A DNA stretch of 64,000 bases, from contig NZ_QTWS01000002.1 in the NCBI RefSeq assembly GCF_003461245.1, positions 124,001 through 188,000 on the forward strand, read 5' to 3'. The notes beneath the pieces are model-generated. The model had not been told where the DNA came from. It ran no database searches and worked only from the letters and a program-made list of their open reading frames with translations. The position numbers and the translations under genes are program-made. Each line of letters begins with the position of its first letter. Within the stretch, counting starts at the first letter, position 1. Positions 1 through 64,000 of the stretch are shown here, one piece after another. The DNA comes from Blautia sp. AF19-10LB (GTDB lineage: Bacteria > Bacillota > Clostridia > Lachnospirales > Lachnospiraceae).

Positions 1-1118
1 ATGAATGGAAGCTCTGCCATCATGTGTTTCTCGATTACTTTCGGATATACTACCAGTCCGTCTACTACGTTCAGACAGAGGTCAAGAATACCGTCAATCG
101 CAAGGAATCCTTCCGGAATGCTGAGACGCTTGTTTGCAGAATCATCCAGGGTTCTCTCAAACCACTGTGTTGCGGAAGTGATCGCCGGATTCAGTGCGTC
201 GATCATCACGTATCTGGAAAGAGAAGCAATACGCTCACTTCTCATTGGATTTCTCTTGTATGCCATTGCGGAAGATCCGATCTGAGATTTCTCGAACGGT
301 TCCTCAACTTCCTTGAGGTGCTGGAGAAGGCGGATGTCGTTGGACATCTTGTGTGCACTTGCCGCAATACCTGCAAGAATATTCAGGACTCTTGTATCGA
401 CTTTGCGGGAGTAGGTCTGTCCGGAAACCGGATAGCACTGCTTGAATCCCATCTTCTGCGCGATCATCGGATCGATCTTGTCAATTGTTTCCTGATCCCC
501 GTCAAAAAGTTCCAGGAAGCTTGCCTGTGTTCCGGTTGTTCCCTTGGATCCAAGAAGCTTGAGACTTCCGAGAACATATTCCAAATCCTCAAGATCCATC
601 ATGAATTCCTGAGTCCACAGAGTAGCACGTTTACCAACAGTTGTCGGCTGTGCCGGCTGGAAATGGGTAAATGCCAGTGTAGGCTGATCCTTGTATTTAT
701 CTGCGAATTTGGAAAGCTCTGCGATCACATTGACCAGTTTCTTCTGAACCAGCTTCAGAGCTTCTGCCATTACGATGATATCTGTATTATCTCCTACATA
801 ACAGGAGGTTGCACCCAGATGAATGATTCCCTTTGCTTTCGGGCACTGTACTCCATATGCATACACATGGGACATAACGTCGTGACGTACCTGACGTTCT
901 CTCTCCCTGGCCACGTCATAGTTGATATCATCCTTGTGAGCCTTGAGTTCGTCAATCTGCTCCTGGGTGATATTGAGGCCAAGTTCTTTTTCTGTTTCTG
1001 CCAGAGCGATCCACAATCTTCTCCATGTACGGAATTTCATATCCTGAGAAAAAATGTACTGCATTTCCTTGCTGGCATAACGCTCTGAAAGGGGGCTTAC
1101 ATATCTGTCTGTACTCAT
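1..1118 (-). CDS. purB: Adenylosuccinate lyase, 3' end cut off by window edge
   Basis: Adenylosuccinate lyase removes fumarate from SAICAR and from adenylosuccinate, serving both IMP synthesis and AMP synthesis in the cytosol. About 372 residues are present, reading [10 protein letters not shown] at the N-terminus; the C-terminus lies outside the window. The fumarase/aspartase-superfamily signature [10 protein letters not shown] is visible near residue 278 and the [12 protein letters not shown] motif near residue 90. The start at 1118 is preceded by GGATAGGAG at normal spacing. The gene has its own promoter and a perfect 12-bp stem-loop in its leader. The identification is firm. Confidence 0.95.
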
Positions 1119-1143
1119 GGTATTTACTCCTATCCTCTCGCCA

Positions 1144-1173
1144 GATTAACCGCAGGGGTAACTGCGGTTAATC
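1144..1173 (-). promoter_or_regulatory. Perfect stem-loop in purB leader
   Basis: GATTAACCGCAG (1144-1155) and CTGCGGTTAATC (1162-1173) form a 12-bp perfect inverted repeat with a 6-nt loop, ending about 25 nt before the purB start. On the minus strand no T-run follows, so it is not a simple terminator for the upstream gene. It could be a leader structure or a DNA operator. Confidence 0.5.
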
Positions 1174-1201
1174 TTAGTATTTTTCCTGTCTTTACGCTGA
1201 A

Positions 1202-1230
1202 ATTATATAACATTGCCTGATTAAAAGCAA
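1202..1230 (-). promoter_or_regulatory. Sigma-A promoter of purB
   Basis: On the minus strand TTGCTT (1230-1225), a 17-bp spacer and TATAAT (1207-1202) lie between the ATPase gene and purB. This makes purB an independent transcription unit with a leader of about 75 nt. Confidence 0.6.
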
Positions 1231-1235
1231 TCCCT

Positions 1236-2012
1236 TTATTTTTCTCCCTGATGAAATTTGCCAAGGAATTCTTTCATTCTGGCGTTGCTGGAAGAAAATA
1301 CCTCGGAAGGTGTTCCTTCTACTGCGATCACGCCCTTATCCATAAAGATGACTCTGTCGGAGATATCTTTTGCAAAATTCATCTCATGTGTTACGATCAC
1401 CATCGTAATATGAAGATCCGCCAGAGAACGGATAACACGAAGGACTTCTCCTGTAAGTTCCGGATCGAGTGCGGATGTCGGCTCATCAAAAAAGAGGATC
1501 TTCGGATTCAGTGCAAGTGCCCTTGCGATCGCGACACGCTGGCACTGTCCACCTGAAAGCTGATACGGATAGGCATCTTCCTTATCAGAAAGTCCCATCT
1601 TTGCCAGAAGTTCTCTTGCTTCTTTATAAACTTCGTCTTTGTTTCGTTTCTGTACATGGATCGGTGCATCTGTGATATTTTTCATGACGGTAAAATGCGG
1701 AAAAAGATTGAAGTTCTGGAACACCAGACCGAAGTAGGACTGGATATCCTTGATCTCATTCTTGGACGGCATACAGACTTTGCCATTTTCTGTCCAGATC
1801 GCCTTTTTGCCCATGTAGCTGATTTCTCCACCGTCGATGCGTGTCAGAAGTGTCGCACAGCGGAGCAGTGTAGACTTGCCGGAGCCGGAAGGTCCGATGA
1901 TAGAAAGCACCTCTCCTTCCTCTACATGGATGGAAACGTCTTTCAGCACCTGAAGCCCGTCAAACTGTTTTTTGATATGATTCATTTCAAGAAGATTCGT
2001 ACTCACGCCCAT
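1236..2012 (-). CDS. Polar amino-acid ABC transporter ATP-binding protein
   Basis: Cytoplasmic ATPase of a polar amino-acid importer (GlnQ/HisP/ArtM family), 258 residues, the usual length. Walker [10 protein letters not shown] is at residues 40-48, the signature LSGGQ follows near 153, and Walker [11 protein letters not shown] near 175. It is the last gene of a three-gene unit, starting 5 nt after the permease stop. The exact amino acid cannot be told from sequence; cystine, glutamine or another polar amino acid are all possible. Confidence 0.92.
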
Positions 2013-2017
2013 TCCTC

Positions 2018-2665
2018 CTAACGATAATAGTTCATTTTCTTTTCAAGCCATTCCATTACCCATGCAACAACAAAATTGAATACATAATAGAATACACCTG
2101 CGATCACAAACGGAAGGACCGTTGTCTGTGCTGCTGCGATCTGTTTTGCCAGTGCAAACATCTCGATGTAGGATACAGAATATACAAGTGATGTATCCTT
2201 GACAAGGGTGATAACTTCATTCGTCACTGACGGAAGTACGATTTTGACAACCTGCGGAAGTACGATCTTAAAAAATGTCTGGCTCTTGTTATAGCCGAGA
2301 AGCTGTGCTGCCTCATACTGTCCGACCGGGATAGATTCAATTCCGGAGCGGTAGATCTCAGCAAAATAAGCTGCATAGTTCAGAGAACATCCAAGGATGA
2401 TCGCTGTAAATTTGTACCCCCCGATATTCATTCCCCAGAGATAAAACGGTCCGAAATACCACAAAAGCAGCTGCAGCATCAGCGGTGTTCCTCTCATAAT
2501 AGAAATATAGGCTTTCACGATCCAGCTCAGTGGCTTGAAACGGCTTACTCTTCCGAAATATACTACCATCCCCAACGGCAGTGAGAAAAGTAAAGTCAGA
2601 AAAAAGATAACCAGCGTAGAACCGAATCCTGTGGTAAGCTGCTGTAACATTACCTGAAAACTCAT
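2018..2665 (-). CDS. Polar amino-acid ABC transporter permease
   Basis: Inner-membrane permease of the HisM/GlnP type, 215 residues with about five hydrophobic segments. The EAA loop that docks the ATPase is visible around residues 103-126 (EIYRSGIES then EAAQLLGYN). It lies between the binding-protein gene and the ATPase gene, and a GGAGGAG ribosome binding site precedes it. Only one permease gene is present, so the transporter probably works as a homodimer. Confidence 0.92.
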
Positions 2666-2691
2666 GTCTTCTCCTCCATTAACTTACAACA

Positions 2692-2726
2692 GGGATGCTC
2701 CCCGGTGAGACCCCAGGGAGCATCCC
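2692..2726 (-). terminator. Stem-loop between binding-protein and permease genes
   Basis: GGGATGCTCCC (2692-2702) pairs with GGGAGCATCCC (2716-2726), an 11-bp perfect stem. No T-run follows on the minus strand. A stable hairpin after a binding-protein gene commonly protects or partly terminates the message so that the binding protein is made in excess; that role is inferred here. Confidence 0.55.
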
Positions 2727-2765
2727 ATATGTCTTATATCTTATTTCGTATTTTTGAATTTCTGA

Positions 2766-3644
2766 TCATTCTGCGTCTTCGGATGTTTCCTCAGCTGCCG
2801 CATCATCAGAAGCTTCTTCTGTATCTTCTTTCGCATCAGCATCATCAGAAGCCTTGAGAGTTACCATATCAGCGATCTCATATTTCTCAGCAAGCTCTGC
2901 TACAGTTCCGTCGTCTGCCAGTTTCTGAAGGTCTGCGTTTACGATATCGCAAAGCTCGTCATTGCCTTTCTTGAAACCGATCGCATACTGCTCTGTGTTC
3001 AGAGTCTCATCAAGGATCTTGAATCCCTCTCCTCTGGAGTTGAGCTGGTATTTGGCAACACCGATATCGATTGCAAGTGCATCCAGTGCTCCTGCCTGCA
3101 GTTCTGTGAATGCTGTGTTGTAATCAGCAAATTCATTCAGTGCTCCGAAGGTATCTGCCAGTTCTTTCTGTCCGCCTTCTTCTTCGCTCTGAAGAAGATC
3201 AAGTGCTGCAGAAGCTGCCTGAACACCAACAGTCTTGCCTGCAAGGTCTGTGAGTTTCTCGATGCCGGAATTGTCAGCAACAACGATCACCTGGCTGTTA
3301 TCTACGTATGGTACGGAGAAAGTATAGTCATCTTCTCTTCCGTTCATGGTAAATCCGTTCCAGATACAGTCGATAGATCCGGAATTCAGTTCCATATCCT
3401 TGGAATCCCAGTTGATCGGTTTCTTATCCAGAGTCCAGCCCTCCAGATCACATACTGCCTGAGCAAGTTCCAGGTCAAATCCTGTGTACTCTCCATCCTC
3501 ATCCATATAGCCATATGGCGGATACTCTGCATCAAATCCTACGATCAGGGTCTTGTCCTCTACGCTCGCCTGTACACTTGCTGCAGAAACCATTCCCATA
3601 GCCATTACTGTGCTCAGCATCAATGCAACTGCTTTTTTCTTCAT
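2766..3644 (-). CDS. Amino-acid ABC transporter substrate-binding protein
   Basis: Extracellular solute-binding protein of the polar amino-acid family (SBP family 3), with the typical opening TLIVGFDAEYPPYGYMDEDG after the signal peptide. The start at 3644 (MKKKAVALM) is chosen because AGGAGAT lies directly upstream; an in-frame start 13 codons earlier would precede that site. Residues 1-26 are a Sec signal, but no lipobox cysteine is seen. The last ~27 residues are a low-complexity tail rich in Asp, Glu and Ala. First gene of the transporter unit. Confidence 0.92.
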   Translation of the reverse strand: MKKKAVALMLSTVMAMGMVSAASVQASVEDKTLIVGFDAEYPPYGYMDEDGEYTGFDLELAQAVCDLEGWTLDKKPINWDSKDMELNSGSIDCIWNGFTMNGREDDYTFSVPYVDNSQVIVVADNSGIEKLTDLAGKTVGVQAASAALDLLQSEEEGGQKELADTFGALNEFADYNTAFTELQAGALDALAIDIGVAKYQLNSRGEGFKILDETLNTEQYAIGFKKGNDELCDIVNADLQKLADDGTVAELAEKYEIADMVTLKASDDADAKEDTEEASDDAAAEETSEDAE

Positions 3645-3740
3645 ACCTCTATCTCCTCTTAAATTATTTTTATAGTTTATCACATAGTCACTCTACCACG
3701 TGAAAGTATGGTTATCGTAACATACCAATCCTTTTCTGTC

Positions 3741-3792
3741 AAGAAAAAAACAAAGTCCGGAGCCGTGATATTTGAAAACAGGTCCGGACTTT
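3741..3792 (-). terminator. Intrinsic terminator after the GH13 gene
   Basis: AAAGTCCGGA (3752-3761) pairs with TCCGGACTTT (3783-3792), and on the minus strand the stem runs into a T-rich tract (3750-3741). It sits 15 nt after the stop of the glycosidase gene. Confidence 0.75.
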
Positions 3793-3806
3793 GCATTTTT
3801 GCGTGA

Positions 3807-5918
3807 TTATGAAATCTTGTCTTTGTGATAAAGAAGAGTGACGCTGCGCGGCGGCAGATAGAGATTTACCATTCCGGCACGTGCCCGAATCTCCTTCGGG
3901 CGGTCATTGTAACCATCCTGGCTGGAACGGATCAGTCTCGTCATGGAAACTTCTTCCATACGGGTGATCCCCGCCGGCCATACCTTGATCGTGACTTCTC
4001 TTCCCTCATCACGGTTATTCAGGACAACGATCATCTGCTCGATATGCGAGAAACGTCCGTAGCACAGTCCCTGATAGTCGTTCCACAGGAATTTGAGGGA
4101 TCCTGTACGAAGGATACGGTATTTCTTGTGGATCGCGATCATTTTTTTGTAAAAAGAAAGCAGTTCCTTGTCCTCGTGTCCCCACGGATAGGTACGGCGG
4201 TTATCCGGATCGGTAAATCCGCAGACACCAGCCTCATCACCATAATAAACAGTCGGTGCTCCCGGCCAGGTCATCTGGATCGCGATCGCTTCTCTCATGA
4301 TCGCCGTATTGATATTCTCAGAAGCCGCCTCTGCTCCGGCGTAGGAAACCCTTCCCACGCGGCGGTTCGTTCTTGTCAGGAATCTGGAATGATCGTGATT
4401 CGACAGTTCATTCATCGCCACATGAAGGGCAGACATATGAAGAGAACGCATATGTGTCTTCATTGCACCGATAAACGCCTCACTGTTTCCATACAGATCC
4501 TCTCTGTACTCATCACTGTGCTTCTCCATACCGGTCAGGAACCAGGTCACAGGCTCCATAAAAGCATCATAGTTCATGACAGAATCCCATTCATCGCCCT
4601 GAAGCCAGCCTTCCGGGTTGCCGTAGTGCTCTGCAAGGATCAGCGCATTCGGATTTGCCTCCTTGACTGCCTTGCGGAAGTCCTTCCAGAACTGATGATT
4701 GAACTCATTGCTGTGTCCAAGGTCCGCTGCAACATCCAGTCTCCATCCATCTACGCAATACGGCTCAGACACCCATTTGCGCGCGATATTCAGGACATAG
4801 TCATAAAGTTCTCTGGATCCTTCATAATTGAGCTTCGGAAGCGTATCGTGCGTCCACCAGCCATCATAAGACAGGTTGTACGGCCATCTTCCCTCGTCAC
4901 GGAAATTGAAGAAATAACGATACGGGCTGTCTGCTGAGATATAAGCCCCCGGCGCATAGCCCTCCTGTCCTTCATAGATCCGCTCACGGTCCATCCATTT
5001 ATTGAAAGAACCGCAGTGATTGAAAACGCCATCCAGGATAACTTTCATTCCACGTTTATGCAGTTCCTGCACCAGCTCTGCAAAAAGCTGATTACTTGCT
5101 TCCAGATTCTTCTTGTCGGTAACTCGCTTGATGTATTTCGCCGCATGTGAGTTCTCACGGTCCCATGGAGCCAGAAGTCCGTCACAGTCCTCTACGATCC
5201 TTCCATAATGTGGATCTACATAGTCATAATCCTGTGTATCATACTTGTGGTTACTCGGCGATACAAAGATCGGATTCAGGTATACGACCTCCACGCCAAG
5301 ATCCTGGAGATAATCCAGTTTATCCATAATGCCCTTAAGGTCTCCGCCATAAAATTCCCGGACACCCATGACAGCCGGTGTCTTGGACCAGTCATGTACC
5401 TGCTCACAGTGTTCTCCAATATAAGAATATTCATCTGTCAGAACACTGTTGGTCGGATCTCCGTTGCAGAAACGATCCACAAAGATCTGGTACATCACCG
5501 CCCCCTTCGCCCAGTCCGGAGTCTGGAAATCTGGATAGATCTCAAAATCATCGCGTTCCTGTAATTCTGTACAGACTCCCCGCTGATTATAGTAACAGTT
5601 TACCCAACCATACAGAATTTCAAAGTGATATCGAAAAACCTCATCCGGCATCACGATCTTGGTTCCGTAATAGTCGAAGCCCTTGACCGTCTTATAGATC
5701 TTCATCTTATGTTTCTTCTCACCGGATACAAGGTATACTGCGTCTGCATTGTTTTTCTGGGTCCGGAAACTGATCATTACCGTTTCCCCCGCCTTTGGTT
5801 CGGTAGGATTTCTGTAATATCTCGTTCCGTCACTGAAAAAAGCGTCCTTATTCAGCACCGGCCGCATATTCAGAATGTACTGCATTTTTCTGGTAATGTC
5901 TTCGTTTTCCCATTCCAT
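3807..5918 (-). CDS. GH13 alpha-glycosidase (neopullulanase/cyclomaltodextrinase-like)
   Basis: Cytoplasmic alpha-glucan hydrolase, about 703 residues, no signal peptide. An N-terminal beta-rich domain (about residues 1-125, CBM34-like) precedes the TIM barrel. The four GH13 regions are visible: DGVFNHCG, GWRLDVAADL with the nucleophile Asp, ILAEHYGN with the acid/base Glu, and ELSNHDHSR with the transition-state Asp. This domain order is typical of maltogenic amylase, neopullulanase and cyclomaltodextrinase; which substrate is cut is not resolved. The start at 5918 (MEWENED) follows AAGGGGAC; an in-frame start at 5945 lies at the predicted transcription start and is rejected. Confidence 0.88.
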   Translation of the reverse strand: MEWENEDITRKMQYILNMRPVLNKDAFFSDGTRYYRNPTEPKAGETVMISFRTQKNNADAVYLVSGEKKHKMKIYKTVKGFDYYGTKIVMPDEVFRYHFEILYGWVNCYYNQRGVCTELQERDDFEIYPDFQTPDWAKGAVMYQIFVDRFCNGDPTNSVLTDEYSYIGEHCEQVHDWSKTPAVMGVREFYGGDLKGIMDKLDYLQDLGVEVVYLNPIFVSPSNHKYDTQDYDYVDPHYGRIVEDCDGLLAPWDRENSHAAKYIKRVTDKKNLEASNQLFAELVQELHKRGMKVILDGVFNHCGSFNKWMDRERIYEGQEGYAPGAYISADSPYRYFFNFRDEGRWPYNLSYDGWWTHDTLPKLNYEGSRELYDYVLNIARKWVSEPYCVDGWRLDVAADLGHSNEFNHQFWKDFRKAVKEANPNALILAEHYGNPEGWLQGDEWDSVMNYDAFMEPVTWFLTGMEKHSDEYREDLYGNSEAFIGAMKTHMRSLHMSALHVAMNELSNHDHSRFLTRTNRRVGRVSYAGAEAASENINTAIMREAIAIQMTWPGAPTVYYGDEAGVCGFTDPDNRRTYPWGHEDKELLSFYKKMIAIHKKYRILRTGSLKFLWNDYQGLCYGRFSHIEQMIVVLNNRDEGREVTIKVWPAGITRMEEVSMTRLIRSSQDGYNDRPKEIRARAGMVNLYLPPRSVTLLYHKDKIS

Positions 5919-5951
5919 AATTAAAGTCCCCTTATTCTTAAGCATATGTCT

Positions 5952-5980
5952 ATTCTAGTTGAAAATTCATAAAAGTACAA
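5952..5980 (-). promoter_or_regulatory. Sigma-A promoter of the GH13 gene
   Basis: TTGTAC (5980-5975), a 17-bp spacer and TAGAAT (5957-5952) on the minus strand, about 35 nt before the chosen start codon. Confidence 0.55.
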
Positions 5981-6029
5981 TATAAAAACCACTGAAATAC
6001 CGTCTCGATTATGGTTATTTTTACAAAAT

Positions 6030-6060
6030 AAAAAAGACAGCGGGATAGGCTGTCTTTTTT
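6030..6060. terminator. Bidirectional intrinsic terminator
   Basis: AAAAAAGACAGC (6030-6041) and GCTGTCTTTTTT (6049-6060) form a strong stem with A- and T-runs on both sides, so it works in either direction. It separates ftsH from the GH13 gene. Confidence 0.75.
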
Positions 6061-6157
6061 GGAGAAGGTATTTCTTCTTATGGGGTGTAGCAAAAACTAT
6101 ATAATGTATTGGGGGGTTTTTACGATGTATATAGTACCATGCGTCTACCGAAAAGTG

Positions 6158-6196
6158 TGCACAAAGTTCACAAAAATCACAATTTGTTTTTGTGCA
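6158..6196 (-). terminator. Possible hairpin just after ftsH
   Basis: TGCACAAA (6158-6165) pairs with TTTGTGCA (6189-6196), starting 12 nt beyond the ftsH stop codon, and CACTTTTC follows on the minus strand. A weak terminator or 3' end-protecting hairpin; the stronger terminator lies further on at 6030-6060. Confidence 0.35.
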
Positions 6197-6207
6197 TCTT
6201 GCATACT

Positions 6208-8043
6208 TTATTTTGAGAGATCAACTTTTTCTGATGTAAAAAGTGCCTCAAACTCTTCTCTGTGGACTTTTTCCTTCTCTAAAAGAAGAGCTGCACACTT
6301 GTGGAGCACGTCCATATGCTGAGTGATGATCTCTCTTGCATCCTGGTGGCACTTGTCGATGATATCATGTACTTCCTGGTCGATCTCCTTGGCAACTTCC
6401 TCGCTGTAGCTTCGGGTATGTGCCAGATCTCGTCCGATAAATACCTCATCACCGTCATCACCATAAGTGATCAGACCAAGCTTGTCTGACATACCATACT
6501 GCATGACCATTGCTCGGGCAGTTCCTGTCGCACGCTTGATGTCATTGGATGCACCTGTCGTGATATCGCCAAAGATCAGTTCCTCGGCAACACGGCCGCC
6601 AAGCAGCGTTGTGATATCCTGAAGCATCTTGCCCTTGGTATTGAACATCTCATCATTCTCCGGAAGAGGCATGGTATATCCTGCTGCCCCAACACCTGTC
6701 GGAATGATGGAAATCGTATAAACAGGATCCATATCCGGAAGCACATGGAACAAGATCGCATGTCCAGCCTCATGGTATGCTGTGATCTTCTTCTCTTTGT
6801 CAGAGATGACTTTGCTTCGTTTCTCTGCACCGACACCAACTTTGATAAAGGCCTGCTTGATGTCCTGCTGCGTGATATAGGATCTGGTCGCCTTGGCCGC
6901 CATGATCGCAGCTTCATTCAGGAGGTTCTCAAGATCTGCGCCTGTAAATCCTGCTGTTGTCTGCGCGATCTGTGCGAGATCAACATCCTCGCCAAGAGGT
7001 TTGTCCTTGGCATGAACGCGAAGGATCTCCTCACGTCCCTTGACATCTGGTCTGCCGACTGCAACCTTACGGTCAAAACGTCCCGGACGCAGGATCGCAG
7101 GGTCCAGAATGTCGACACGGTTGGTTGCTGCCATAACGATGATCCCCTCGTTCACTCCGAATCCATCCATCTCTACAAGAAGCTGGTTCAGAGTCTGCTC
7201 TCTCTCATCATGACCGCCGCCCATACCGGTTCCACGCTGTCTTGCAACTGCATCGATCTCATCGATAAAAATGATACACGGTGCATGCTTCTTGCCCTCT
7301 TCGAACAGGTCGCGGACACGGGAAGCACCGACACCGACAAACATCTCCACGAAGTCTGAACCGGAAATGGAGAAGAACGGAACCCCCGCTTCTCCTGCAA
7401 CAGCCTTGGCAAGAAGTGTCTTACCTGTTCCTGGAGGACCTACAAGGATCACGCCCTTAGGAATTCTGGCTCCCACACTGGTATATTTCTGTGGAGATTT
7501 GAGGAAATCCACAACTTCCACCAGATCTTCCTTCTCTTCCTGAAGACCGGCTACGTTCTGAAAAGTTACTTTTTTGCCGTCCGGAAGCATCATCCTTGCA
7601 CGGCTCTTGCCAAAATTCATCATCTTGGAGTTGCCGCCCCCTCCTGACATCTGTCTGTTCATCATGACAAACAGGATCAGGATAAATGCTCCTGTAAGGA
7701 TCACAGGTAAAAACGTTGTGAGAAAAGCACTCTCCTGCGGAACATCCTTCACATCCGGATGAATATCGTATTTCTCAAGAATCTCCTGTGCAGTGTTTAC
7801 ATCTGTTACATTGACCTTTTTCTGTCCTTCGCCCTCGATCTCTGCCACAACAGATCCCGTCGGTACCTCCCTGTTCTGATACAAGGATGCAGAAGTCACC
7901 TTGCCGTCCTCGGCTGCCTGCTGCAGTTCTTCCATCGTGTAATTACTCTGGGAAGTTACCTGATTATTCAGATAAAAATATCCTGCAACCAGCATCACGA
8001 TCAGCACCAGATAAAGACCAATTTTGCCTGGCTGTCTGTTCAC
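6208..8043 (-). CDS. ftsH: ATP-dependent zinc metalloprotease FtsH
   Basis: Membrane-anchored AAA+ protease that degrades misfolded membrane proteins and regulatory proteins. Two transmembrane segments (about residues 8-24 and 108-127) flank a short outer domain. Walker A GPPGTGKT is at 202-209, Walker B IIFIDEID near 257-264, the SRH near 307-325 and the zinc motif HEAGH at 424-428. Length (611) is typical. It is the last gene of the tilS-hpt-ftsH run, the same order as in Bacillus. Confidence 0.97.
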
Positions 8044-8059
8044 TTAACTGAATCTCCTT

Positions 8060-8593
8060 TCACTCGCCGTCAAATTCCACAACTCCGATGAACGGGAGGT
8101 TTCTGTACTTCTGAGCATAGTCAAGCCCATATCCTACAACAAACTCATCTGGAATATTGAAGCAGCAGTAATCTACTTTTACATCTTTCTTAACTCTGCG
8201 CTCTGGCTTATCAAGCAGAGTACACAGACGGATGCTGTTTGGATGTCTGTTCTCAAGAATCTTGAGCAAATAGCTTAAAGTTCTTCCTGAGTCAATGATA
8301 TCCTCTACGATCAGCACATCCTTACCGATCAGCGGCTGGTCCAGATCCTTCACGATCTTGACAACACCGCTTGACTTGGTATCATCTCCGTAACTGGATA
8401 CGGACATGAAGTCCAGAGTTACCGGTACAGTAATTCTCTTTGCAAGTTCACAGGTAAAGAACACGCCGCCCTTCAGTACGCAGATCAGATGGACTTCCTT
8501 TCCTGCATAATCCTTGCTGATCTTGGCTGCAACCTGCTGGATTCTTGCATCCACTTCTTCTTCGCTCAGTAAAACCTTGATTCTCTCACTCAT
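8060..8593 (-). CDS. hpt: Hypoxanthine phosphoribosyltransferase
   Basis: Purine salvage enzyme that makes IMP and GMP from hypoxanthine or guanine and PRPP. The PRPP motif VLIVEDIIDSGRTL is plain, and the length (177 residues) fits. The start at 8593 (MSERIKVL) follows AAGGAGGAACC and overlaps the tilS stop by four bases (ATGA), which points to translational coupling. A longer in-frame reading upstream only runs into tilS and is not used. Confidence 0.95.
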   Translation of the reverse strand: MSERIKVLLSEEEVDARIQQVAAKISKDYAGKEVHLICVLKGGVFFTCELAKRITVPVTLDFMSVSSYGDDTKSSGVVKIVKDLDQPLIGKDVLIVEDIIDSGRTLSYLLKILENRHPNSIRLCTLLDKPERRVKKDVKVDYCCFNIPDEFVVGYGLDYAQKYRNLPFIGVVEFDGE

Positions 8594-10008
8594 AACCTGG
8601 TTCCTCCTTGGTATGTAATTTCTAATACATTTCTTGTGCATGAAGTAATTTTATACCGTTCGCTGATCCTTCCGCCTATGATCCACAAAATCTCCCCGCC
8701 ATCTGCGATCAGTGGTACCTGATCTCTGGTCTCCTTTGGAAATTTATCATCGATCATGCATCTGGTCAGCTTTTTGCGGCCTCCGTCCCTGCCGACAATG
8801 AGATAATCTCCTGTTTTGCGGGTACGGACTGACAAACCGCACTTTATTTTATCACAATCAAACCATTTCGTATACTTTTTTTCTAAAATCTTCTCGCCGG
8901 AATAGGAAAATACTTTGATCGTAAACCGGCCAAACGGTGTTTCCACCTCTTCCGATGTGGCTGGAAGGGGAATTTCCTGTTCCTTTCGCCCTTCTGTTCC
9001 CGGTTTCTGCTGTATTTTCTTCCTGAGGATCACTCCATCGTAAGTCCGCACAGCCTCCAGTCCATATGGAAGCGAAATCCGCTTGCTCACCCGGCAGGAA
9101 TAAAGTTCCAGTACCTGCCGGATATGCGTCTGTGTGAGATCCCGGCTGCGGCCGCTCAGTTTTTCAAGGATCGTCCGGACTCCATAGCTTTTGAGGATCT
9201 GTTTTTTCTGAAAAAATCCTTCTCCAAGGCAGTAACTTCCATCCGGTTCTCTGTAATAATCTGCGGCCAGCTGCGCCGCCTCGTCTGTCAGAAACTCCTC
9301 CGCCTCTGAGAGCAGCCTCGAAGTCTCTGCCATGTGCTCAACCGTTTTGGCATTGATCTCTCGCTCCATCACAGGAAGAAGATGCCTGCGGATGCGGTTT
9401 CTCGTATATTCATCCTCCAGATTCGTGCTGTCCAGGACACTCGGGATCCCGCACTCTCTAATATAATCGTCAATTTCTCTTCTTTCTAAACACAAAAGAG
9501 GACGGATCACCTCTCCATTCACCGGTTTCAGAGAACATAAGCCCCTGAGACCTGTCCCTCTCGCCAGATGATGGAGCATTGTCTCGGCAAGATCGTTCTT
9601 ATTATGTGCCAGTGCCGTACGGACAACCGCATATTGTTTCCGGCACTTGTGCGTCTCTGCGTCAAAAGCCTGCCTGCGCACGATCCTTCCCGTTTCTTCT
9701 GTTCCCAGTTTCCATTTCACCGAAAGCTCCGGGACATCATAGCGATACACGCTGCATGGGATATTCCATTCGGTGCATACAGTCTCCACCATCCGCTGAT
9801 CCCTGTCTGCCTCCGCTCCCCGGATCCCATGGTTCACATGCACCACCCGGAGATGAAAATGCCAGATCTCTCTCAGTCTCCTCAGAAGATGCAGCATCGT
9901 CATAGAATCGTTTCCACCGGATACGCCCGCAATGACCGCGCAGTTCCTGGCGAGCATTTCATTTTCTTTCACAAAATCCTTTACTTTATCGAATGTCTTT
10001 TCCCGCAT
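8590..10008 (-). CDS. tilS: tRNA(Ile)-lysidine synthetase
   Basis: Modifies the wobble cytidine of the minor isoleucine tRNA to lysidine, so that it reads AUA. The N-terminal PP-loop motif SGGNDS lies at about residues 30-35, and the C-terminal TilS substrate-binding domain ends the 472-residue protein. It starts 13 nt after spoIIE stops, with AAGGAC as ribosome binding site, and overlaps hpt by four bases. Confidence 0.93.
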   Translation of the reverse strand: MREKTFDKVKDFVKENEMLARNCAVIAGVSGGNDSMTMLHLLRRLREIWHFHLRVVHVNHGIRGAEADRDQRMVETVCTEWNIPCSVYRYDVPELSVKWKLGTEETGRIVRRQAFDAETHKCRKQYAVVRTALAHNKNDLAETMLHHLARGTGLRGLCSLKPVNGEVIRPLLCLERREIDDYIRECGIPSVLDSTNLEDEYTRNRIRRHLLPVMEREINAKTVEHMAETSRLLSEAEEFLTDEAAQLAADYYREPDGSYCLGEGFFQKKQILKSYGVRTILEKLSGRSRDLTQTHIRQVLELYSCRVSKRISLPYGLEAVRTYDGVILRKKIQQKPGTEGRKEQEIPLPATSEEVETPFGRFTIKVFSYSGEKILEKKYTKWFDCDKIKCGLSVRTRKTGDYLIVGRDGGRKKLTRCMIDDKFPKETRDQVPLIADGGEILWIIGGRISERYKITSCTRNVLEITYQGGTRL

Positions 10009-10021
10009 TTTCTTATGTCCT

Positions 10022-11515
10022 TTACTTTCTTACTACATTGGCAACCAGCACGGTCATGTCATCTCTCGCCCGATAGTCACTGTAGCCAAGCACTCTCTCC
10101 AGAATTCCCCGGCTGATCTCACGCGGAGCACTCTCCTGCACATCCAGAATGATTTCTTTCATTGTTTCTTCTTCACAGTCTGTTGGAAGGGCATCCAGAA
10201 CTCCGTCCGTCATCATAACAAGACAGTCCCCATGATACAGTTTCCGTGAGGCTGTGTCAAAATCAATTCTCTGTACCAGACCTGCCGCAAGGCTCTCCGA
10301 TGAGATTGCCTCTACCCAATGATCTCTCCTGATAAAAGTAGCTGCTGCTCCTGCCTTGAGGAATTCACAGATTCCCGTATAAAGGTCCACTGCACAGATA
10401 TCAACTGTGGAGAACATACCTTCCCGTCCATTCAGAATCAGGGCAGAATTGACCATTCTCGCCGCTGCCTCCTGTGAAAAACCTGATTCCATGAACTGCT
10501 CCAGTAATTCTACCACAATCTCACTTTCCCTGCACGCATCCATTCCAGAACCCATTCCGTCCGAAAGACACATCACAAATTTTCCTCCATCCTCCTGTCG
10601 GCAGATGTAATTATCTCCTGAAACTTTTTCCTTTTCTCTGGTAAGCTTTGCGACACCATACAGCATCTGATAGCTGACATCCTCCACAAAGTGAACCGTA
10701 TGGAAATCCCGGTTCACAATACAGCGGCTCCCCTGTGCCGAGGTCATTGTGCATTCGCATATCCCGGACAAAATCTGCGAGATTTCTGATACAGCAACAC
10801 ACTGTCCGCTTCTGGCGCGCATGGTCAGAAAAATCTGTCTGCGCCCTTCGACCTTGTCCATGACCCATGCCCGTTTCAGGATCACATGACGCTTTCGAAG
10901 ACTCCTGGCAAGTTCTTCCTGAAAAACGGGTTCCGCCGCACTGATATCATAGAGATCTTCTGCAACCTGCTGCATAATATGTGAAATCTCATTCAACTGC
11001 TGTGCAACTGCAAGCCGACTCTCGATCATCCGGTTCCCCCAGATCATCTCCTGCTTTTCCTTCTGAAAACAGTCCTTCAGGGATTCCAGGTACTGCGCTG
11101 ATCTGCCGCAGTTCTCTCCACATCGTTTCCGTGCTTCTTCGATCTTCTCCTCATCCGCCTGCTCTATCGCACGTACCATTGCCTCCCCGCACAGATACAT
11201 CTCCTCTGCGTGGTCTCCCCAGCACAGTTCTCTCCGGTAACAGTTTCTGCAGAAACGTTCTCCCGTCTCCCGGATAACATTCTCAACCTGGGCACTGCTT
11301 AAATATTCTTTCTTATATGGCATTCCATAAAAAGTATCTGCAAGTTTCTGAAATGAGGCTGCGTACCGTTCTACTTTTTCTTTCTGGGGATGTTCTCCGC
11401 CTAAAGGAAAAGGCTCTTCTTTTCTGGATTTTCTTCCCTTCAAAACAGTTTTTGCCATGTCCCGCAAAATCAGCAGAATGCTGAGCACGAGCATGGCAAT
11501 TATCCATTCCTGCAT
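10022..11515 (-). CDS. spoIIE: SpoIIE-like PP2C serine phosphatase, short form
   Basis: Stage II sporulation phosphatase that dephosphorylates SpoIIAA and so releases sigma F in the forespore. The C-terminal PP2C domain is complete (SGDNYICRQEDGGK, CLSDGMGSG, VMMTDGVLDAL). A cysteine-rich stretch (CRNCYRRELC ... CGENCG) lies at about residues 90-135. The N-terminus has only one hydrophobic helix (residues 4-18), whereas classical SpoIIE has about ten and exceeds 800 residues; this protein has 497. Its position next to tilS-hpt-ftsH and its promoter layout support the spoIIE identity. Confidence 0.88.
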   Translation of the reverse strand: MQEWIIAMLVLSILLILRDMAKTVLKGRKSRKEEPFPLGGEHPQKEKVERYAASFQKLADTFYGMPYKKEYLSSAQVENVIRETGERFCRNCYRRELCWGDHAEEMYLCGEAMVRAIEQADEEKIEEARKRCGENCGRSAQYLESLKDCFQKEKQEMIWGNRMIESRLAVAQQLNEISHIMQQVAEDLYDISAAEPVFQEELARSLRKRHVILKRAWVMDKVEGRRQIFLTMRARSGQCVAVSEISQILSGICECTMTSAQGSRCIVNRDFHTVHFVEDVSYQMLYGVAKLTREKEKVSGDNYICRQEDGGKFVMCLSDGMGSGMDACRESEIVVELLEQFMESGFSQEAAARMVNSALILNGREGMFSTVDICAVDLYTGICEFLKAGAAATFIRRDHWVEAISSESLAAGLVQRIDFDTASRKLYHGDCLVMMTDGVLDALPTDCEEETMKEIILDVQESAPREISRGILERVLGYSDYRARDDMTVLVANVVRK

Positions 11516-11549
11516 GTTTTCCCCTCCCCTGATGTCTTCATTAAGGGAA

Positions 11550-11582
11550 ATTATAAAAGGGATTTTATAAAATATCTGTCAA
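11550..11582 (-). promoter_or_regulatory. Spo0A-type promoter of spoIIE
   Basis: TTGACA (11582-11577) and TATAAT (11555-11550) are separated by 21 bp. The -35 overlaps TGTCAAA on the plus strand, a match to the 0A box. A long 21-bp spacer with 0A boxes at the -35 is the known layout of Spo0A-activated sigma-A promoters such as Bacillus spoIIE. Confidence 0.6.
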
Positions 11583-11624
11583 ATACTGTCAGCTATTTCA
11601 GAAAAGTTTTCTTCAAAATATGTG

Positions 11625-11939
11625 TTATTTCTCCTCTTCAAAAACAATCTCATTGCTTTTGACAAGCCCGAGACGGTCTCTGGCGATCTCTGCCACATAT
11701 TCATCTGTCTGCATATATTCTTTCTCTTCGTCGATCTGTTTGGTTCGATCCTGTTCTTCTTCTATCGAAGTTCTTATCTCTGCTGCTCTTGTATCGTAGG
11801 ATGAGATTTTGGCTTTCAGTTCATTACTTTGCACTGTAAGAACTCCCAGAAGAAGCACAACAACTACCGATATCAGAGCCATCCCGAGGTAATTATTTAA
11901 TATTCTTGTGTTTTTTTTCTTTTTTTTGGACTTTTTCAA
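11625..11939 (-). CDS. divIC: Septum formation initiator, DivIC/FtsB family
   Basis: Bitopic division protein of the FtsB/DivIC family, 104 residues: a lysine-rich N-terminus, one membrane helix (about residues 20-37) and a coiled coil outside the membrane. The start is a TTG at 11939 behind GAGGGGAAAGCAGA. It overlaps the end of yabQ by 47 bases in another frame. An ATG at residue 20 would remove the overlap but has no good ribosome binding site and would delete the positive N-terminus. Confidence 0.85.
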   Translation of the reverse strand: MKKSKKKKKNTRILNNYLGMALISVVVVLLLGVLTVQSNELKAKISSYDTRAAEIRTSIEEEQDRTKQIDEEKEYMQTDEYVAEIARDRLGLVKSNEIVFEEEK

Positions 11940-12288
11940 TCTGCTTTCCCCTCTTCCAATTACAAAAGCGGTTTTCCATAATTATTGAAATTTTACCTCT
12001 TTTAACAAGAAATAGCAACCTCTTTAACAAAGAATTCATCAAAAAAGCCCCCAAAAAGACGGCAGGCAGCAAAAAGAGCCTCAAAACGCCTTCATTATAC
12101 TGGTAAAGCTCTGCAAAAACCACACTACCTGACAGAATCCAGTACAAAAGGTCAAAAAACGCCACAGATCTCCGCCCCGGAAACATCCAGCGAAAAATTC
12201 CCAGGACCCTGTAAAACAAAAACAGCCCTGCACCGGTTCCTGCCGCTATCAGAAACAGGAACGTCTCTCTTTCCATATAACTGCTCAT
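11893..12288 (-). CDS. yabQ: Spore cortex biosynthesis protein YabQ
   Basis: Membrane protein needed for spore cortex formation in Bacillus. 131 residues with about three to four hydrophobic segments in the first 90 residues and a basic tail. Recognised by its membrane pattern and its place directly after yabP and before divIC. It starts 2 nt after yabP stops. Its last 15 codons overlap the divIC start. Confidence 0.82.
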   Translation of the reverse strand: MSSYMERETFLFLIAAGTGAGLFLFYRVLGIFRWMFPGRRSVAFFDLLYWILSGSVVFAELYQYNEGVLRLFLLPAVFLGAFLMNSLLKRLLFLVKRGKISIIMENRFCNWKRGKQIEKVQKKEKKHKNIK

Positions 12289-12290
12289 TT

Positions 12291-12572
12291 TCAGCGAAAC
12301 ATCCGTTTCAGAAGTTTCTCGTCCTTCTTCGGGGTGTTTCTGGAAAGATAGATCAGGCTGTTTATTTTGCCCTCGATATCTGCCTCACCTTTTTCCAGGT
12401 TCAGTCGTTTAACATGAAGTCCTTCGCCTTTGATCTGGAGCTTCCCTTCCTCGGTCAGAAGAAGGATTTCCTGTTCATGAAAGGACTGGACATCCTGGAC
12501 TCCCGAAATCATGCTTTTTTTCCTGTTTTCGAGGACCAGTCTGTGAGGCTGCCGTGCGGTGCTCTGTTCCAT
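12291..12572 (-). CDS. yabP: Sporulation protein YabP
   Basis: Small sporulation protein of the YabP/YqfC family, 93 residues, with the typical opening HRLVLENRKKSMISGVQDV and a beta-rich core. In Bacillus it is made in the mother cell and needed for cortex assembly. A GGAGGC ribosome binding site precedes the start. Neighbours rqcP and yabQ confirm the identity. Confidence 0.9.
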   Translation of the reverse strand: MEQSTARQPHRLVLENRKKSMISGVQDVQSFHEQEILLLTEEGKLQIKGEGLHVKRLNLEKGEADIEGKINSLIYLSRNTPKKDEKLLKRMFR

Positions 12573-12657
12573 CTCTCTGCCTCCTGTCGTTCCATTTGAT
12601 CCATTACATTTCAGTTTATGTAAAGATCAGGGCAGATAGACCGGGCATTATCTGCGA

Positions 12658-12900
12658 TCAGAGATATTTATAAAGATTCTCCGCGTCTTCCTTGCGGACA
12701 GTATCCTTTACTTCCAGAACTTCTACTTTGACATTCTTGCCGCCGCCAAACTGGATCTCAATGGTATCGCCTGCCTTGACCTGTGCGGATGCTTTGGCAG
12801 GACGGTCATTGACAAGGACCCTTCCTGCGTCACATGCTTCGTTCGCCACGGTTCTTCTCTTGATCAGACGTGAGATCTTCAGATATTTGTCAAGTCTCAT
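12658..12900 (-). CDS. rqcP: S4-domain RNA-binding protein RqcP
   Basis: Eighty-residue S4-domain protein (MRLDKYLKISRLIKRR start) of the YabO/RqcP family. RqcP binds the obstructed 50S subunit with RqcH and promotes alanine tailing of stalled peptides. The HSP15-like S4 core covers residues 1-50. The place between hup and yabP matches Bacillus yabO. Confidence 0.9.
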   Translation of the reverse strand: MRLDKYLKISRLIKRRTVANEACDAGRVLVNDRPAKASAQVKAGDTIEIQFGGGKNVKVEVLEVKDTVRKEDAENLYKYL

Positions 12901-12924
12901 AAGTTTCTCCTTTAAATTCCGTTA

Positions 12925-12951
12925 AAAAATGGGGGAACTCATCGTTCCCCC
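12925..12951 (-). terminator. Intrinsic terminator after hup
   Basis: GGGGGAAC (12931-12938) pairs with GTTCCCCC (12944-12951), followed on the minus strand by ATTTTTTAA. It lies between hup and rqcP, so rqcP expression depends on read-through or on a further promoter. Confidence 0.75.
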
Positions 12952-12965
12952 AGCTTACGCTATAA

Positions 12966-13241
12966 TTATTCGTTTACCAGATCTTTCAGAGCTTTTCCTG
13001 CTTTGAATTTCGGTGCTTTGGAAGCTGCGATCGTCATTGTCTCGCCAGTCTGAGGATTTCTTCCTTCTCTTGCTGCTCTTTCGCTTACTTCAAATGTACC
13101 AAAACCTACTAACTGGATTTTTCCACCTTTTTTTAATTCGGATGCCACAACGTCGGTGAAAGATTTTAAAACTGCCTCTACGTCTTTCTTGGAAAGGTTT
13201 GTTTCTTTCGCCATTGCTGCTACTAATTCTGTTTTATTCAT
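12966..13241 (-). CDS. hup: HU-type DNA-binding protein
   Basis: Abundant nucleoid protein of 91 residues with the full HU fold; the GRNPQTGE motif of the DNA-clasping arm is at about residues 61-68. GAGGAAACACC precedes the start. It has a strong promoter of its own and a strong terminator, consistent with high expression. Confidence 0.96.
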   Translation of the reverse strand: MNKTELVAAMAKETNLSKKDVEAVLKSFTDVVASELKKGGKIQLVGFGTFEVSERAAREGRNPQTGETMTIAASKAPKFKAGKALKDLVNE

Positions 13242-13316
13242 GGTGTTTCCTCCTCTAAATAATCTCTTTCTTAATTTATTGCGTAATGCTTCCTGGCATA
13301 TGCACGCTATTTACTA

Positions 13317-13345
13317 TATATATACCTTTTGTGTCAAATTGTCAA
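13317..13345 (-). promoter_or_regulatory. Sigma-A promoter of hup
   Basis: TTGACA (13345-13340), a 17-bp spacer and TATATA (13322-13317) upstream of hup on the minus strand. Confidence 0.6.
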
Positions 13346-13396
13346 GGCTTTTCCTGCCATTGGAGGCTGCCTCCTGTCGTTTTTTTAAAGAAAAAA

Positions 13397-13777
13397 TCAC
13401 TCTGATTTCTTCTGTCTTTCACGGGCTTTCAATTCATCCCAAGACAAAGACACTGCCTCTGCATCATCCGGTGAAAAAATCTTCGGATGACGGAATTTCA
13501 TCTTGGATTCCACGCCCGAGATCACATCCTTGATCGTAAAAAGCCCTTCTTCCTCCGCGATCACACTGTGAAGTGCAACCTGGAACAGAACGTCTCCCAG
13601 TTCCTCGCAGAGATTCTGGCTGTCGCCCTCTGCATTCAGGTGATCGATCCCCTCAAGGACTTCCCCTGCTTCCTCCATAAGATATGGCTTCAGGCTTTCA
13701 TGTGTCTGCACACTGTCCCACGGACATTTCTTCCGGAGTTCCCGGACAACTTCCATAAATCTGTCAAATTCCTGCAT
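13397..13777 (-). CDS. mazG: MazG-type nucleotide pyrophosphohydrolase
   Basis: Hydrolyses nucleoside triphosphates to monophosphates and pyrophosphate, removing abnormal nucleotides. The two metal-binding helices are visible as EEAGEVLEGI and EELGDVLFQV. Only one MazG domain is present (126 residues); Bacillus YabN and many MazG proteins are longer. It starts 15 nt after pgcA stops. Confidence 0.9.
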   Translation of the reverse strand: MQEFDRFMEVVRELRKKCPWDSVQTHESLKPYLMEEAGEVLEGIDHLNAEGDSQNLCEELGDVLFQVALHSVIAEEEGLFTIKDVISGVESKMKFRHPKIFSPDDAEAVSLSWDELKARERQKKSE

Positions 13778-13792
13778 ACGCCAGTTACCTGA

Positions 13793-15526
13793 TTATTTCA
13801 TGGAGTCAACCATATCCAGAACTGCCTTGCCCATGATGTCAGATTTCTCATCTGCATCTGCAAGGGAAGTTCCCTTAACGCCGTAGTAGAATTTAACCTT
13901 CGGCTCTGTTCCGGACGGACGAACGCATACCCATGCATCATCTGTCAGTTCATAGTACAGAACGTTGGAGTTCGGAAGTCCTGTAGGTTTCACTGCGCCT
14001 GTTGCCACATCTGTGATCGTGTCTGCCTTGTAGTCTCTTACAGCAACGACCTTGTGTCCTGCAAACTCTGCCGGCGGATTCTGACGCAGGGAGTTCATGA
14101 TCTCCTGGATCTTCTGAAGTCCTTCGATTCCCTTCATGGTTACAGACTGGATTGCATCCTTGTAGTAACCAAACTGTTCGTACATCTCAATCATTGCATC
14201 CCAGAGAGTCTTGCCCTGAGTCTTGTAGTATGCAGCAGCTTCGCAGAGTGCCATTGTAGCTACGATCGCATCTTTGTCTCTTGCATATGTACCGATCAGG
14301 CAGCCGTAGCTCTCTTCAAATCCGAAGAGATAGCTTCCCTTGCCGCTCTGCTCGAATCCGAGGATCTGCTGTCCGATGAATTTGAATCCTGTCAGAACTT
14401 CGATCAGTTTTACGCCGTATCCTTTGGCGATCGCATCTGCCAGGTTTGTGGTAACGATGGTTTTGATCAGAGCGCCATCCTCCGGAAGACTTCCGTTGAT
14501 CGCTTTCTTCTGGCTGATCTCATAGTTTGCAAGCAGGCAGCCTGACATGTTTCCTGTCAGATCATGATATTCGCCGTTCTTGTCCTTGACACGTACACCA
14601 AGACGGTCTGCATCCGGGTCTGTTGCCAGAACGAGGTCTGCATCTACTTCTTTGGCAAGTTTCAGTCCAAGTTCGAATGCCTCTGCTGCTTCCGGGTTCG
14701 GATAGCTTACTGTCGGGAAATCTCCATCCGGCAGTTCCTGTTCTTTGACAACGTAAACGTTCTCAAATCCAAGTTCTTTGAGGATTCTTCTTGCCGGGAT
14801 GTTTCCTGTACCGTGAAGAGGTGTGTAAACAACCTTGAGGTTCTTGCCCTCAGCCTTGATCGCATCCATGTGAAGAACCTGTTTCTTAAGTTCTGCCATG
14901 TAAGCATCGTCTACTTCTTTGCCGATCACCTGGAACAGACCTGCTTTTTCTGCTTCTGCCTTGTCTATAGTCTTAACAGTATTCCAGTCAGAAATGGATT
15001 TAACTTCTCCCATGATTCCGCTGTCGTGAGGCGGTGTGATCTGTGCGCCATCTTCCCAGTATACCTTATATCCGTTGTATTCCGGCGGGTTATGGCTGGC
15101 TGTTACGTTGATACCTGCAACACATCCGAGGTGACGTACTGCAAAAGAAAGTTCCGGTGTCGGTCTCAGTGATTCAAAGATATATGCCTTGATTCCGTTT
15201 GCTGCAAGACAGAGAGCTGCTTCCTCGGCAAATTCCGGTGACATATGACGGGAATCGTATGCGATCGCAACACCCTGTGATTTCTTGTCAACCTTTGCGA
15301 TGTAGTTTGCAAGACCCTGAGTTGCTCTTCTTACTACATAGATGTTCATGCGGTTGGTTCCGGCTCCGATGATTCCACGGAGACCTGCGGTACCGAACTC
15401 CAGATCCATATAAAAACGTTCTTTGATCTCATTATCATCTTCTGCAATATTTTTTAATTCTTCCTTTGTCGCTTCATCAAAGTATGGGTTGGACAGCCAC
15501 TGCTCATATACCTCTTTGTAATCCAT
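13793..15526 (-). CDS. pgcA: Phosphoglucomutase / phosphomannomutase
   Basis: Alpha-D-phosphohexomutase that interconverts glucose-1-P and glucose-6-P (and mannose phosphates), linking glycogen and maltose use to glycolysis and cell-wall precursors. About 577 residues. The phosphoserine loop TASHNPPEYNGYK, the metal loop DPDADRLG, the sugar loop GFEESYG and the phosphate loop RPSGTEPK are all present. The start at 15526 follows GGGAGG; a longer reading begins at 15577 without a ribosome binding site. Confidence 0.94.
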   Translation of the reverse strand: MDYKEVYEQWLSNPYFDEATKEELKNIAEDDNEIKERFYMDLEFGTAGLRGIIGAGTNRMNIYVVRRATQGLANYIAKVDKKSQGVAIAYDSRHMSPEFAEEAALCLAANGIKAYIFESLRPTPELSFAVRHLGCVAGINVTASHNPPEYNGYKVYWEDGAQITPPHDSGIMGEVKSISDWNTVKTIDKAEAEKAGLFQVIGKEVDDAYMAELKKQVLHMDAIKAEGKNLKVVYTPLHGTGNIPARRILKELGFENVYVVKEQELPDGDFPTVSYPNPEAAEAFELGLKLAKEVDADLVLATDPDADRLGVRVKDKNGEYHDLTGNMSGCLLANYEISQKKAINGSLPEDGALIKTIVTTNLADAIAKGYGVKLIEVLTGFKFIGQQILGFEQSGKGSYLFGFEESYGCLIGTYARDKDAIVATMALCEAAAYYKTQGKTLWDAMIEMYEQFGYYKDAIQSVTMKGIEGLQKIQEIMNSLRQNPPAEFAGHKVVAVRDYKADTITDVATGAVKPTGLPNSNVLYYELTDDAWVCVRPSGTEPKVKFYYGVKGTSLADADEKSDIMGKAVLDMVDSMK

Positions 15527-15680
15527 ACTGATATACCTCCCTGTTGATAGTATTTTCCAGTCTTTTTGTAAGACCATTGGTGCTTTATATTATACACCTC
15601 TTTGCGTAAAAAAGGAAGAGAAAACCGTACAGTTACAGTCAAATTTACCAATTTTTAACCTTGTTCCTGATAAAAAACAA

Positions 15681-16664
15681 TCAAAAAGGATAATTTTCGA
15701 GACATTTTGCTCCGAAGTTTTGCCAGGCTTCTTTCTGCCCTGTCAGCTTCTTTAACTTCTGCGTGTTTTTTTCTGAGATCCAGGCTTTGTTGTGGGAATA
15801 GTAATAGTTTGCCAGTTTCCAGTATTTTTCCGGATAAAGAAAGCGGATATGGATATTCTGCCATTCATCCTCCGAGATACTTTTTTCTTTGTGATAGGCA
15901 CTGAGCATTTTCATTCCAAGCCGCACATCCCAGTTATATTTCTCAAGGATCTTTCGCATAAAACGGTACAGATCAGCCATCTGCACATCAAAGCCCCAGT
16001 GCGCAAAGCTGGTGACTGCAGTCTCTTTTCTGATCATAAGGACATTATGCTGGTTATACTCCCCGTGGCAGATCCAGCCGTTTTCTGTCACATCCTGTCG
16101 AAGTTTCGAATAGGCAGAATCTCGCAGAAGCCCCAATGCCATGTCACCTTTTTCCAGATAATCCTCCACCGTCGCCAGATACAGTTTTTCGAACTGACAG
16201 GATGCCCCTTTTTTGCGGATAAATTTACGGATCTTTCGCAGTTCCTGATTATGTCTCTGATAGATATCTTCCAGTGAAGGTTCCATATAATCCTGAACCA
16301 GTGGAAGTTTCATATATTTATGCATCTGTGCCAGAGTCCGCACGCTCCGCAGGATATCCTCCTCCGACCTGGTATCGCACTCCCTTCCCTCATACCAGAA
16401 CTGCAGTGTGTATGGAATATTATCACGGTCCCGGCTGACCAGATTTCCTTCTTTATTCGGAAGATAGCGGTCAACCCGGCAGCCGGCAGCCGAAAGTCCC
16501 TCGAGAAGCTCCTGCTGCTTCTTAAGCTTCTTCTCCGTCCCCTTGAATTCTTTCAGGATAAAAAGCCCCTCCTCGCAGCGGCAGAGAAGCGCCCCCCGCG
16601 TGCGGGCTGTGGAGAGCACGGTCAGGCTGTACTGTTCCAGCGTACTGAATCCATAATCATACAA
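15681..16664 (-). CDS. CotS-like spore coat kinase-fold protein
   Basis: 327 residues of the CotS/YutH group, which has the aminoglycoside-phosphotransferase fold. The catalytic-loop relative HGEYNQHNVLM and the following AHWGFDVQMADLYRF (place of the metal-binding Asp) are seen; the usual HGD Asp is Glu here. Known members are spore coat proteins in Bacillus. Apparently a single-gene unit. A general phosphotransferase remains possible. Confidence 0.75.
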   Translation of the reverse strand: MYDYGFSTLEQYSLTVLSTARTRGALLCRCEEGLFILKEFKGTEKKLKKQQELLEGLSAAGCRVDRYLPNKEGNLVSRDRDNIPYTLQFWYEGRECDTRSEEDILRSVRTLAQMHKYMKLPLVQDYMEPSLEDIYQRHNQELRKIRKFIRKKGASCQFEKLYLATVEDYLEKGDMALGLLRDSAYSKLRQDVTENGWICHGEYNQHNVLMIRKETAVTSFAHWGFDVQMADLYRFMRKILEKYNWDVRLGMKMLSAYHKEKSISEDEWQNIHIRFLYPEKYWKLANYYYSHNKAWISEKNTQKLKKLTGQKEAWQNFGAKCLENYPF

Positions 16665-16724
16665 ATTAAAATCCCCCTCTTGTTTTTGTACCTTCTATCT
16701 TATGTACCCCGTCACGCAGAAATG

Positions 16725-16772
16725 CAAAAAAGACTGCCGCGGTACTGCTTCATGTGCAGCCGCAACAGCCTT
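16725..16772 (-). terminator. Terminator after cca
   Basis: A GC-rich stem between about 16731-16746 and 16756-16770 (ACTGCCGCGGTACTGC facing GCAGCCGCAACAGC, with a small bulge) is followed on the minus strand by TTTTTTGC. It lies 10 nt beyond the cca stop. Confidence 0.7.
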
Positions 16773-16779
16773 AAGGATG

Positions 16780-18096
16780 TCAGATGAGTGACATTAATTT
16801 TTCTTTTGTATTATCCTCCGGAACATCCAGAACGTGCTCCAGAAGCCGGTTCAGGATCTCGCCAAGTTCCGGTCCCGGCTTGTATCCTGCCTGGATCAGA
16901 TCTCTTCCGGTCACTGCCAGTGTCTTGAGGGAAACGCACTGATTCTGCTTCAACATTTCCTCATAGCAAGCTTTTACGCTCTCCTGCCGGGCAATCTTTT
17001 CATCACGGCGGTATTCGCTCTGTGCCAGCATATCTGCTTTCTGGACTTTAAGATATAATGGAAAAAGTTCCTCCCCGATCCTGTTCACAGCCCTTCTCAC
17101 AGATTTCATCTGTCCCTCCGGTCTGTCGTCATGATAACGGATCAGATGGGAAACCTGCATGATCGTATCATTATCAAATTTCAGCCGGCGAAGGATCTGC
17201 TTCGACATCTCCTCACTTTTTACCGAATGCATTTTGAAATGATCCCGTCCGTTTTCGTCCGTGGTCTTCATAACCGGTTTCGCAATATCATGAAGCAGCA
17301 TTGTCAGGCGTAGCACCTTGTCCGCCTCCACATAAAGAAGACTGTGCAGGATATGCTCTCCAACGGTAAAGCAGTGGTACGGGGTGTTCTGTTCCGTTTC
17401 CATGCAGCGGTCAAACTCCGGCAGAAACTCTTTCGTGATTCCTGTTTCATATGCCACACGGAGATAATCCGGATGCGGCGAGACAAGAAGCTTCACAAGC
17501 TCTGCCTGAATCCTCTCGGCACTGACATTCCGGAGATTCTGAGTCAGTCTGCTGATCCCCGCCTTCGTCTCTTCCTCGATCTCAAAACCAAGCTGTGCCG
17601 AAAAACGCACTGCCCTCATGATACGCAGTGCATCCTCATGAAAGCGCTCCAGCGGATCACCTACACAACGGATGACCTTGTTCTGCATATCATCCATCCC
17701 GTGAAAAAGATCGACAATCCCCTCCTTCGGATGGTATGCCATGGCATTGATCGTGAAATCTCTGCGTTTCAGATCCTCTTCCAGACTGGAAGTAAACGTC
17801 ACCTGCTTCGGATGACGGCCATCTTCATATTCACCGTCCACACGGTAAGTTGTCACCTCATAACCTTCCTTATCCATCATTACCGTGACAGTACCGTGCT
17901 GGAGCCCGGTATCTATCGTGCGTGGAAATAATTCCTTGACCTGATATGGAGAGGCAGAAGTGGTGATATCCCAGTCGTTGGGGCAGCGTCCCAGAATAGA
18001 ATCCCGGACACAGCCTCCGACTACATAAGCCTCATGACCATTTTCATTTAAAACCCGCAGAATTTCTTCTGCATCGGATGGAATCGTTAATTTCAT
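16780..18096 (-). CDS. cca: CCA tRNA nucleotidyltransferase
   Basis: Adds or repairs the 3' CCA end of tRNAs. The class II nucleotidyltransferase motif GGCVRDSILGR and the DWDITTSA metal-binding residues lie near the N-terminus. The RRDFTINAM motif and an HD domain (MLLHDIAKP) follow. About 438 residues. The start at 18096 lies 1 nt after the proS stop, so the two are co-transcribed; a longer reading into proS is rejected. Confidence 0.95.
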   Translation of the reverse strand: MKLTIPSDAEEILRVLNENGHEAYVVGGCVRDSILGRCPNDWDITTSASPYQVKELFPRTIDTGLQHGTVTVMMDKEGYEVTTYRVDGEYEDGRHPKQVTFTSSLEEDLKRRDFTINAMAYHPKEGIVDLFHGMDDMQNKVIRCVGDPLERFHEDALRIMRAVRFSAQLGFEIEEETKAGISRLTQNLRNVSAERIQAELVKLLVSPHPDYLRVAYETGITKEFLPEFDRCMETEQNTPYHCFTVGEHILHSLLYVEADKVLRLTMLLHDIAKPVMKTTDENGRDHFKMHSVKSEEMSKQILRRLKFDNDTIMQVSHLIRYHDDRPEGQMKSVRRAVNRIGEELFPLYLKVQKADMLAQSEYRRDEKIARQESVKACYEEMLKQNQCVSLKTLAVTGRDLIQAGYKPGPELGEILNRLLEHVLDVPEDNTKEKLMSLI

Positions 18097-18097
18097 A

Positions 18098-19531
18098 TTA
18101 GTATGCTCTTCCCCAGTAAACCATCTTCTTCGCCGGTTTTCCACAGCATACGCAGACATCGCTCAGATGCTCCTGTTCAAACGGCATACATCTGGATGTT
18201 GCCTGAACATCTTCTTTGATCTTGTCCTCGCACTCGCGGTTTCCACACCACATAGCTTTGACAAAGCCCGGTTTGTTGTTGATGGTGTCTTTGAATTCTT
18301 CGTAGTTTGTTGCAACATAAGTGTGAGCATCGCGGTGTGCACGTGCGCGCTCCAGCATTTCCTTCTGCATAAGATCAAGAACTTCCTGAACTTTGGACGC
18401 AAGTTCTTCAAAGGAAACGACATATTTCTCTCTTGTATCACGACGGCAGATAACAGCCTGTCCGTTCTCGATATCCTTCGGTCCACATTCGATACGAACC
18501 GGAATTCCTCTCATTTCCTGCTCTGCGAATTTGAATCCCGGGCTTCTGTCGGTGTCGTCTACTTTGACACGGATGCCAGCTGCCTTGAGTGCTGCAAACA
18601 GTTCATCTGCTTTCTCAAGAACGCCTTCTTTGCGCTGCTGGATCGGAATGATGACTGCCTGAGTCGGAGCGATTCTCGGAGGCAGGACAAGTCCGCTGTT
18701 GTCACCGTGAACCATGATGATCGCACCGATCATACGTGTTGTCATACCCCAGGATGTCTGGTGTACGTATTTCAGTGTATTGTCCTTGTCTGTGTACTGA
18801 ATGCCGAATGCTCTGGCGAATCCGTCACCGAAGTTGTGGCTTGTACCGGACTGAAGTGCTTTACCGTCATGCATCAGGGACTCAATTGTGTAGGTAGCTA
18901 CTGCACCTGCGAATTTTTCTTTGTCTGTCTTCTGACCTTTGATGACCGGGATAGCCAGAACTTCTTCGCAGAAATCAGCGTACAGGTTCAGCATCTGGAT
19001 CGTTCTCTCCTCTGCTTCCTCTGCTGTTGCGTGTGCAGTATGACCTTCCTGCCATAAGAACTCTCTGGAGCGAAGGAACGGACGTGTTGTCTTCTCCCAG
19101 CGGACTACAGAGCACCACTGGTTGTATACCTTCGGCAGATCTCTGTGAGACTGGATATCTTTCTGATAGAAATCACAGAACAGAGTCTCAGAAGTCGGAC
19201 GTACACAGAGACGCTCCTGAAGTTCGTTCAGTCCACCGTGTGTTACCCATGCTACTTCCGGTGCAAAACCCTCTACGTGGTCTTTCTCTTTCTGAAGAAG
19301 AGATTCCGGAATGAACATCGGCATGTATACGTTCTGTACACCTGTCTCTTTGAATCTACGGTCAAGTTCGTGCTGGATGTTTTCCCAGATCGCATAACCT
19401 GCCGGTTTGATCGCCATGCATCCTTTTACGCTTGTGTAACCGCACAGCTCTGCTTTTTTTACAACGTCAGTATACCACTGTGCGAAATCTTCTTCCATGG
19501 AAGTGATAGCTTCTACTAATTTCTTTGCCAT
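18098..19531 (-). CDS. proS: Prolyl-tRNA synthetase, short (archaeal/eukaryal-like) type
   Basis: Charges tRNA(Pro) with proline. At 477 residues it lacks the large editing insertion of the classical bacterial enzyme and belongs to the type 3 group. Class II motif 2 ([22 protein letters not shown]) and motif 3 region ([18 protein letters not shown]) are clear, and the C-terminus ends WGRAY with a cysteine-containing zinc-type domain before it. A T-box leader controls it, and cca follows. Confidence 0.95.
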
Positions 19532-19581
19532 GATTTTCTCCTTTTCTGTAAATGATTTTATATCAGATCAGAGGCTTCTGT

Positions 19582-19850
19582 GTATAAAAAAAGTCCTCTG
19601 ATCCCGGTAAAGGGACCGAAGGACTTCGGCGGTACCACCCTAATTAGCAACTCCTGTATGCCAGAAAAAAATTGCTCTCTCAAGCTCCCTTAACGCTGGA
19701 TCTACGCTGCACTTCACTTGTACAGAGCTCCGAGGCCGGTTCCACGATTCGCGCACAGAATCCTCACACCATATGGATTCCTCTCTGAGATTGCTCCTCA
19801 TGTACTATTCTCTTCATCGCCGTTATCTTATTTATGCCAGAAAACTTCTG
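19582..19850 (-). promoter_or_regulatory. T-box riboswitch of proS
   Basis: The conserved T-box AGGGTGGTACCGCC lies at 19641-19628 on the minus strand. It is followed by a terminator stem (AGTCCT/AGGACT) and a T-run at 19592-19585. Upstream is a stem I with an AGAGAGG element and a GGTG loop. Uncharged tRNA(Pro) should pair with the T-box and allow read-through. CCG in GGAACCGG near 19740 is a candidate proline specifier. Confidence 0.88.
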
Positions 19851-19864
19851 CATATTTGATATTT

Positions 19865-19893
19865 ATTCTATTCGAAATATCTGGTGATGTCAA
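19865..19893 (-). promoter_or_regulatory. Sigma-A promoter of proS leader
   Basis: TTGACA (19893-19888), a 17-bp spacer and TAGAAT (19870-19865), directly upstream of the T-box leader. Confidence 0.65.
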
Positions 19894-19906
19894 GAGTGAT
19901 TTTACC

Positions 19907-21814
19907 TCACTCAACTGTAAAAGCACTCTCTCTGATCTGTTTTTTCTCAAACTGGTTATTATACTGCAGAATCTGATATTCGTTCAGAAGGGTCTGGTAT
20001 TTCTCCGGAAGATCGTCCATAGTATACCAGTTTCCGTCTTTATCACACACTGCACCCACTCCGATGATCGGAAGTTCCTCTTTCAGATTGGCAAGGAACT
20101 GTTCATATTCCGTAAGCTGAACACCCGCTTTTTCGAGCATGCTGGATCCGAGGTAATTGCAGCTGATATCCTCTTCTTTTGTCTCAGACGGGTAATTTGT
20201 CCATATGATATATGGTGTAGTGTAAGTTATCTGAGATTCTATAGTTTCCAGACTGCTTTTCTTTTTGCCAAGGAGCTGTTCAAAAAAGCCATCCTCAAGC
20301 TGCGGCCAGTGATCTCCGAACATGACGATCATTGTTGGTTCGTCAACTTTTTCAAAATATGTGAGAAGATCCTTAAACGCGAGATCCGACTGTCTTGCAA
20401 GTGACAGATATGTTTCTGCATACGGATATTCTTCATCATAATTTAATTTGACATCCGGTTCATAGTCTTCTCCATTTGTAGTTTCATCATAACCGCCATG
20501 GTTCTGCATCGTCACACAGAATGTAAAAAGCTTCTGATCCTCTTCTTTATCCTCATACATCTTAATTATTTTGTCATAGACAGTCGCATCACTGTAATAA
20601 TGTTTACGGACTCTGTCACAAAATTCATCGCCCCAGTTCTCTATACTCAGGAATTCATCAAATCCCATTCTCACATACACCTTAGAGCGATTCCAGTTGG
20701 ATGCATTGTTCGGATGCATTGCTACAGGTTCATAGTCCTGTGACCCCAGGATATCTGCCAGACCATACTCCGGATCCCTGACATAAAGTTCATATGGCTG
20801 GCAGGCTGCCGGGAAAAACTGAATACTGTTTCCTGTCAGAGCCTCATATTCGGATCTCGCTGTTCCACCTCCAAATGTCGGTACATGCAGCTTACCATAC
20901 GTCACATTCTTATTCAGGCTGTGAATAAATGGCAGAATTTCTGTATCCGTCTGAAGGTCACCTGTACTTTCAAAATCCGCAAGACTTTCATTCATGATCA
21001 TGATAATATTCTGCGGAACAGTCTGGTTTCCTGCAGCTGTTTTCTTCTCTTCGGAAGTTTCTTTCTCATTTTCTGCCAGGATTTCATCTACTTTCTGCGG
21101 TGAATAACCATCTGGCTTTTCAACACTGATGTACCGTGCCTCAAGTAAAAGTGTGTATAAATACCCTTTCTGAGTATAGTCTTTGTTAACATTCCAGAGA
21201 TCAACTCCCTGTGCATTCTTGAGAAGTGGAAGCGCCTGCACTGCTACAATAAAAAGTATTACCAGACTTCCCATACGGCAGATCAGATTTTTCCTGCTCT
21301 TTTTTCCAAGTTCCAGTTTCTGGAATACAAACTGGAAGATAAGGAATGCCGCCTCAAAAAACAGTATTATTTTGAGATGCCGCGGTACCGTGAAACTGTA
21401 ATTTCCCATTACATCCGCTGCTGTTCCCATTCCCAGAACGTCCAGCAGCATAAATGCCTGCCCACGGAACATAACGACATAATAATTTACCAGTGTAATT
21501 ACGGTCAGCAGTACTCCATATACCAGTACTGCCCATCGAATCTTCCGAAAGATGAGGATCAGTACAAAAAGCACTGCTATATAGATCCACATATTTTTTA
21601 TGACATAATCTGCCGGAATTTCTGTCAGTGATTTTATAACATTTCTGAACATTATATGTCCCAGTTGTTTCTGACCGCTCAGCCAGGTGATCATCTGCAC
21701 AGCACAAAACATAACTACCGGTGATGCCACCAGCAGTAAAACACTTATAATATATCCGGGCAGGGAAGTTCTGCTTCCGGACTTAGCCTGTATGCTCTCT
21801 TTTTCTTCCTTCAA
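19907..21814 (-). CDS. LTA synthase-like sulfatase-fold membrane enzyme
   Basis: Polytopic membrane protein of 635 residues with about five N-terminal membrane helices and a C-terminal extracellular sulfatase-fold domain. Visible active-site parts are NESLADFE, GGGTARSEYEALTG (nucleophile Thr) and FGDHWPQ. This is the LtaS/YfnI architecture that builds polyglycerol-phosphate lipoteichoic acid from phosphatidylglycerol. A phosphoglycerol transferase for another polymer is also possible. The start is a TTG at 21814 behind AGGAGAAAA. It follows comEB by 13 nt. Confidence 0.82.
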   Translation of the reverse strand: MKEEKESIQAKSGSRTSLPGYIISVLLLVASPVVMFCAVQMITWLSGQKQLGHIMFRNVIKSLTEIPADYVIKNMWIYIAVLFVLILIFRKIRWAVLVYGVLLTVITLVNYYVVMFRGQAFMLLDVLGMGTAADVMGNYSFTVPRHLKIILFFEAAFLIFQFVFQKLELGKKSRKNLICRMGSLVILFIVAVQALPLLKNAQGVDLWNVNKDYTQKGYLYTLLLEARYISVEKPDGYSPQKVDEILAENEKETSEEKKTAAGNQTVPQNIIMIMNESLADFESTGDLQTDTEILPFIHSLNKNVTYGKLHVPTFGGGTARSEYEALTGNSIQFFPAACQPYELYVRDPEYGLADILGSQDYEPVAMHPNNASNWNRSKVYVRMGFDEFLSIENWGDEFCDRVRKHYYSDATVYDKIIKMYEDKEEDQKLFTFCVTMQNHGGYDETTNGEDYEPDVKLNYDEEYPYAETYLSLARQSDLAFKDLLTYFEKVDEPTMIVMFGDHWPQLEDGFFEQLLGKKKSSLETIESQITYTTPYIIWTNYPSETKEEDISCNYLGSSMLEKAGVQLTEYEQFLANLKEELPIIGVGAVCDKDGNWYTMDDLPEKYQTLLNEYQILQYNNQFEKKQIRESAFTVE

Positions 21815-21827
21815 AATTTTCTCCTGT

Positions 21828-22316
21828 TCAGACAGTCAGATTGATCTCTCTGCCTGTCCGTTTGTATTTATAGTAACGTACTCCTGCCGCATCCAGCATT
21901 CGCTTGGACGCGATCACAGATGGCGTATTCTCGTATTTGTCACAGTCATAAACGATCGTCTTGATACCGGACTGAATGATTGCCTTGGCACATTCATTAC
22001 ACGGGAACAGGGAAACGTAAAGTTTCGCCCCTTCCAGGCTTCCGCCTCTGTAATTCAGAATCGCATTCAATTCGCTGTGCGTAACATACAGATACTTCGT
22101 ATCCAGTGGTTCACCTTCCCTTGCCCACGGAAACTCATCATCAGAACAGCCCTTCGGAAATCCATTATAACCCATCGAAAGAATCTTGTTATCCTCACTT
22201 ACGATGCAGGCGCCCACCTGAGAATTCGGATCCTTCGACCGCATGCCTGAAAGCATTGCCACACCCATAAAATATTCATCCCAGGAAATATAGTCTTTTC
22301 TTTTTTGATTATACAT
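21828..22316 (-). CDS. comEB: Deoxycytidylate deaminase family (ComEB-like)
   Basis: Zinc-dependent deaminase that converts dCMP to dUMP. HSELNAIL gives the His/Glu pair and PCNEC the two cysteine ligands. The start at 22316 (MYNQKRKDY) is chosen over an in-frame TTG at 22340 because the GGGGGAGG site lies between them. About 162 residues, typical. Confidence 0.88.
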   Translation of the reverse strand: MYNQKRKDYISWDEYFMGVAMLSGMRSKDPNSQVGACIVSEDNKILSMGYNGFPKGCSDDEFPWAREGEPLDTKYLYVTHSELNAILNYRGGSLEGAKLYVSLFPCNECAKAIIQSGIKTIVYDCDKYENTPSVIASKRMLDAAGVRYYKYKRTGREINLTV

Positions 22317-22372
22317 CTTCTGTAAAAACCTCCCCCGCAAATTTTGTTATTGCTGACAATAGCCAAATTTTA

Positions 22373-22400
22373 CCGGCTTCCTGATATTCCAGAAAGCCGG
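22373..22400 (-). terminator. Hairpin between rpiB and comEB
   Basis: CCGGCTTCCTG (22373-22383) pairs with CAGAAAGCCGG (22390-22400) with one mismatch. The downstream minus strand reads TAAAATTT, so termination is probably partial. Confidence 0.5.
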
Positions 22401-22432
22401 CAGTAATTTTTTGTATATTTTATGATCGCGAT

Positions 22433-22894
22433 TTATACTTCCGGATTCACATCCACGATATCTGTATCTTCTTCCATCTGTTTGATCCTGCGGATATGAC
22501 GTTCCTCCTCAGAAAACGGAGTGTTCAGGAAAGTATCTACGATCTTGACCGCAAGTCCCGGGCCTACAACTCTTCCACCCATTGCAAGGATGTTTGCATT
22601 ATTGTGAAGTCTTGTTGCCTCTGCACTGAAGCAGTCAGAACACAGTGCTGCACGGATTCCCTTGAATTTATTTGCTGTGATGGAAATACCGATTCCGGTT
22701 CCACAGATAAGGATTCCCTTATCACAGTCACCACTCTGGACAGCGATTGCCACTCGCTTTGCATAGATTGGATAATCTGTAGATTCCAGGCTGTCACATC
22801 CGAAATCTGTATATTCCAGATTATGCTCCTCCAGATATTTGATGATCTCCTGTTTCAGTTCGTAACCGCCATGGTCACATCCTAATGCTATCAT
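22433..22894 (-). CDS. rpiB: Ribose-5-phosphate isomerase B
   Basis: Isomerises ribose-5-P and ribulose-5-P in the pentose phosphate pathway. The RpiB/LacAB fold is shown by GCDHGGYELK and GTGIGISITANK, with the active-site Cys in ICGTG. 153 residues. It overlaps the sua5 stop by four bases (ATGA). Confidence 0.94.
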   Translation of the reverse strand: MIALGCDHGGYELKQEIIKYLEEHNLEYTDFGCDSLESTDYPIYAKRVAIAVQSGDCDKGILICGTGIGISITANKFKGIRAALCSDCFSAEATRLHNNANILAMGGRVVGPGLAVKIVDTFLNTPFSEEERHIRRIKQMEEDTDIVDVNPEV

Positions 22895-23955
22895 TTCTCT
22901 TCCTCCTGTGTCTTGATAATTTTGTGTCCGGCCGCCTTGAGAAGCCGGTTCATGATTGCCTGACCCATCCTTGGTGTATAGAAAGCTTCTGAATAGATCA
23001 CATTGACCTGCGCCTCATCAAAATCTCTCAGTACCCCATAAAGATGGTGTGCAATCGTCTCTTCTTCTTCTCTGCTGCCTATGCTTAAAACCAGTCCGTC
23101 TGCGTACTGATCTTTCGTCTCGTCTGTCGCGATAATTCCTGTCTTCAGCCCGGTTGATGCCGCTTCACGGGTCAGACGGTTGATGCAGGCGATCACCTCA
23201 TCCTGCGGTCCTTCTACAATGGACAGATCTGCCTTCGGCGCATAATGCCGATACTTCATTCCGGGTGCTTTCGGATGTACACTGCTGTCAGTGATCAGAA
23301 GACCTCTGTCCATACGGACATCCCCCAGTGTATCCTTAAGCATCTCAAGCGAAATATATCCAGGTCTTAAGACTACCGGTGCATCCTCGGTAAAATCAAC
23401 GATCGTAGATTCCAGACCGATACCGACCTGTCCCCCGTCAATAATCATCTCAATCGCATCACCCAGGTCCTCCTCGACATGCTCTGCCATCGTAGGACTC
23501 GGTCTGCCTGAAGTATTCGCGCTCGGTGCTGCCACAAAACCACCGGCAGCTTTAATCAGTTCCTGTGCAATACGGTCGCTCGGGAAACGTACTGCCACAC
23601 TATCAAGCCCTCCCGTAGTCTCCTTCGGCACAATATCTGCTTTTGGCAGGATCATGGTCAGCGGTCCCGGCCAGTATTTCTCTGCAAGGATACGTGCGCC
23701 CTTAGGAATCTCTGTCGTGATTTTTGCCAGATCGTCGATGTCTGCGATATGCACGATCAGCGGATTATCGGAAGGTCTGCCCTTCGCCGCATAAATCTTC
23801 ATGGATGCTTTCGGATCCAGGGCGTTGCCGCCAAGTCCGTAAACTGTTTCCGTAGGAAAAGCGACAAGACCGCCCTCCTTTAATATCTTTCCTGCTTTTT
23901 GTATGGCTTCCATATCCAGATGCTCTGCATCCATTGCCACAACTTCCGCTTTCAT
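22891..23955 (-). CDS. sua5: L-threonylcarbamoyladenylate synthase
   Basis: Makes threonylcarbamoyl-AMP, the first step of t6A modification of ANN-reading tRNAs. The YrdC domain covers about residues 20-205 (FPTETVYGLGGNA, AKGRPSDNPL, PSANTSGRPSPT) and the Sua5 C-terminal domain the rest; total about 354 residues. The start at 23955 follows GAGAGGAC; an upstream in-frame ATG is less well placed. Confidence 0.94.
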   Translation of the reverse strand: MKAEVVAMDAEHLDMEAIQKAGKILKEGGLVAFPTETVYGLGGNALDPKASMKIYAAKGRPSDNPLIVHIADIDDLAKITTEIPKGARILAEKYWPGPLTMILPKADIVPKETTGGLDSVAVRFPSDRIAQELIKAAGGFVAAPSANTSGRPSPTMAEHVEEDLGDAIEMIIDGGQVGIGLESTIVDFTEDAPVVLRPGYISLEMLKDTLGDVRMDRGLLITDSSVHPKAPGMKYRHYAPKADLSIVEGPQDEVIACINRLTREAASTGLKTGIIATDETKDQYADGLVLSIGSREEEETIAHHLYGVLRDFDEAQVNVIYSEAFYTPRMGQAIMNRLLKAAGHKIIKTQEEEK

Positions 23956-23981
23956 TTCTGTATGTCCTCTCATTCTGTTTC

Positions 23982-24008
23982 GTTACTGTCCACTCCGTTC
24001 AGTTTTAC
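23982..24008. repeat. 27-bp palindromic repeat unit, degenerate copy
   Basis: GTTACTGTCCAC ... then CAGTTTTAC; related to the perfect units at 29233 and 58513, sharing the CTCCGTTCA loop. It lies in the sua5 5' leader. Confidence 0.45.
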
Positions 24009-24048
24009 TGAAGGATGTAGATTTTTCCATGATTTTCTCATGTGCTCT

Positions 24049-24077
24049 ATTATAGTAGATTTCTGTGAAATGTACAA
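24049..24077 (-). promoter_or_regulatory. Sigma-A promoter of sua5-rpiB
   Basis: TTGTAC (24077-24072), a 17-bp spacer and TATAAT (24054-24049), about 95 nt before sua5. Confidence 0.6.
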
Positions 24078-24114
24078 CAGGCGATTTTGACGCATAATCA
24101 TCTGATTTATAGGG

Positions 24115-26364
24115 TTATTTCTCAATCTTCACAATATAGGTCTCATAATCCGGATCCTGATATACGATCTCACCAAGGCTTTCCAGCCCTGCATTATTAA
24201 GGTTCTCGCCATATTTTTCTCTCTCACAGGAGCCTACAAAGATATAGGAAATATCATATTTCTCAATCAGCTCCTGAACTCTCGCAGTGTCTGTCGAAGT
24301 GTAGATAGTCTCGATTTCGCTGGATTTCTCATTCAGGTCAGCTACGTCATTTCGCCACAGCCATTCATGTACATACCATCCCATGACTGTCGGAAGACCG
24401 GTCATAGCGGAAACTCGTTCGTATTCAGAATAGCTGTCGCCGTTTGCCTCCAGCACTACCGGGGAACCTTCGATGTTTTCTTTGAGCCATTTGATCGCAC
24501 CGACATCCTCAACATAATCTGTCTCCAGGAAAGCCGTCGCATTCAGTCCTTTATACTGGGATGGATCCAAAACCTGTCCAAACCAGGAATTTACGCTTCT
24601 TCCAAAATATCCGCAGGTCCACAGAAGAAGAACCAGCCCGATCGCTGCGATCGCTTTGAGAATCTTTTTGCGGTTCACGATCAGCAGGCGGAAGATCACA
24701 TATGCCATCGTCATTCCAAACATGATATACGCCTGATAAGTCAGCTTGAACATGGTGTTCGCACGGGCATTTCTGTTCTCATAAATATCACGGACATAAA
24801 CCAGTTCCGGGATCGCCACAAGTCCGATCGCACACAGTCCCATAATTACCGCAAACAGGTCCGGCGTGCGGACTGCTTTCATCAGCCGATACAGAGATTT
24901 ATGCTCCAGTCCTTTGAGTTTCTCCACGATCAGCGAAATTACAAATACAAGCGTCAGAACTGTCGGAAGTCCCCACAGGATCAGAAGCTGGTGTGGAAGG
25001 GAGTGATTCTGTGCCAGTCTCACGCCCTGCACCATTGTTGTAAACTGTAAAGTAAACGGCAGGATGATCACTGTCGCAATGGCAAAGATCTCGACTGCCT
25101 GTGCTGCTGTCACTGCAGCGATCCGCCTGATATCACCCTTAAGGCAGATAATATTCATAAACAGAACCGTTCCGCCGGTCACAACATAATAGATAACGAA
25201 ATCCCAGTAGTTTGTCCAGTGGAACATTCCAAGGAGCATTGCCGCTGCAAGGATCTGCGGCATCAGAAGCTGCTTCATCCAGAATTTCTTCCGGCCCTGT
25301 TTTTCCATAGACGGTGTCGTATTCCGTACTTTCTTCATCCATGCATACAGAAGTCCCAGAAGAAGCAGGACAAACATAATATTTACCACATGTGCATGGA
25401 GATCTCCTAATACAAATGAATAGCACGGAAATTCATGGATCGTCTTATCCGGCACATCCGGATTAAATCCAATATAGCGTGTCGCATCCGGAAACCAGTA
25501 GCTGCTCACTTCCTCGCCCTTTAATTTCTGGATCAGCGGAATAATCTGTGCATAGACAACATAATGCATATTTCCTGCAATGGAAACTGCCAGACCTGCA
25601 AGGAAGCCTGTGATGGACGGAAGATTCTTCTTCCATCCTGAAACTCTGCCCTGCATGTCCAGAGTCATCTGGTGTACCAGCGAAAACGGAAGTACAAAAG
25701 CAAACGCTGCCACAAAAGTACGCATCAGATTGTATGTGAGTTCTACTTTCGTTCCGGAAAGCTTCGTCAGAAATACGGCGAAATACTGACCGCCATAATA
25801 ATAGTTGATCTTGCCCTGGGAATACCAGAGATCGGTTGCCGGAAGTGTCTTGCTTCGCATCATGGCTTCCATGAAACCATAGTCCATAAATTTCTCTGTC
25901 CCGTGTGCTGCCGGATGAAATCCTGCCAGATAGGTCCACAGAAGAAATACGGCAAAAAACAGAATCTCCTCTGCATAAACAAGATCCAGATTTTCGATCG
26001 GCAGGCAGTCATATCCCTGTCTCCGCTGTCTTTCATACAGAAAAATGCAGGCAACGCCAAATGCCGCCGTAATTCCCACACAGGTAACAGTCGTGAATTT
26101 CAGTATTCTGACGGATACCAGAAACCATGTCAGGAATCCTGTGATCGTGATGGAAACAACCTTTGAAAACATCCATCCCTTATCCGCAAATCCCCGGAAC
26201 AGCCGTCCTGTAACCGCCATTCCCACAATCCCCAGTACTCCTGCAAGCAGATACCAGGTCCAGAATGTCCACACATCTCCTTTGAGAAGGAACGCAGACA
26301 GCGCCACAAGAAAGGCTGCCGGTATGACTCTTATTATTGTTTTTTTAATCATTTCAGGTTTCAT
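24115..26364 (-). CDS. DUF2298 (YYY-type) polytopic membrane protein
   Basis: Very hydrophobic 749-residue protein with a dozen or more membrane segments. Near residue 160 it has MDYGFMEAMMRS, then INYYYGGQY, which is the hallmark of the YYY/DUF2298 family, a group that resembles GT-C glycosyltransferases. The last ~130 residues form a soluble domain. Function is unproven; a lipid-linked sugar transferase is plausible. It overlaps its upstream neighbour by 11 bases. Confidence 0.78.
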   Translation of the reverse strand: MKPEMIKKTIIRVIPAAFLVALSAFLLKGDVWTFWTWYLLAGVLGIVGMAVTGRLFRGFADKGWMFSKVVSITITGFLTWFLVSVRILKFTTVTCVGITAAFGVACIFLYERQRRQGYDCLPIENLDLVYAEEILFFAVFLLWTYLAGFHPAAHGTEKFMDYGFMEAMMRSKTLPATDLWYSQGKINYYYGGQYFAVFLTKLSGTKVELTYNLMRTFVAAFAFVLPFSLVHQMTLDMQGRVSGWKKNLPSITGFLAGLAVSIAGNMHYVVYAQIIPLIQKLKGEEVSSYWFPDATRYIGFNPDVPDKTIHEFPCYSFVLGDLHAHVVNIMFVLLLLGLLYAWMKKVRNTTPSMEKQGRKKFWMKQLLMPQILAAAMLLGMFHWTNYWDFVIYYVVTGGTVLFMNIICLKGDIRRIAAVTAAQAVEIFAIATVIILPFTLQFTTMVQGVRLAQNHSLPHQLLILWGLPTVLTLVFVISLIVEKLKGLEHKSLYRLMKAVRTPDLFAVIMGLCAIGLVAIPELVYVRDIYENRNARANTMFKLTYQAYIMFGMTMAYVIFRLLIVNRKKILKAIAAIGLVLLLWTCGYFGRSVNSWFGQVLDPSQYKGLNATAFLETDYVEDVGAIKWLKENIEGSPVVLEANGDSYSEYERVSAMTGLPTVMGWYVHEWLWRNDVADLNEKSSEIETIYTSTDTARVQELIEKYDISYIFVGSCEREKYGENLNNAGLESLGEIVYQDPDYETYIVKIEK

Positions 26365-28345
26365 AAATTCTTATTCTCCCATCCTCTGACTGGTATACAA
26401 GACGAAATGCCTCTGCAATCGTATCTTCTCTGCATTCCGTTTCTTCAAACGTCATTCCATCTTCGAATAAAATATAGGTGATTTTCTCCTGCTTTACAAG
26501 TTTTTTCACAGTATTTTCATCAGTTGAACTGTAAATTGTTTTTGCGATGTCCGCGCGTCTGTATGTGTCATAACCCGCTGACCATGCATAATACGGCCAT
26601 CCCATATACATCATGACACCCGCCATTGTCACCTCATTGATGCTGTATTCCGGTGTCAGGATCAGATCTTCACTCGTCAGATTCTCTGCCAGCCAGTCTG
26701 TCAGTGCACTGTTCAGATTTACCGACACCCTTCTTCCCGGGCCATTGTCCCTGACAATGATCACAAAATCATAGATACCGGTGATCGTCAGGCAGATGGC
26801 GAGTACAACTGCTGCCAGTTTCCGCCAGATCCCCTTCTGGAACAGTTTCACAAATGCCCATCCCCAGAACATTGCCACAAATGCGTAGGAGATCATAATA
26901 TATTTCTGGTTTACCGCAATATCCGGTGTCAGCGAAATACAAAATGCGAAAATCAACGGAAAGAGAAAACTTGTCAGAAGCACTCTCTGTCTGCGGTCTT
27001 TCAGGAAATACAGAAGTACCAGTGCGCCAAGAAAAAAAACTCCGCTCATCTGCAAAAGGAACCACAGTACCCCGTGCAGTGATTTGTCCTCTGCCAGAAA
27101 TCCCCAGTAAAACGAAGTACTTACCGCATCGCCCCAGATAAAAACTTTCGCCTGAAGCTCTGCAAAAACAACTGCTGCTATGGCAGTCACAAGATAATCA
27201 AGCTTTCCGTCGGAGAACGCCGCAAATCCAAACAGGATCAGAAGTCCTCCGATCACAGCCGCTCCATTCCAGAAAGAAGTCAGCCCCAGCATCATACCTG
27301 CCATTAATGCATTTTCGAGGTTACGGCTTTTCCATGCCTCCCTGCTGAATATTCTTCCGGTCAGCCAGTTCCAGCCTTTCTCCTCATGTGCACAGCCTGC
27401 GTCCACCCATTCCAGAAACATCCACAGAGCCAGTGTAACGATCAGAAGTCCAAATGCCAGGTGTCTCTGATTCAGATAAACATTAAAATTCCAGAGTCCC
27501 CAGTTTTCATTTGGCGTATAACCGATAAAGTTCATATTATTCCTGAACGTTTCCATAAGATCCCCTGCCTGAAGATGCTCCAGCACAAAATGAAAGAACG
27601 TCAGTGCACTTCGAAAGAAGAAAAAAACGATCGTCATTACAGAAGCTGCAAAACTTCCGGTAATCCGCAGTGCCAGATTATAAAGCATCATCAGAAATGC
27701 CAGTAATGCCAGAATACTGACGATATTATAGGCAAAATCCAGCCGCAGTCCAAGGAATTCCAGATTTCCTACAAGAAACTGAAACATAAAATGATATTTT
27801 ACATCCTGACCGCCAAAATGTGGATACTGCGTTGGAAAATTGTTTCCAAGAGAGAAGGACCTCATCATCGCTGTATGCGGTGCATAGTCTCCATAAACCG
27901 TATAGCCGGAATAAAGGACACCGTCTTTTATGTAAAAAACATAGAACATGATCCATGTAAGAAATACAGCAAGGATCACAAGCAAAATCAGTTCCTTCCG
28001 GAATTGTTTCTTATCGTGGATCAGAGCCTGTTCATATTCTGACAGAATCGAATTCTCTTTTCGATAACGTCTGCCGTACAGAAGGGCCAGAAAAACAGCC
28101 GCTCCTGCCATCACTGCCAAATTTCCATAAATAAGTGGTTTCTCCGCTCCAAGTGCGCTTGCCGCCCAGGAAATCATATAAGTGATCCATCCAAAGATCA
28201 AAAGTCCGGTTCCCAGGGCTCCGGAAGCCAGAATCCAGAACTGATTTGTACGGGTACTCTTATTCCTGTTTTCAGAGACGAAAAACATGCCTGCCACTTC
28301 TTTTCCGATCAATATTGCCAGCAGACAGTAAATAATTCCTAACAT
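26354..28345 (-). CDS. Polytopic membrane protein, GT-C-like, paralogue of next gene
   Basis: 663-residue protein with many membrane segments. A motif block DYAPHTAMMRS ... GGQDVKYHF resembles the MMRS ... INYYYGG block of the DUF2298 neighbour, and both proteins end in a similar soluble part (YSSTDENTVKKLV here, YTSTDTARVQELI there). I do not recognise a specific function. First gene of a two-gene unit with its own promoter. Confidence 0.65.
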   Translation of the reverse strand: MLGIIYCLLAILIGKEVAGMFFVSENRNKSTRTNQFWILASGALGTGLLIFGWITYMISWAASALGAEKPLIYGNLAVMAGAAVFLALLYGRRYRKENSILSEYEQALIHDKKQFRKELILLVILAVFLTWIMFYVFYIKDGVLYSGYTVYGDYAPHTAMMRSFSLGNNFPTQYPHFGGQDVKYHFMFQFLVGNLEFLGLRLDFAYNIVSILALLAFLMMLYNLALRITGSFAASVMTIVFFFFRSALTFFHFVLEHLQAGDLMETFRNNMNFIGYTPNENWGLWNFNVYLNQRHLAFGLLIVTLALWMFLEWVDAGCAHEEKGWNWLTGRIFSREAWKSRNLENALMAGMMLGLTSFWNGAAVIGGLLILFGFAAFSDGKLDYLVTAIAAVVFAELQAKVFIWGDAVSTSFYWGFLAEDKSLHGVLWFLLQMSGVFFLGALVLLYFLKDRRQRVLLTSFLFPLIFAFCISLTPDIAVNQKYIMISYAFVAMFWGWAFVKLFQKGIWRKLAAVVLAICLTITGIYDFVIIVRDNGPGRRVSVNLNSALTDWLAENLTSEDLILTPEYSINEVTMAGVMMYMGWPYYAWSAGYDTYRRADIAKTIYSSTDENTVKKLVKQEKITYILFEDGMTFEETECREDTIAEAFRLVYQSEDGRIRIYET

Positions 28346-28428
28346 ATCCTATTCCTCCGGGATCGTACTTTCTGTATCATAATTCCTGTATTTTATCCTG
28401 CACTTACTTTTCTTACGATCCTCTAGTC

Positions 28429-28457
28429 AGTATAACAGAATACGAAATCAATAGCAA
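28429..28457 (-). promoter_or_regulatory. Promoter of the membrane-protein pair
   Basis: TTGCTA (28457-28452), a 17-bp spacer and TATACT (28434-28429). Confidence 0.5.
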
Positions 28458-28464
28458 AAAAGTT

Positions 28465-29184
28465 TTATACTTTTCGCAAATATGTCACAATTCCATCTGT
28501 CAGTGCGTCCGCTACCTTCTCCTGATATTCTTCTGTCTGGAGAAGATCTGCTTCATCTGGATTGGTCAGGAATCCGCACTCTGCGATCACCAGTACTCCT
28601 TTGCTTCTTTTGAGGAGATAGTAGCTCGTATTTCCTTTGATCTCCCGTGGCCGTTCAACTTCAAGTGTCGTATTCAGACTTTCCTGCAGATCTGCTGCCA
28701 GTTCTTTCCCTTCACCGGACGTTTCATAATAAAAGACCTGCGGTCCCTTTACGCTGGGATCATGGTAGCTGTTCTGGTGGATACTCACAGTCAGCACAGG
28801 TGCAGTTTCATCAATCAGTGCGATCCTTCTCTGCATATCTTGGGCTTTTTTGTTCTGGGCTGAATCATCGTAGAGTCCCTGATCCGATTCTCTTGTCAGA
28901 ACAACTGTATAACCTTTTTCTTCCAGTTTTTCCCTGAGAAGAAGGCTCACTGACAGGTTGATTCCTTTTTCTTCCAGTCCGTCTATACCGATCATGCCAG
29001 GGTCACTTCCGCCATGTCCAGGATCCAGTACGATTACATTCCCTTTCTGTTCTGCCTCTTCGGAATTCATCCAGACAGACACCGTCGCAGCCTGTCTGGA
29101 CAGAAAATAAAAACATATCAGCAAAAAGCACGCCATTATCAGTTCCATTACACATTTTTTCAAAAAGAACACACCCTTTTGCAT
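28465..29184 (-). CDS. cwlD: N-acetylmuramoyl-L-alanine amidase CwlD
   Basis: Amidase_3 enzyme that helps make muramic-delta-lactam in spore cortex. A membrane anchor lies at about residues 14-29. The zinc ligands are in DPGHGGSDPG, the Glu of DGLEEKG and SIHQNSYHD, and the catalytic Glu is in VIAECGFLTN. 239 residues, typical of CwlD. It lies near spoIIGA-sigE. Confidence 0.88.
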   Translation of the reverse strand: MQKGVFFLKKCVMELIMACFLLICFYFLSRQAATVSVWMNSEEAEQKGNVIVLDPGHGGSDPGMIGIDGLEEKGINLSVSLLLREKLEEKGYTVVLTRESDQGLYDDSAQNKKAQDMQRRIALIDETAPVLTVSIHQNSYHDPSVKGPQVFYYETSGEGKELAADLQESLNTTLEVERPREIKGNTSYYLLKRSKGVLVIAECGFLTNPDEADLLQTEEYQEKVADALTDGIVTYLRKV

Positions 29185-29232
29185 ATTCTCTTTATGTATA
29201 TGCCCGGGTGCGCTCTCTTATAAACAGAATCT

Positions 29233-29259
29233 GTTACTGTCCGCTTCGTTCACAGTAAC
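29233..29259. repeat. 27-bp palindromic repeat unit
   Basis: GTTACTGT (29233-29240) pairs with ACAGTAAC (29252-29259) around the loop CCGCTTCGTTC. It is nearly the same as the left end of the element at 58513. It lies between sigE and cwlD and has no T-run. Confidence 0.6.
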
Positions 29260-29275
29260 TGTGTGTATTGCATCT

Positions 29276-30007
29276 TTATTCATATTTTACGATCTCTTTC
29301 TTCAGCCTCTTCATGATCCGTTTCTCAAGTCTGGAAATGTAGGACTGGGAGATTCCAAGAAGATCTGCAACTTCTTTCTGGGTCTTTTCCTTGCCTTCTG
29401 CATTGTTGAGGCCAAAACGCAGTTTGATGATCATCTGCTCCCGCGGAGAAAGCTTGTTGATCGCCTTTCCGAGAAGTTTGATCTCCACTTCATCCTCCAT
29501 CCTGCGTGAGATCACATCATCGTCTGTTCCCAGAATATCCGAAAGAAGAAGTTCATTTCCATCCCAGTCCACATTCAGCGGCTCATCGATGGAAACTTCC
29601 ATCCTGGTCTTGCTGTTCCTGCGAAGGTACATCAGAATCTCATTCTCAATACATCTGGAAGCATAGGTTGCAAGTTTGATATTTTTGACCGGATTAAACG
29701 TATTGATCGCTTTGATAAGACCTATGGTACCGATCGAGATCAGATCCTCCACACCTACTCCTGTGTTATCAAATTTCTTGGCGATATAGACAACCAGCCT
29801 TAAATTATGTTCAATCAGGATTGCCTTGGCTTCCTGGTGCTGATCTGTATCCAGCTTGCTGATCACATATGCTTCTCTCCTCGGTTCCAATGGTGCCGGG
29901 AGGACATCGCTGCCTCCAATATAATAAACTTCTCTCGGTCTCGTAAGTACCAGTCTCTGAAAAAACTGAAACGGATTATAATCCACGCCTGCTGCTGATC
30001 TTGTCAT
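29276..30007 (-). CDS. sigE: Sporulation sigma factor SigE (pro-form)
   Basis: Mother-cell sigma factor of early sporulation, made as an inactive pro-protein. The pro-sequence ends near [17 protein letters not shown], the conserved processing region. Sigma region 2 ([31 protein letters not shown]) and region 4 ([22 protein letters not shown]) follow. 243 residues. It directly follows its processing peptidase gene spoIIGA (12 nt). No sigG follows it here. Confidence 0.95.
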
Positions 30008-30019
30008 AATCTGCCCCTC

Positions 30020-30871
30020 CTAACGCAATAATCTGGAATTCAACAATAGCTTATATTCCTTGCCCAAAGCGGAGGATTCAAATGTCAGAGCAAAAACCGG
30101 TTCTGCTATATGAATCACATCTCCGGGAGTATGGATGCACAGATCGTCTAATCTCACAGCAAGAAACGTCTGTGGGTCTTTTCCCACTGTCTTAAGTAAC
30201 AGATAGTGTGGTTTCAGACCTGCGATCTCTGTGCTTTTCAGGTTCTCCGGATCTCCATTGAGGTTCTTCAGTGCCTCTGCATGTTCCTTCGGCAAAATCT
30301 TCGCAAGAAGTTCTGCCTCCATGATCGATACCGGCTTGCCGCTTATTGGATCTTCCAGCAGGTTTCCACTGTCATAAAGTCCGTAAGCCGACTGTACTCT
30401 GCCCTGATAGCCAAACGTCACCGGATAAATATTCCGTCTGCCCGCCCGGATCGAGTCCGCTGCAAAAAGAAATGCACTGCTGCCTGTGTACACCACAAAC
30501 ACGCATAACAGAAAAACTTTGATCGTAAGTGTTCTCTCTCTTGAAACAGCTTCCCAGAATCCACCACATAAGAACGCAGTCAGGTACAACATCAGAAATG
30601 CTTTGAGGAGCAATGCTCCCTTCTGGATCTTAAGCCCGATCCGAAGCATCACCAGTGCACAGAATCCATGGAGTGCCACTGTCAGTACAGGAGTGTTTTC
30701 CGAAGGAATACAGAGGATCAGGCAGGAACCAAATGCGCCCAGAGCAGCCGCCGCAAAGCATCGTCTGCGCCCCGCACGACACCGCAGGAACCATCCCACC
30801 AGACGGAGGAGAAGATAATCCATCAAAAGATTTGCCGCAAACACAACGTCTATGTAGATCTCCTGATACAT
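30020..30871 (-). CDS. spoIIGA: Sigma-E processing peptidase SpoIIGA
   Basis: Membrane-bound aspartic protease that cleaves pro-sigma-E. About five N-terminal membrane helices (residues 1-140) precede the protease domain, where YDSGNLLEDP gives the catalytic Asp at about residue 167 in the pepsin-like DSG motif. 283 residues. The start at 30871 follows GGGGAGG; an upstream in-frame start at 30955 is rejected since it lies at the -10 region of the promoter. Confidence 0.93.
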   Translation of the reverse strand: MYQEIYIDVVFAANLLMDYLLLRLVGWFLRCRAGRRRCFAAAALGAFGSCLILCIPSENTPVLTVALHGFCALVMLRIGLKIQKGALLLKAFLMLYLTAFLCGGFWEAVSRERTLTIKVFLLCVFVVYTGSSAFLFAADSIRAGRRNIYPVTFGYQGRVQSAYGLYDSGNLLEDPISGKPVSIMEAELLAKILPKEHAEALKNLNGDPENLKSTEIAGLKPHYLLLKTVGKDPQTFLAVRLDDLCIHTPGDVIHIAEPVFALTFESSALGKEYKLLLNSRLLR

Positions 30872-30941
30872 AAATCCAAACCTCCCCAAAGAAAAAAGCC
30901 CTCTGAACCTGTATAAATCCTTCACTTTGGTAAGTGAGCTA

Positions 30942-30975
30942 ATTATAGTGGACAAAGGGCGCAGATTTTGTCAAA
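30942..30975 (-). promoter_or_regulatory. Spo0A-type promoter of spoIIGA-sigE
   Basis: TTGACA (30974-30969) and TATAAT (30947-30942) are separated by 21 bp. TTGTCAAA (30968-30975, plus strand) covers the -35 and fits the 0A-box consensus TTGTCRAA. A weaker box (TGTCGAT) lies at 31018-31012. The long spacer matches the known Bacillus spoIIG promoter, which needs Spo0A-P. Confidence 0.65.
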
Positions 30976-31063
30976 ACAGGGAGACAGATTCACAGAACTT
31001 CTCGTGCCTTATCGACAGAATAGAAACGTTTTTGCATCATAATGAAATTTTCGTAGAAAAAAC

Positions 31064-31097
31064 AAAAAGAAAGAGAGGACTTCGCATCCTCTCTTTC
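31064..31097 (-). terminator. Terminator after thrS
   Basis: GAAAGAGAGGA (31069-31079) pairs with TCCTCTCTTTC (31087-31097), with TTTTTG following on the minus strand. Confidence 0.75.
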
Positions 31098-31117
31098 GAT
31101 AAAACATTTGTTATTTA

Positions 31118-33079
31118 TTATTTTTTCTCTTCCTGAACTTCGATCTTGCGGATCGTTTTGTTCTTGATCTCTTCTTTGATCGCGCTCATGAAATCTCCGA
31201 GGTCTTTCATTCCTTCATCGCCAAGGTAACGGCTTCTTACGGAAACTTTGCCCTCTTCCTCTTCTTTTGCACCAACAACGAGCATGTATGGAACTCTCTC
31301 AAGACGAGCTTCACGGATCTTGTATCCCATCTTCTCAGAACGTCTGTCAACGGAGCAGCGGATTCCTTCTTCTTTCATCTGTGCTTCTACTTTGTCAGCA
31401 TAAGCATTGAATTTCTCAGAGATCGGGATTACACGAACCTGTTCCGGGCACAGCCATGTCGGGAACATACCAGCGTATTTCTCGATCAGCCATGCAAGTG
31501 TTCTCTCATAGCATCCCATGGATGTACGATGAATGATACACGGACGTTTTTTGTCACCGTTTTCGTCGATGTAGTACATATCAAACTGTTCAGCAAGAAG
31601 TGCATCCCACTGGATTGTGATCATGGTATCTTCTTTGCCATATACGTTCTTTGCATTGATGTCGACTTTTGGTCCGTAGAAAGCTGCTTCTCCGACATCC
31701 TCTGTGAATGGGATGTTCAGTTCTTCGAGCATCTGACGAATATCTTCTTCTGTCTCATTCCATACTTCCGGATCACCGATGTATTTTTCTCTGTTGTTCG
31801 GATCCCATTTGGACAGATGGTAGGTTACATCCTCCTCAACTCCAAGTACCTGCAGACAGTACTGTGCAAGTGCGATACAGTCTTTGAATTCTTTTACCAT
31901 CTGGTCTGGTCTTACGATCAGATGTCCCTCAGAGATTGTAAACTGACGAACTCGTGTCAGGCCGTGCATCTCACCGGAATCCTCGTTACGGAACAGTGTG
32001 GATGTCTCGCCGTAACGCAGCGGCAGATCACGGTAGCTGTGCTGTTCTGCTTTGTATACATAGTACTGGAACGGGCATGTCATCGGACGAAGTGCAAATA
32101 CTTCTTTGTCTGTCTCTTCATCACCGAGAACGAACATTCCGTCTTTGTAATGATCCCAGTGTCCGGAGATCTTGTAGAGATCGCTCTTTGCCATCAGAGG
32201 AGTCTTGGTTCTTACATAGCCACGTTTTGTCTCCTCATCTTCAATCCATCTCTGCAGTTCCTGCATCATGATAACACCGTTTGGCATGATAAGCGGAAGT
32301 CCCTGACCGATCACATCTACAGTTGTGAAGATCTTCATCTCACGACCAAGTTTGTTGTGGTCACGTTTCTTTGCTTCTTCCATCTGCTCCAGATGTTCTT
32401 TGAGCTCATCCTTTGTAGCGTATGCTGTTCCGTAGATACGTGTCAGCATAGCGTTTTTCTCGCTGCCTCTCCAGTATGCGCTGGAAGAAGAAAGAAGTTT
32501 GAATGCTTTGACAGGTTTTACGCTCATCAGGTGCGGTCCTGCACAGAGGTCTGTCCAGTCTCCCTGTGAATAGAAGGAGATTTCTGCATCTTCCGGAAGG
32601 TCTTCGATCAGTTCTACTTTGTAAGGTTCGTTTTTCTCTTTGAAGTATGCGATCGCATCTTCTCTGGATTTGGTGAAACGTTCGATCTTTGCGCCTTTTT
32701 TGATGATCTTCTTCATTTCTTTTTCGATCGTATCAAGGTCCTCACGGGAGAACGGCTCGTGATCGAAATCATAATAAAATCCTGTATCAATAGAAGGTCC
32801 GATGGCAACTTTGGCTTCCGGATATAAGTTCTGTACTGCCTGTGCAAGTACATGGGAAGCTGTATGACGAAGAACAGCAAGTCCCTTCCCGTCCTTAGCT
32901 GTCAGAATGTTCAGTTCGCAGTCGCTGTCAAGAACTGTACGGAGGTCTACAACCTCTCCGTTTACTTCTCCTGCACATGCTGCGCGTGCCAGTCCTTCGC
33001 TGATGTCATAAGCGATGTCAATTATGGATTTTGCTTCGGAATATTCTTTTTTGGATCCGTCTTTCAGTGTGATAATCAT
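31118..33079 (-). CDS. thrS: Threonyl-tRNA synthetase
   Basis: Charges tRNA(Thr). Domains in order: TGS (about 1-60), the editing domain (HTASHVLAQAV and later zinc-type His/Cys residues), the class II core (motif 2 with FRNEDSGEMHGLTRVRQF) and the anticodon domain. About 653 residues. The start at 33079 follows AAGGAG; a longer reading at 33127 is rejected. A T-box leader precedes it. Confidence 0.97.
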   Translation of the reverse strand: MIITLKDGSKKEYSEAKSIIDIAYDISEGLARAACAGEVNGEVVDLRTVLDSDCELNILTAKDGKGLAVLRHTASHVLAQAVQNLYPEAKVAIGPSIDTGFYYDFDHEPFSREDLDTIEKEMKKIIKKGAKIERFTKSREDAIAYFKEKNEPYKVELIEDLPEDAEISFYSQGDWTDLCAGPHLMSVKPVKAFKLLSSSSAYWRGSEKNAMLTRIYGTAYATKDELKEHLEQMEEAKKRDHNKLGREMKIFTTVDVIGQGLPLIMPNGVIMMQELQRWIEDEETKRGYVRTKTPLMAKSDLYKISGHWDHYKDGMFVLGDEETDKEVFALRPMTCPFQYYVYKAEQHSYRDLPLRYGETSTLFRNEDSGEMHGLTRVRQFTISEGHLIVRPDQMVKEFKDCIALAQYCLQVLGVEEDVTYHLSKWDPNNREKYIGDPEVWNETEEDIRQMLEELNIPFTEDVGEAAFYGPKVDINAKNVYGKEDTMITIQWDALLAEQFDMYYIDENGDKKRPCIIHRTSMGCYERTLAWLIEKYAGMFPTWLCPEQVRVIPISEKFNAYADKVEAQMKEEGIRCSVDRRSEKMGYKIREARLERVPYMLVVGAKEEEEGKVSVRSRYLGDEGMKDLGDFMSAIKEEIKNKTIRKIEVQEEKK

Positions 33080-33161
33080 AGTTTTGAACTCCTTTTGTGT
33101 TTGAATAAATCTGTAAGTTTTTTCCACAGGGACGAGCTGACTTCTGATTCATTTGATAAAT

Positions 33162-33425
33162 AAAAAAGTCCCTTACAATACATCTCTGCACTGTAAGGGA
33201 CGAATATGATCATAGCATACGATACTCGCGGTTCCACCCTGCTTGCTGTAACTGTCATACGGCAGTCTCAGCCACTCTTATAAGATGATAACGGAATCAC
33301 CGGACCGGATTAGGGCCACTCGGAGATGGTCTTCGACTGCTTCCAGCTGAAATACTCTCAGCAAATGTATTCCTCTCTGGAGCCTTCCACAGCTTACTCT
33401 TCTCGTCAACGTGTTTCTTATTTAT
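33162..33425 (-). promoter_or_regulatory. T-box riboswitch of thrS
   Basis: The T-box AGGGTGGAACCGCG lies at 33240-33227 on the minus strand. The terminator is GTCCCTTACA (33201-33192 on the minus strand) with its complement (33177-33168), and TTTTTT follows. Stem I includes CAGAGAGGAA, and ACC in CGAAGACCATC (about 33330) is a candidate threonine specifier. Confidence 0.9.
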
Positions 33426-33435
33426 TCTGTAGTTC

Positions 33436-33464
33436 ATTATATCCGCACGTTTTCCGTTTGTCAA
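33436..33464 (-). promoter_or_regulatory. Sigma-A promoter of thrS leader
   Basis: TTGACA (33464-33459), a 17-bp spacer and TATAAT (33441-33436): a consensus promoter about 15 nt upstream of the T-box leader. Confidence 0.75.
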
Positions 33465-33494
33465 TGGGTGATTTTGTTTTTTGGTAAGACCGAT

Positions 33495-34889
33495 TTAAAT
33501 AACGCGGAGTCCGCCATCTGCCAGCATGCAGCGTCTTCTTCTGGTGAAGCTTCTTGCACAGGTCAGGCCTTCACCGGTTGGTCCTGCAATTGTCATAGTC
33601 GTATGACCTTCACCGCCGATTCCGACACCGACAAGCGTTGCTGCATTTTTGGTAAAGATGGTTGTTTCGATTTCTTTTGCAAATCTTGTCATATGGTCTA
33701 CGTTCTTGGAGAACATGGATGCTGTGTGGCGGTTTCCGTTTTCTGCAACTACAGCATATTTTACACAGTCCTCAAAAGTCTTGCAGCGGACGATCGGCAT
33801 GATCGGCATCAGCTGTTCTACAAGTACAAATGGATGATCATGCGGTACTTCACAGAGAACCAGCCTGGTGTCTGCATCTTTGATTCCGATGCTTTCAAGA
33901 ATCAGAGAAGCGTCCTTGCCGACCCATTTCTTGTTTACGGAATATTTGCCGTCTTTTTCCAGGAAAACAACTTTGAGAAGCTGCTCTGTCTCCTGCGGAG
34001 TGATAAGATGTGCACCGCAGGCACACATCTTGCGGATCAGCTCATCTGCCACATTGTCCATAACGAAGGTTTCTTTTTCTGCCAGACACAGAAGGTTATT
34101 ATCAAAGGATGCCCCTCTGTAAATCTCAGATGCTGCTTTGTCAAGATCAGCAGTGTCATCTACTACAACCGGAGGATTTCCGGCTCCTGCACCGATGGTC
34201 TTTTTGCCGGATTTAAGAAGTGCATTTACCATTCCCATGCCTCCGGTACCAACCATCAGACGGATCTTCGGGCTGGCAGTCAGTTTGTTGACTGCTTCCA
34301 TATCCGGCTTTCTCTGCATGGTGATGAGGTTTGCAGGACCTCCGTTCTCTACGATTGTTTTGTGCAGGATCTGCAGGCAGACAGCGCAGACTTTCTTTGC
34401 GCCCGGATGTACGTTGAATACAACAGCATTTCCGCCGCCGATCATGCTGATGGTGTTATTGATGATGGTTTCTGTCGGATTTGTAGACGGTGTAATTGCA
34501 CCGATAACGCCAAACGGAGCCTGTTCTTCGATCATAAGACCGGAATCACCGGAAATCGCATCTGTTACAAGACATTCCACACCCGGTGTCTTGTCGATAA
34601 CGGCAAGGTTCTTGGTGATCTTATCCTCATAACGTCCCATACCGGTCTCTTCGTGGATCATTTTTGCGAACATCGGGGCATTTTCTCTTGCCACAACACG
34701 GATTGCCTCGATAATGCGGCGTCTGTCTTCTACTTTGTAATTCATGTACCAGTCTCTCTGTGCGATGTATGCGGCATCGATTGCATCGTTTACGTCCTCA
34801 AATACACCCTGGTCACTCTTACAGGAAATATCCAGATTTGTTTTCATCAGAACTTCTCTGACTATGTTTTTGATCATGATCTCATCCAT
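33495..34889 (-). CDS. CoA-acylating aldehyde dehydrogenase, PduP/EutE family, with encapsulation peptide
   Basis: Oxidises a short aldehyde to acyl-CoA with NAD+ and CoA inside a microcompartment. 464 residues. The N-terminus MDEIMIKNIVREVLMK is an amphipathic helix, joined by a short linker to the catalytic domain at about residue 28, as in PduP. The catalytic Cys is C268 in DNNLLCLAEKE, and the dinucleotide site GTGGMGMVN is near 214-222. Last gene of the BMC operon. If DeoC makes acetaldehyde, the product is acetyl-CoA. Confidence 0.9.
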   Translation of the reverse strand: MDEIMIKNIVREVLMKTNLDISCKSDQGVFEDVNDAIDAAYIAQRDWYMNYKVEDRRRIIEAIRVVARENAPMFAKMIHEETGMGRYEDKITKNLAVIDKTPGVECLVTDAISGDSGLMIEEQAPFGVIGAITPSTNPTETIINNTISMIGGGNAVVFNVHPGAKKVCAVCLQILHKTIVENGGPANLITMQRKPDMEAVNKLTASPKIRLMVGTGGMGMVNALLKSGKKTIGAGAGNPPVVVDDTADLDKAASEIYRGASFDNNLLCLAEKETFVMDNVADELIRKMCACGAHLITPQETEQLLKVVFLEKDGKYSVNKKWVGKDASLILESIGIKDADTRLVLCEVPHDHPFVLVEQLMPIMPIVRCKTFEDCVKYAVVAENGNRHTASMFSKNVDHMTRFAKEIETTIFTKNAATLVGVGIGGEGHTTMTIAGPTGEGLTCARSFTRRRRCMLADGGLRVI

Positions 34890-34929
34890 GGATCGTTTTC
34901 TCCTTTCTTTATTCTTCTTTATTCTGTTA

Positions 34930-34963
34930 AAAACGCCTCTGTCCGGAATATCCAGGCAGAGGC
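34930..34963 (-). terminator. Terminator-like hairpin inside the BMC operon
   Basis: GCCTCTG (34935-34941) pairs with CAGAGGC (34957-34963); on the minus strand GTTTTTAAC follows. It lies between the shell gene and the aldehyde dehydrogenase gene, so it probably lowers expression of the latter relative to the shell. Confidence 0.55.
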
Positions 34964-35019
34964 ATTTAAAACTGCTTGACGTAGCGGCCGCTCATGTATC
35001 GCGGTCTTTCTTTATTTGA

Positions 35020-35298
35020 TTATTTTACAGTAGGAAGAATTTTTTCTACGTCAGTGTGCGGCCTTGGGATTACGTGAGTTGCTACTAACTCACCAAGTCT
35101 GGATGCAGCTGCGCTTCCGCTCTCTACGGCTGATTTAACAGCTCCTACATCTCCACGAACCATAACTGTTACCAGTCCGGATCCGATTTTTTCTGTTCCG
35201 ACAAGTGCAACGTTAGCTGCTTTACACATCTGGTCTGCTGCTTCGATCGCTGCTGTAAGTCCTCTGGTTTCTACCATTCCTAATGCTTCCTGTGTCAT
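35020..35298 (-). CDS. BMC-H microcompartment shell protein (PduA/EutM-like)
   Basis: Single-domain hexameric shell protein of 92 residues. It opens [20 protein letters not shown] and ends [15 protein letters not shown], very close to PduA/EutM. The pore loop KIGSG is intact, so the pore is of the small polar-metabolite type. It is the only shell gene in the window; no trimeric BMC-T or pentameric BMC-P gene is seen. It lies 22 nt after the GatD-like gene. Confidence 0.95.
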
Positions 35299-35320
35299 GA
35301 TGATCTCCTCCTAATCTCTC

Positions 35321-36385
35321 TTACATTTCCGGTTTGAATAATACTTTTGTGAACACTTCTGTTCTGTTGAACATCATTTCAAATACTTCTTTGCAGTCCT
35401 CCAGACGAACACGATGTGTGATCAGTGGATTTACATTCATCTGACCTGTGCTCATGAATTCAAGTCCGCTCTTCCACTCGTTGATCGGCAGTGGATTGAT
35501 AGAAGAGTTCCAGCTTCCGTGGATGGTAAGCTCACCACGAAGGATAGCCTGGATTACTTTGTTTGGATAAGTTACGTCGTCGTATGTAATACCGCCGTAT
35601 ACAACTTCACCGTTCTTCTTGCAGGATGCTACCGCCTGAACGTGTGTGATCTTGTTTCCGGCAAATTCAATTGCGATATCTACGCCTTCACCGCCTGTCA
35701 GTTCTTTGATCGCTGCCACAGCGTCTGTCTTCATTCCGTTTACGCCAGCTGTTGCGCCAAGACGTTTTGCAAGTGCAAGTTTATCGTCTGCAACATCTAC
35801 TGCGATAACCTTTGTGCAGCCAAGTGCACGGAGCCACTGAACACAGATAAATCCGATTGCGCCAAGTCCGAAAACTGCTGCTGTCTTGCCAGCTTCCATA
35901 CGGCATTTACGAACTGCGTGGAGACCAACAGATACAGGGTCTGTGAAGGAACCTTCTTCATAATCTACGTTGTCCGGTAATTTCAGGCAGTTTGCAGATT
36001 CTACAACTACATATTCTGCCATGGCACCATCTCTTCTTGATCCATAGTAATCATAGTGATCGCAGAGGTGAGACTGTCCAACTTTACAGTACTGGCATTC
36101 GCCGCACGGGATCAGAGGCATAACGGAAACTCTGTCACCTACTGTCAGGTTATTCTTTACTTTATCGCCGCAGTCTACGATCTGGCCTGCAAATTCATGT
36201 CCGATCGTTGTCGGGAAATGGTAAGTTCCTTTTACCATTACCCGCGGAATATCAGATCCGCAAACACCGCAGCTTTTTACTTTGATCAGTACCTGTGTAT
36301 CTTTCTCAATATGAGGAACGTCTACCTCCACACATCTGATATCTTTTGGAGCAAATAAACGAACCGCTCTCATTTTCTGTGCCAT
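35321..36385 (-). CDS. Zinc medium-chain dehydrogenase, GatD-like (polyol-phosphate dehydrogenase)
   Basis: 354-residue MDR alcohol dehydrogenase. Catalytic zinc residues are in GVCGSD and GHEFAG; the structural-zinc cysteines are in CGECQYCKVGQSHLC; NAD-binding GLGAIG is near residue 173. The blocks SDIPRV, GSRRDG and GSWNSSINPLP match galactitol-1-phosphate 5-dehydrogenase more than simple alcohol dehydrogenases. It probably oxidises a sugar-alcohol phosphate. No N-terminal extension, so it is likely cytosolic. Within the BMC operon. Confidence 0.82.
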   Translation of the reverse strand: MAQKMRAVRLFAPKDIRCVEVDVPHIEKDTQVLIKVKSCGVCGSDIPRVMVKGTYHFPTTIGHEFAGQIVDCGDKVKNNLTVGDRVSVMPLIPCGECQYCKVGQSHLCDHYDYYGSRRDGAMAEYVVVESANCLKLPDNVDYEEGSFTDPVSVGLHAVRKCRMEAGKTAAVFGLGAIGFICVQWLRALGCTKVIAVDVADDKLALAKRLGATAGVNGMKTDAVAAIKELTGGEGVDIAIEFAGNKITHVQAVASCKKNGEVVYGGITYDDVTYPNKVIQAILRGELTIHGSWNSSINPLPINEWKSGLEFMSTGQMNVNPLITHRVRLEDCKEVFEMMFNRTEVFTKVLFKPEM

Positions 36386-36418
36386 TTATATGCCATCTCC
36401 TTTTCTTACTTATACTTA

Positions 36419-37177
36419 TTAGTATGTACTTTTGCTTGTCTCACCTTTTGCAATTGCAACTCCGGCACTTGTTCCCAGTCTGTTTGCACCTGCTGCGATC
36501 ATTGCCTTTGCATCTTCCGGTCCTCTGACACCGCCGGATGCTTTCACTCCCATATCCGGTCCTACAGTCTTTCTCATCAGTGCAACGTCCTCAACAGTTG
36601 CTCCACCTGTGGAGAATCCTGTAGATGTCTTAACAAAGTCTGCACCGGCTTCTTTGGCGATCTGGCAAACCTGAACTTTTTCTTCGTCTGTCAGAAGGCA
36701 GGTTTCGATGATAACTTTGACGATGGCTCTTCCATGAACGGCAGTTACAAGATCAGCGATATCTTTCTTTACGAACTGCCAGTTTCCAGATTTGATCTTG
36801 CCGACATTTACTACCATATCTACTTCATTGGCACCGTTTTCTATTGCTTCGTTTGCTTCAAAAATTTTGGATTTTGTGGTAGTTGCTCCCAGAGGAAAAC
36901 CGATTACTGTACACACTTTTACCCCGCTTCCACGAAGCTCCTCATAGCATAATGGAACATAACATGGGTTTACGCACACAGAACAAAAATGATATTCCTT
37001 TGCCTCCTGGCATAATTTTTTGATCTGTTCTTCACTTGCATTCTGTTTCAGCAGTGTGTGGTCGATCATTCCGGCTACGCTTCCGGCTGTATTAAAGGAT
37101 GCACTGACTCCGCCCTGATTCTGCATAGTTTTCAGAATCTCCGTCGTAATCTTACTGACTAACTGTTCCATCTCCAT
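36419..37177 (-). CDS. deoC: Deoxyribose-phosphate aldolase with encapsulation-peptide-like N-terminus
   Basis: Class I aldolase that cleaves 2-deoxyribose-5-P to glyceraldehyde-3-P and acetaldehyde. Schiff-base Lys is K183 (FVKTSTG), the relay Lys K212 (VKASGG), and the active-site Asp D120. The 252-residue chain has about 35 extra N-terminal residues: an amphipathic helix [18 protein letters not shown] and a Gly/Ser/Ala linker before MIDHTLLK. This is the signature enzyme of the locus. GAGGAATAAGCT precedes the start. Confidence 0.92.
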
Positions 37178-37240
37178 AGCTTATTCCTCACTTTCCATTT
37201 GTAATTGCTTGTATATGGTAAACTCCCTTCTGCAAGGGTC

Positions 37241-38029
37241 TTACTCTCGTTTACTTACTTCGATGATCTTTCGGAATTTCTCCGGTTTCAGGCTGGCTCC
37301 TCCGATCAGGAATCCATCTACTCCCGGGCAGCTTCCAATGTCTGCGGCATTCTTCTCATTGACACTTCCACCATACAGAAGCGGGATATCGCTTCCGGTG
37401 AGTTCCGAAAGAACTGCCTTAAGATATCTGTGTGTTTCTGTGATTTCTTCCGTAGAAGCACTTACACCGGTTCCGATCGCCCAGATCGGTTCATATGCGA
37501 TCTGTATGTATGGAATCCTGTCTGTCGAAAGTCCCTCCAGGTCTTTCTCAAGCTGTTTTCTTAATACATTCTTCCACTGTCCGCTCTTTCTCTCTTCCAG
37601 ATTTTCACCGATGCAGAGCATTACGGAAAATCCTTCTTTGAGTGCCGCCTGTATTTTCTTCTGAATCTCTTCATCCGTTTCGTTGTAGTAGCTGCGGCGT
37701 TCGGAATGTCCCACCAGCAGACAGTCACAGCCGAGTTCTTTAATCATAGGAAGAGAAATCTCTCCTGTATATGCCCCGCTTTCCTTATAGTGGAAATTCT
37801 GCGGTCCATAGATAATCCCTCTCTTACGGAACTCTCCTGCAAGAACTGCCAGGGTTGTATACGGCGGAAAGATCATTACCTTACCGTCGACCGGTCCCAG
37901 TTTCTCCAGAAATTCCATGCCTTCTCTGACCGTCATATTCATCTTCCAGTTTCCTGCAACGATCAGGGATCGGTTCATATATCTGGCTACTGTCTCCCGG
38001 ATGATCTGGTCCAGATTCTTCTGTTCCAT
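37241..38029 (-). CDS. tpiA: Triosephosphate isomerase with N-terminal encapsulation-peptide-like helix
   Basis: Interconverts glyceraldehyde-3-P and dihydroxyacetone-P. The catalytic set is intact: K29 (NWKMN), H108 (VGHSERR) and E180 (YEPIWAIGTG), with the YGGSV phosphate loop. About 18 residues (MEQKNLDQIIRETVARYM) precede the usual TPI start with no linker. The start at 38029 follows GGAGG. A promoter and operator-like repeats lie directly upstream. An alternative role like the tetrulose-phosphate isomerase EryH of erythritol use cannot be excluded. Confidence 0.92.
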   Translation of the reverse strand: MEQKNLDQIIRETVARYMNRSLIVAGNWKMNMTVREGMEFLEKLGPVDGKVMIFPPYTTLAVLAGEFRKRGIIYGPQNFHYKESGAYTGEISLPMIKELGCDCLLVGHSERRSYYNETDEEIQKKIQAALKEGFSVMLCIGENLEERKSGQWKNVLRKQLEKDLEGLSTDRIPYIQIAYEPIWAIGTGVSASTEEITETHRYLKAVLSELTGSDIPLLYGGSVNEKNAADIGSCPGVDGFLIGGASLKPEKFRKIIEVSKRE

Positions 38030-38087
38030 AGATCCTCCTTCCTGCCTTACAAAAGCAGGCAATTTTGTATTCACCTTTTGCATTAGT

Positions 38088-38122
38088 TTACAAATGTTCC
38101 TGTGTTTATATCATTTGTAACT
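38088..38122 (-). promoter_or_regulatory. Inverted repeat, candidate SorC-family operator
   Basis: TTACAAATG (38088-38096) and CATTTGTAA (38112-38120) form a perfect 9-bp inverted repeat just downstream of the internal promoter -10. The same CATTTGT core occurs downstream of the promoters at 43636 and 46208. Confidence 0.5.
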
Positions 38123-38131
38123 TCTGTGCTT

Positions 38132-38160
38132 ATCTTAGCACAAAGGTTCTTACATGTCAA
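38132..38160 (-). promoter_or_regulatory. Internal promoter upstream of tpiA
   Basis: TTGACA (38160-38155), a 17-bp spacer and TAAGAT (38137-38132). The -35 overlaps the 3' end of the HPr-like gene. It would drive tpiA-deoC-gatD-like-BMC-aldehyde dehydrogenase separately from the transporter. Confidence 0.6.
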
Positions 38161-38374
38161 CTGCCCATTTGTCCAACTTCTTCAAAAAATCCTCATCTTC
38201 AGTAACTACTTTGACTGGCTGATCGTAGTCCAGTGCCATCAGGCCAAGAATTGACTTCGCATCTGCGATCTGGTTATGATCCGTATGCACACCTACATCA
38301 CTCCTGCATTTGCATGCAAGGTTCATAAAGTCTCTTAAGTCATTTGCCTCTGTCAGTTTGATTAATCGGTACAT
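38150..38374 (-). CDS. HPr-like protein lacking the phospho-histidine (Crh-like)
   Basis: 74 residues with an HPr fold. The block ADAKSILGLMAL (residues 37-48) matches the HPr regulatory-serine region, with S41 in the place of Ser46. The GIHARPA loop that carries His15 is replaced by ANDLRDF, so no phospho-His is expected. This is the pattern of Crh, which can only be phosphorylated on serine by HPr kinase and acts with CcpA. A regulatory rather than transport role is inferred. Confidence 0.7.
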   Translation of the reverse strand: MYRLIKLTEANDLRDFMNLACKCRSDVGVHTDHNQIADAKSILGLMALDYDQPVKVVTEDEDFLKKLDKWAVDM

Positions 38375-38424
38375 GTTCTTCCTCCTACTGTGTATAACAT
38401 TTATTAATAAAAGAAAATCTGGTC

Positions 38425-38458
38425 AAAAAAGGCCGGTCAAATCCATGACCAGCCTTTT
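38425..38458 (-). terminator. Intrinsic terminator between transporter and BMC enzymes
   Basis: AAGGCCGGTCA (38429-38439) and TGACCAGCCTT (38446-38456) pair with one mismatch, followed on the minus strand by TTTTTT. It follows the binding-protein gene and precedes the HPr-like gene. Confidence 0.7.
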
Positions 38459-38474
38459 CCTGCAAAATTTTCTA

Positions 38475-39479
38475 TTATTTCATTGCTGCGAAAGCAAGGC
38501 TGTCGTCTACATAATCGGCTACATTGCTGCTGTCAATAACGCCAGTACCTGCATCTACAAATTCGTCATAATCTTCCCCATTCAGAACTTTGAGAGTTGT
38601 GTTCATAGCAACTTTCAGCAGAGAACCTGGGTCATTCATGGTTGTGATGGAATATTTACCATCCTGGATAGCCATAACAGCTTCCATAAGTCCGTCTACA
38701 CCTGTTACCTTAACGCCTTCGATTCCTTTTTCTTCGAGAACCTGAGCTGCTCCAAGGGACATATCATCATTGTGTCCGTAAACAGCAACGATGCCGTCAT
38801 TACTCTGAAGTAAGTCCTGTGCAGCTGTAACAGCTTTGCTTCTTGTGTAATCGCAGTATGCGGACTGGATTACTTCAAGGCCAGGAGCTTCTGCGATCGC
38901 AGCTTCGAAGCCGTCACGTCTTGCCATCATAACGGTATCACCGGCTGTTCCCTGAATCTCAAGGATCTTGCCTTCTGCCTTGTCCTTACCGCCGAGTTCT
39001 TCTACAAGAGCTTCTCCTACGAGTCTTCCCATCTCTTCGTTGTCACGGCCTACATAAGCGGTGTTTCCATCATTTACATTACGGTCAACGGTGATAACCG
39101 GAATGTCTGCTTTCTGGCAGGCTTCGATTGCCGGAGCAACACCTTCTGCATTGATCGGATTCAGGATCAGCGCATCGATTCCACTGGAGATCATGTCGTT
39201 GATATCGTTGTTCTGTTTGGTAACATCATCATCCGCACTTACACAGACAAAATCAACACCAAGCTGTTTTGCATAATCTTCTGCAACTTCTTTCATGGTT
39301 ACATAGAACGGAGAAGCCAGTGTGCACTGTGAGAAGCCGATCTTGTAATCTGCTTTTCCTGTGTAATCAGCCAGAACATCTTCTGTGGATGCAGCGTCGT
39401 CTGCCGCGTAAACGCAAACTCCCATAGACCCGATCATTGCCATTGCTGTCAGAATTGCAAGGAAACCTTTTCTTTTCAT
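38475..39479 (-). CDS. Ribose-type ABC transporter substrate-binding protein (BMC operon)
   Basis: Periplasmic-binding-protein-like domain of the RbsB family, 334 residues. A signal peptide ends near VYAADD. Core motifs such as DDVTKQNNDINDMISSGIDAL, the NPINAEGV hinge and VTVDRNV are typical for pentose/polyol binders. Last of the kinase-RbsA-RbsC-RbsB run. No lipobox is seen. The sugar cannot be named from sequence. Confidence 0.88.
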   Translation of the reverse strand: MKRKGFLAILTAMAMIGSMGVCVYAADDAASTEDVLADYTGKADYKIGFSQCTLASPFYVTMKEVAEDYAKQLGVDFVCVSADDDVTKQNNDINDMISSGIDALILNPINAEGVAPAIEACQKADIPVITVDRNVNDGNTAYVGRDNEEMGRLVGEALVEELGGKDKAEGKILEIQGTAGDTVMMARRDGFEAAIAEAPGLEVIQSAYCDYTRSKAVTAAQDLLQSNDGIVAVYGHNDDMSLGAAQVLEEKGIEGVKVTGVDGLMEAVMAIQDGKYSITTMNDPGSLLKVAMNTTLKVLNGEDYDEFVDAGTGVIDSSNVADYVDDSLAFAAMK

Positions 39480-39549
39480 GTTGAAATCCTCCTTTAAAAT
39501 GATATAGTTTTTTTATTATGATAAGCACCCCTTGTACTTCATCATTCTG

Positions 39550-40497
39550 TTATTTTTTTGCATCGATAGCTCTGTTAAGAAGAAGAGCTGCGATGATAAT
39601 GATACCTTTGGCGATCTGCTGATAGAAAGAAGCAAGACCTACAAGGTTAAAGATATTGGTGATGATCTGCAGAAGGAATACACCGCCGAATGTTCCAAGC
39701 ATGGAACCAATACCACCGGAAAGGCTGGCGCCGCCGATTACGGATGCTGCGATCGCATTCAGTTCCATTCCATCACCTGCTGTCGGCTGTCCTGTTGCCA
39801 GCCAGGATGCGGTAAGAACACCTGCAAACGCTGCCAGGGCTGCACAGAGAACATAAGTGATCGCATAGTTTCTTGTTGTTTTGATACCGGAAAGTGTTGC
39901 TGCCTCACGGTTTCCGCCGATTGCAAACAGGCTTCGGCCAAAGGATGTATATTTCAGAAGCAATGCAAAGAAGATCGTCAGAATGATCCAGATGATACCG
40001 CTGACAGATACTTTGCCGATAAAACCGCCGCCGATGAATTTGAAATCATTTGAAAGTCCGAAAACAGGGACACCTTGTGTAGTCAGAAGGGCAGCACCTC
40101 GGGCAATCTCCATCATTGCAAGGGAAGCAATGAAATCCGGAAGTCCGAATTTGGCGATAAGGATACCTGTAACAAGACCAAGTGCCGCTCCGAGAACCAC
40201 ACCTGCAAGTACAGCTATAATAATAGGAACATTTTTACTTACAAGGATCGCACTGATCATTCCTGCAAACGCTGCAACAGATCCAACAGACAGATCAATA
40301 CCGGAGATGATGATTACAAGGGTCATACCAATGGCTACGATTCCCGGTATTGATGCCTGCTGCAAGAGGTTCAGTACATTCCCGACTGTCAGGAAATTTG
40401 GTGATAATATAGAAGCAATAACGATAAATACGATCAGCAGTACCAGTAAGTTATATTTTTTAAGCAGATCGCCGATCTTCATAGGTTCTTTTCTCAT
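39550..40497 (-). CDS. Ribose-type ABC transporter permease (BMC operon)
   Basis: RbsC-family permease, 315 residues, about eight to ten membrane segments. The GIDLSVGSVAAFAGM and NREAATLSGI motifs and the GGASLSGGIGS block are characteristic. It overlaps the ATPase gene by four bases (ATGA). Confidence 0.92.
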   Translation of the reverse strand: MRKEPMKIGDLLKKYNLLVLLIVFIVIASILSPNFLTVGNVLNLLQQASIPGIVAIGMTLVIIISGIDLSVGSVAAFAGMISAILVSKNVPIIIAVLAGVVLGAALGLVTGILIAKFGLPDFIASLAMMEIARGAALLTTQGVPVFGLSNDFKFIGGGFIGKVSVSGIIWIILTIFFALLLKYTSFGRSLFAIGGNREAATLSGIKTTRNYAITYVLCAALAAFAGVLTASWLATGQPTAGDGMELNAIAASVIGGASLSGGIGSMLGTFGGVFLLQIITNIFNLVGLASFYQQIAKGIIIIAALLLNRAIDAKK

Positions 40498-42002
40498 GAT
40501 TCGTTCCTCCCCGTAACAGATACTGATAAAATTTTGTCTGGATTAAAGTTTTCTTTTGATGAAGTCATAACTTCTTTGCCATCGAACATTACAATGATAT
40601 TGTCACAGATTCGAAGCAGTTCATCCAGTTCTGAAGAAACCACGATCATACTCTTACCTTCGTCTGCGAGGTTACGGATGATCTTGTAGATCTCCTCTTT
40701 TACCATAACGTCGATTCCCTGTGTCGGCTCATCGATCAGAAGAATATCACAGTCACGGAACAGCCATTTCGCAATGATGACCTTCTGCTGATTTCCACCG
40801 GAAAGGTTCTGAATCACCGTATTGATCGACGGTGTTTTTACATTGAGACTCTTCTTATAAAGTTCACAGGTTTCGCGGATCACGCCATAGTTGATGACTC
40901 CATTTTTCTTGCACTTGTCAAGTGCAACCATTGTCATGTTCTCCCAGACAGGAAGGATCTGGACAAGTCCCTGTGTCTTGCGGTTCTCCGGGATCAGACC
41001 GATCTTGTTTGCGATCGCCTCACCGGTATGTCTGAAATGTACCGGTCTGCCATGAAGCTTGATTTCTCCTTTTTCGTATGGGTCTGCTCCAAAAATCGAA
41101 CGGATAACTTCTGTTCTGCCCGCACCAACCAGACCATACAGTCCGAGAACTTCTCCTTTATGAAGATCGAAGGAAATATTCCGTACTTTATGATTGGTAA
41201 GCCCTTTTACTTCGAGGACTTTTTCATCATTCAGAGGTTTTGCTTCTGTATATTCGTTTTTCTGGCTGACTTTGGCTCCTGTCATGTATTCCACCAGATG
41301 ATCTTCGTTGATCTCTGATGCGTTACGACAGGCCACAAACTTGCCGTCGCGGAGAATCGTGATACGGTCTCCGACCATAAACAGTTCTTCCAGATGATGT
41401 GAGATGTAGATCAGGGTGATACCCTTGGCTTTCAGGTCTTTGATCAGCTGAAGCAGTGTTTCAAACTCTCGTTTGGAAAGCGTTGAAGACGGCTCATCCA
41501 TAACGATCAGCTTCGCATTGCTGGCAAGTGCCTTCATGATCTCTGTCATCTGCCTCTGGCCAATGTTCAGGCTGCTGACTTTGGCTTTGACATCGATCTG
41601 CATGTTCATCTCATCTGCAATTTCCTGTGTTTTCTTATAGACCTCTTTCCAGTCTACAGTTCCTAATTTTGTCTTCGGGTAATTGTTGATATATACGTTT
41701 TCACCTACCGTAAGTTCATTTACCAGAGAAAGTTCCTGATAAATAACGGAGATGCCTTTTTTCTTACGTTCCAGTGTTCCATGCGGTTTGAGTTTCTCAC
41801 CGTCAAAAATGATCTCGCCGCCATCCTCTACATAAGCTCCTGAAAGAATCTTCATCAATGTAGATTTACCGGCTCCATTGGCGCCGATCAGACAGTGTAC
41901 TTCGCCTCTTCTTACCGAAAAGTCCACTCCATCCAATGCCTTAACTCCTGGAAACAACTTATCGATCTTTCGCATTTCCAGAATGTTGTCACGTTCCTGC
42001 AC
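40494..42002 (-). CDS. Ribose-type ABC transporter ATPase (BMC operon)
   Basis: RbsA-type ATPase of 502 residues with two fused nucleotide-binding domains. The first Walker A is GANGAGKST with a signature LNIGQRQ. The second half has the altered GLVGAGRT loop and LSGGNQQK signature, as is normal for this family. GTG start at 42002 behind GGAGGAG. Confidence 0.92.
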   Translation of the reverse strand: MQERDNILEMRKIDKLFPGVKALDGVDFSVRRGEVHCLIGANGAGKSTLMKILSGAYVEDGGEIIFDGEKLKPHGTLERKKKGISVIYQELSLVNELTVGENVYINNYPKTKLGTVDWKEVYKKTQEIADEMNMQIDVKAKVSSLNIGQRQMTEIMKALASNAKLIVMDEPSSTLSKREFETLLQLIKDLKAKGITLIYISHHLEELFMVGDRITILRDGKFVACRNASEINEDHLVEYMTGAKVSQKNEYTEAKPLNDEKVLEVKGLTNHKVRNISFDLHKGEVLGLYGLVGAGRTEVIRSIFGADPYEKGEIKLHGRPVHFRHTGEAIANKIGLIPENRKTQGLVQILPVWENMTMVALDKCKKNGVINYGVIRETCELYKKSLNVKTPSINTVIQNLSGGNQQKVIIAKWLFRDCDILLIDEPTQGIDVMVKEEIYKIIRNLADEGKSMIVVSSELDELLRICDNIIVMFDGKEVMTSSKENFNPDKILSVSVTGRNES

Positions 42003-42026
42003 TATGTACTCCTCCTTTGCCTCTGC

Positions 42027-43529
42027 TTATTGATGCATCAGATTTTTCAGGCTTTCATATAATTCCAGGTATTTATGGAAATATGGCTGATATTCTTCGT
42101 GGTTCTGCATATCCGGCTCCACAATAAATTTCGGTTTTATCATGTGGGCTGCTGCTGACTGAAAATCATCGTAGAATCTTCCTTTGGATGCCGCTACAAC
42201 ACAGCAGCCAAGGACACCTGCCTGTATATTTTCATTTACAATGATCGGTTTTCCGGTAACATCTGAGATCATCTGCAGCCAGCGGCGGTCTTTGGTTACG
42301 CCTCCGCATGCTGTAATGGATTCTACCGGATATCCCTGTTCTTCAAAGTTTCGGATAATATTCTGTGTTCCGTAGGAAACAGATTCCAGAACTGCCCGGT
42401 AAATGTGTTTCCATGTATGCTTGATGTTCAGACCGAAGATCACGCCCTTTGCCATTGCATCCTTATATGGTGTACGGTTTCCCTGGAAAAAATCGAGTAC
42501 GGTAACTCCGTCTGCACCGATCGGAATCTCATCTGGAATTCCCAGAAGGTTTCCATATGGATTGCCGTCCTTTTCCGGAATGTGGAAATTATGCCGGAAC
42601 CAGTTTACCAGTCCGGAGGCAGAAATCTGTCCGCCTTCAAGGAGCCACATATTATCAAGGACTGCTCCATCGTAAGGTCCCCAGATACCTTTCATATCTG
42701 GTTTCTCATCAGAAAGACACAGATGTACGAAACTTGTTCCCATGATAACGCCAAGCTTGCCTGGCTTCAGGACATCCAGACCAAACATTGCCATATGGGC
42801 GTCAATGCCGCCCTGCACGATCTGCATTTCTCTGGAAAAGCCATATTTCTCACTGAGTTCCGGGCGAATGGTTCCTACCGGATCCCCAATCTTGTCGACC
42901 CGCATGGTCAGTTTTTCTTCATAATCTTCAAAACCGATCTGCTCAAAAAAATCTCTCTGATAACCGCCCATGGAAGAAACATAATTCCATTTGCAGGTTG
43001 TATTGCAGATTGAACTTGACCACTCCCCGCATAACTGATAATTCATCCAGTCAAGCTGATCTACGATCCTGTAACAGACATCATAAATATCTTTCCTGTG
43101 TCTCTTGATCCAGAGTGCTTTGGGAATCATCCATTCGAAGGATGTCTCCTTGCCACAGTAATCAAGTACCGGATGACCGGTATCGTTGATCTCCTGCATT
43201 TCTTTTCTTGACCGGGCATCCATCCACATCATGGCATTCATGAGCGGGCGGCCTTCCTGATCTACCGGAATAGCAGTGGTAGAGGTAGCACATACGCAAC
43301 AGGCTCTGATATTCTGTCGGATCTCAGAATCCAATGTGTGTGCAATCTGTTCAAAAATTCCGTTGACAGCTTCCCACCAGTTCAACGGATTCTGTTCAGC
43401 CCATCCAACCTTTGGAAATTCTGTCTCCCATTTCTGTTCCTTCTCAAAGATCAGTTTTCCTCTGGTATCGCTGATTCCAATCCGCACGCCCTGAGTTCCG
43501 GTGTCTATCCCCATAAAATAAGCTTCCAT
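42027..43529 (-). CDS. FGGY-family carbohydrate kinase 1 (BMC operon)
   Basis: 500-residue sugar or polyol kinase. The N-terminal ATP motif GIDTGTQGVRIGI and the C-terminal block ITACGGVTKDRRWLQMISD are clear. FGGY kinases act on pentuloses, pentitols, erythritol or glycerol; the substrate here is unknown. First gene of the BMC operon, with a GGAGG site before it. Phosphorylating the imported sugar before the DeoC step is the expected role. Confidence 0.88.
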   Translation of the reverse strand: MEAYFMGIDTGTQGVRIGISDTRGKLIFEKEQKWETEFPKVGWAEQNPLNWWEAVNGIFEQIAHTLDSEIRQNIRACCVCATSTTAIPVDQEGRPLMNAMMWMDARSRKEMQEINDTGHPVLDYCGKETSFEWMIPKALWIKRHRKDIYDVCYRIVDQLDWMNYQLCGEWSSSICNTTCKWNYVSSMGGYQRDFFEQIGFEDYEEKLTMRVDKIGDPVGTIRPELSEKYGFSREMQIVQGGIDAHMAMFGLDVLKPGKLGVIMGTSFVHLCLSDEKPDMKGIWGPYDGAVLDNMWLLEGGQISASGLVNWFRHNFHIPEKDGNPYGNLLGIPDEIPIGADGVTVLDFFQGNRTPYKDAMAKGVIFGLNIKHTWKHIYRAVLESVSYGTQNIIRNFEEQGYPVESITACGGVTKDRRWLQMISDVTGKPIIVNENIQAGVLGCCVVAASKGRFYDDFQSAAAHMIKPKFIVEPDMQNHEEYQPYFHKYLELYESLKNLMHQ

Positions 43530-43580
43530 CTTTAACCTCCGCGCTAATAAAATCGGAATTTTCTATTTTCTTTTGTTCTT

Positions 43581-43608
43581 ACATTTGTTACTATGAACAT
43601 TTGTTACT
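43581..43608 (-). promoter_or_regulatory. Tandem operator-like repeats in BMC operon leader
   Basis: ACATTTGTTACT occurs at 43581-43592 and again at 43597-43608, a 16-bp period. Both lie downstream of the -10 at 43636, where a bound repressor would block transcription. The CATTTGT core recurs near tpiA and the iron alcohol dehydrogenase. Confidence 0.55.
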
Positions 43609-43635
43609 GCACTTGTATCGTTTGTTTATAATTGA

Positions 43636-43664
43636 ATATTACTATACGATTTTGATATTGTCAA
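43636..43664 (-). promoter_or_regulatory. Promoter of the BMC operon
   Basis: TTGACA (43664-43659), a 17-bp spacer and TAATAT (43641-43636), reading towards the FGGY kinase. Confidence 0.65.
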
Positions 43665-43820
43665 TCACTTTTTGGGAGTTTATCCATTTTTTGCTCGTTA
43701 ATAATTTGTTTTATTTCTATTTTGCATTATAAACATTTTTTTCTTGCATTTTCGTTCGTCATTTCAGCCAATAGTTTTCTTTTTAGCGAATATTTTGACA
43801 ATAAATTGACAAAAGCCTTA

Positions 43821-43849
43821 TTGCGATACAGAACAATTTGTGTTATACT
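43821..43849 (+). promoter_or_regulatory. Promoter of the SorC-family regulator
   Basis: TTGCGA (43821-43826), a 17-bp spacer and TATACT (43844-43849), divergent from the BMC operon promoter. The 373-bp intergenic region between the two genes is AT-rich and holds only these regulatory sites. Confidence 0.5.
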
Positions 43850-43902
43850 CGCAGTAAGTAGAACTATCGAAAATATTATGAAAAAGAAAGAGAACACAGC
43901 TT

Positions 43903-44871
43903 ATGCCAGATTACAAACGAATTGAGCTGCTTGTTAAAGTGGCTAAACTTTATTACGAGAATGATTACAGTCAGGAAATGATCGCGAAGAAACTTGGACT
44001 TTCCCGTCCATATATTTCCAAACTCCTGAACGAGTCCAAATCGAATGGTATTGTCAAGGTTCAGGTAATAGACCCCTTAAGCATCGAAACTCCTCTGGAG
44101 AAAAATCTTCGTGAGCATTTCGGTCTGGAGAAAGTCCGGATCGTTCCGATGTCCGAGGGAATTGCATCCCTTTCCCGGCTTGGACTGGAAGCAGCCAGGT
44201 ATCTTGATACCATTCTTCAGGATGGTGATATCATTGGCCTTTCCTGGGGTGCCACTGTTTACGAATGTTCCAAGGCACTGATCCGCAGAGATGATCTTCG
44301 TGATATCATCAATGTCCAGCTCTGCGGTGGTGTCAGCAATCTGAACAAGAACGTTTTTGCAACAGAGATCGCCCAGAATTTTTCTACCGCTCTCGGAAGT
44401 TCTTCTTTTATCCTTCCGATGCCGGCAGTTCTCGATTCCAGGAAAATGCGTGATCTTCTGGAGGAGGATCACAACATGGGCAAAGTTTTCCAGTATGGGC
44501 GTGATGCCAACATCGCACTCGTGACTATGGGTTCTTTCGGACCTAAGAGTGCACTTGTACATACCGGCTACATCAGCCAGGACAAGATGGATGAACTTTC
44601 TGCCAGAGGTGCAGTCGGCGATATCTGTACACATCTCATTGATATTAACGGAAATATCTGCGATCAGGAACTGGATCAGCGCACAGCCGCTGTCCCGCTT
44701 GAGGATATCCGAAATAAGAAATACCGGATCGGTGTTGCCCAGGGTCTCAGCAAAGTAGACTGTATCCTCGGTGCACTTAAGGGTAAGATCGTCAATGTCC
44801 TGATCACAAATGAAGAGACTGCACAGTGGGTTCTCAGCAAGGATGAGCAGCTCTGTGCCGATGCTGTATAG
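43903..44871 (+). CDS. SorC/DeoR-type sugar-binding transcriptional regulator
   Basis: 322-residue regulator, the only plus-strand gene. Residues 1-55 form a helix-turn-helix (YSQEMIAKKLGLSRPYISKLL), and the rest is the SorC sugar-phosphate-binding domain (GDIIGLSWGATVYECSKAL, GDICTHLIDINGNI). The family includes Bacillus DeoR, which senses deoxyribose-5-P, and EryD. It lies between the two sugar operons and is the natural regulator of both. The ribosome binding site is weak (AAAGAGAA). Confidence 0.9.
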   Translation: MPDYKRIELLVKVAKLYYENDYSQEMIAKKLGLSRPYISKLLNESKSNGIVKVQVIDPLSIETPLEKNLREHFGLEKVRIVPMSEGIASLSRLGLEAARYLDTILQDGDIIGLSWGATVYECSKALIRRDDLRDIINVQLCGGVSNLNKNVFATEIAQNFSTALGSSSFILPMPAVLDSRKMRDLLEEDHNMGKVFQYGRDANIALVTMGSFGPKSALVHTGYISQDKMDELSARGAVGDICTHLIDINGNICDQELDQRTAAVPLEDIRNKKYRIGVAQGLSKVDCILGALKGKIVNVLITNEETAQWVLSKDEQLCADAV

Positions 44872-44917
44872 ACTGCCAGTTCCCTTTAGTTGTCTTTTCG
44901 ATATGTATCAAACAGCA

Positions 44918-44957
44918 AAATGCCCTCTGCATTTCAAACTGAATGCAGGGGGCATTT
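44918..44957. terminator. Bidirectional terminator between convergent genes
   Basis: AAATGCCCTCTGCATT (44918-44933) pairs with AATGCAGGGGGCATTT (44942-44957). T-rich sequence follows on both sides, serving the regulator on the plus strand and the iron alcohol dehydrogenase on the minus strand. Confidence 0.75.
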
Positions 44958-44975
44958 CCTGTTTGTCTTTTTTAT

Positions 44976-46133
44976 TTATTTTGCGTAGTATGCGTCCATG
45001 AACACTTTCTGTACATCTACAAGGGTTGCTTCTCTTGGATTCTCCGGCATTCCGGTATCTTCGAGTGCATGAAGAGAAAGTGTCAGCACATCCGACGGTT
45101 TGAATGCAGTCTCTGATAATTTCGGGATATGTATTCTTTCTGCAAGCTGTTCAATATAGGTGATTGCTGCATTTGCTGCCTGATCTGGTGTCATATGTGC
45201 TGTATTGATCTTGAGTGCACGTGCAATATCTGCATAGCGTTCCTTACAGGAAGGGAGATTGAATTTCATTACGTGTGTAAGGAGGATCGCGTTTGCAACT
45301 CCATGCGGTGTATTATAAAATCCACCAAGCTGATGAGCCATCGCATGTACCATGCCAAGTCCTGCATTGGAAAAAGCAAGCCCTGCCATATATTCTGCCC
45401 AGCACATATCTGTTCTTGCATCCATGTCGCGTCCATTTTCGCAGGCTTTCTGCAGGGATTTGGCTACCAGTCCGATTGCTTCAAGTGCCAGACCGTCAGT
45501 AAACGGAAAATGCGACTTCGCAACATAGGCTTCGATCGCATGGGTCAGAGCATCCATTCCGGTAGCTGCGGTAAGGGGTGCCGGCATATCCACCATCAGT
45601 GCCGGGTCGTTCAGTGCCAGATAGGAAAGGCAGTGTGCATCGACCATCAGCATCTTTACTTTACGAACTTCATCTGTTACTACATATGCTCTGGTAACTT
45701 CTGATCCTGTTCCGGCTGTTGTATTGATCGCGATCAGCGGAACACCGGATTTCTTTGATTTGTCAAGTCCATTGTAATCTTCGATATTACCGCCGTTTTT
45801 TGCCAGGATACTGATTGCTTTAGATACATCCAGCGGGGAACCGCCTCCGATTCCGATCAAGTAGTCGCATCCCTCTCTGTCGTAAACTGCCTTCGCCTCA
45901 TTGACCAGGGATACGGTCGGGTTTGGCTTAACTCCGGTATACAGCGCATACGGTTTACCGGCACGATCCAAAACATCTGTTACCTTCTTCACTGTACCAA
46001 TCTTATACAATCCCTCATCCGTAACGACCAGCGCCTTATTTCCGGCTATGGTATCGATATATCTTGGTATCTCCTGAATGCAGCCCTTACCAATGATGGT
46101 ATGTGCAGGCTGGTACAATTCTTTGTAGTTCAT
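44976..46133 (-). CDS. Iron-containing alcohol dehydrogenase (FucO-like)
   Basis: 385 residues of the iron-alcohol-dehydrogenase family, closest in motif to lactaldehyde reductase FucO. GIGGGSPLDVSKAI binds NAD; the metal ligands are in MDALTHAIEAY and AMAHQLGGFYNTPHG. It would reduce an aldehyde to an alcohol and recycle NADH. The start at 46133 follows GGAGG. No encapsulation peptide, so likely cytosolic. It has its own promoter with an operator-like site. Confidence 0.9.
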   Translation of the reverse strand: MNYKELYQPAHTIIGKGCIQEIPRYIDTIAGNKALVVTDEGLYKIGTVKKVTDVLDRAGKPYALYTGVKPNPTVSLVNEAKAVYDREGCDYLIGIGGGSPLDVSKAISILAKNGGNIEDYNGLDKSKKSGVPLIAINTTAGTGSEVTRAYVVTDEVRKVKMLMVDAHCLSYLALNDPALMVDMPAPLTAATGMDALTHAIEAYVAKSHFPFTDGLALEAIGLVAKSLQKACENGRDMDARTDMCWAEYMAGLAFSNAGLGMVHAMAHQLGGFYNTPHGVANAILLTHVMKFNLPSCKERYADIARALKINTAHMTPDQAANAAITYIEQLAERIHIPKLSETAFKPSDVLTLSLHALEDTGMPENPREATLVDVQKVFMDAYYAK

Positions 46134-46165
46134 ATTGACTTCCTCCATTCATCCTAAGCCTTTCT

Positions 46166-46180
46166 ATGAACAAATGATAC
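46166..46180 (-). promoter_or_regulatory. Operator-like CATTTGT site before the iron alcohol dehydrogenase
   Basis: GAACAAATGATAC (46168-46180), i.e. GTATCATTTGTTC on the minus strand, lies about 20-30 nt downstream of the expected transcription start, as do the sites at 38088 and 43581. Confidence 0.4.
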
Positions 46181-46207
46181 GCATTAAGTAACTTTCGTTC
46201 TTGATTC

Positions 46208-46236
46208 AGAGTATCATATTGCTTTAAAAAAGTCAA
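46208..46236 (-). promoter_or_regulatory. Promoter of the iron alcohol dehydrogenase
   Basis: TTGACT (46236-46231), a 17-bp spacer and TACTCT (46213-46208), just after the zinc dehydrogenase stop. Confidence 0.5.
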
Positions 46237-46250
46237 TATTTATCGGAAGA

Positions 46251-47378
46251 TTATGGGTGAACCAGTACTTTCATTGCGTTTCTGTCTCTGATTGCCAGGA
46301 AGCCTTCTGAAATATCCTTCAGATCATAGACATCTGTTACATATTTTTCCAGGTTCAGTTTCCCCTCTTCCACATATCTGATGATTTCTTTCATCATTCC
46401 TGCGGTAGTTGCATGAACACCATGAATGGAAAGTTCTTTGTAATGAATCAGATTACTGTCCAGATATCCTTTTCCGTCGCCTGCAATTCCACCGAACAGG
46501 CTGATTCGTCCTCTCTTGGCTGCGATGATCTGTGCTTCTGTGTGGGCACTCGGAACAGAAAGTGCTGTGATTACAACATTTGCGCCTCTTCCGTTCGTGA
46601 TTCGTTTCACTTCCTCTACAGTGTCCTGCTCCTTCGGATTGATTACGATAATGTCCGGAATCATTTTCTTTGCAATCTCAATTCTTGGTTTTGCAATTTC
46701 TACCATGATAATCTTGGATGCACCTGCAAGACGGGCAAGTTCTGCATGAATACAGCCAATGTATCCACTTCCATAGATGACTACATAATCATCTGGCTGA
46801 ATATTCAGATAGGTCTGTGCGTTAAATGCACATGCTGCCGGTTCAGAAAGTGCTGCTGACATATCAGAAACACTGTCCGGAATTTTGATCACATTTCCCA
46901 TATCAATAACGTGCTTCGGAATTTCCATTTTTTCTGCAAAAGCACCTTCATACTGGAAACCAAATGTCTTAAGAGAATCGCACATATTGGTGTGACCGGT
47001 CTGGCAGGACCAGCATTTGCCGCATCCTACTGCCGGTGCTACCGTTACACGGTCTCCTTTTTTGAATCCTTTTCCTTCTGCATACGCACCGACATGTATT
47101 ACAACTCCTGCCGATTCATGTCCCATGATCCTCGGTGGGGTAATTTTGGCATTGCCTTTCATAAAAGTTCTGAAATCGGTTCCGCAGATAGATGCATAAT
47201 TAATTTTTACAATCATGTTATCTGCTTTCGGAACTGGTTCCGGCATCTCTTTGATCACCATTTTTCTTTCTTCATTCATCACATATGCTTTCATTTTGCC
47301 GGAAACAGTTGTTTCTGATACATATTCTGTAATTGTATTCCGTACAATAGATTCTACCTGTGATTTTGTCAAACTCAT
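46251..47378 (-). CDS. Zinc alcohol/polyol dehydrogenase with encapsulation-peptide-like N-terminus
   Basis: 375-residue MDR dehydrogenase. The extension MSLTKSQVESIVRNTITEYV forms an amphipathic helix and is followed by a short linker before the normal start MKAYVMNEER. Zinc residues are in ICGTDF, GHESAG and CGKCWSCQTGHTNMC; NAD-binding GSGYIG is near residue 210. It belongs to the threonine/sorbitol dehydrogenase group. Its tag suggests a role inside the compartment, such as recycling NADH by making alcohol, although its operon lacks a shell gene. Confidence 0.86.
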   Translation of the reverse strand: MSLTKSQVESIVRNTITEYVSETTVSGKMKAYVMNEERKMVIKEMPEPVPKADNMIVKINYASICGTDFRTFMKGNAKITPPRIMGHESAGVVIHVGAYAEGKGFKKGDRVTVAPAVGCGKCWSCQTGHTNMCDSLKTFGFQYEGAFAEKMEIPKHVIDMGNVIKIPDSVSDMSAALSEPAACAFNAQTYLNIQPDDYVVIYGSGYIGCIHAELARLAGASKIIMVEIAKPRIEIAKKMIPDIIVINPKEQDTVEEVKRITNGRGANVVITALSVPSAHTEAQIIAAKRGRISLFGGIAGDGKGYLDSNLIHYKELSIHGVHATTAGMMKEIIRYVEEGKLNLEKYVTDVYDLKDISEGFLAIRDRNAMKVLVHP

Positions 47379-47401
47379 TTCTCCGTTCCTCCTGTCAGCC
47401 T

Positions 47402-48937
47402 TTATTCATTCGCAAGATCCTGGATCCTCTTATAGAAATCATGCAGCTCTGTCACATATTTCTTATACAGACTCATGTATTTATAATACCGTTTTCCATT
47501 CTCCGGATCTGGTGTGTAGATTGTCTTGCTGCTTACAAATTTCTTTGCGGTTTCTTTAAGATCTCCAAATACACCAATTGCATTTCCGGCGAGAATGGAT
47601 ACGCCCCACATTGCCACGTCATCTCTGTTGATGGTCGTATACTTTTTGTTCTGGATATCTGCACTGAGCTGCGTCCAGACCGGTGATTTTGCACCGCCTC
47701 CTATAATTTTGACCAGATCAATCGTATATTCCGGATACAGTCTCTCAATGCTGTTCATACATAACGTAAAATCATAAGTAAAGCTTTCAATCAGAGCTTT
47801 GTAAAAATGCGCTTTGCTGTGGCTCCAGTCATATCCCATCCACATTCCACGAAGTGCACCATCAGATGGCATGGAATTTCCTCCAAGGAGTCCGATCGCC
47901 ATCAGTCCGTCACATCCAGGCGGGATGTTTTTCATTTCTTCTTCCATCTGTGCAAACATCTCTTTGGAAGTGATTCCTTCGTGTTTCACAAAAGTGTTCA
48001 TAAACCAGTCCAGTGTAATTCCTGAACCTGCAACAAAGTGTGTCGCATAGAAGTCACCTGGAATCGCCGATGGCAGAACATCCAGTCTGCGTTCTTCCAT
48101 ATCCGGTCGATATTCCGGTACACAGGTGCTGACTTCGCCGTAAGATGAAGCTTCAAAAATCGTATCACCATAGTCCACAATTCCTGCCCCCAGGCATCCT
48201 GCTACTTTGTCACCTGCACCGGAAACCAGCGGAATTCCCTCTGTAAACCCTAACTCTGCTGCCATTTTTTTGTTCAGATGTGCACAGATATGATTTGAAT
48301 TTACGATTCTCGGAAGATATTTCTGGTCCAGATGGATCGCATCACAGATTTCATCTGACCAACGGTCGTTCTGCACATCTGCAAGTCCTGTCCACTCTGT
48401 AAACGATCTGTCCATTACTGCATCTTCTGTAGAGATATCGCCCAGTTTTCCGATTACATAGCCACTGATCATCAGATACTTCGCAATCTTTTCGCTTTCT
48501 TTCGGATATTCGCTGCGGAACCATTCTACCTTTGGTGCCATCTGTGGAAAGTTGGTTCCTCCGACTCTCAGGAACTCATCTTTTAATTCTTTCATCTGCC
48601 GCTCTGCATATGGCATATAACGGCTGTCCAGGGAACAGGACCAGGTTGTGATATCATTCCAGTCTTTATCAACTCCCATGAATCCTGACATCTGTCCGGT
48701 AAAAGAAATCGCTGCGATATTCTTCTTTCTGTCACCGATTTTTTCTCCGACTTTTTTCATGCACGCAATTACCGATGCAAGAAGTTCTTCTCCTTTCTGA
48801 ATAAAAACTCCCGGCTTTGGACGGTAGTCTTTCACAGGTTCCATCTCAATTGCAATGCACTGACTTTCTGTATTGTAAACCCCTGCTTTGATAAAGCTTG
48901 TACCAAGGTCAACCGCCATTAATAATATTTCTTTCAT
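47402..48937 (-). CDS. FGGY-family carbohydrate kinase 2 (xylulokinase-like)
   Basis: 511-residue kinase with MAVDLGTSFIKAGVY at the N-terminus, SFTGQMSGFMGVD in the middle and IIGGGAKSPVWTQLSADI at the C-terminus. The chosen start at 48937 follows AAAGGGC; a frame opening 49 codons earlier runs through the upstream gene and is not used. Substrate unknown; a pentulose or pentitol is likely. Confidence 0.87.
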   Translation of the reverse strand: MKEILLMAVDLGTSFIKAGVYNTESQCIAIEMEPVKDYRPKPGVFIQKGEELLASVIACMKKVGEKIGDRKKNIAAISFTGQMSGFMGVDKDWNDITTWSCSLDSRYMPYAERQMKELKDEFLRVGGTNFPQMAPKVEWFRSEYPKESEKIAKYLMISGYVIGKLGDISTEDAVMDRSFTEWTGLADVQNDRWSDEICDAIHLDQKYLPRIVNSNHICAHLNKKMAAELGFTEGIPLVSGAGDKVAGCLGAGIVDYGDTIFEASSYGEVSTCVPEYRPDMEERRLDVLPSAIPGDFYATHFVAGSGITLDWFMNTFVKHEGITSKEMFAQMEEEMKNIPPGCDGLMAIGLLGGNSMPSDGALRGMWMGYDWSHSKAHFYKALIESFTYDFTLCMNSIERLYPEYTIDLVKIIGGGAKSPVWTQLSADIQNKKYTTINRDDVAMWGVSILAGNAIGVFGDLKETAKKFVSSKTIYTPDPENGKRYYKYMSLYKKYVTELHDFYKRIQDLANE

Positions 48938-48966
48938 ACTCAATCTGCCCTTTCTGAATTTGTGCG

Positions 48967-49953
48967 TCAGTCTGATGCATAAAGGATTCCCCATTCTTTT
49001 CGGGTCTTTTCTATCAGTTCTCCAATTGCGATCGACTCTTTCCAGGTGAAATGCGGACACTCCTTCTTTCCCTGTTCCAGACATTTCATAACTTCCTGTA
49101 TTTCATACTGAAATCCTGTTTCACAGTACTCCTCACTGAAACATTCTTTTTTTCCATTGTTTAAAATCAGCTTTGCCGTGGTCGGATGCCAGAATTCCGG
49201 TCCTATCAGGATCCTGCCTTCCTCTCCTACGATCTCCACTTCTGCATTTCCTATCTGATTAAATGCTCCGCTCAGTATTGCTGCTCTGCCTTCTGAATAC
49301 GTGAGAAGCATTTGGAAACATTCATCTACCTCTCCGTTTGATTTCATATTGGAATAAATCTTCTGTGGGCCTTCCGGGAATACCAGATACGCCATTCCAA
49401 GAGAATAAATTCCAACATCCCGAAGTGCACCTGCTGCATATTTGATTCCGGCTTTCCAGGGCTGCCAGTCATCAATATCCGGTTTGATATCAAAGCCGGC
49501 ACGGACTGTCAGTGGCTTTCCGATCCGTCCTTCTTTGATCCAGTTTCTTGTCTGTATGACTGCCGGAAAACATCTCGTCCACATGCCTTCCATCAGGAAT
49601 GTATTCTTTTCTTTTGCTTTGTTCAAAACCTGCGTAAGCTGCTTTCCATTATCAACCATTGGTTTTTCGCTCAGTACAGGGATTCCTCTTTCCAGAATCT
49701 CCATAATATATTCAAAATGACAGGAATTCGGAATTGCCAGATATACGATATCGATTTTTTCTGTATCCAGCATTGTTTTCAGATCTGTGTAGACTTTTTC
49801 ACAACCATATTTCTGTGCAAATTTTTTGCCTGAATTTTCACTTCTGGAAACAACAGCTTCCAGAATCGCATCCTCCACTGCACGCATCCCGGATACAAAC
49901 TGATTCGCGATATATCCTGTCCCGATAATCGCCCATTTTGTTTTTACTGCCAT
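48967..49953 (-). CDS. Gfo/Idh/MocA-family oxidoreductase
   Basis: 328-residue NAD(P)-dependent sugar dehydrogenase. The Rossmann motif GTGYIANQF is at the N-terminus and the family motif EKPMVDN follows near residue 98. It may oxidise or reduce the incoming sugar before the kinase. The ATG at 49953 is preferred to a GTG at 49965, which would leave too little room after AAGGGG. Confidence 0.87.
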   Translation of the reverse strand: MAVKTKWAIIGTGYIANQFVSGMRAVEDAILEAVVSRSENSGKKFAQKYGCEKVYTDLKTMLDTEKIDIVYLAIPNSCHFEYIMEILERGIPVLSEKPMVDNGKQLTQVLNKAKEKNTFLMEGMWTRCFPAVIQTRNWIKEGRIGKPLTVRAGFDIKPDIDDWQPWKAGIKYAAGALRDVGIYSLGMAYLVFPEGPQKIYSNMKSNGEVDECFQMLLTYSEGRAAILSGAFNQIGNAEVEIVGEEGRILIGPEFWHPTTAKLILNNGKKECFSEEYCETGFQYEIQEVMKCLEQGKKECPHFTWKESIAIGELIEKTRKEWGILYASD

Positions 49954-49974
49954 ATCTTTCAGCACCCCTTATTC

Positions 49975-50024
49975 AGAAAAGCACCACATAATAACATTCT
50001 CTCGTTATCCTGCAGTGCTTTTCT
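49975..50024 (-). terminator. Stem-loop after the second binding-protein gene
   Basis: AGAAAAGCAC (49975-49984) pairs with GTGCTTTTCT (50015-50024) around a 30-nt loop. Probably partial termination that favours the binding protein over the enzymes. Confidence 0.5.
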
Positions 50025-50064
50025 CTTTTACCTGAAACTATATTTAATTAATGCAGGATTTCCT

Positions 50065-51117
50065 TTAGTATGTATTTCCGTCATACTGGTCGAGATTTTC
50101 TTCTGTGATGTTGTCGCCGCTTACATAGTAATGTTTTGCAACCTCATCTTCTTTTCCTGCCCAGATAAGTTCTGCACATTCCATTGCTTTGTTTGCGATC
50201 GTCTTCGGGAACTGTACCGGTGAGCAGAGGATCTGTCCTTCTTTGATCATATCGATATCATTCTGTGCACCATCGATATCTACTACAGAAATCTTGCCTT
50301 CCAGACCTGCTGCCTTGATTGCTGCCGCTGCACCCTGTGCTGTCGGAGAGTTGATTGCAAAAACTCCCTTTACATCCGGATAAGTCTGAAGGAAGGATTC
50401 CATAATACTCTGTGCATCTTCTACTACACCAAAAGCATCCTGGTCTGCTACGATCTCTACATTCGGATAAGACTCCTCGATCACTGACTTAAGACCTTCT
50501 ACACGCTCACGTACTGCCTGAAGTGTTGACCAGTTGATAACTACGATCTCACCTTCGCCGTCAATGGAATCACAAAGTGTCTGCGCTGCCATTTTTCCCA
50601 TTGCCACATTATCAGATTCTACAATAGATGCGATCAGATCTTTATCTTCTACGTTGGAATCAATCGCAATTACAGGAATGGAAGCTCTCTCTGCTTCCTG
50701 CAGTGCAGGTTTGATTCCATCTTTGTCAAGAGCATCTACAAAAATAACATCTACGCCTCTGGCAACCATCTGTGTGATATCCTCTACCTGTGTGTTGATA
50801 TCATTTGCCGGGTCAGGTGCAATCACTTCTGCATCAATACCGCCTTTTTCCAGTGTAGCTTTAACACCGTCGATCTCTGCGAGGAAAAATGCATTTGCAT
50901 GTGTCTGTACAGAAACACCGATTGTTTTGCCTTTGCTCAGTTCGGTAGCAGCAAACGGCAGTCCATCTTCCGCTTCAAGAGGGTCTACATAAACCACATC
51001 TTCATCCCCTGCGGCTTCTGCGGTCTCTTCTTCTGCAAATACTGATACTGCGGACACACTTCCCATACTGCATACCATTGCTGCTGTCATTAAAACTGCT
51101 ACTAACCTTTTTTTCAT
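50065..51117 (-). CDS. Ribose-type ABC transporter substrate-binding protein 2
   Basis: 350-residue RbsB-family binding protein with a signal peptide ending near FAEEE and an acidic linker after it. Motifs such as QTHANAFF, ITQMVARGVDVIFVD and IDSNVEDKDL are seen. It follows its permease. No clear lipobox. It differs strongly from the binding protein at 38475, so the two transporters probably take different ligands. Confidence 0.87.
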   Translation of the reverse strand: MKKRLVAVLMTAAMVCSMGSVSAVSVFAEEETAEAAGDEDVVYVDPLEAEDGLPFAATELSKGKTIGVSVQTHANAFFLAEIDGVKATLEKGGIDAEVIAPDPANDINTQVEDITQMVARGVDVIFVDALDKDGIKPALQEAERASIPVIAIDSNVEDKDLIASIVESDNVAMGKMAAQTLCDSIDGEGEIVVINWSTLQAVRERVEGLKSVIEESYPNVEIVADQDAFGVVEDAQSIMESFLQTYPDVKGVFAINSPTAQGAAAAIKAAGLEGKISVVDIDGAQNDIDMIKEGQILCSPVQFPKTIANKAMECAELIWAGKEDEVAKHYYVSGDNITEENLDQYDGNTY

Positions 51118-51155
51118 CCTTGAATCCTCCCTTGTTTGTTTTTTATATTAATTTT

Positions 51156-52133
51156 TTATTTTTTCTTTATCTGAAGATCAACGAATACTGCCCCGAGAAC
51201 TACAACGCCCTGACACACATACTGCCAGTAGAACGGCACGTTCATGAAATTCAGTCCACTGCTTAAAAGATCCATGATCAGTGCGCCGATAAAAGTGGCT
51301 CCGATTCTTCCAACACCACCACTCATACTGGTTCCACCTACAACTGCAGCTGCAATTGCAGTAAGCTCTGAGCCCTGTCCAAGTGTCGGCTGTCCACTGT
51401 ACAGTCTGGAACAGGAGATAACACCATAGATACCATACAAAAATCCAGCAAATGTATATACGATCCAGATAACTTTTTTGCTGTTGATTCCTGAGAATCT
51501 GGCAGCTTCTGCATTTCCGCCGATTGCATATACTTCACGGCCAAACTTTGTCTTATTGAGCAGAACATAAGTGATTGCCAGAATAACAGCTGTATAGATA
51601 ATCGGATATGGAATCGTATTCATTAAATATCCGTTTCCGATTTCTCCGAAATCACCGGAAATACGAATCGGTGTACCTGCAGAACAGGTGTAGGCAATTC
51701 CTCGTCCAATGTTCATGGTTCCAAGAGTTACAATAAATGGTGGAATTTTTGTATTTGCAACGATTCCACCGTTTATTGCACCAAACACAGTTGCGATCAG
51801 AACACCTACCAGAAGTGCACCTGCTGGATGCAAACCATTGGAGATCAGGAGTGCACAATAGGTACTTGCACATGCCATCAGAGCACCAACAGAAAGGTCG
51901 ATACCACCTGTGATAATGATGAGCGTTACACCAAATGCTGCAATACTGTCAAGACTGGTGATTCTTAAAATATTGATAACATTTGCTCTTCCCCAGAATT
52001 TAAATTCTGTCAGAAATCCAAATACGAGAAAGATTCCCAGTGCTCCTGCCAGAATGCCTTTATTCAGGTATAAATACTTCATAACCGGATTTTTTGGAAC
52101 GCCTCCGGAGATTTTTTCCTTCTTTGTTGTCAT
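51156..52133 (-). CDS. Ribose-type ABC transporter permease 2
   Basis: RbsC-family permease, 325 residues, eight to ten membrane segments, with GGIDLSVGALMA, GNAEAARFSGI and GGTSMSGGVGRIG. Four-base ATGA overlap with the ATPase gene. Confidence 0.92.
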   Translation of the reverse strand: MTTKKEKISGGVPKNPVMKYLYLNKGILAGALGIFLVFGFLTEFKFWGRANVINILRITSLDSIAAFGVTLIIITGGIDLSVGALMACASTYCALLISNGLHPAGALLVGVLIATVFGAINGGIVANTKIPPFIVTLGTMNIGRGIAYTCSAGTPIRISGDFGEIGNGYLMNTIPYPIIYTAVILAITYVLLNKTKFGREVYAIGGNAEAARFSGINSKKVIWIVYTFAGFLYGIYGVISCSRLYSGQPTLGQGSELTAIAAAVVGGTSMSGGVGRIGATFIGALIMDLLSSGLNFMNVPFYWQYVCQGVVVLGAVFVDLQIKKK

Positions 52134-53629
52134 TTGTTGGCACCTCCTGTTGCATATTTTAATACCAGTTCTTCTGACAGTTCTTCTCTTGCCAGTTCAC
52201 CTGTCTTCTGTCCTTCATGCATTGTAATCACTCTTGTTGAAAGATTCAGGATCTCCGGAAGTTCTGATGATATGAAAATAATTCCTACCCCTTCTTCTGC
52301 CAGCTCTGTGATCATTTTATAGATCTCAAATTTTGCCCCTACATCAATTCCCCTTGTCGGTTCATCCAGAATCAGAATCTTCGGGTTGGTAGCCAGGCAT
52401 TTTGCAAGAACAACCTTCTGCTGATTTCCACCGGATAACTGCCCTGTAATGTGCGCTGCAGAAGTTGCTTTTGTCCGCATTTTTTTCATATATTTTTCTA
52501 CGATCTCTGTTTCCTGCTTTTTGTCTGTTTTTACTCCGTGGATCAGTTTGTCCAGAATCGCCAGAACTGTATTAAACCGAATATCCTGTATGAGAACCAG
52601 ACCCTGTTCTTTTCTGCTCTCAGGTGCCAGAATAATACCTGCTTCAATTGCTTCCTTTGGATTTGATACTTTAAACTCTCTGCCCTCCAGCCATGCGTTG
52701 TAAGCAGCTCCTTTATCCACACCGAACAAATACCTCATAATCTCTGTTCTGCCGCTTCCCACCAAACCGTAGAAGCCAAGGATTTCACCCTGATGCAGTT
52801 CAAATGAAATATCTTTGAGAAATTTCCCATCATCCAGATGTTCCACTCTCAGAAGTTCTTTGCCTTTTGTCAGGTTTACTTCCGGATAAACATCTTTCAT
52901 TTCACGTCCAACCATGAGACGGATCACATCATCGTAAGTTACCTCCCCAATATTCCTGGTTGCTATGTACTGTCCATCACGGAACACCGTAATCCTGTCT
53001 GAGATCTGGAATACTTCATCCATACGATGTGAAATATAAATGATTGCAACTCCCTGATTCTTAAGCATCTGAACAAATTCAAGAAGCTGTACTGTCTCAC
53101 GCTCGGTAAGAGATGCTGTCGGCTCATCCATGATCAGGATCTTGCTGTCAACCGAGAGTGCTCTTGCGATCTCTACCATCTGCTGCTGTGCTACTGTCAG
53201 ATTTGCCGGATAATCATTTACGTGGATCACATCCTGAACGCCCAGTCTTTCCAGAACTTTATAAGCATCTGCTTCCAGTTTCCTGTCATCTACAAATCCA
53301 CTCTTTTTGGATGGCATCCTGCCGAGATAAATATTCTCTGCAACTGTCATATATGGAACAAGACTCAGTTCCTGATGAATAACTGAAATTCCAAGTTCTT
53401 TTGCATCACTTACTTTTTCAATTTTTACTTCTTTTCCATTGATAAAAATCTGTCCTTCTGTCGGTGTATGAATTCCCGCAAGAATTTTTATCATGGTTGA
53501 CTTTCCGGCTCCATTTTCTCCGAGAAGTGAATGGATTTCTCCTTTTCTCAGATCAAACTGGATCTTATCCAGAGCTTTTACACCGGAAAAGTGTTTAGAA
53601 ATATTTTTCATTTCCAAAATAGTTTCCAT
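52130..53629 (-). CDS. Ribose-type ABC transporter ATPase 2
   Basis: RbsA-type double ATPase, 499 residues. First domain Walker A GENGAGKST; second domain with GLVGSGRTE and the signature LSGGNQQKV, Walker B ILILDEPTRGID. The start at 53629 follows GGGG at good spacing; a GTG two codons earlier is possible. First gene of the second sugar operon. Confidence 0.92.
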   Translation of the reverse strand: METILEMKNISKHFSGVKALDKIQFDLRKGEIHSLLGENGAGKSTMIKILAGIHTPTEGQIFINGKEVKIEKVSDAKELGISVIHQELSLVPYMTVAENIYLGRMPSKKSGFVDDRKLEADAYKVLERLGVQDVIHVNDYPANLTVAQQQMVEIARALSVDSKILIMDEPTASLTERETVQLLEFVQMLKNQGVAIIYISHRMDEVFQISDRITVFRDGQYIATRNIGEVTYDDVIRLMVGREMKDVYPEVNLTKGKELLRVEHLDDGKFLKDISFELHQGEILGFYGLVGSGRTEIMRYLFGVDKGAAYNAWLEGREFKVSNPKEAIEAGIILAPESRKEQGLVLIQDIRFNTVLAILDKLIHGVKTDKKQETEIVEKYMKKMRTKATSAAHITGQLSGGNQQKVVLAKCLATNPKILILDEPTRGIDVGAKFEIYKMITELAEEGVGIIFISSELPEILNLSTRVITMHEGQKTGELAREELSEELVLKYATGGANK

Positions 53630-53699
53630 ACTCACACCCCATACATTTCACTTTTCTTCTGTTGCTCATGTTGTTTTCCGTTTCGTTTTTGTTAATCAA

Positions 53700-53738
53700 A
53701 TTATAGCAGGCTGACCACTTTAATCTATCTTCCACTTT
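53700..53738 (-). promoter_or_regulatory. Activator-type promoter of the second sugar operon
   Basis: TATAAT (53705-53700) is present without a good -35. Two AAAGTGG repeats lie upstream on the minus strand (53721-53715 and 53738-53732), 17 bp apart. This looks like an AraC-type activator site, and the YesN-like regulator encoded upstream is the obvious candidate. Confidence 0.4.
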
Positions 53739-53771
53739 TGGTTTTTGTTTGTCATTTTTGTTTTTATAAAG

Positions 53772-53819
53772 CAAAAAAACAGTAATGTTTTTGGTGATTT
53801 TCACCGTATCGCATTACTG
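53772..53819 (-). terminator. Terminator after the sensor operon
   Basis: CAGTAATG (53780-53787) pairs with CATTACTG (53812-53819), with an inner GGTGATTTTCACC hairpin; on the minus strand TTTTTTT follows. Confidence 0.75.
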
Positions 53820-53869
53820 TTCATTGTTAAATTTGTTTTATTTTATTGTCTTTTTTATCTGTTTTCTGG

Positions 53870-54904
53870 TTATTTTTTGCCCTGTTCCAGAATCTGTCTC
53901 ATCGTTTCGATATAGTCTCTTGCTTCTCCCGGACGGCTTCTCGACAGAAGAATTCCCGGAATTACAATTTCAGATTCATAATCCTTTCCCATCAGATATC
54001 TGCACAGATTTTCCATGGAACGTTCCCCAAGCTGTACCGGATCCTGACCACCAAGTGCCTGCAGGATATTATCATCATCCAGCATCATGTTCACCAGCTG
54101 CTCCGTAATATCAATTCCAAACACCGGAATCTTCAGTCCCGCATTCTGCACCGCCATAACGGCTCCGACTGTACCGCCTTCGTTCGCGCAGAAGATCATA
54201 TCCAGATCCGGATTGGCATCCAGCACTTCTTTGACAATTGGTGTCGATGTACTTGCATCCCAGGCATCCACATCCTGAATAACATCAATCAGACTCTGTG
54301 TCATGGACAAAAATCCTCTCGTCCGGCTTTTACTGGTATCCGGAAGCAGTGCACTGAACTGGATGATTGCAGTTTTTGGCTTCCTGTCCGGAAAATTTTC
54401 CCGGATATACTCTGCACATTCTTTTCCAACCATCTGTCCGATATTGTACTGGTTCGCTTCGCAATATCCTGTCAGCCATTTACTTTCCATGCTCAGATCC
54501 ACAGAATAAATGTCAATTCCCTGTTTTGCCGCATTTTCCAGACCTGCAAGCGATCCCGTCGGACTGACCGGATAAATGCAGATTGCATCCACTTCCTGCT
54601 CCATATAGTCACTGAGCAGTCGTGTTTCCCTTTCCAGTTCTCCACCGCTCTGCCCTTCAATGACGGTTGCCCCATATTTTTCTGCTGTAACGCGCATGGC
54701 AGTCTGCATTACTTTTTCGGTCTGATCTTCCAGAAGAATTACAGATGCAATTGTCGTCCCTTTTAAATCATCATTTTTCTCTTCATCTGCCAAATTTTCT
54801 GTATTTTCGTTTTTCATCTCCTGTATCCGGACTCCCCAGATCAAAGCGACAGTAATACCAATGACAGCCAAAAGCAGAAGCCCTATTTTCTTTCTTTTTT
54901 CCAT
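53870..54904 (-). CDS. Membrane-anchored sugar-binding protein of a three-component sensor
   Basis: RbsB/XylF-type binding domain, about 344 residues, behind an uncleaved-looking membrane helix (residues 7-23). It lies last in an operon with a YesM-like kinase and YesN-like regulator. This matches XylFII-LytS-YesN of clostridia, in which the binding protein delivers the sugar signal to the kinase. The start at 54904 (MEKRKK) fits AGGAAA better than the GTG at 54913. Confidence 0.8.
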   Translation of the reverse strand: MEKRKKIGLLLLAVIGITVALIWGVRIQEMKNENTENLADEEKNDDLKGTTIASVILLEDQTEKVMQTAMRVTAEKYGATVIEGQSGGELERETRLLSDYMEQEVDAICIYPVSPTGSLAGLENAAKQGIDIYSVDLSMESKWLTGYCEANQYNIGQMVGKECAEYIRENFPDRKPKTAIIQFSALLPDTSKSRTRGFLSMTQSLIDVIQDVDAWDASTSTPIVKEVLDANPDLDMIFCANEGGTVGAVMAVQNAGLKIPVFGIDITEQLVNMMLDDDNILQALGGQDPVQLGERSMENLCRYLMGKDYESEIVIPGILLSRSRPGEARDYIETMRQILEQGKK

Positions 54905-54909
54905 TCTTA

Positions 54910-56562
54910 TCACTTTCCTGTGTATTCATCTTTTACCGCAGAACGCATCTGCCGGAATGCAGATGGTGTCAGTCCTTCTTTTTCCTTAAATATGGTCGAA
55001 AAATACTGTACATTCGTGTACCCTACCGCCTCAGCAATATCGTACAGCTTCATATTTGTCTGAGTCAGCATCATTTTTGCTTTTTCTACCCTTACATTGA
55101 TCAGATAATTTGAAAAAGTGCATCCCATCTGTTCGTGAAAAAGTTTGCTGAAATACGAAGTATTCATAAAAAAGCGGCCGGCAATATCCCTGGTGGACAA
55201 TGCTGTATTGTAATTTTCTTCTACATACTGCAGAACCTGATCAATCATCCAGTGCTTTCTTTTCCCGTTGTTTTCCTGATAGACTTCTACAAGTTTTTCG
55301 ACAAATTTTCTGAGGCAGTCCCACATTTCCGTTACAATCGTATCGCTTCCAATATAAATCAGCTCCCGCATGACAGTCATGCACTGCATCGCCAGTTCAT
55401 CTGCATACGCCTCGCACTCCGGAAGACATGCTCCTGCAATCCTGTTAATAAAATTCATATAAAACAACTGCAGTTTCATCATATCTGCACTCTGCAGACG
55501 TCTGGAGGAACTTTGCAGAATCGCCTGAAGTTCTGTCTGTGCTTTTTCTGAATCTCCATTACGGATTTCTTTAATCAGCAATTTAAAATCATATTCTCCA
55601 TAAACATCATCAAATCTGGTATTCAGTTCCTGCTCTGTCTCCTGATTACGAAGTGCCAGGATTCTTTTTTCTTCGGCACGTTTCTCTTTAATCTTCTTCT
55701 GTGCCATTTCATAAGATCTGTGGATTCCGGAAAAATCATCAGTCACATCTCCTGCTGCCATAAACAGTGATATATTCAGTTCCTTCTGCAATGCCTCAAG
55801 AATCAGCTGAACCCAGTTTTCTACCCGCTCCATGAACTTCGCTTCCGGATCATCCCCGAATAAAAGCAGTACGATCTGGCTTCCTCTCATATAAAGATAC
55901 TGACATTCATAGCAGTCTTCCTGAAGATTTCGTCTGAGCCACTGGTACACAGACCACATATCTGATTTCACTTTATCATTCACAAAAAAGGTATGCTCTC
56001 TGACCTGCATATTCACAACTGCTGCCGACTGAAATGGAAAACCTATTTCTTTCCTGCTTAATTTTTGCAGAAGTTCTTCTGTTCGTTTTTCTGAAGTTTC
56101 AAAAATCAGATCTTCATAAATATGTTCCATCAGCATTTCAGATGCCGCTGACTGTTTATCAAACACTGTTTCTTTATTTTTTTCTTTTTTCAGTTCTTCC
56201 ACACAGCGTTTGACGCTATCCAGCAGTTCTTCTTCATCCACCGGTTTCAGAAGATAGTTTATTGCACCCATGCGGAGTGCTCCCTGTGCATATTCAAAAT
56301 CATCATACCCACTTACTACGATCATTTTGGAAAATATGGAGTTTTCATTTAATTTTTTCATAAGATCAATTCCAGACAGTTCCGGCATTCTGATATCTGT
56401 AATCACAATATCCGGTTTTTCTTTCAGTGCGATTTCCAGTGCTTCGCCTCCATCTTCTGCCTCATAAACTTCTGAAATCCCATATGATGACCAGTCGATT
56501 GTCGATACCAGCCTTTTTCGTAACCATAGTTCATCTTCTGCAATTAACAGCCGCAATATCAC
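54910..56562 (-). CDS. AraC-type response regulator (YesN-like)
   Basis: 550-residue response regulator. The receiver domain (1-120) has the acidic pair at residues 10-11 and the phosphoacceptor D56 in ITDIRMP. A long middle domain follows, and the C-terminus (about 445-545) has two AraC helix-turn-helix motifs (STRDIAGRFFMNTSYFSKLF, YDIAEAVGYTNVQYFSTIFK). GTG start at 56562 overlaps the kinase stop by four bases. Confidence 0.9.
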   Translation of the reverse strand: MILRLLIAEDELWLRKRLVSTIDWSSYGISEVYEAEDGGEALEIALKEKPDIVITDIRMPELSGIDLMKKLNENSIFSKMIVVSGYDDFEYAQGALRMGAINYLLKPVDEEELLDSVKRCVEELKKEKNKETVFDKQSAASEMLMEHIYEDLIFETSEKRTEELLQKLSRKEIGFPFQSAAVVNMQVREHTFFVNDKVKSDMWSVYQWLRRNLQEDCYECQYLYMRGSQIVLLLFGDDPEAKFMERVENWVQLILEALQKELNISLFMAAGDVTDDFSGIHRSYEMAQKKIKEKRAEEKRILALRNQETEQELNTRFDDVYGEYDFKLLIKEIRNGDSEKAQTELQAILQSSSRRLQSADMMKLQLFYMNFINRIAGACLPECEAYADELAMQCMTVMRELIYIGSDTIVTEMWDCLRKFVEKLVEVYQENNGKRKHWMIDQVLQYVEENYNTALSTRDIAGRFFMNTSYFSKLFHEQMGCTFSNYLINVRVEKAKMMLTQTNMKLYDIAEAVGYTNVQYFSTIFKEKEGLTPSAFRQMRSAVKDEYTGK

Positions 56563-58403
56563 ACAACTCCTTTCTCCACTTCAGAAATATTTTCCAGTCT
56601 GATTACTGCTGTGGTTCCCTCTCCATAAGTACTTCGGATCGTAAGCCCGGAACGTTCCCCATATTGAAGCTGGATCTGATAATTCAGATTTCTGAGTGCA
56701 TATCCTTTGTTTCCCATAGAATTCTCAAAAGTATTATCACATATCTTTTCGTTCAGTTTTTCCAGCTCCATTTCACTCATCCCAATTCCATCATCTTTTA
56801 CGGTAATCTGTACACAGTCTTTTTCTTTTAAAGCAGTTATTTCTATCTTCCATTTGTCACTCTTATTTCGAAATCCATGAATTACCGCATTCTCCACCAA
56901 TGGCTGCAGAAGGAACTTCGGAACCGCCAGTTCTTCCACTTCCGGATCGATATCATACACAAATGTGATCTTATTATTGACCCGCACATTCTGTACTATG
57001 ATATACTGCTTTGACAGTTCAAACGCTTCTCTGAAGGTTACGATCCGCTTTCCTCCTGATACTGCGATCCGGAAAAATTTTGATAATGCCATAACAAGCT
57101 GTGCAATTTCTTCCTGCTTGTTGATTTTTGCAATGCTGTACGCAGATTCCAGTGAATTGTACAGCATATGCGGATCCAGTTCTGTCTGAAGCATCTGGAT
57201 CGTTGTCATTGTAACTTTGTCCTTCTGTTTAAGAGCTGCCCTCGCTACATTACATACACGTTCTGTCATCCTGTAAAATTCGTCACTGACTTCCATATAT
57301 TCATCTGCCTGTCGTCCTTGTTCCGGTTTTTGCAGTACATCCGGAACTTTATTCTCCGAAACCTGTTTTTCGATATCATGAAGAACCGACAGCATTCTCT
57401 CATTTCTCTTTTCTATCATTGCATTTACAGTCCAGGCTGCACCAAAGGCCACTGCTGTCAGAAATACAAATGCAAAAACTTTGATTTCATCTGGAAAACC
57501 ATTTTCTGACAGAATCTTTCCTGCATCTGTCACACTCACATAATACCAGTTATTTGCTGCAGAATAGTTCCAGTTTAATATGTAATTTCTTCCATCAATT
57601 CTCAGTTCTCCGATCTGTTCATCTTCTTTTAATGTGATATAGTTTATGATATCTGTATAGGGATCTTTGACTTTTTTGAAATCCTGCTGTTCTTTGGTAC
57701 TTACTATATTTCCATAAGGATCCAGAATTGCAAGCCAGGTCGGCTGAATCTGAAAATTTGCAGACAAAAGCCTGTTGATATAACGCTCATCCACGCAGGC
57801 AGTCAGATATAGTTCGTTGCCTTCTTCGTCACGAATTTCATAATTTCGCACCAGATCATAATCATTAAAATATTTTCCCAATGTCGGATTGCAGATAATG
57901 TTCTGATAGGGTGTCGCAATTCCCCATTTACCCACTTCTGCCAGATAACAGTCCATCGTATTTGACAGAACATTTGGAAAAAAAGTAGCATCAGATACCA
58001 ACAGCAGCTGCCGATATGGGTAATAAAGATAAAATCCAGAAAATCCGCCGACATTATATGTCTCATCCAGCAGAGAAGTATAGGTAGAAAAAGTTTTCTG
58101 CACCAGAGAGTAAATATCAATATCCCTGCATTTCAGGTCAGGAATCATCACCACATTGTTCTGTTCCATTGCAAATTTTAACGATACACCCGCATCAGAA
58201 ACTGCATCCAGTTTTCCTTCTACAGATGCCATGTTTTCTGTCAGCGTATGCTGAATATCTTCTGCCATGGACTGTTTTGATTTTTCCTGTGAATTCTGAT
58301 ATAGAATATAGGAAATCAACATACAGGGAATAACCAGGGCAATCCAAAAAATTATAAACAGTCGAATTCTGAATTTATTTGGTCTTTTCTTTTTATTTTT
58401 CAT
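56559..58403 (-). CDS. Sensor histidine kinase (YesM/LytS-like)
   Basis: 614-residue kinase. Two membrane helices (about 12-30 and 310-330) flank a ~280-residue extracellular domain. The His_kinase motif DPHMLYNSLE carries the phosphorylated His; the ATPase has N box LVENAVIHGF and G boxes DDGIGMSE and NKGYALRN. First gene of the sensor operon. Confidence 0.92.
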   Translation of the reverse strand: MKNKKKRPNKFRIRLFIIFWIALVIPCMLISYILYQNSQEKSKQSMAEDIQHTLTENMASVEGKLDAVSDAGVSLKFAMEQNNVVMIPDLKCRDIDIYSLVQKTFSTYTSLLDETYNVGGFSGFYLYYPYRQLLLVSDATFFPNVLSNTMDCYLAEVGKWGIATPYQNIICNPTLGKYFNDYDLVRNYEIRDEEGNELYLTACVDERYINRLLSANFQIQPTWLAILDPYGNIVSTKEQQDFKKVKDPYTDIINYITLKEDEQIGELRIDGRNYILNWNYSAANNWYYVSVTDAGKILSENGFPDEIKVFAFVFLTAVAFGAAWTVNAMIEKRNERMLSVLHDIEKQVSENKVPDVLQKPEQGRQADEYMEVSDEFYRMTERVCNVARAALKQKDKVTMTTIQMLQTELDPHMLYNSLESAYSIAKINKQEEIAQLVMALSKFFRIAVSGGKRIVTFREAFELSKQYIIVQNVRVNNKITFVYDIDPEVEELAVPKFLLQPLVENAVIHGFRNKSDKWKIEITALKEKDCVQITVKDDGIGMSEMELEKLNEKICDNTFENSMGNKGYALRNLNYQIQLQYGERSGLTIRSTYGEGTTAVIRLENISEVEKGVV

Positions 58404-58444
58404 TCTCTTCCTTTAACATTTGTGCACTATTAGTTTACATATGT

Positions 58445-58473
58445 ATAATATCATTATCCCAATAACATTTCAA
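58445..58473 (-). promoter_or_regulatory. Promoter of the sensor operon
   Basis: TTGAAA (58473-58468), a 17-bp spacer and TATTAT (58450-58445) on the minus strand, 42 nt before the kinase start. Confidence 0.55.
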
Positions 58474-58512
58474 CCGTTATACTTTTTCCAATTAATGGAT
58501 AAAACACCAACA

Positions 58513-58654
58513 GTTACTGTTCACTCCGTTCACAGTAACTTGGTCAAAATGCATTCCAAATCACCTTCGGTGATGGCATTTTGCCCTGTATGTCTCGGGA
58601 TTTTGCCATATTCATGGCAAAACGCCTCGCGGGATACTACCTGTGAATAGTAAC
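58513..58654. mobile_element. MITE-like element, 142 bp
   Basis: Ends GTTACTGTTCAC (58513-58524) and GTGAATAGTAAC (58643-58654) are inverted repeats with 11 of 12 matches. The 8-bp word CACCAACA flanks it on both sides (58505-58512 and 58655-58662), a perfect target-site duplication. Inside are three hairpins: AGTTACTGT/ACAGTAACT (58512-58540, starting one base into the flank), CAAAATGC/GCATTTTG (58545-58583, with ATCACC-TTC-GGTGAT inside) and TTTTGCCAT/ATGGCAAAA (58601-58622). No coding capacity. It fills most of the gap between the sensor and glucosidase genes. Confidence 0.75.
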
Positions 58655-58680
58655 CACCAACATCCCCTAATACGTCAGGC

Positions 58681-58732
58681 AAAAAAGGCAGATCACATCA
58701 ATTCCAGAGGAATCGACATAATCTGCCTTTTC
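58681..58732 (-). terminator. Terminator of the alpha-glucoside operon
   Basis: AAAGGCAGAT (58684-58693) pairs with ATCTGCCTTT (58721-58730), followed by TTTTTT on the minus strand. An inner ATTCC/GGAAT extends the structure. Confidence 0.75.
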
Positions 58733-58752
58733 TGTATATCTATCATATAATT

Positions 58753-60423
58753 TTATCTGCAGCGTACCATGACTGCCTGGTAAGGATTCAGGGATTTCTG
58801 GCTGGTTTCGCTGTAGTTATTGCAGAGGATCTCGCCCTCTGCGATGTCTGCCTGCTGGGTTTCATCAGACATATTGATCCAGATCTGGATCTTTTCACCG
58901 TTTTCTGCGATACGCTCAAAGGCGATCACAGACTCCAAAGCATTCTGGATCTCACGGACCTCGCCGTAGATCAGGGATTCACGGTTTGCCTCGTCTTTGC
59001 GGATCCGAATCAGATTTCTGTAGTAATGCAGGAGGGAATCTTTGTCCTGTTCCTGCTTCTTTGCACAAATGGCTGCGTAGTCGTCATTGCATTTCAGCCA
59101 TGGCATACCGGAAGTAAAACCGCCGTTTGCTTCTGCAGTCCACGGGAACGGCATTCTGCTGTTGTCACGACTTCTGTCGTTGACGAATTTCAGGGACTGC
59201 GCTTCGTCATACCCTGCACAAAGAGCTCTTCTGTACTGATCCTTGGTGTTCAGGTCATCGTATTCTTCGATGCTGTTGAACTTACCGTTCTCTGAACCAA
59301 GTTCTTCTCCCTGGTATACAAATACGGTTCCACGAAGTCCCATCAGAAGGGTTGCAAGGGCACTTCCCTGAAGGAATCTTAAATGCAGATCGTCCCTGGT
59401 TGCTGCTTTTTCGCGGAAATATTTGTTGAAGGAACGGGACTGGTCATGGTTTTCCAGATAGATGGCACCCCATCCCTGTGTCTGCACACTGCACTGGCTT
59501 CTGAATAGAAGTTTCTTGAGATCTCCAAAAGTCCACGGAGCCTGGTTGTACCAGTTGGAACCCGGAAGGAGGTCAATGTCTGCATAACTGAAATCAAATA
59601 CCATAGAAAAATATCCGTCTTCTCCGATAAACTCGGACAGGTTTTCATATGGGACTCCCGGTGCCTCCGCAACGGTCATGATCTCCGGATCTCTGAGACA
59701 TTTATGATTCATTTCCTGAAGGAATTCTCGGATTCCTTCCTGATTCTGCCCAGTTGTCTCCACGCTGATCAGACCGTCTGTGTTGTCCGGTTCATGGGAC
59801 ATCAGAGAATTTACTTTTTTGATATAAGTGATCGCATCAAAACGGAATCCACTGACGCCTTTTTCCATCCAGTAATTCAGGACGTTGTAGAGTTCTTCTC
59901 GAAGTTTTTGGCTTTCCCAGTTGAGATCCGGCTGGCTCTTGTCAAAGGTGTGATAGTACCAACAGTCTTCTCCCGCCTTCTCCCACACGGAACCGCCGAA
60001 GCAGCTTCGTGTGTTGGAAGGACGTTCTTTGGACTGGACAAACATATAATAATCTCTGTATTCTGAGTTCGGATCTTTCAGTGCTTCCTGGAACCATGCA
60101 TGTTGGTCGGAAGTATGGTTCAGCACCATGTCAATGATGACACGGATGCCAAGTTCTCCTGCTTTTTTGAGAAGAAGATCCATATCTTCCATCGTTCCGA
60201 AGCACGGGTCGATCCCATAATAGTCAGCGACATCGTATCCATTGTCTTTCATTGGTGACGGATAGAAAGGGCAGATCCAGATAAAATCAATTCCCAGTTC
60301 TTTCAGGTAAGGGAGTTTTTCCAGAATTCCTTTTAAGTCTCCGATTCCATCACCATTTGTATCCTTGAAGCTTTTTGGATAGATCTGATATCCTACTGCT
60401 TCTTTCCACCATATTCTTTTCAT
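58753..60423 (-). CDS. malL: GH13 oligo-1,6-glucosidase / alpha-glucosidase
   Basis: 556-residue cytosolic GH13 subfamily-31-type enzyme, starting MKRIWWKEAVGYQIYPKSF. Region I DMVLNHTSDQH, region II GFRFDAITYI (nucleophile Asp), region III TVAEAPGVP (acid/base Glu) and region IV ENHDQSRS are all present. It releases glucose from isomaltose or short alpha-glucosides; alpha-1,6 preference is usual but not proven. Last gene of the operon. Confidence 0.92.
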   Translation of the reverse strand: MKRIWWKEAVGYQIYPKSFKDTNGDGIGDLKGILEKLPYLKELGIDFIWICPFYPSPMKDNGYDVADYYGIDPCFGTMEDMDLLLKKAGELGIRVIIDMVLNHTSDQHAWFQEALKDPNSEYRDYYMFVQSKERPSNTRSCFGGSVWEKAGEDCWYYHTFDKSQPDLNWESQKLREELYNVLNYWMEKGVSGFRFDAITYIKKVNSLMSHEPDNTDGLISVETTGQNQEGIREFLQEMNHKCLRDPEIMTVAEAPGVPYENLSEFIGEDGYFSMVFDFSYADIDLLPGSNWYNQAPWTFGDLKKLLFRSQCSVQTQGWGAIYLENHDQSRSFNKYFREKAATRDDLHLRFLQGSALATLLMGLRGTVFVYQGEELGSENGKFNSIEEYDDLNTKDQYRRALCAGYDEAQSLKFVNDRSRDNSRMPFPWTAEANGGFTSGMPWLKCNDDYAAICAKKQEQDKDSLLHYYRNLIRIRKDEANRESLIYGEVREIQNALESVIAFERIAENGEKIQIWINMSDETQQADIAEGEILCNNYSETSQKSLNPYQAVMVRCR

Positions 60424-60426
60424 AAG

Positions 60427-61263
60427 TTACCCCTTTACTGCACCTGCCGCGATTCCTTCGATAATGTTTTTCTGAAGGAAGATGAACACGATCAGGATTG
60501 GAATGACGCAGATCAATACTGCAGGGAAGATGAGTTCCCATGGATTTCCGTACTGTCCGGAAAGGCTTTTTGCATAATAAAGACTTAAGGTCAGTGTCTT
60601 GCTGTCGTTGTTTCCGATGATCAGGAACGGAAGAAGGTAGTCATTCCAGATCCACATGGCATTGGTGATCACAACAGTCGCTGTGATCGGTTTTACCAGC
60701 GGGAATACGACATTGAAAAACAGCTGGAAGATATTTGCACCATCGATCACGGCTGCCTCTTCCAGAGAAAGCGGAACGCTCTTAAAAAATCCGTGATACA
60801 GGAAAACCGTCATACTGAGTCCAAATCCGCCATACATCAGGATCAGACCGAAGGTATTCTTAAGTCCAAGTGCTTCCATCAGGTTTACCAGCGGATACAT
60901 AACGGACTGGAACGGGATCAGCATTGCTGCTGTAAAGCAGAGGAACAGGAAGTTGCTTGCTTTTGTCTTGTTTCTTACCATCATCCATGCAGTGAGGGAA
61001 GAGATCACAACGATCAGTGCTACTGCAGCCACAGTGATGATGAGTGTATTTACTACAGATTCTCCGAGTTTGATCTGTGCTGCCGCATTCTTGAGATAAG
61101 AGAAGTCAAAAGAAGACGGAAGGGAGATCGGAGATCCGACGATTTCTTTCTGGCTCTTGAAAGAGTTTACGATCAGAAAGTAGATCGGGAATAAAGTATA
61201 AATGCTCAGAAGGATCAGAACTACATACATTACGCCCTGTTTTATTCTTTTGTTTGCAGTCAT
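60427..61263 (-). CDS. Carbohydrate ABC transporter permease, MalG type
   Basis: 278 residues with six membrane segments and the EAA loop LEEAAVIDGANIFQLFFNVVFP. Ends with GAVKG, typical of this group. It overlaps the MalF-type gene by one base (TAATG). Confidence 0.92.
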   Translation of the reverse strand: MTANKRIKQGVMYVVLILLSIYTLFPIYFLIVNSFKSQKEIVGSPISLPSSFDFSYLKNAAAQIKLGESVVNTLIITVAAVALIVVISSLTAWMMVRNKTKASNFLFLCFTAAMLIPFQSVMYPLVNLMEALGLKNTFGLILMYGGFGLSMTVFLYHGFFKSVPLSLEEAAVIDGANIFQLFFNVVFPLVKPITATVVITNAMWIWNDYLLPFLIIGNNDSKTLTLSLYYAKSLSGQYGNPWELIFPAVLICVIPILIVFIFLQKNIIEGIAAGAVKG

Positions 61264-62159
61264 TAGGCTTCGATCTCCTTTCTCTTAGTAACAATAACCT
61301 GAATGATGGACACGGTAGCGATCAGGATGAAGAAGATAACCGCCTGTGCCTGTGCCATACCGTAGTTCGGAGGTGTGTTTTCTCTGGTTGTCAGAAGAAT
61401 CTGCAGAGAAAGCATTCTGGTTCCGAAATCTCCGCCTGTGAGGGCAAGGTTCTCGTCCAGCATCTTGAAGCTGCTGGAAAGTGTCAGGAAAAATACGATC
61501 GTAAATGCCGGCATCAGCATCGGAACTGTGATGTGGCGGAATTTCTGCCATGCGGTCGCACCGTCGATAGAAGCTGCTTCATAGAGATCTTCCGGAATGT
61601 TGTTAAGACCATTCAGATAGATCAGCATCAGATATCCGGCTGTCTGCCAGGTTGCCATGATCGCCATGGCAAAAACTGCTTTGTTCGGGTCCTGGAGCAT
61701 GTCACACAGGAACGGGATATGGATCGGGGACTCCTCACCAAACAGCATCAGGGAATATACATTCTGGAAGATAAAGCTCCAGATAAAGCCCATTGCAAGT
61801 CCTCCAAGGAGGTTTGGGAAGAAAAATACAGTACGGAAAAATCCTTTGCCTTTGCCGACTTTTCTTACCATCAGTGCCATGCCAAGGCTTACGATATTTT
61901 TGATCACAACAGCTACGACTGTAAATTTAATGGTGTAGATAAAAGAAGTGATAAACTTCTGTGAATGGAACACTTTGATGTAGTTTTTGAAACCAACCAG
62001 TGCACCGTACCAGTGTTCGGAACCTTTGAAGTAGGAACCTCTCCAGGCTGTAAAGGAATATGCCACACCCATGATAAATGGAACCAGGATAACTACGACG
62101 AACAGGATGATCGCCGGAATATTCAGTATCTTGAACCATTTCTTATAATATTTCTCCAT
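61263..62159 (-). CDS. Carbohydrate ABC transporter permease, MalF type
   Basis: 298 residues with six membrane segments and the EAA loop LYEAASIDGATAWQKFRHIT. It follows the binding-protein gene by 15 nt. Confidence 0.92.
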   Translation of the reverse strand: MEKYYKKWFKILNIPAIILFVVVILVPFIMGVAYSFTAWRGSYFKGSEHWYGALVGFKNYIKVFHSQKFITSFIYTIKFTVVAVVIKNIVSLGMALMVRKVGKGKGFFRTVFFFPNLLGGLAMGFIWSFIFQNVYSLMLFGEESPIHIPFLCDMLQDPNKAVFAMAIMATWQTAGYLMLIYLNGLNNIPEDLYEAASIDGATAWQKFRHITVPMLMPAFTIVFFLTLSSSFKMLDENLALTGGDFGTRMLSLQILLTTRENTPPNYGMAQAQAVIFFILIATVSIIQVIVTKRKEIEA

Positions 62160-62174
62160 GTTTCTCTCCCTTCC

Positions 62175-63653
62175 TTACCATTCGTCCATGCCGGATTTCC
62201 AGTATGAGATACATTCATCCGCAATGTCGTTTAATTCGTCTTCTGACCATGGATCCGGATCTGTAAACAGGTCTTCCATGATGTACTTGCCGTAGCTTTC
62301 CAGACCCCAGGAGGATGGTGCCGCATCAAACGGGTTGGCAAGAAGATCATTGTCACGTTTGTAAGTGATCAGGTCATTGGACAGCGGGTTTTCCAGTGTT
62401 GTATCTTCGTCTGCATTGAATGGTACAAATGCAAATTTGTTCACAATATAATCCTGACCTGTCTCTGAGGTATTCAGCCAGAGGAGGAAGTCTTCTGCAT
62501 CTTTCTTTTCCTGCTCGGTGGCTTTCTTGTTGATGATGTAATACTGAGATACGAACTCCGGAACAGAGCGGTTCATCTGATCTACAGTCAGTCCGTCTAC
62601 ATGGATGTCATCATCAGAGAAGTTCAGTTTCATCGGAAGCATGATCAGACGGTCTGCAACTTCCGGTGCAATGTCAGCAACGTTGCTGTAGATCCAGTTT
62701 CCGTTTTTGATAAAAACTGCCTTGCCTTCTGCGAAGGTCTGTACTGCCTGGTCATAACCGGTCACTGTAGAATTGATGAACTGTGAGCCTCTCTTCGTCG
62801 CTCCATCCGGTCCTGCTGCATAGTTGGAAAGGAAATCCAGTTCCTGCAGTGATTTCACGATGGATGATTTCATAAAGTCTGCTTTGTCCGGATCGGATTC
62901 ACGTACATCGTAGATATTCTGGTATACGGTACTGATCGGATAATTTCCGAAGTGATTTCCGTATGTCCATTTCTCTGCACCTGCGATGGAGAAAACTCCG
63001 TTCAGGTTCTCGGTAAGGTCCGTCTTATCGGACTGTGTCTCGTAGCTGTTACCGTTGAGGGTAAAACTCTCAGACTTGCCGTCGTTGATGTAATCGTTCA
63101 GTGCAACGATCATCTGCTGGAATTCTTCGTAATCTGCTTCTTTGTAGTCTGCAGTAAAGGCATTCAGATCTGTCACACCAAGGATGTCTTCCAGCATCTG
63201 TCGGTCTGCGATCAAACCATATCCTTCGATGTTGTATGGGATTCCGTAGTTTCCTTCACTCTCAAACTGAAGTTTCAGTGCATCCGGCACGCTCTCATAC
63301 AGAGTCTTAAGTTCCGGATTGGAAATCTCCTCCACTCCTGCCGCATATCCTGCGGATTTCCATTCTTCGAAGGAAATCGCGTTGGAAGAAAACAGTGTCG
63401 GATATTCCTTGGATTTCAGCTCGGAACGCATGGTCTCAGAACCTTCTGTTGTTCCTACTGTAAATACCTTCACTTTCTTGCCTGTCTGTGCTTCGTATTC
63501 ATCAGCCAGATCATTCAGGCTGTCTGCGATCTCTGATTTCTGGTTAAAAAAGTACACATCATAATCCTTGTTTACCTTGCCGCATCCGGTCACTGTGACC
63601 GCTGCTGCTCCGGCAAGCAGACACACGCCGAGTGCCTTTATGGATCTTTTCAT
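62175..63653 (-). CDS. Carbohydrate ABC transporter substrate-binding lipoprotein
   Basis: Family 1 extracellular solute-binding protein, 492 residues. It has a lipoprotein signal with lipobox VTGC near residue 25. The start at 63653 follows AAGGAGG. With the GH13 enzyme, the ligand is most likely isomaltose, maltose or a related alpha-glucoside. No ATPase gene is in the operon, so a shared MsmK-type ATPase elsewhere is expected. Confidence 0.9.
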   Translation of the reverse strand: MKRSIKALGVCLLAGAAAVTVTGCGKVNKDYDVYFFNQKSEIADSLNDLADEYEAQTGKKVKVFTVGTTEGSETMRSELKSKEYPTLFSSNAISFEEWKSAGYAAGVEEISNPELKTLYESVPDALKLQFESEGNYGIPYNIEGYGLIADRQMLEDILGVTDLNAFTADYKEADYEEFQQMIVALNDYINDGKSESFTLNGNSYETQSDKTDLTENLNGVFSIAGAEKWTYGNHFGNYPISTVYQNIYDVRESDPDKADFMKSSIVKSLQELDFLSNYAAGPDGATKRGSQFINSTVTGYDQAVQTFAEGKAVFIKNGNWIYSNVADIAPEVADRLIMLPMKLNFSDDDIHVDGLTVDQMNRSVPEFVSQYYIINKKATEQEKKDAEDFLLWLNTSETGQDYIVNKFAFVPFNADEDTTLENPLSNDLITYKRDNDLLANPFDAAPSSWGLESYGKYIMEDLFTDPDPWSEDELNDIADECISYWKSGMDEW

Positions 63654-63689
63654 CTCCCGTCCTCCTTTTGTGCTTTGTTTTCTGTTTCT

Positions 63690-63703
63690 TGAAACATGTT
63701 TCA
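63690..63703. promoter_or_regulatory. LacI-type operator, proximal copy
   Basis: TGAAACATGTTTCA, a perfect 14-bp palindrome in the leader of the binding-protein gene, identical to the copy at 63758. Confidence 0.65.
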
Positions 63704-63757
63704 TATCAGTCATTTTTTTAGGCACAGTTTCTGTCACTAGAACTATGCCTTGTTTTT

Positions 63758-63771
63758 TGAAACATGTTTCA
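63758..63771. promoter_or_regulatory. LacI-type operator, distal copy
   Basis: TGAAACATGTTTCA again, just downstream of the -10 of the operon promoter. The 68-bp distance between the two would allow looping by a tetramer or cooperative binding. The LacI-family gene directly upstream is the likely binder. Confidence 0.65.
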
Positions 63772-63783
63772 TTTGTTGTTTCT

Positions 63784-63812
63784 AAACTATCATATTTTTG
63801 ATATAAAGTCAA
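63784..63812 (-). promoter_or_regulatory. Promoter of the alpha-glucoside operon
   Basis: TTGACT (63812-63807), a 17-bp spacer and TAGTTT (63789-63784). Confidence 0.55.
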
Positions 63813-63860
63813 TCCCTTTTGTTATTTTTATCGTAGAACTTTTCAGGCATCTATTCCGTA

Positions 63861-64000
63861 TCACGTTGTGCTTCCTTTTTTGAGTTCCACAGGGATCGTG
63901 ATGTATCTTTCCTGTGGTGTCTCTCCATCGACCAGCTTGAGGATCGTGTCAACAGCCCTGTTCCCGATCTCGTGTAACTGCTGGTGGATCGTGGTGATCT
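63861..64000 (-). CDS. LacI-family transcriptional regulator, C-terminal fragment
   Basis: Only the last 46 codons are in the window. The stretch reads ITTIHQQLHEIGNRAVDTIL and then LVDGETPQERYITIPVEL, the typical end of LacI/GalR sugar-binding domains. The start lies beyond the window edge. Adjacent to the operon with two LacI-type palindromes, so it is probably the local repressor. Confidence 0.85.
   Translation of the reverse strand, partial: ITTIHQQLHEIGNRAVDTILKLVDGETPQERYITIPVELKKGSTT

Follow-up and report, generated by a model that had tools for sequence, protein, structure and literature searches.

What does a gene cluster do that joins a single microcompartment shell gene to a DeoC-type aldolase, two sugar kinases and two transporters, and does it encode a compartment of its own? 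We addressed this in a stretch of 64,000 nt (the window) from Blautia sp. AF19-10LB (GCF_003461245.1, contig NZ_QTWS01000002.1, positions 124,001-188,000, forward strand). With modest confidence we read the cluster as a satellite-like, SPU-related metabolosome cassette of a Blautia-type bacterium, in which a shared shell, a canonical DERA and control by a SorC regulator would act together.

Gene content of the cluster

Profile searches of the window placed all cluster genes (33495-53635) on the minus strand, SorC alone being on the plus strand (Table 1), and recovered every gene that the original prediction had named. Annotation of the window outside the cluster is partial. Beyond the named genes we observed an HPr-like ORF, a Gfo/Idh dehydrogenase, a sensor triad and three operator-like sites; the HPr-like gene is also kept in the related loci L001-L003. 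The start of TPI is probably at 38029, with AAGGAGG immediately upstream, and that of FGGY2 was put at 48937 by likeness to relatives.

Table 1. Features of the aldolase cluster and its flank (window positions).
Feature	Position	Strand	Evidence
CoA-acylating aldehyde dehydrogenase (AldDH, PduP/EutE family)	33495..34889	-	PRK15398 / NF011927 645.8 bits, cut-off 403
Terminator-like hairpin with T run, between BMC-H and AldDH	34929..34967	-	RNAfold -22.4 kcal/mol; absent from consensus scan list
BMC-H shell protein, PduA/EutM-like, pore loop KIGSG	35020..35298	-	PF00936 106.3 bits, cut-off 24.5
GatD-like zinc dehydrogenase	35321..36385	-	closest solved sequence 4a2c
DeoC (DERA), 35-residue N-terminal tail	36419..37177	-	TIGR00126 298.7 bits, cut-off 117.3
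Triose-phosphate isomerase (TPI)	37241..38029	-	PF00121 274.4 bits
Putative SorC operator upstream of TPI	38088..38118	-	same place in L001 (1 mismatch), L002, L003
HPr-like protein, 74 aa	38150..38374	-	PF00381 24.7 bits, cut-off 23
Terminator-like hairpin 3' of RbsB1	38425..38460	-	RNAfold -22.8 kcal/mol; absent from consensus scan list
RbsB1, CUT2-type sugar-binding protein	38475..39479	-	best solved relative 4yv7 285.9 bits, next 2ioy 162.5
RbsC1 permease	39550..40497	-	profile match
RbsA1/AraG-like ATPase	40494..42002	-	profile match
FGGY1 kinase (kinase 1), ribulokinase-like, below family cut-offs	42027..43529	-	PRK04123 297.4, cut-off 428
Putative SorC operator upstream of FGGY1	43595..43625	-	exact, same place in L001, L002, L003
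SorC-family regulator, best model DeoR (TransRegDeoRBac)	43903..44871	+	NF053881 305.6 bits, cut-off 420
Iron alcohol dehydrogenase (Fe-ADH), lactaldehyde-reductase-like	44976..46148	-	TIGR02638 434.7, cut-off 523.15
Putative SorC operator upstream of Fe-ADH	46170..46200	+	same place in L002, L003 (1 mismatch), L001 (4 mismatches)
Second zinc dehydrogenase (ZnADH2), N-terminal tail MSLTKSQVESIVRNTITEYV	46251..47378	-	profile match
FGGY2 kinase	47402..48937	-	PF00370/PF02782
Gfo/Idh/MocA dehydrogenase	48967..49965	-	PF01408
RbsB2 sugar-binding protein	50065..51117	-	profile match
RbsC2 permease	51156..52133	-	profile match
RbsA2 ATPase	52130..53635	-	profile match
Sensor triad: periplasmic-binding-type protein, AraC-type response regulator, histidine kinase	53870..58403	-	PF13407, PF00072 with HTH_18, PF06580

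A single shell gene

The window contains one BMC-H gene. A tblastn search with five pentamer references detected no BMC-P pentamer in the 64 kb (best E 0.48), and no BMC-T, PduL, PduS or Pta was found in the window. With one BMC-H and no pentamer found, the cassette alone would be unable to close a shell, and the idea of a self-sufficient microcompartment locus is not supported. The arrangement corresponds to a satellite-like BMC locus (Axen 2014), in which one of the two shell domains stands adjacent to BMC-type enzymes.

The class II-aldolase loci G002:C57, G003:C18 and G004:C22, the first two of which are complete, each encode a BMC-H that matches the window's shell protein, at 97%, 95% and 82% identity respectively; the four BMC-H that G391 and G498 carry in their aldolase loci reach only 72-79%. 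The satellite copy of Robinsoniella shares 90% identity with one BMC-H of that genome's own class II-aldolase locus, 74% with the other BMC-H of the same locus, and 79-82% with the copy in the window and three Blautia satellite copies. These identities suggest a shell shared with a class II-aldolase microcompartment; a BMC-H tree gives little firm branching on such short sequences, with stars on 2 of 18 inner branches. A pentamer gene is present elsewhere in three of the four genomes carrying the satellite form, and in each of these three one pentamer gene shares its locus with a FucA-like aldolase, AldDH and a tailed zinc ADH. G001, a MAG of unstated completeness, carries the cassette and no pentamer was found in it, which counts against our best explanation.

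The class II-aldolase loci and the cassette share the families of their AldDH and of their zinc ADH, which in those loci too bears an N-terminal tail. They differ in that a class II aldolase replaces DeoC and that they possess their own pentamer, BMC-T and several BMC-H. A diol dehydratase lies close by in G002 and G003. Their aldolase scores below all family cut-offs, the best model being 3-oxo-tetronate-4-phosphate decarboxylase (131.0 vs 250) and the L-fuculose-phosphate aldolase model giving 116.9 (cut-off 264), so that the label fucose/rhamnose-like rests on a sub-cut-off aldolase together with the neighbouring diol dehydratase. In the window, the FucA-like reference gave no convincing match (best E 0.95) to a class II aldolase of the fuculose/rhamnulose-phosphate type, as in GRM5/PVM-like loci.

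Alternatively, the pathway could be decayed or shell-free, with cytosolic enzymes and the BMC-H gene a leftover. The core indeed exists in shell-less versions: a DeoC-GatD-ZnADH2-kinase set occurs in three genomes without any BMC-domain gene, which counts against our preferred explanation, and DeoC tails are found without shells. However, BMC-H is intact and adjoins GatD in the window and in all four satellite loci of relatives. Between the window and the G001/G003 satellite and G002/G003 main copies, protein identity is 95-97% vs 78-86% for DNA, which points to purifying selection on BMC-H. We regard a leftover as very improbable.

Targeting-like tails

Candidate targeting tails are present at the N-termini of DeoC, TPI (MEQKNLDQIIRETVARYM), AldDH (MDEIMIKNIVREVLMK, resembling a targeting peptide) and ZnADH2; the GatD-like protein has no such tail. 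When the hydrophobic moment was compared with 2000 shuffles, only DeoC stood apart (reached by 8 shuffles, vs 911 for TPI, 634 for AldDH and 982 for ZnADH2). In a mechanical count of 55 DeoC loci, 11 had at least 28 residues ahead of the core motif; the fetched stretch held a BMC-H relative in 4 of these and none in 7, and in none of the other 44 loci. Comparable DeoC tails were read in the shell-less genomes G1106, G1236, G1053, G945 and G005, and all eight genomes searched along with them, these five included, are devoid of BMC-domain genes; a tail by itself is thus no proof of encapsulation. The ZnADH2 tail is present in the window, L001 and L003 and absent in L029, L099, L100, L101 and L145. 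The tails are weaker evidence than their appearance implies.

Relation to SPU and other loci

SPU microcompartments are described as having a DeoC-type aldolase and an acylating AldDH with acetaldehyde as proposed intermediate, and TIM is mentioned for one published SPU locus, of Atribacteria (PMC8217296, PMC4207490). Compared with these descriptions the cassette shares the DeoC-type aldolase (PF01791), the acylating AldDH and TIM; it differs by having kinases, a GatD-like dehydrogenase and CUT2 transporters and by having no RpiB (PF02502), pentamer or PTAC. Full membership in the SPU class, as that class is defined, is rejected for want of RpiB in the cluster and a pentamer in the window. The sole convincing RpiB in the window (22433-22894) lies 10.6 kb from the cluster and is 83-86% identical to the copies of G001 and G002, which sit on short contigs separate from the cassettes of those genomes. 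In G994 a locus with RpiB, DeoC and AldDH also shares GatD, kinase 1 and CUT2 genes with the cassette.

Two further loci, L099 (G391) and L100 (G498), resemble the cassette in GatD, ZnADH2, DeoC, AldDH, kinase(s) and a CUT2 transporter and differ by BMC-T, two BMC-H and a PduS-like gene within the locus. L099 includes three pentamers and Pta, whereas L100 has PduL and the three pentamers of its genome are on another contig; no RpiB was found on the contig of either. HO, SPU3 and SPU6 microcompartments likewise have satellite EUT modules, described as enzymes with a shell gene that lie apart from the main locus and are believed to broaden its substrates; by that account they carry EutA/B/C and BMC-T, whereas the cassette carries the aldolase, TPI, AldDH and BMC-H (PMC8217296).

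Aldolase, dehydrogenases and the proposed route

The suggestion of a metabolosome module that centres on an aldolase and receives a sugar after import and phosphorylation held up: the FGGY1, GatD, CUT2 and DeoC set recurs in other genomes with shell genes, namely Blautia, Robinsoniella, L099 and G994. The combination of two transporters and two kinases had been called unfamiliar. The FGGY1+FGGY2 pair is not unique, being found in L099 and Robinsoniella L109 (FGGY2 75% identical to both copies), where the operon holds a single RbsABC set; L001 and L003 likewise combine two transporter sets with two kinases, the second kinase being rhamnulokinase-like. Fe-ADH adjoins SorC/FGGY1 in L001-L003 and FGGY1 in L109. 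AldDH is 87% and 83% identical to its counterparts in L001 and L003 and 51-52% to those of L099 and L100.

DERA catalytic motifs are kept in all 11 loci compared, as are DHT[LI]LK and GFPLG, and DeoC adjoins GatD in 9 of the 11 loci having both, the window included (exceptions L099 and L157). The GatD-like protein is closest among solved sequences to galactitol-1-phosphate 5-dehydrogenase (214.7 bits) and has the GSRRDG and GSW motifs in common with it; in 10/10 loci compared it has Asp where ZnADH2 has Glu (FTDP vs LSEP). Our literature search returned no paper joining a microcompartment with galactitol-1-phosphate. TPI active-site motifs are kept in 5/5 loci compared, which disfavours a tetrulose-phosphate isomerase. 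RbsB1 groups with 4yv7, presumably a Mycobacterium protein with bound glycerol, and some of its residues at presumed contact positions are not those of ribose-binding proteins. A literature search on the locus name of 4yv7 gave no match, and the comparison yielded no nameable sugar.

Most likely, kinase and sugar-phosphate dehydrogenase feed a canonical DERA giving G3P and acetaldehyde. The CUT2 transporter would import the sugar, FGGY1 phosphorylate it and the GatD-like dehydrogenase act on the sugar phosphate to provide the DERA substrate. TPI would convert G3P to DHAP, and AldDH and Fe-ADH would yield acetyl-CoA and ethanol in balance. The second operon, with transporter, kinase and dehydrogenase, may bring in another sugar. 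The tailed DeoC, TPI, AldDH and ZnADH2 would be loaded into a shell with pentamers encoded elsewhere in the genome, most likely in the class II-aldolase (fucose/rhamnose-like) microcompartment.

Plain deoxyribose catabolism, with FGGY1 as deoxyribokinase, DeoC as the cleaving enzyme and the GatD-like protein as acetaldehyde reductase, would agree with the frequent DeoC-GatD adjacency and with DeoR as the best model for SorC. FGGY kinases, however, usually act on ketoses or polyols. GatD keeps the motifs of galactitol-1-phosphate dehydrogenase and Fe-ADH already lies behind the same putative operator, two points that also disfavour GatD as an ordinary ethanol dehydrogenase; we regard this explanation as fairly unlikely. 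Unrelated nucleoside salvage finds no supporting gene in the cluster. Neither a PfkB-type deoxyribokinase nor a nucleoside phosphorylase or mutase is encoded there, which also counts against our preferred explanation. No paper joining a microcompartment with Blautia and deoxyribose was retrieved in our literature search.

A pentitol/pentose route would run from a polyol phosphorylated by FGGY1 over a ketose phosphate made by GatD and an aldopentose-5-phosphate made by RpiB to glycolaldehyde and G3P released by DeoC. In this order every enzyme family keeps its usual chemistry, G994 has GatD, FGGY1, CUT2 genes, RpiB, DeoC and AldDH in one row, and, on chemical grounds, aldose-ketose isomerases such as RpiB are unable to use a 2-deoxy sugar. 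The equivalents of L20 and F76, which we assume to lie in the two DeoC motifs, appear unchanged in 11/11 loci, and in the window RpiB lies far from the cluster; both speak against the route. L20 and F76 of E. coli DERA are the residues that were mutated to widen the donor range; in favour of the route, DERA is said there to take glycolaldehyde as donor with reduced activity, and an F76A variant gave 2'-OH adenosine (PMC11821518). We hold the pentose route to be quite unlikely.

A SorC regulator and recurrent operator-like sites

A 31-bp operator-like site precedes FGGY1, TPI and Fe-ADH in the window and recurs at 9 of 9 corresponding places in L001-L003 with 0-4 mismatches. This putative operator, newly described here, would tie FGGY1, the TPI-DeoC-GatD-shell genes and Fe-ADH to SorC, which may hold the three promoters as a repressor. 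Scanning with up to 3 mismatches gave no site besides these three; none was found for AldDH or the second operon, and in the relatives' loci weaker sites occur elsewhere in some loci at up to 5 mismatches. Because the pattern was derived from the three window sites, its shuffle count is a biased test, and independent support for an operator comes from the relatives, where the pattern recurs at corresponding places. Promoter-like sequences lie beside the TPI operator (TTGACA-17-TAAGAT, 38160-38132) and the FGGY1 operator (TTGACA-17-TAATAT, 43664-43636); with 39 such sites vs 36.6 expected by chance in the sigma-70 scan, they are of interest solely for this position. That AldDH lies behind a terminator-like hairpin was counted against our best explanation, as was the failure to find an operator for AldDH or the second operon. 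From its position, the sensor triad perhaps controls the adjoining second transporter operon.

Implications

At its widest the proposal would be a vertex-less cargo cassette, switched by SorC, in a class II-aldolase shell that serves two or three sugar pathways, DeoC perhaps splitting a pentose phosphate to glycolaldehyde, at which the RpiB-GatD-kinase row of G994 hints, instead of deoxyribose phosphate to acetaldehyde; we consider this version distinctly improbable. The true substrate could be sought directly through aldolase loci that come with their own kinase, sugar-phosphate dehydrogenase and transporter. A single shell gene matching the shell of another compartment would suggest that cargo sets are exchangeable between compartments, which would be useful for shell design.

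Gene content of the cluster

All genes listed in the original prediction were present at the places it had assigned to them. Next to the cluster are threonyl-tRNA synthetase and SpoIIGA genes, which suggests that the host is a spore former. The closest relatives found are loci L001–L003 of three Candidatus Blautia assemblies, with DeoC identities of 86–87%. DeoC keeps the catalytic motifs of ordinary DERA, likewise DHT[LI]LK and GFPLG, and the motifs of galactitol-1-phosphate dehydrogenase are conserved in the GatD-like protein. A gene for a short HPr-like protein follows RbsB1 in the window and in L001–L003; its match to the HPr family begins only at profile position 21.

Coordinates of features in the window and in related loci
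Feature	Location	Remark
Cluster, RbsA2 to AldDH	53635–33495	minus strand; SorC on plus strand
RpiB	22433–22894
HPr-like protein	38150–38374	74 residues
Sensor triad by second transporter	53870–58403	periplasmic-binding-type protein, AraC-type response regulator, histidine kinase, consecutive
T-box leader RF00230	19608–19826	96.8 bits; prolyl-tRNA synthetase gene downstream
Motif site 1		~65 bp upstream of FGGY1
Motif site 2		~58 bp upstream of TPI
Motif site 3		~21 bp upstream of Fe-ADH
Three consecutive pentamer genes	G391:C3 283861–284762
Three consecutive pentamer genes	G498:C9 22262–23182
Three consecutive pentamer genes	G994:C29 4189–5018
Protein with tail-like N-terminus	L099:11211–11918	235 residues; no Pfam match
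Protein with tail-like N-terminus	L100:9543–10265	240 residues; no Pfam match

Shell genes in the window and in relatives

We searched the whole 64-kb window by tblastn with references from relatives. Pentamer, PduL and FucA-like queries gave a best E of 0.48, PduS, Pta and diol dehydratase queries had no match at E <= 1, and BMC-T queries returned the already known BMC-H. The locus therefore lacks a pentamer and has a single hexamer gene.

A single scan through the collection of species genomes, able to detect close relatives only, yielded 55 DeoC loci, four of which had a BMC-H relative within the fetched stretch (L001–L003 and the Robinsoniella locus L029). The GatD-like protein (E 1e-110 or better) is a rarer marker: in the family sample 3 of 397 genomes have it, in the genus 3 of 64, in the class sample 4 of 391 (among them G001, which has the cassette) and in another order 3 of 58 (two of these already counted). 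Locus L099 of genome G391 is complete, with both kinases, one RbsABC set, ZnADH2, GatD, TPI, AldDH and DeoC together with a PduS-like protein, BMC-T, two BMC-H, three pentamers and Pta. L100 of G498 holds PduL, AldDH, a PduS-like protein, BMC-T, two BMC-H, DeoC, GatD, ZnADH2 and a further kinase, the three pentamers of this genome lying on a different contig. In G994, locus L157 runs to the contig end with GatD (48%), an FGGY1 relative (40%), CUT2 genes, RpiB, DeoC and AldDH; this genome carries its BMC-domain genes and its three pentamers on different contigs. A row of three pentamers occurs in each of these three genomes with SPU-kind aldolase loci; class II-aldolase loci show a single pentamer. 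L099 and L100 each encode one further protein, without a Pfam match, that has a tail-like N-terminus.

At G002:C57 one BMC-H shares 97% identity with that of the window, and at G003:C18 one shares 95%. These loci, from two of the Blautia relatives, contain a class II aldolase resembling FucA, a pentamer, AldDH and a zinc ADH with a tail, and a diol dehydratase is near. Because this aldolase scores below the cut-off of every family matched, "fucose/rhamnose-like" is best taken as a name by resemblance. Identity of the window BMC-H to those of L099 and L100 is 72–79%. The BMC-H of the Robinsoniella satellite shows 90% identity to one BMC-H of that genome's class II-aldolase locus and 74% to the other, versus 79–82% to the window and Blautia satellites; at the DNA level the eight BMC-H genes compared share about 72–90%. 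These identities suggest that one shell may be shared per cell. A pentamer was not found in G001, a metagenome assembly that may be incomplete.

Other BMC-domain genes were seen apart from these loci. In Robinsoniella (G004:C22, 884 kb; L088) a BMC-T with 46% identity to that of L099 adjoins a PduS-like-looking protein, and no further known BMC genes were seen in the fetched 3.2 kb. Low-scoring BMC-domain proteins occur paired or in tandem at G001:C179, G001:C14 and G001:C100 (L079, L070, L087), the C179 pair adjoining a PduV-like GTPase, and likewise in G002–G004.

A shared motif upstream of three units

The motif ACAAAYGATA-N8-GKAACWWWYGTWM has three copies in the window, and no fourth site was found there even allowing three mismatches. 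It precedes the same three units in L001–L003: exact in all three before FGGY1, exact in two before TPI (one mismatch in L001), and with one mismatch in two before Fe-ADH (four in L001). In Robinsoniella the interval from FGGY1 to Fe-ADH holds sites with one and two mismatches, and the only site upstream of TPI has five. The motif ties together the transporter-kinase, aldolase-shell and Fe-ADH units. We infer that SorC, whose best model match is DeoR, binds it. Since the second transporter operon lacks a site in the same window scan and adjoins its own sensor triad, it may respond to another sugar.

N-terminal tails and a separable catabolic core

In each of the eight loci with shell genes in the genome, or in the case of the window with a shell gene adjacent, at least 33 residues precede the DeoC core, as against 8–9 residues in the three shell-less GatD loci. 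Comparable tails, like microcompartment targeting peptides, are present on DeoC of G1106, G1236, G1053, G945 and G005 (L151, L152, L156, L158, L036), all without a BMC-domain gene and with no GatD relative annotated nearby, hinting that such tails serve another role or predate shells. TPI and AldDH tails also resemble targeting peptides. The ZnADH2 tail is found in the window, L001 and L003 and is absent in L029, L099, L100, L101 and L145. A hydrophobic-moment test supported the DeoC tail only.

DeoC, GatD, ZnADH2 and an FGGY kinase are adjacent in G596, G750 and G867, none of which has a BMC-domain gene; the dehydrogenase pair and kinase thus form a catabolic core that can exist apart from the compartment. 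The G596 kinase, the only one of the three scored, exceeds the glycerol kinase cut-off. GatD pairs with FGGY1 in the window, L001–L003, Robinsoniella, L099 and G994, and ZnADH2 with FGGY2 or a rhamnulokinase-like or glycerol-kinase-like enzyme.

Proposed chemistry and classification

In the likeliest route a sugar would be imported, phosphorylated, oxidised or rearranged, and cleaved to G3P and acetaldehyde, leading on to acetyl-CoA and ethanol. Its weak step is the conversion of the GatD product into a DERA substrate. Cleavage by DeoC could instead yield glycolaldehyde, which agrees with RpiB in G994 and with the DERA promiscuity reported in passages of PMC11821518, but requires a donor preference of which the sequence gave no sign.

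Loci containing DeoC have been assigned to the SPU group, and DeoC is present here; RpiB, according to passages of the catalogue (PMC8217296) one of two enzymes common to all SPU subtypes, lies outside the cluster, 10.6 kb from AldDH. RpiB and cassette are on separate contigs in G001–G003, where the contigs concerned are short (35–76 kb), and also in Robinsoniella, where the cassette contig measures 962 kb. Full loci such as L099 may figure in the catalogue's locus diagrams. We class the cluster, which is real and partly understood, as satellite-like and related to SPU loci, lacking RpiB and having a dedicated front end of kinase and dehydrogenase.
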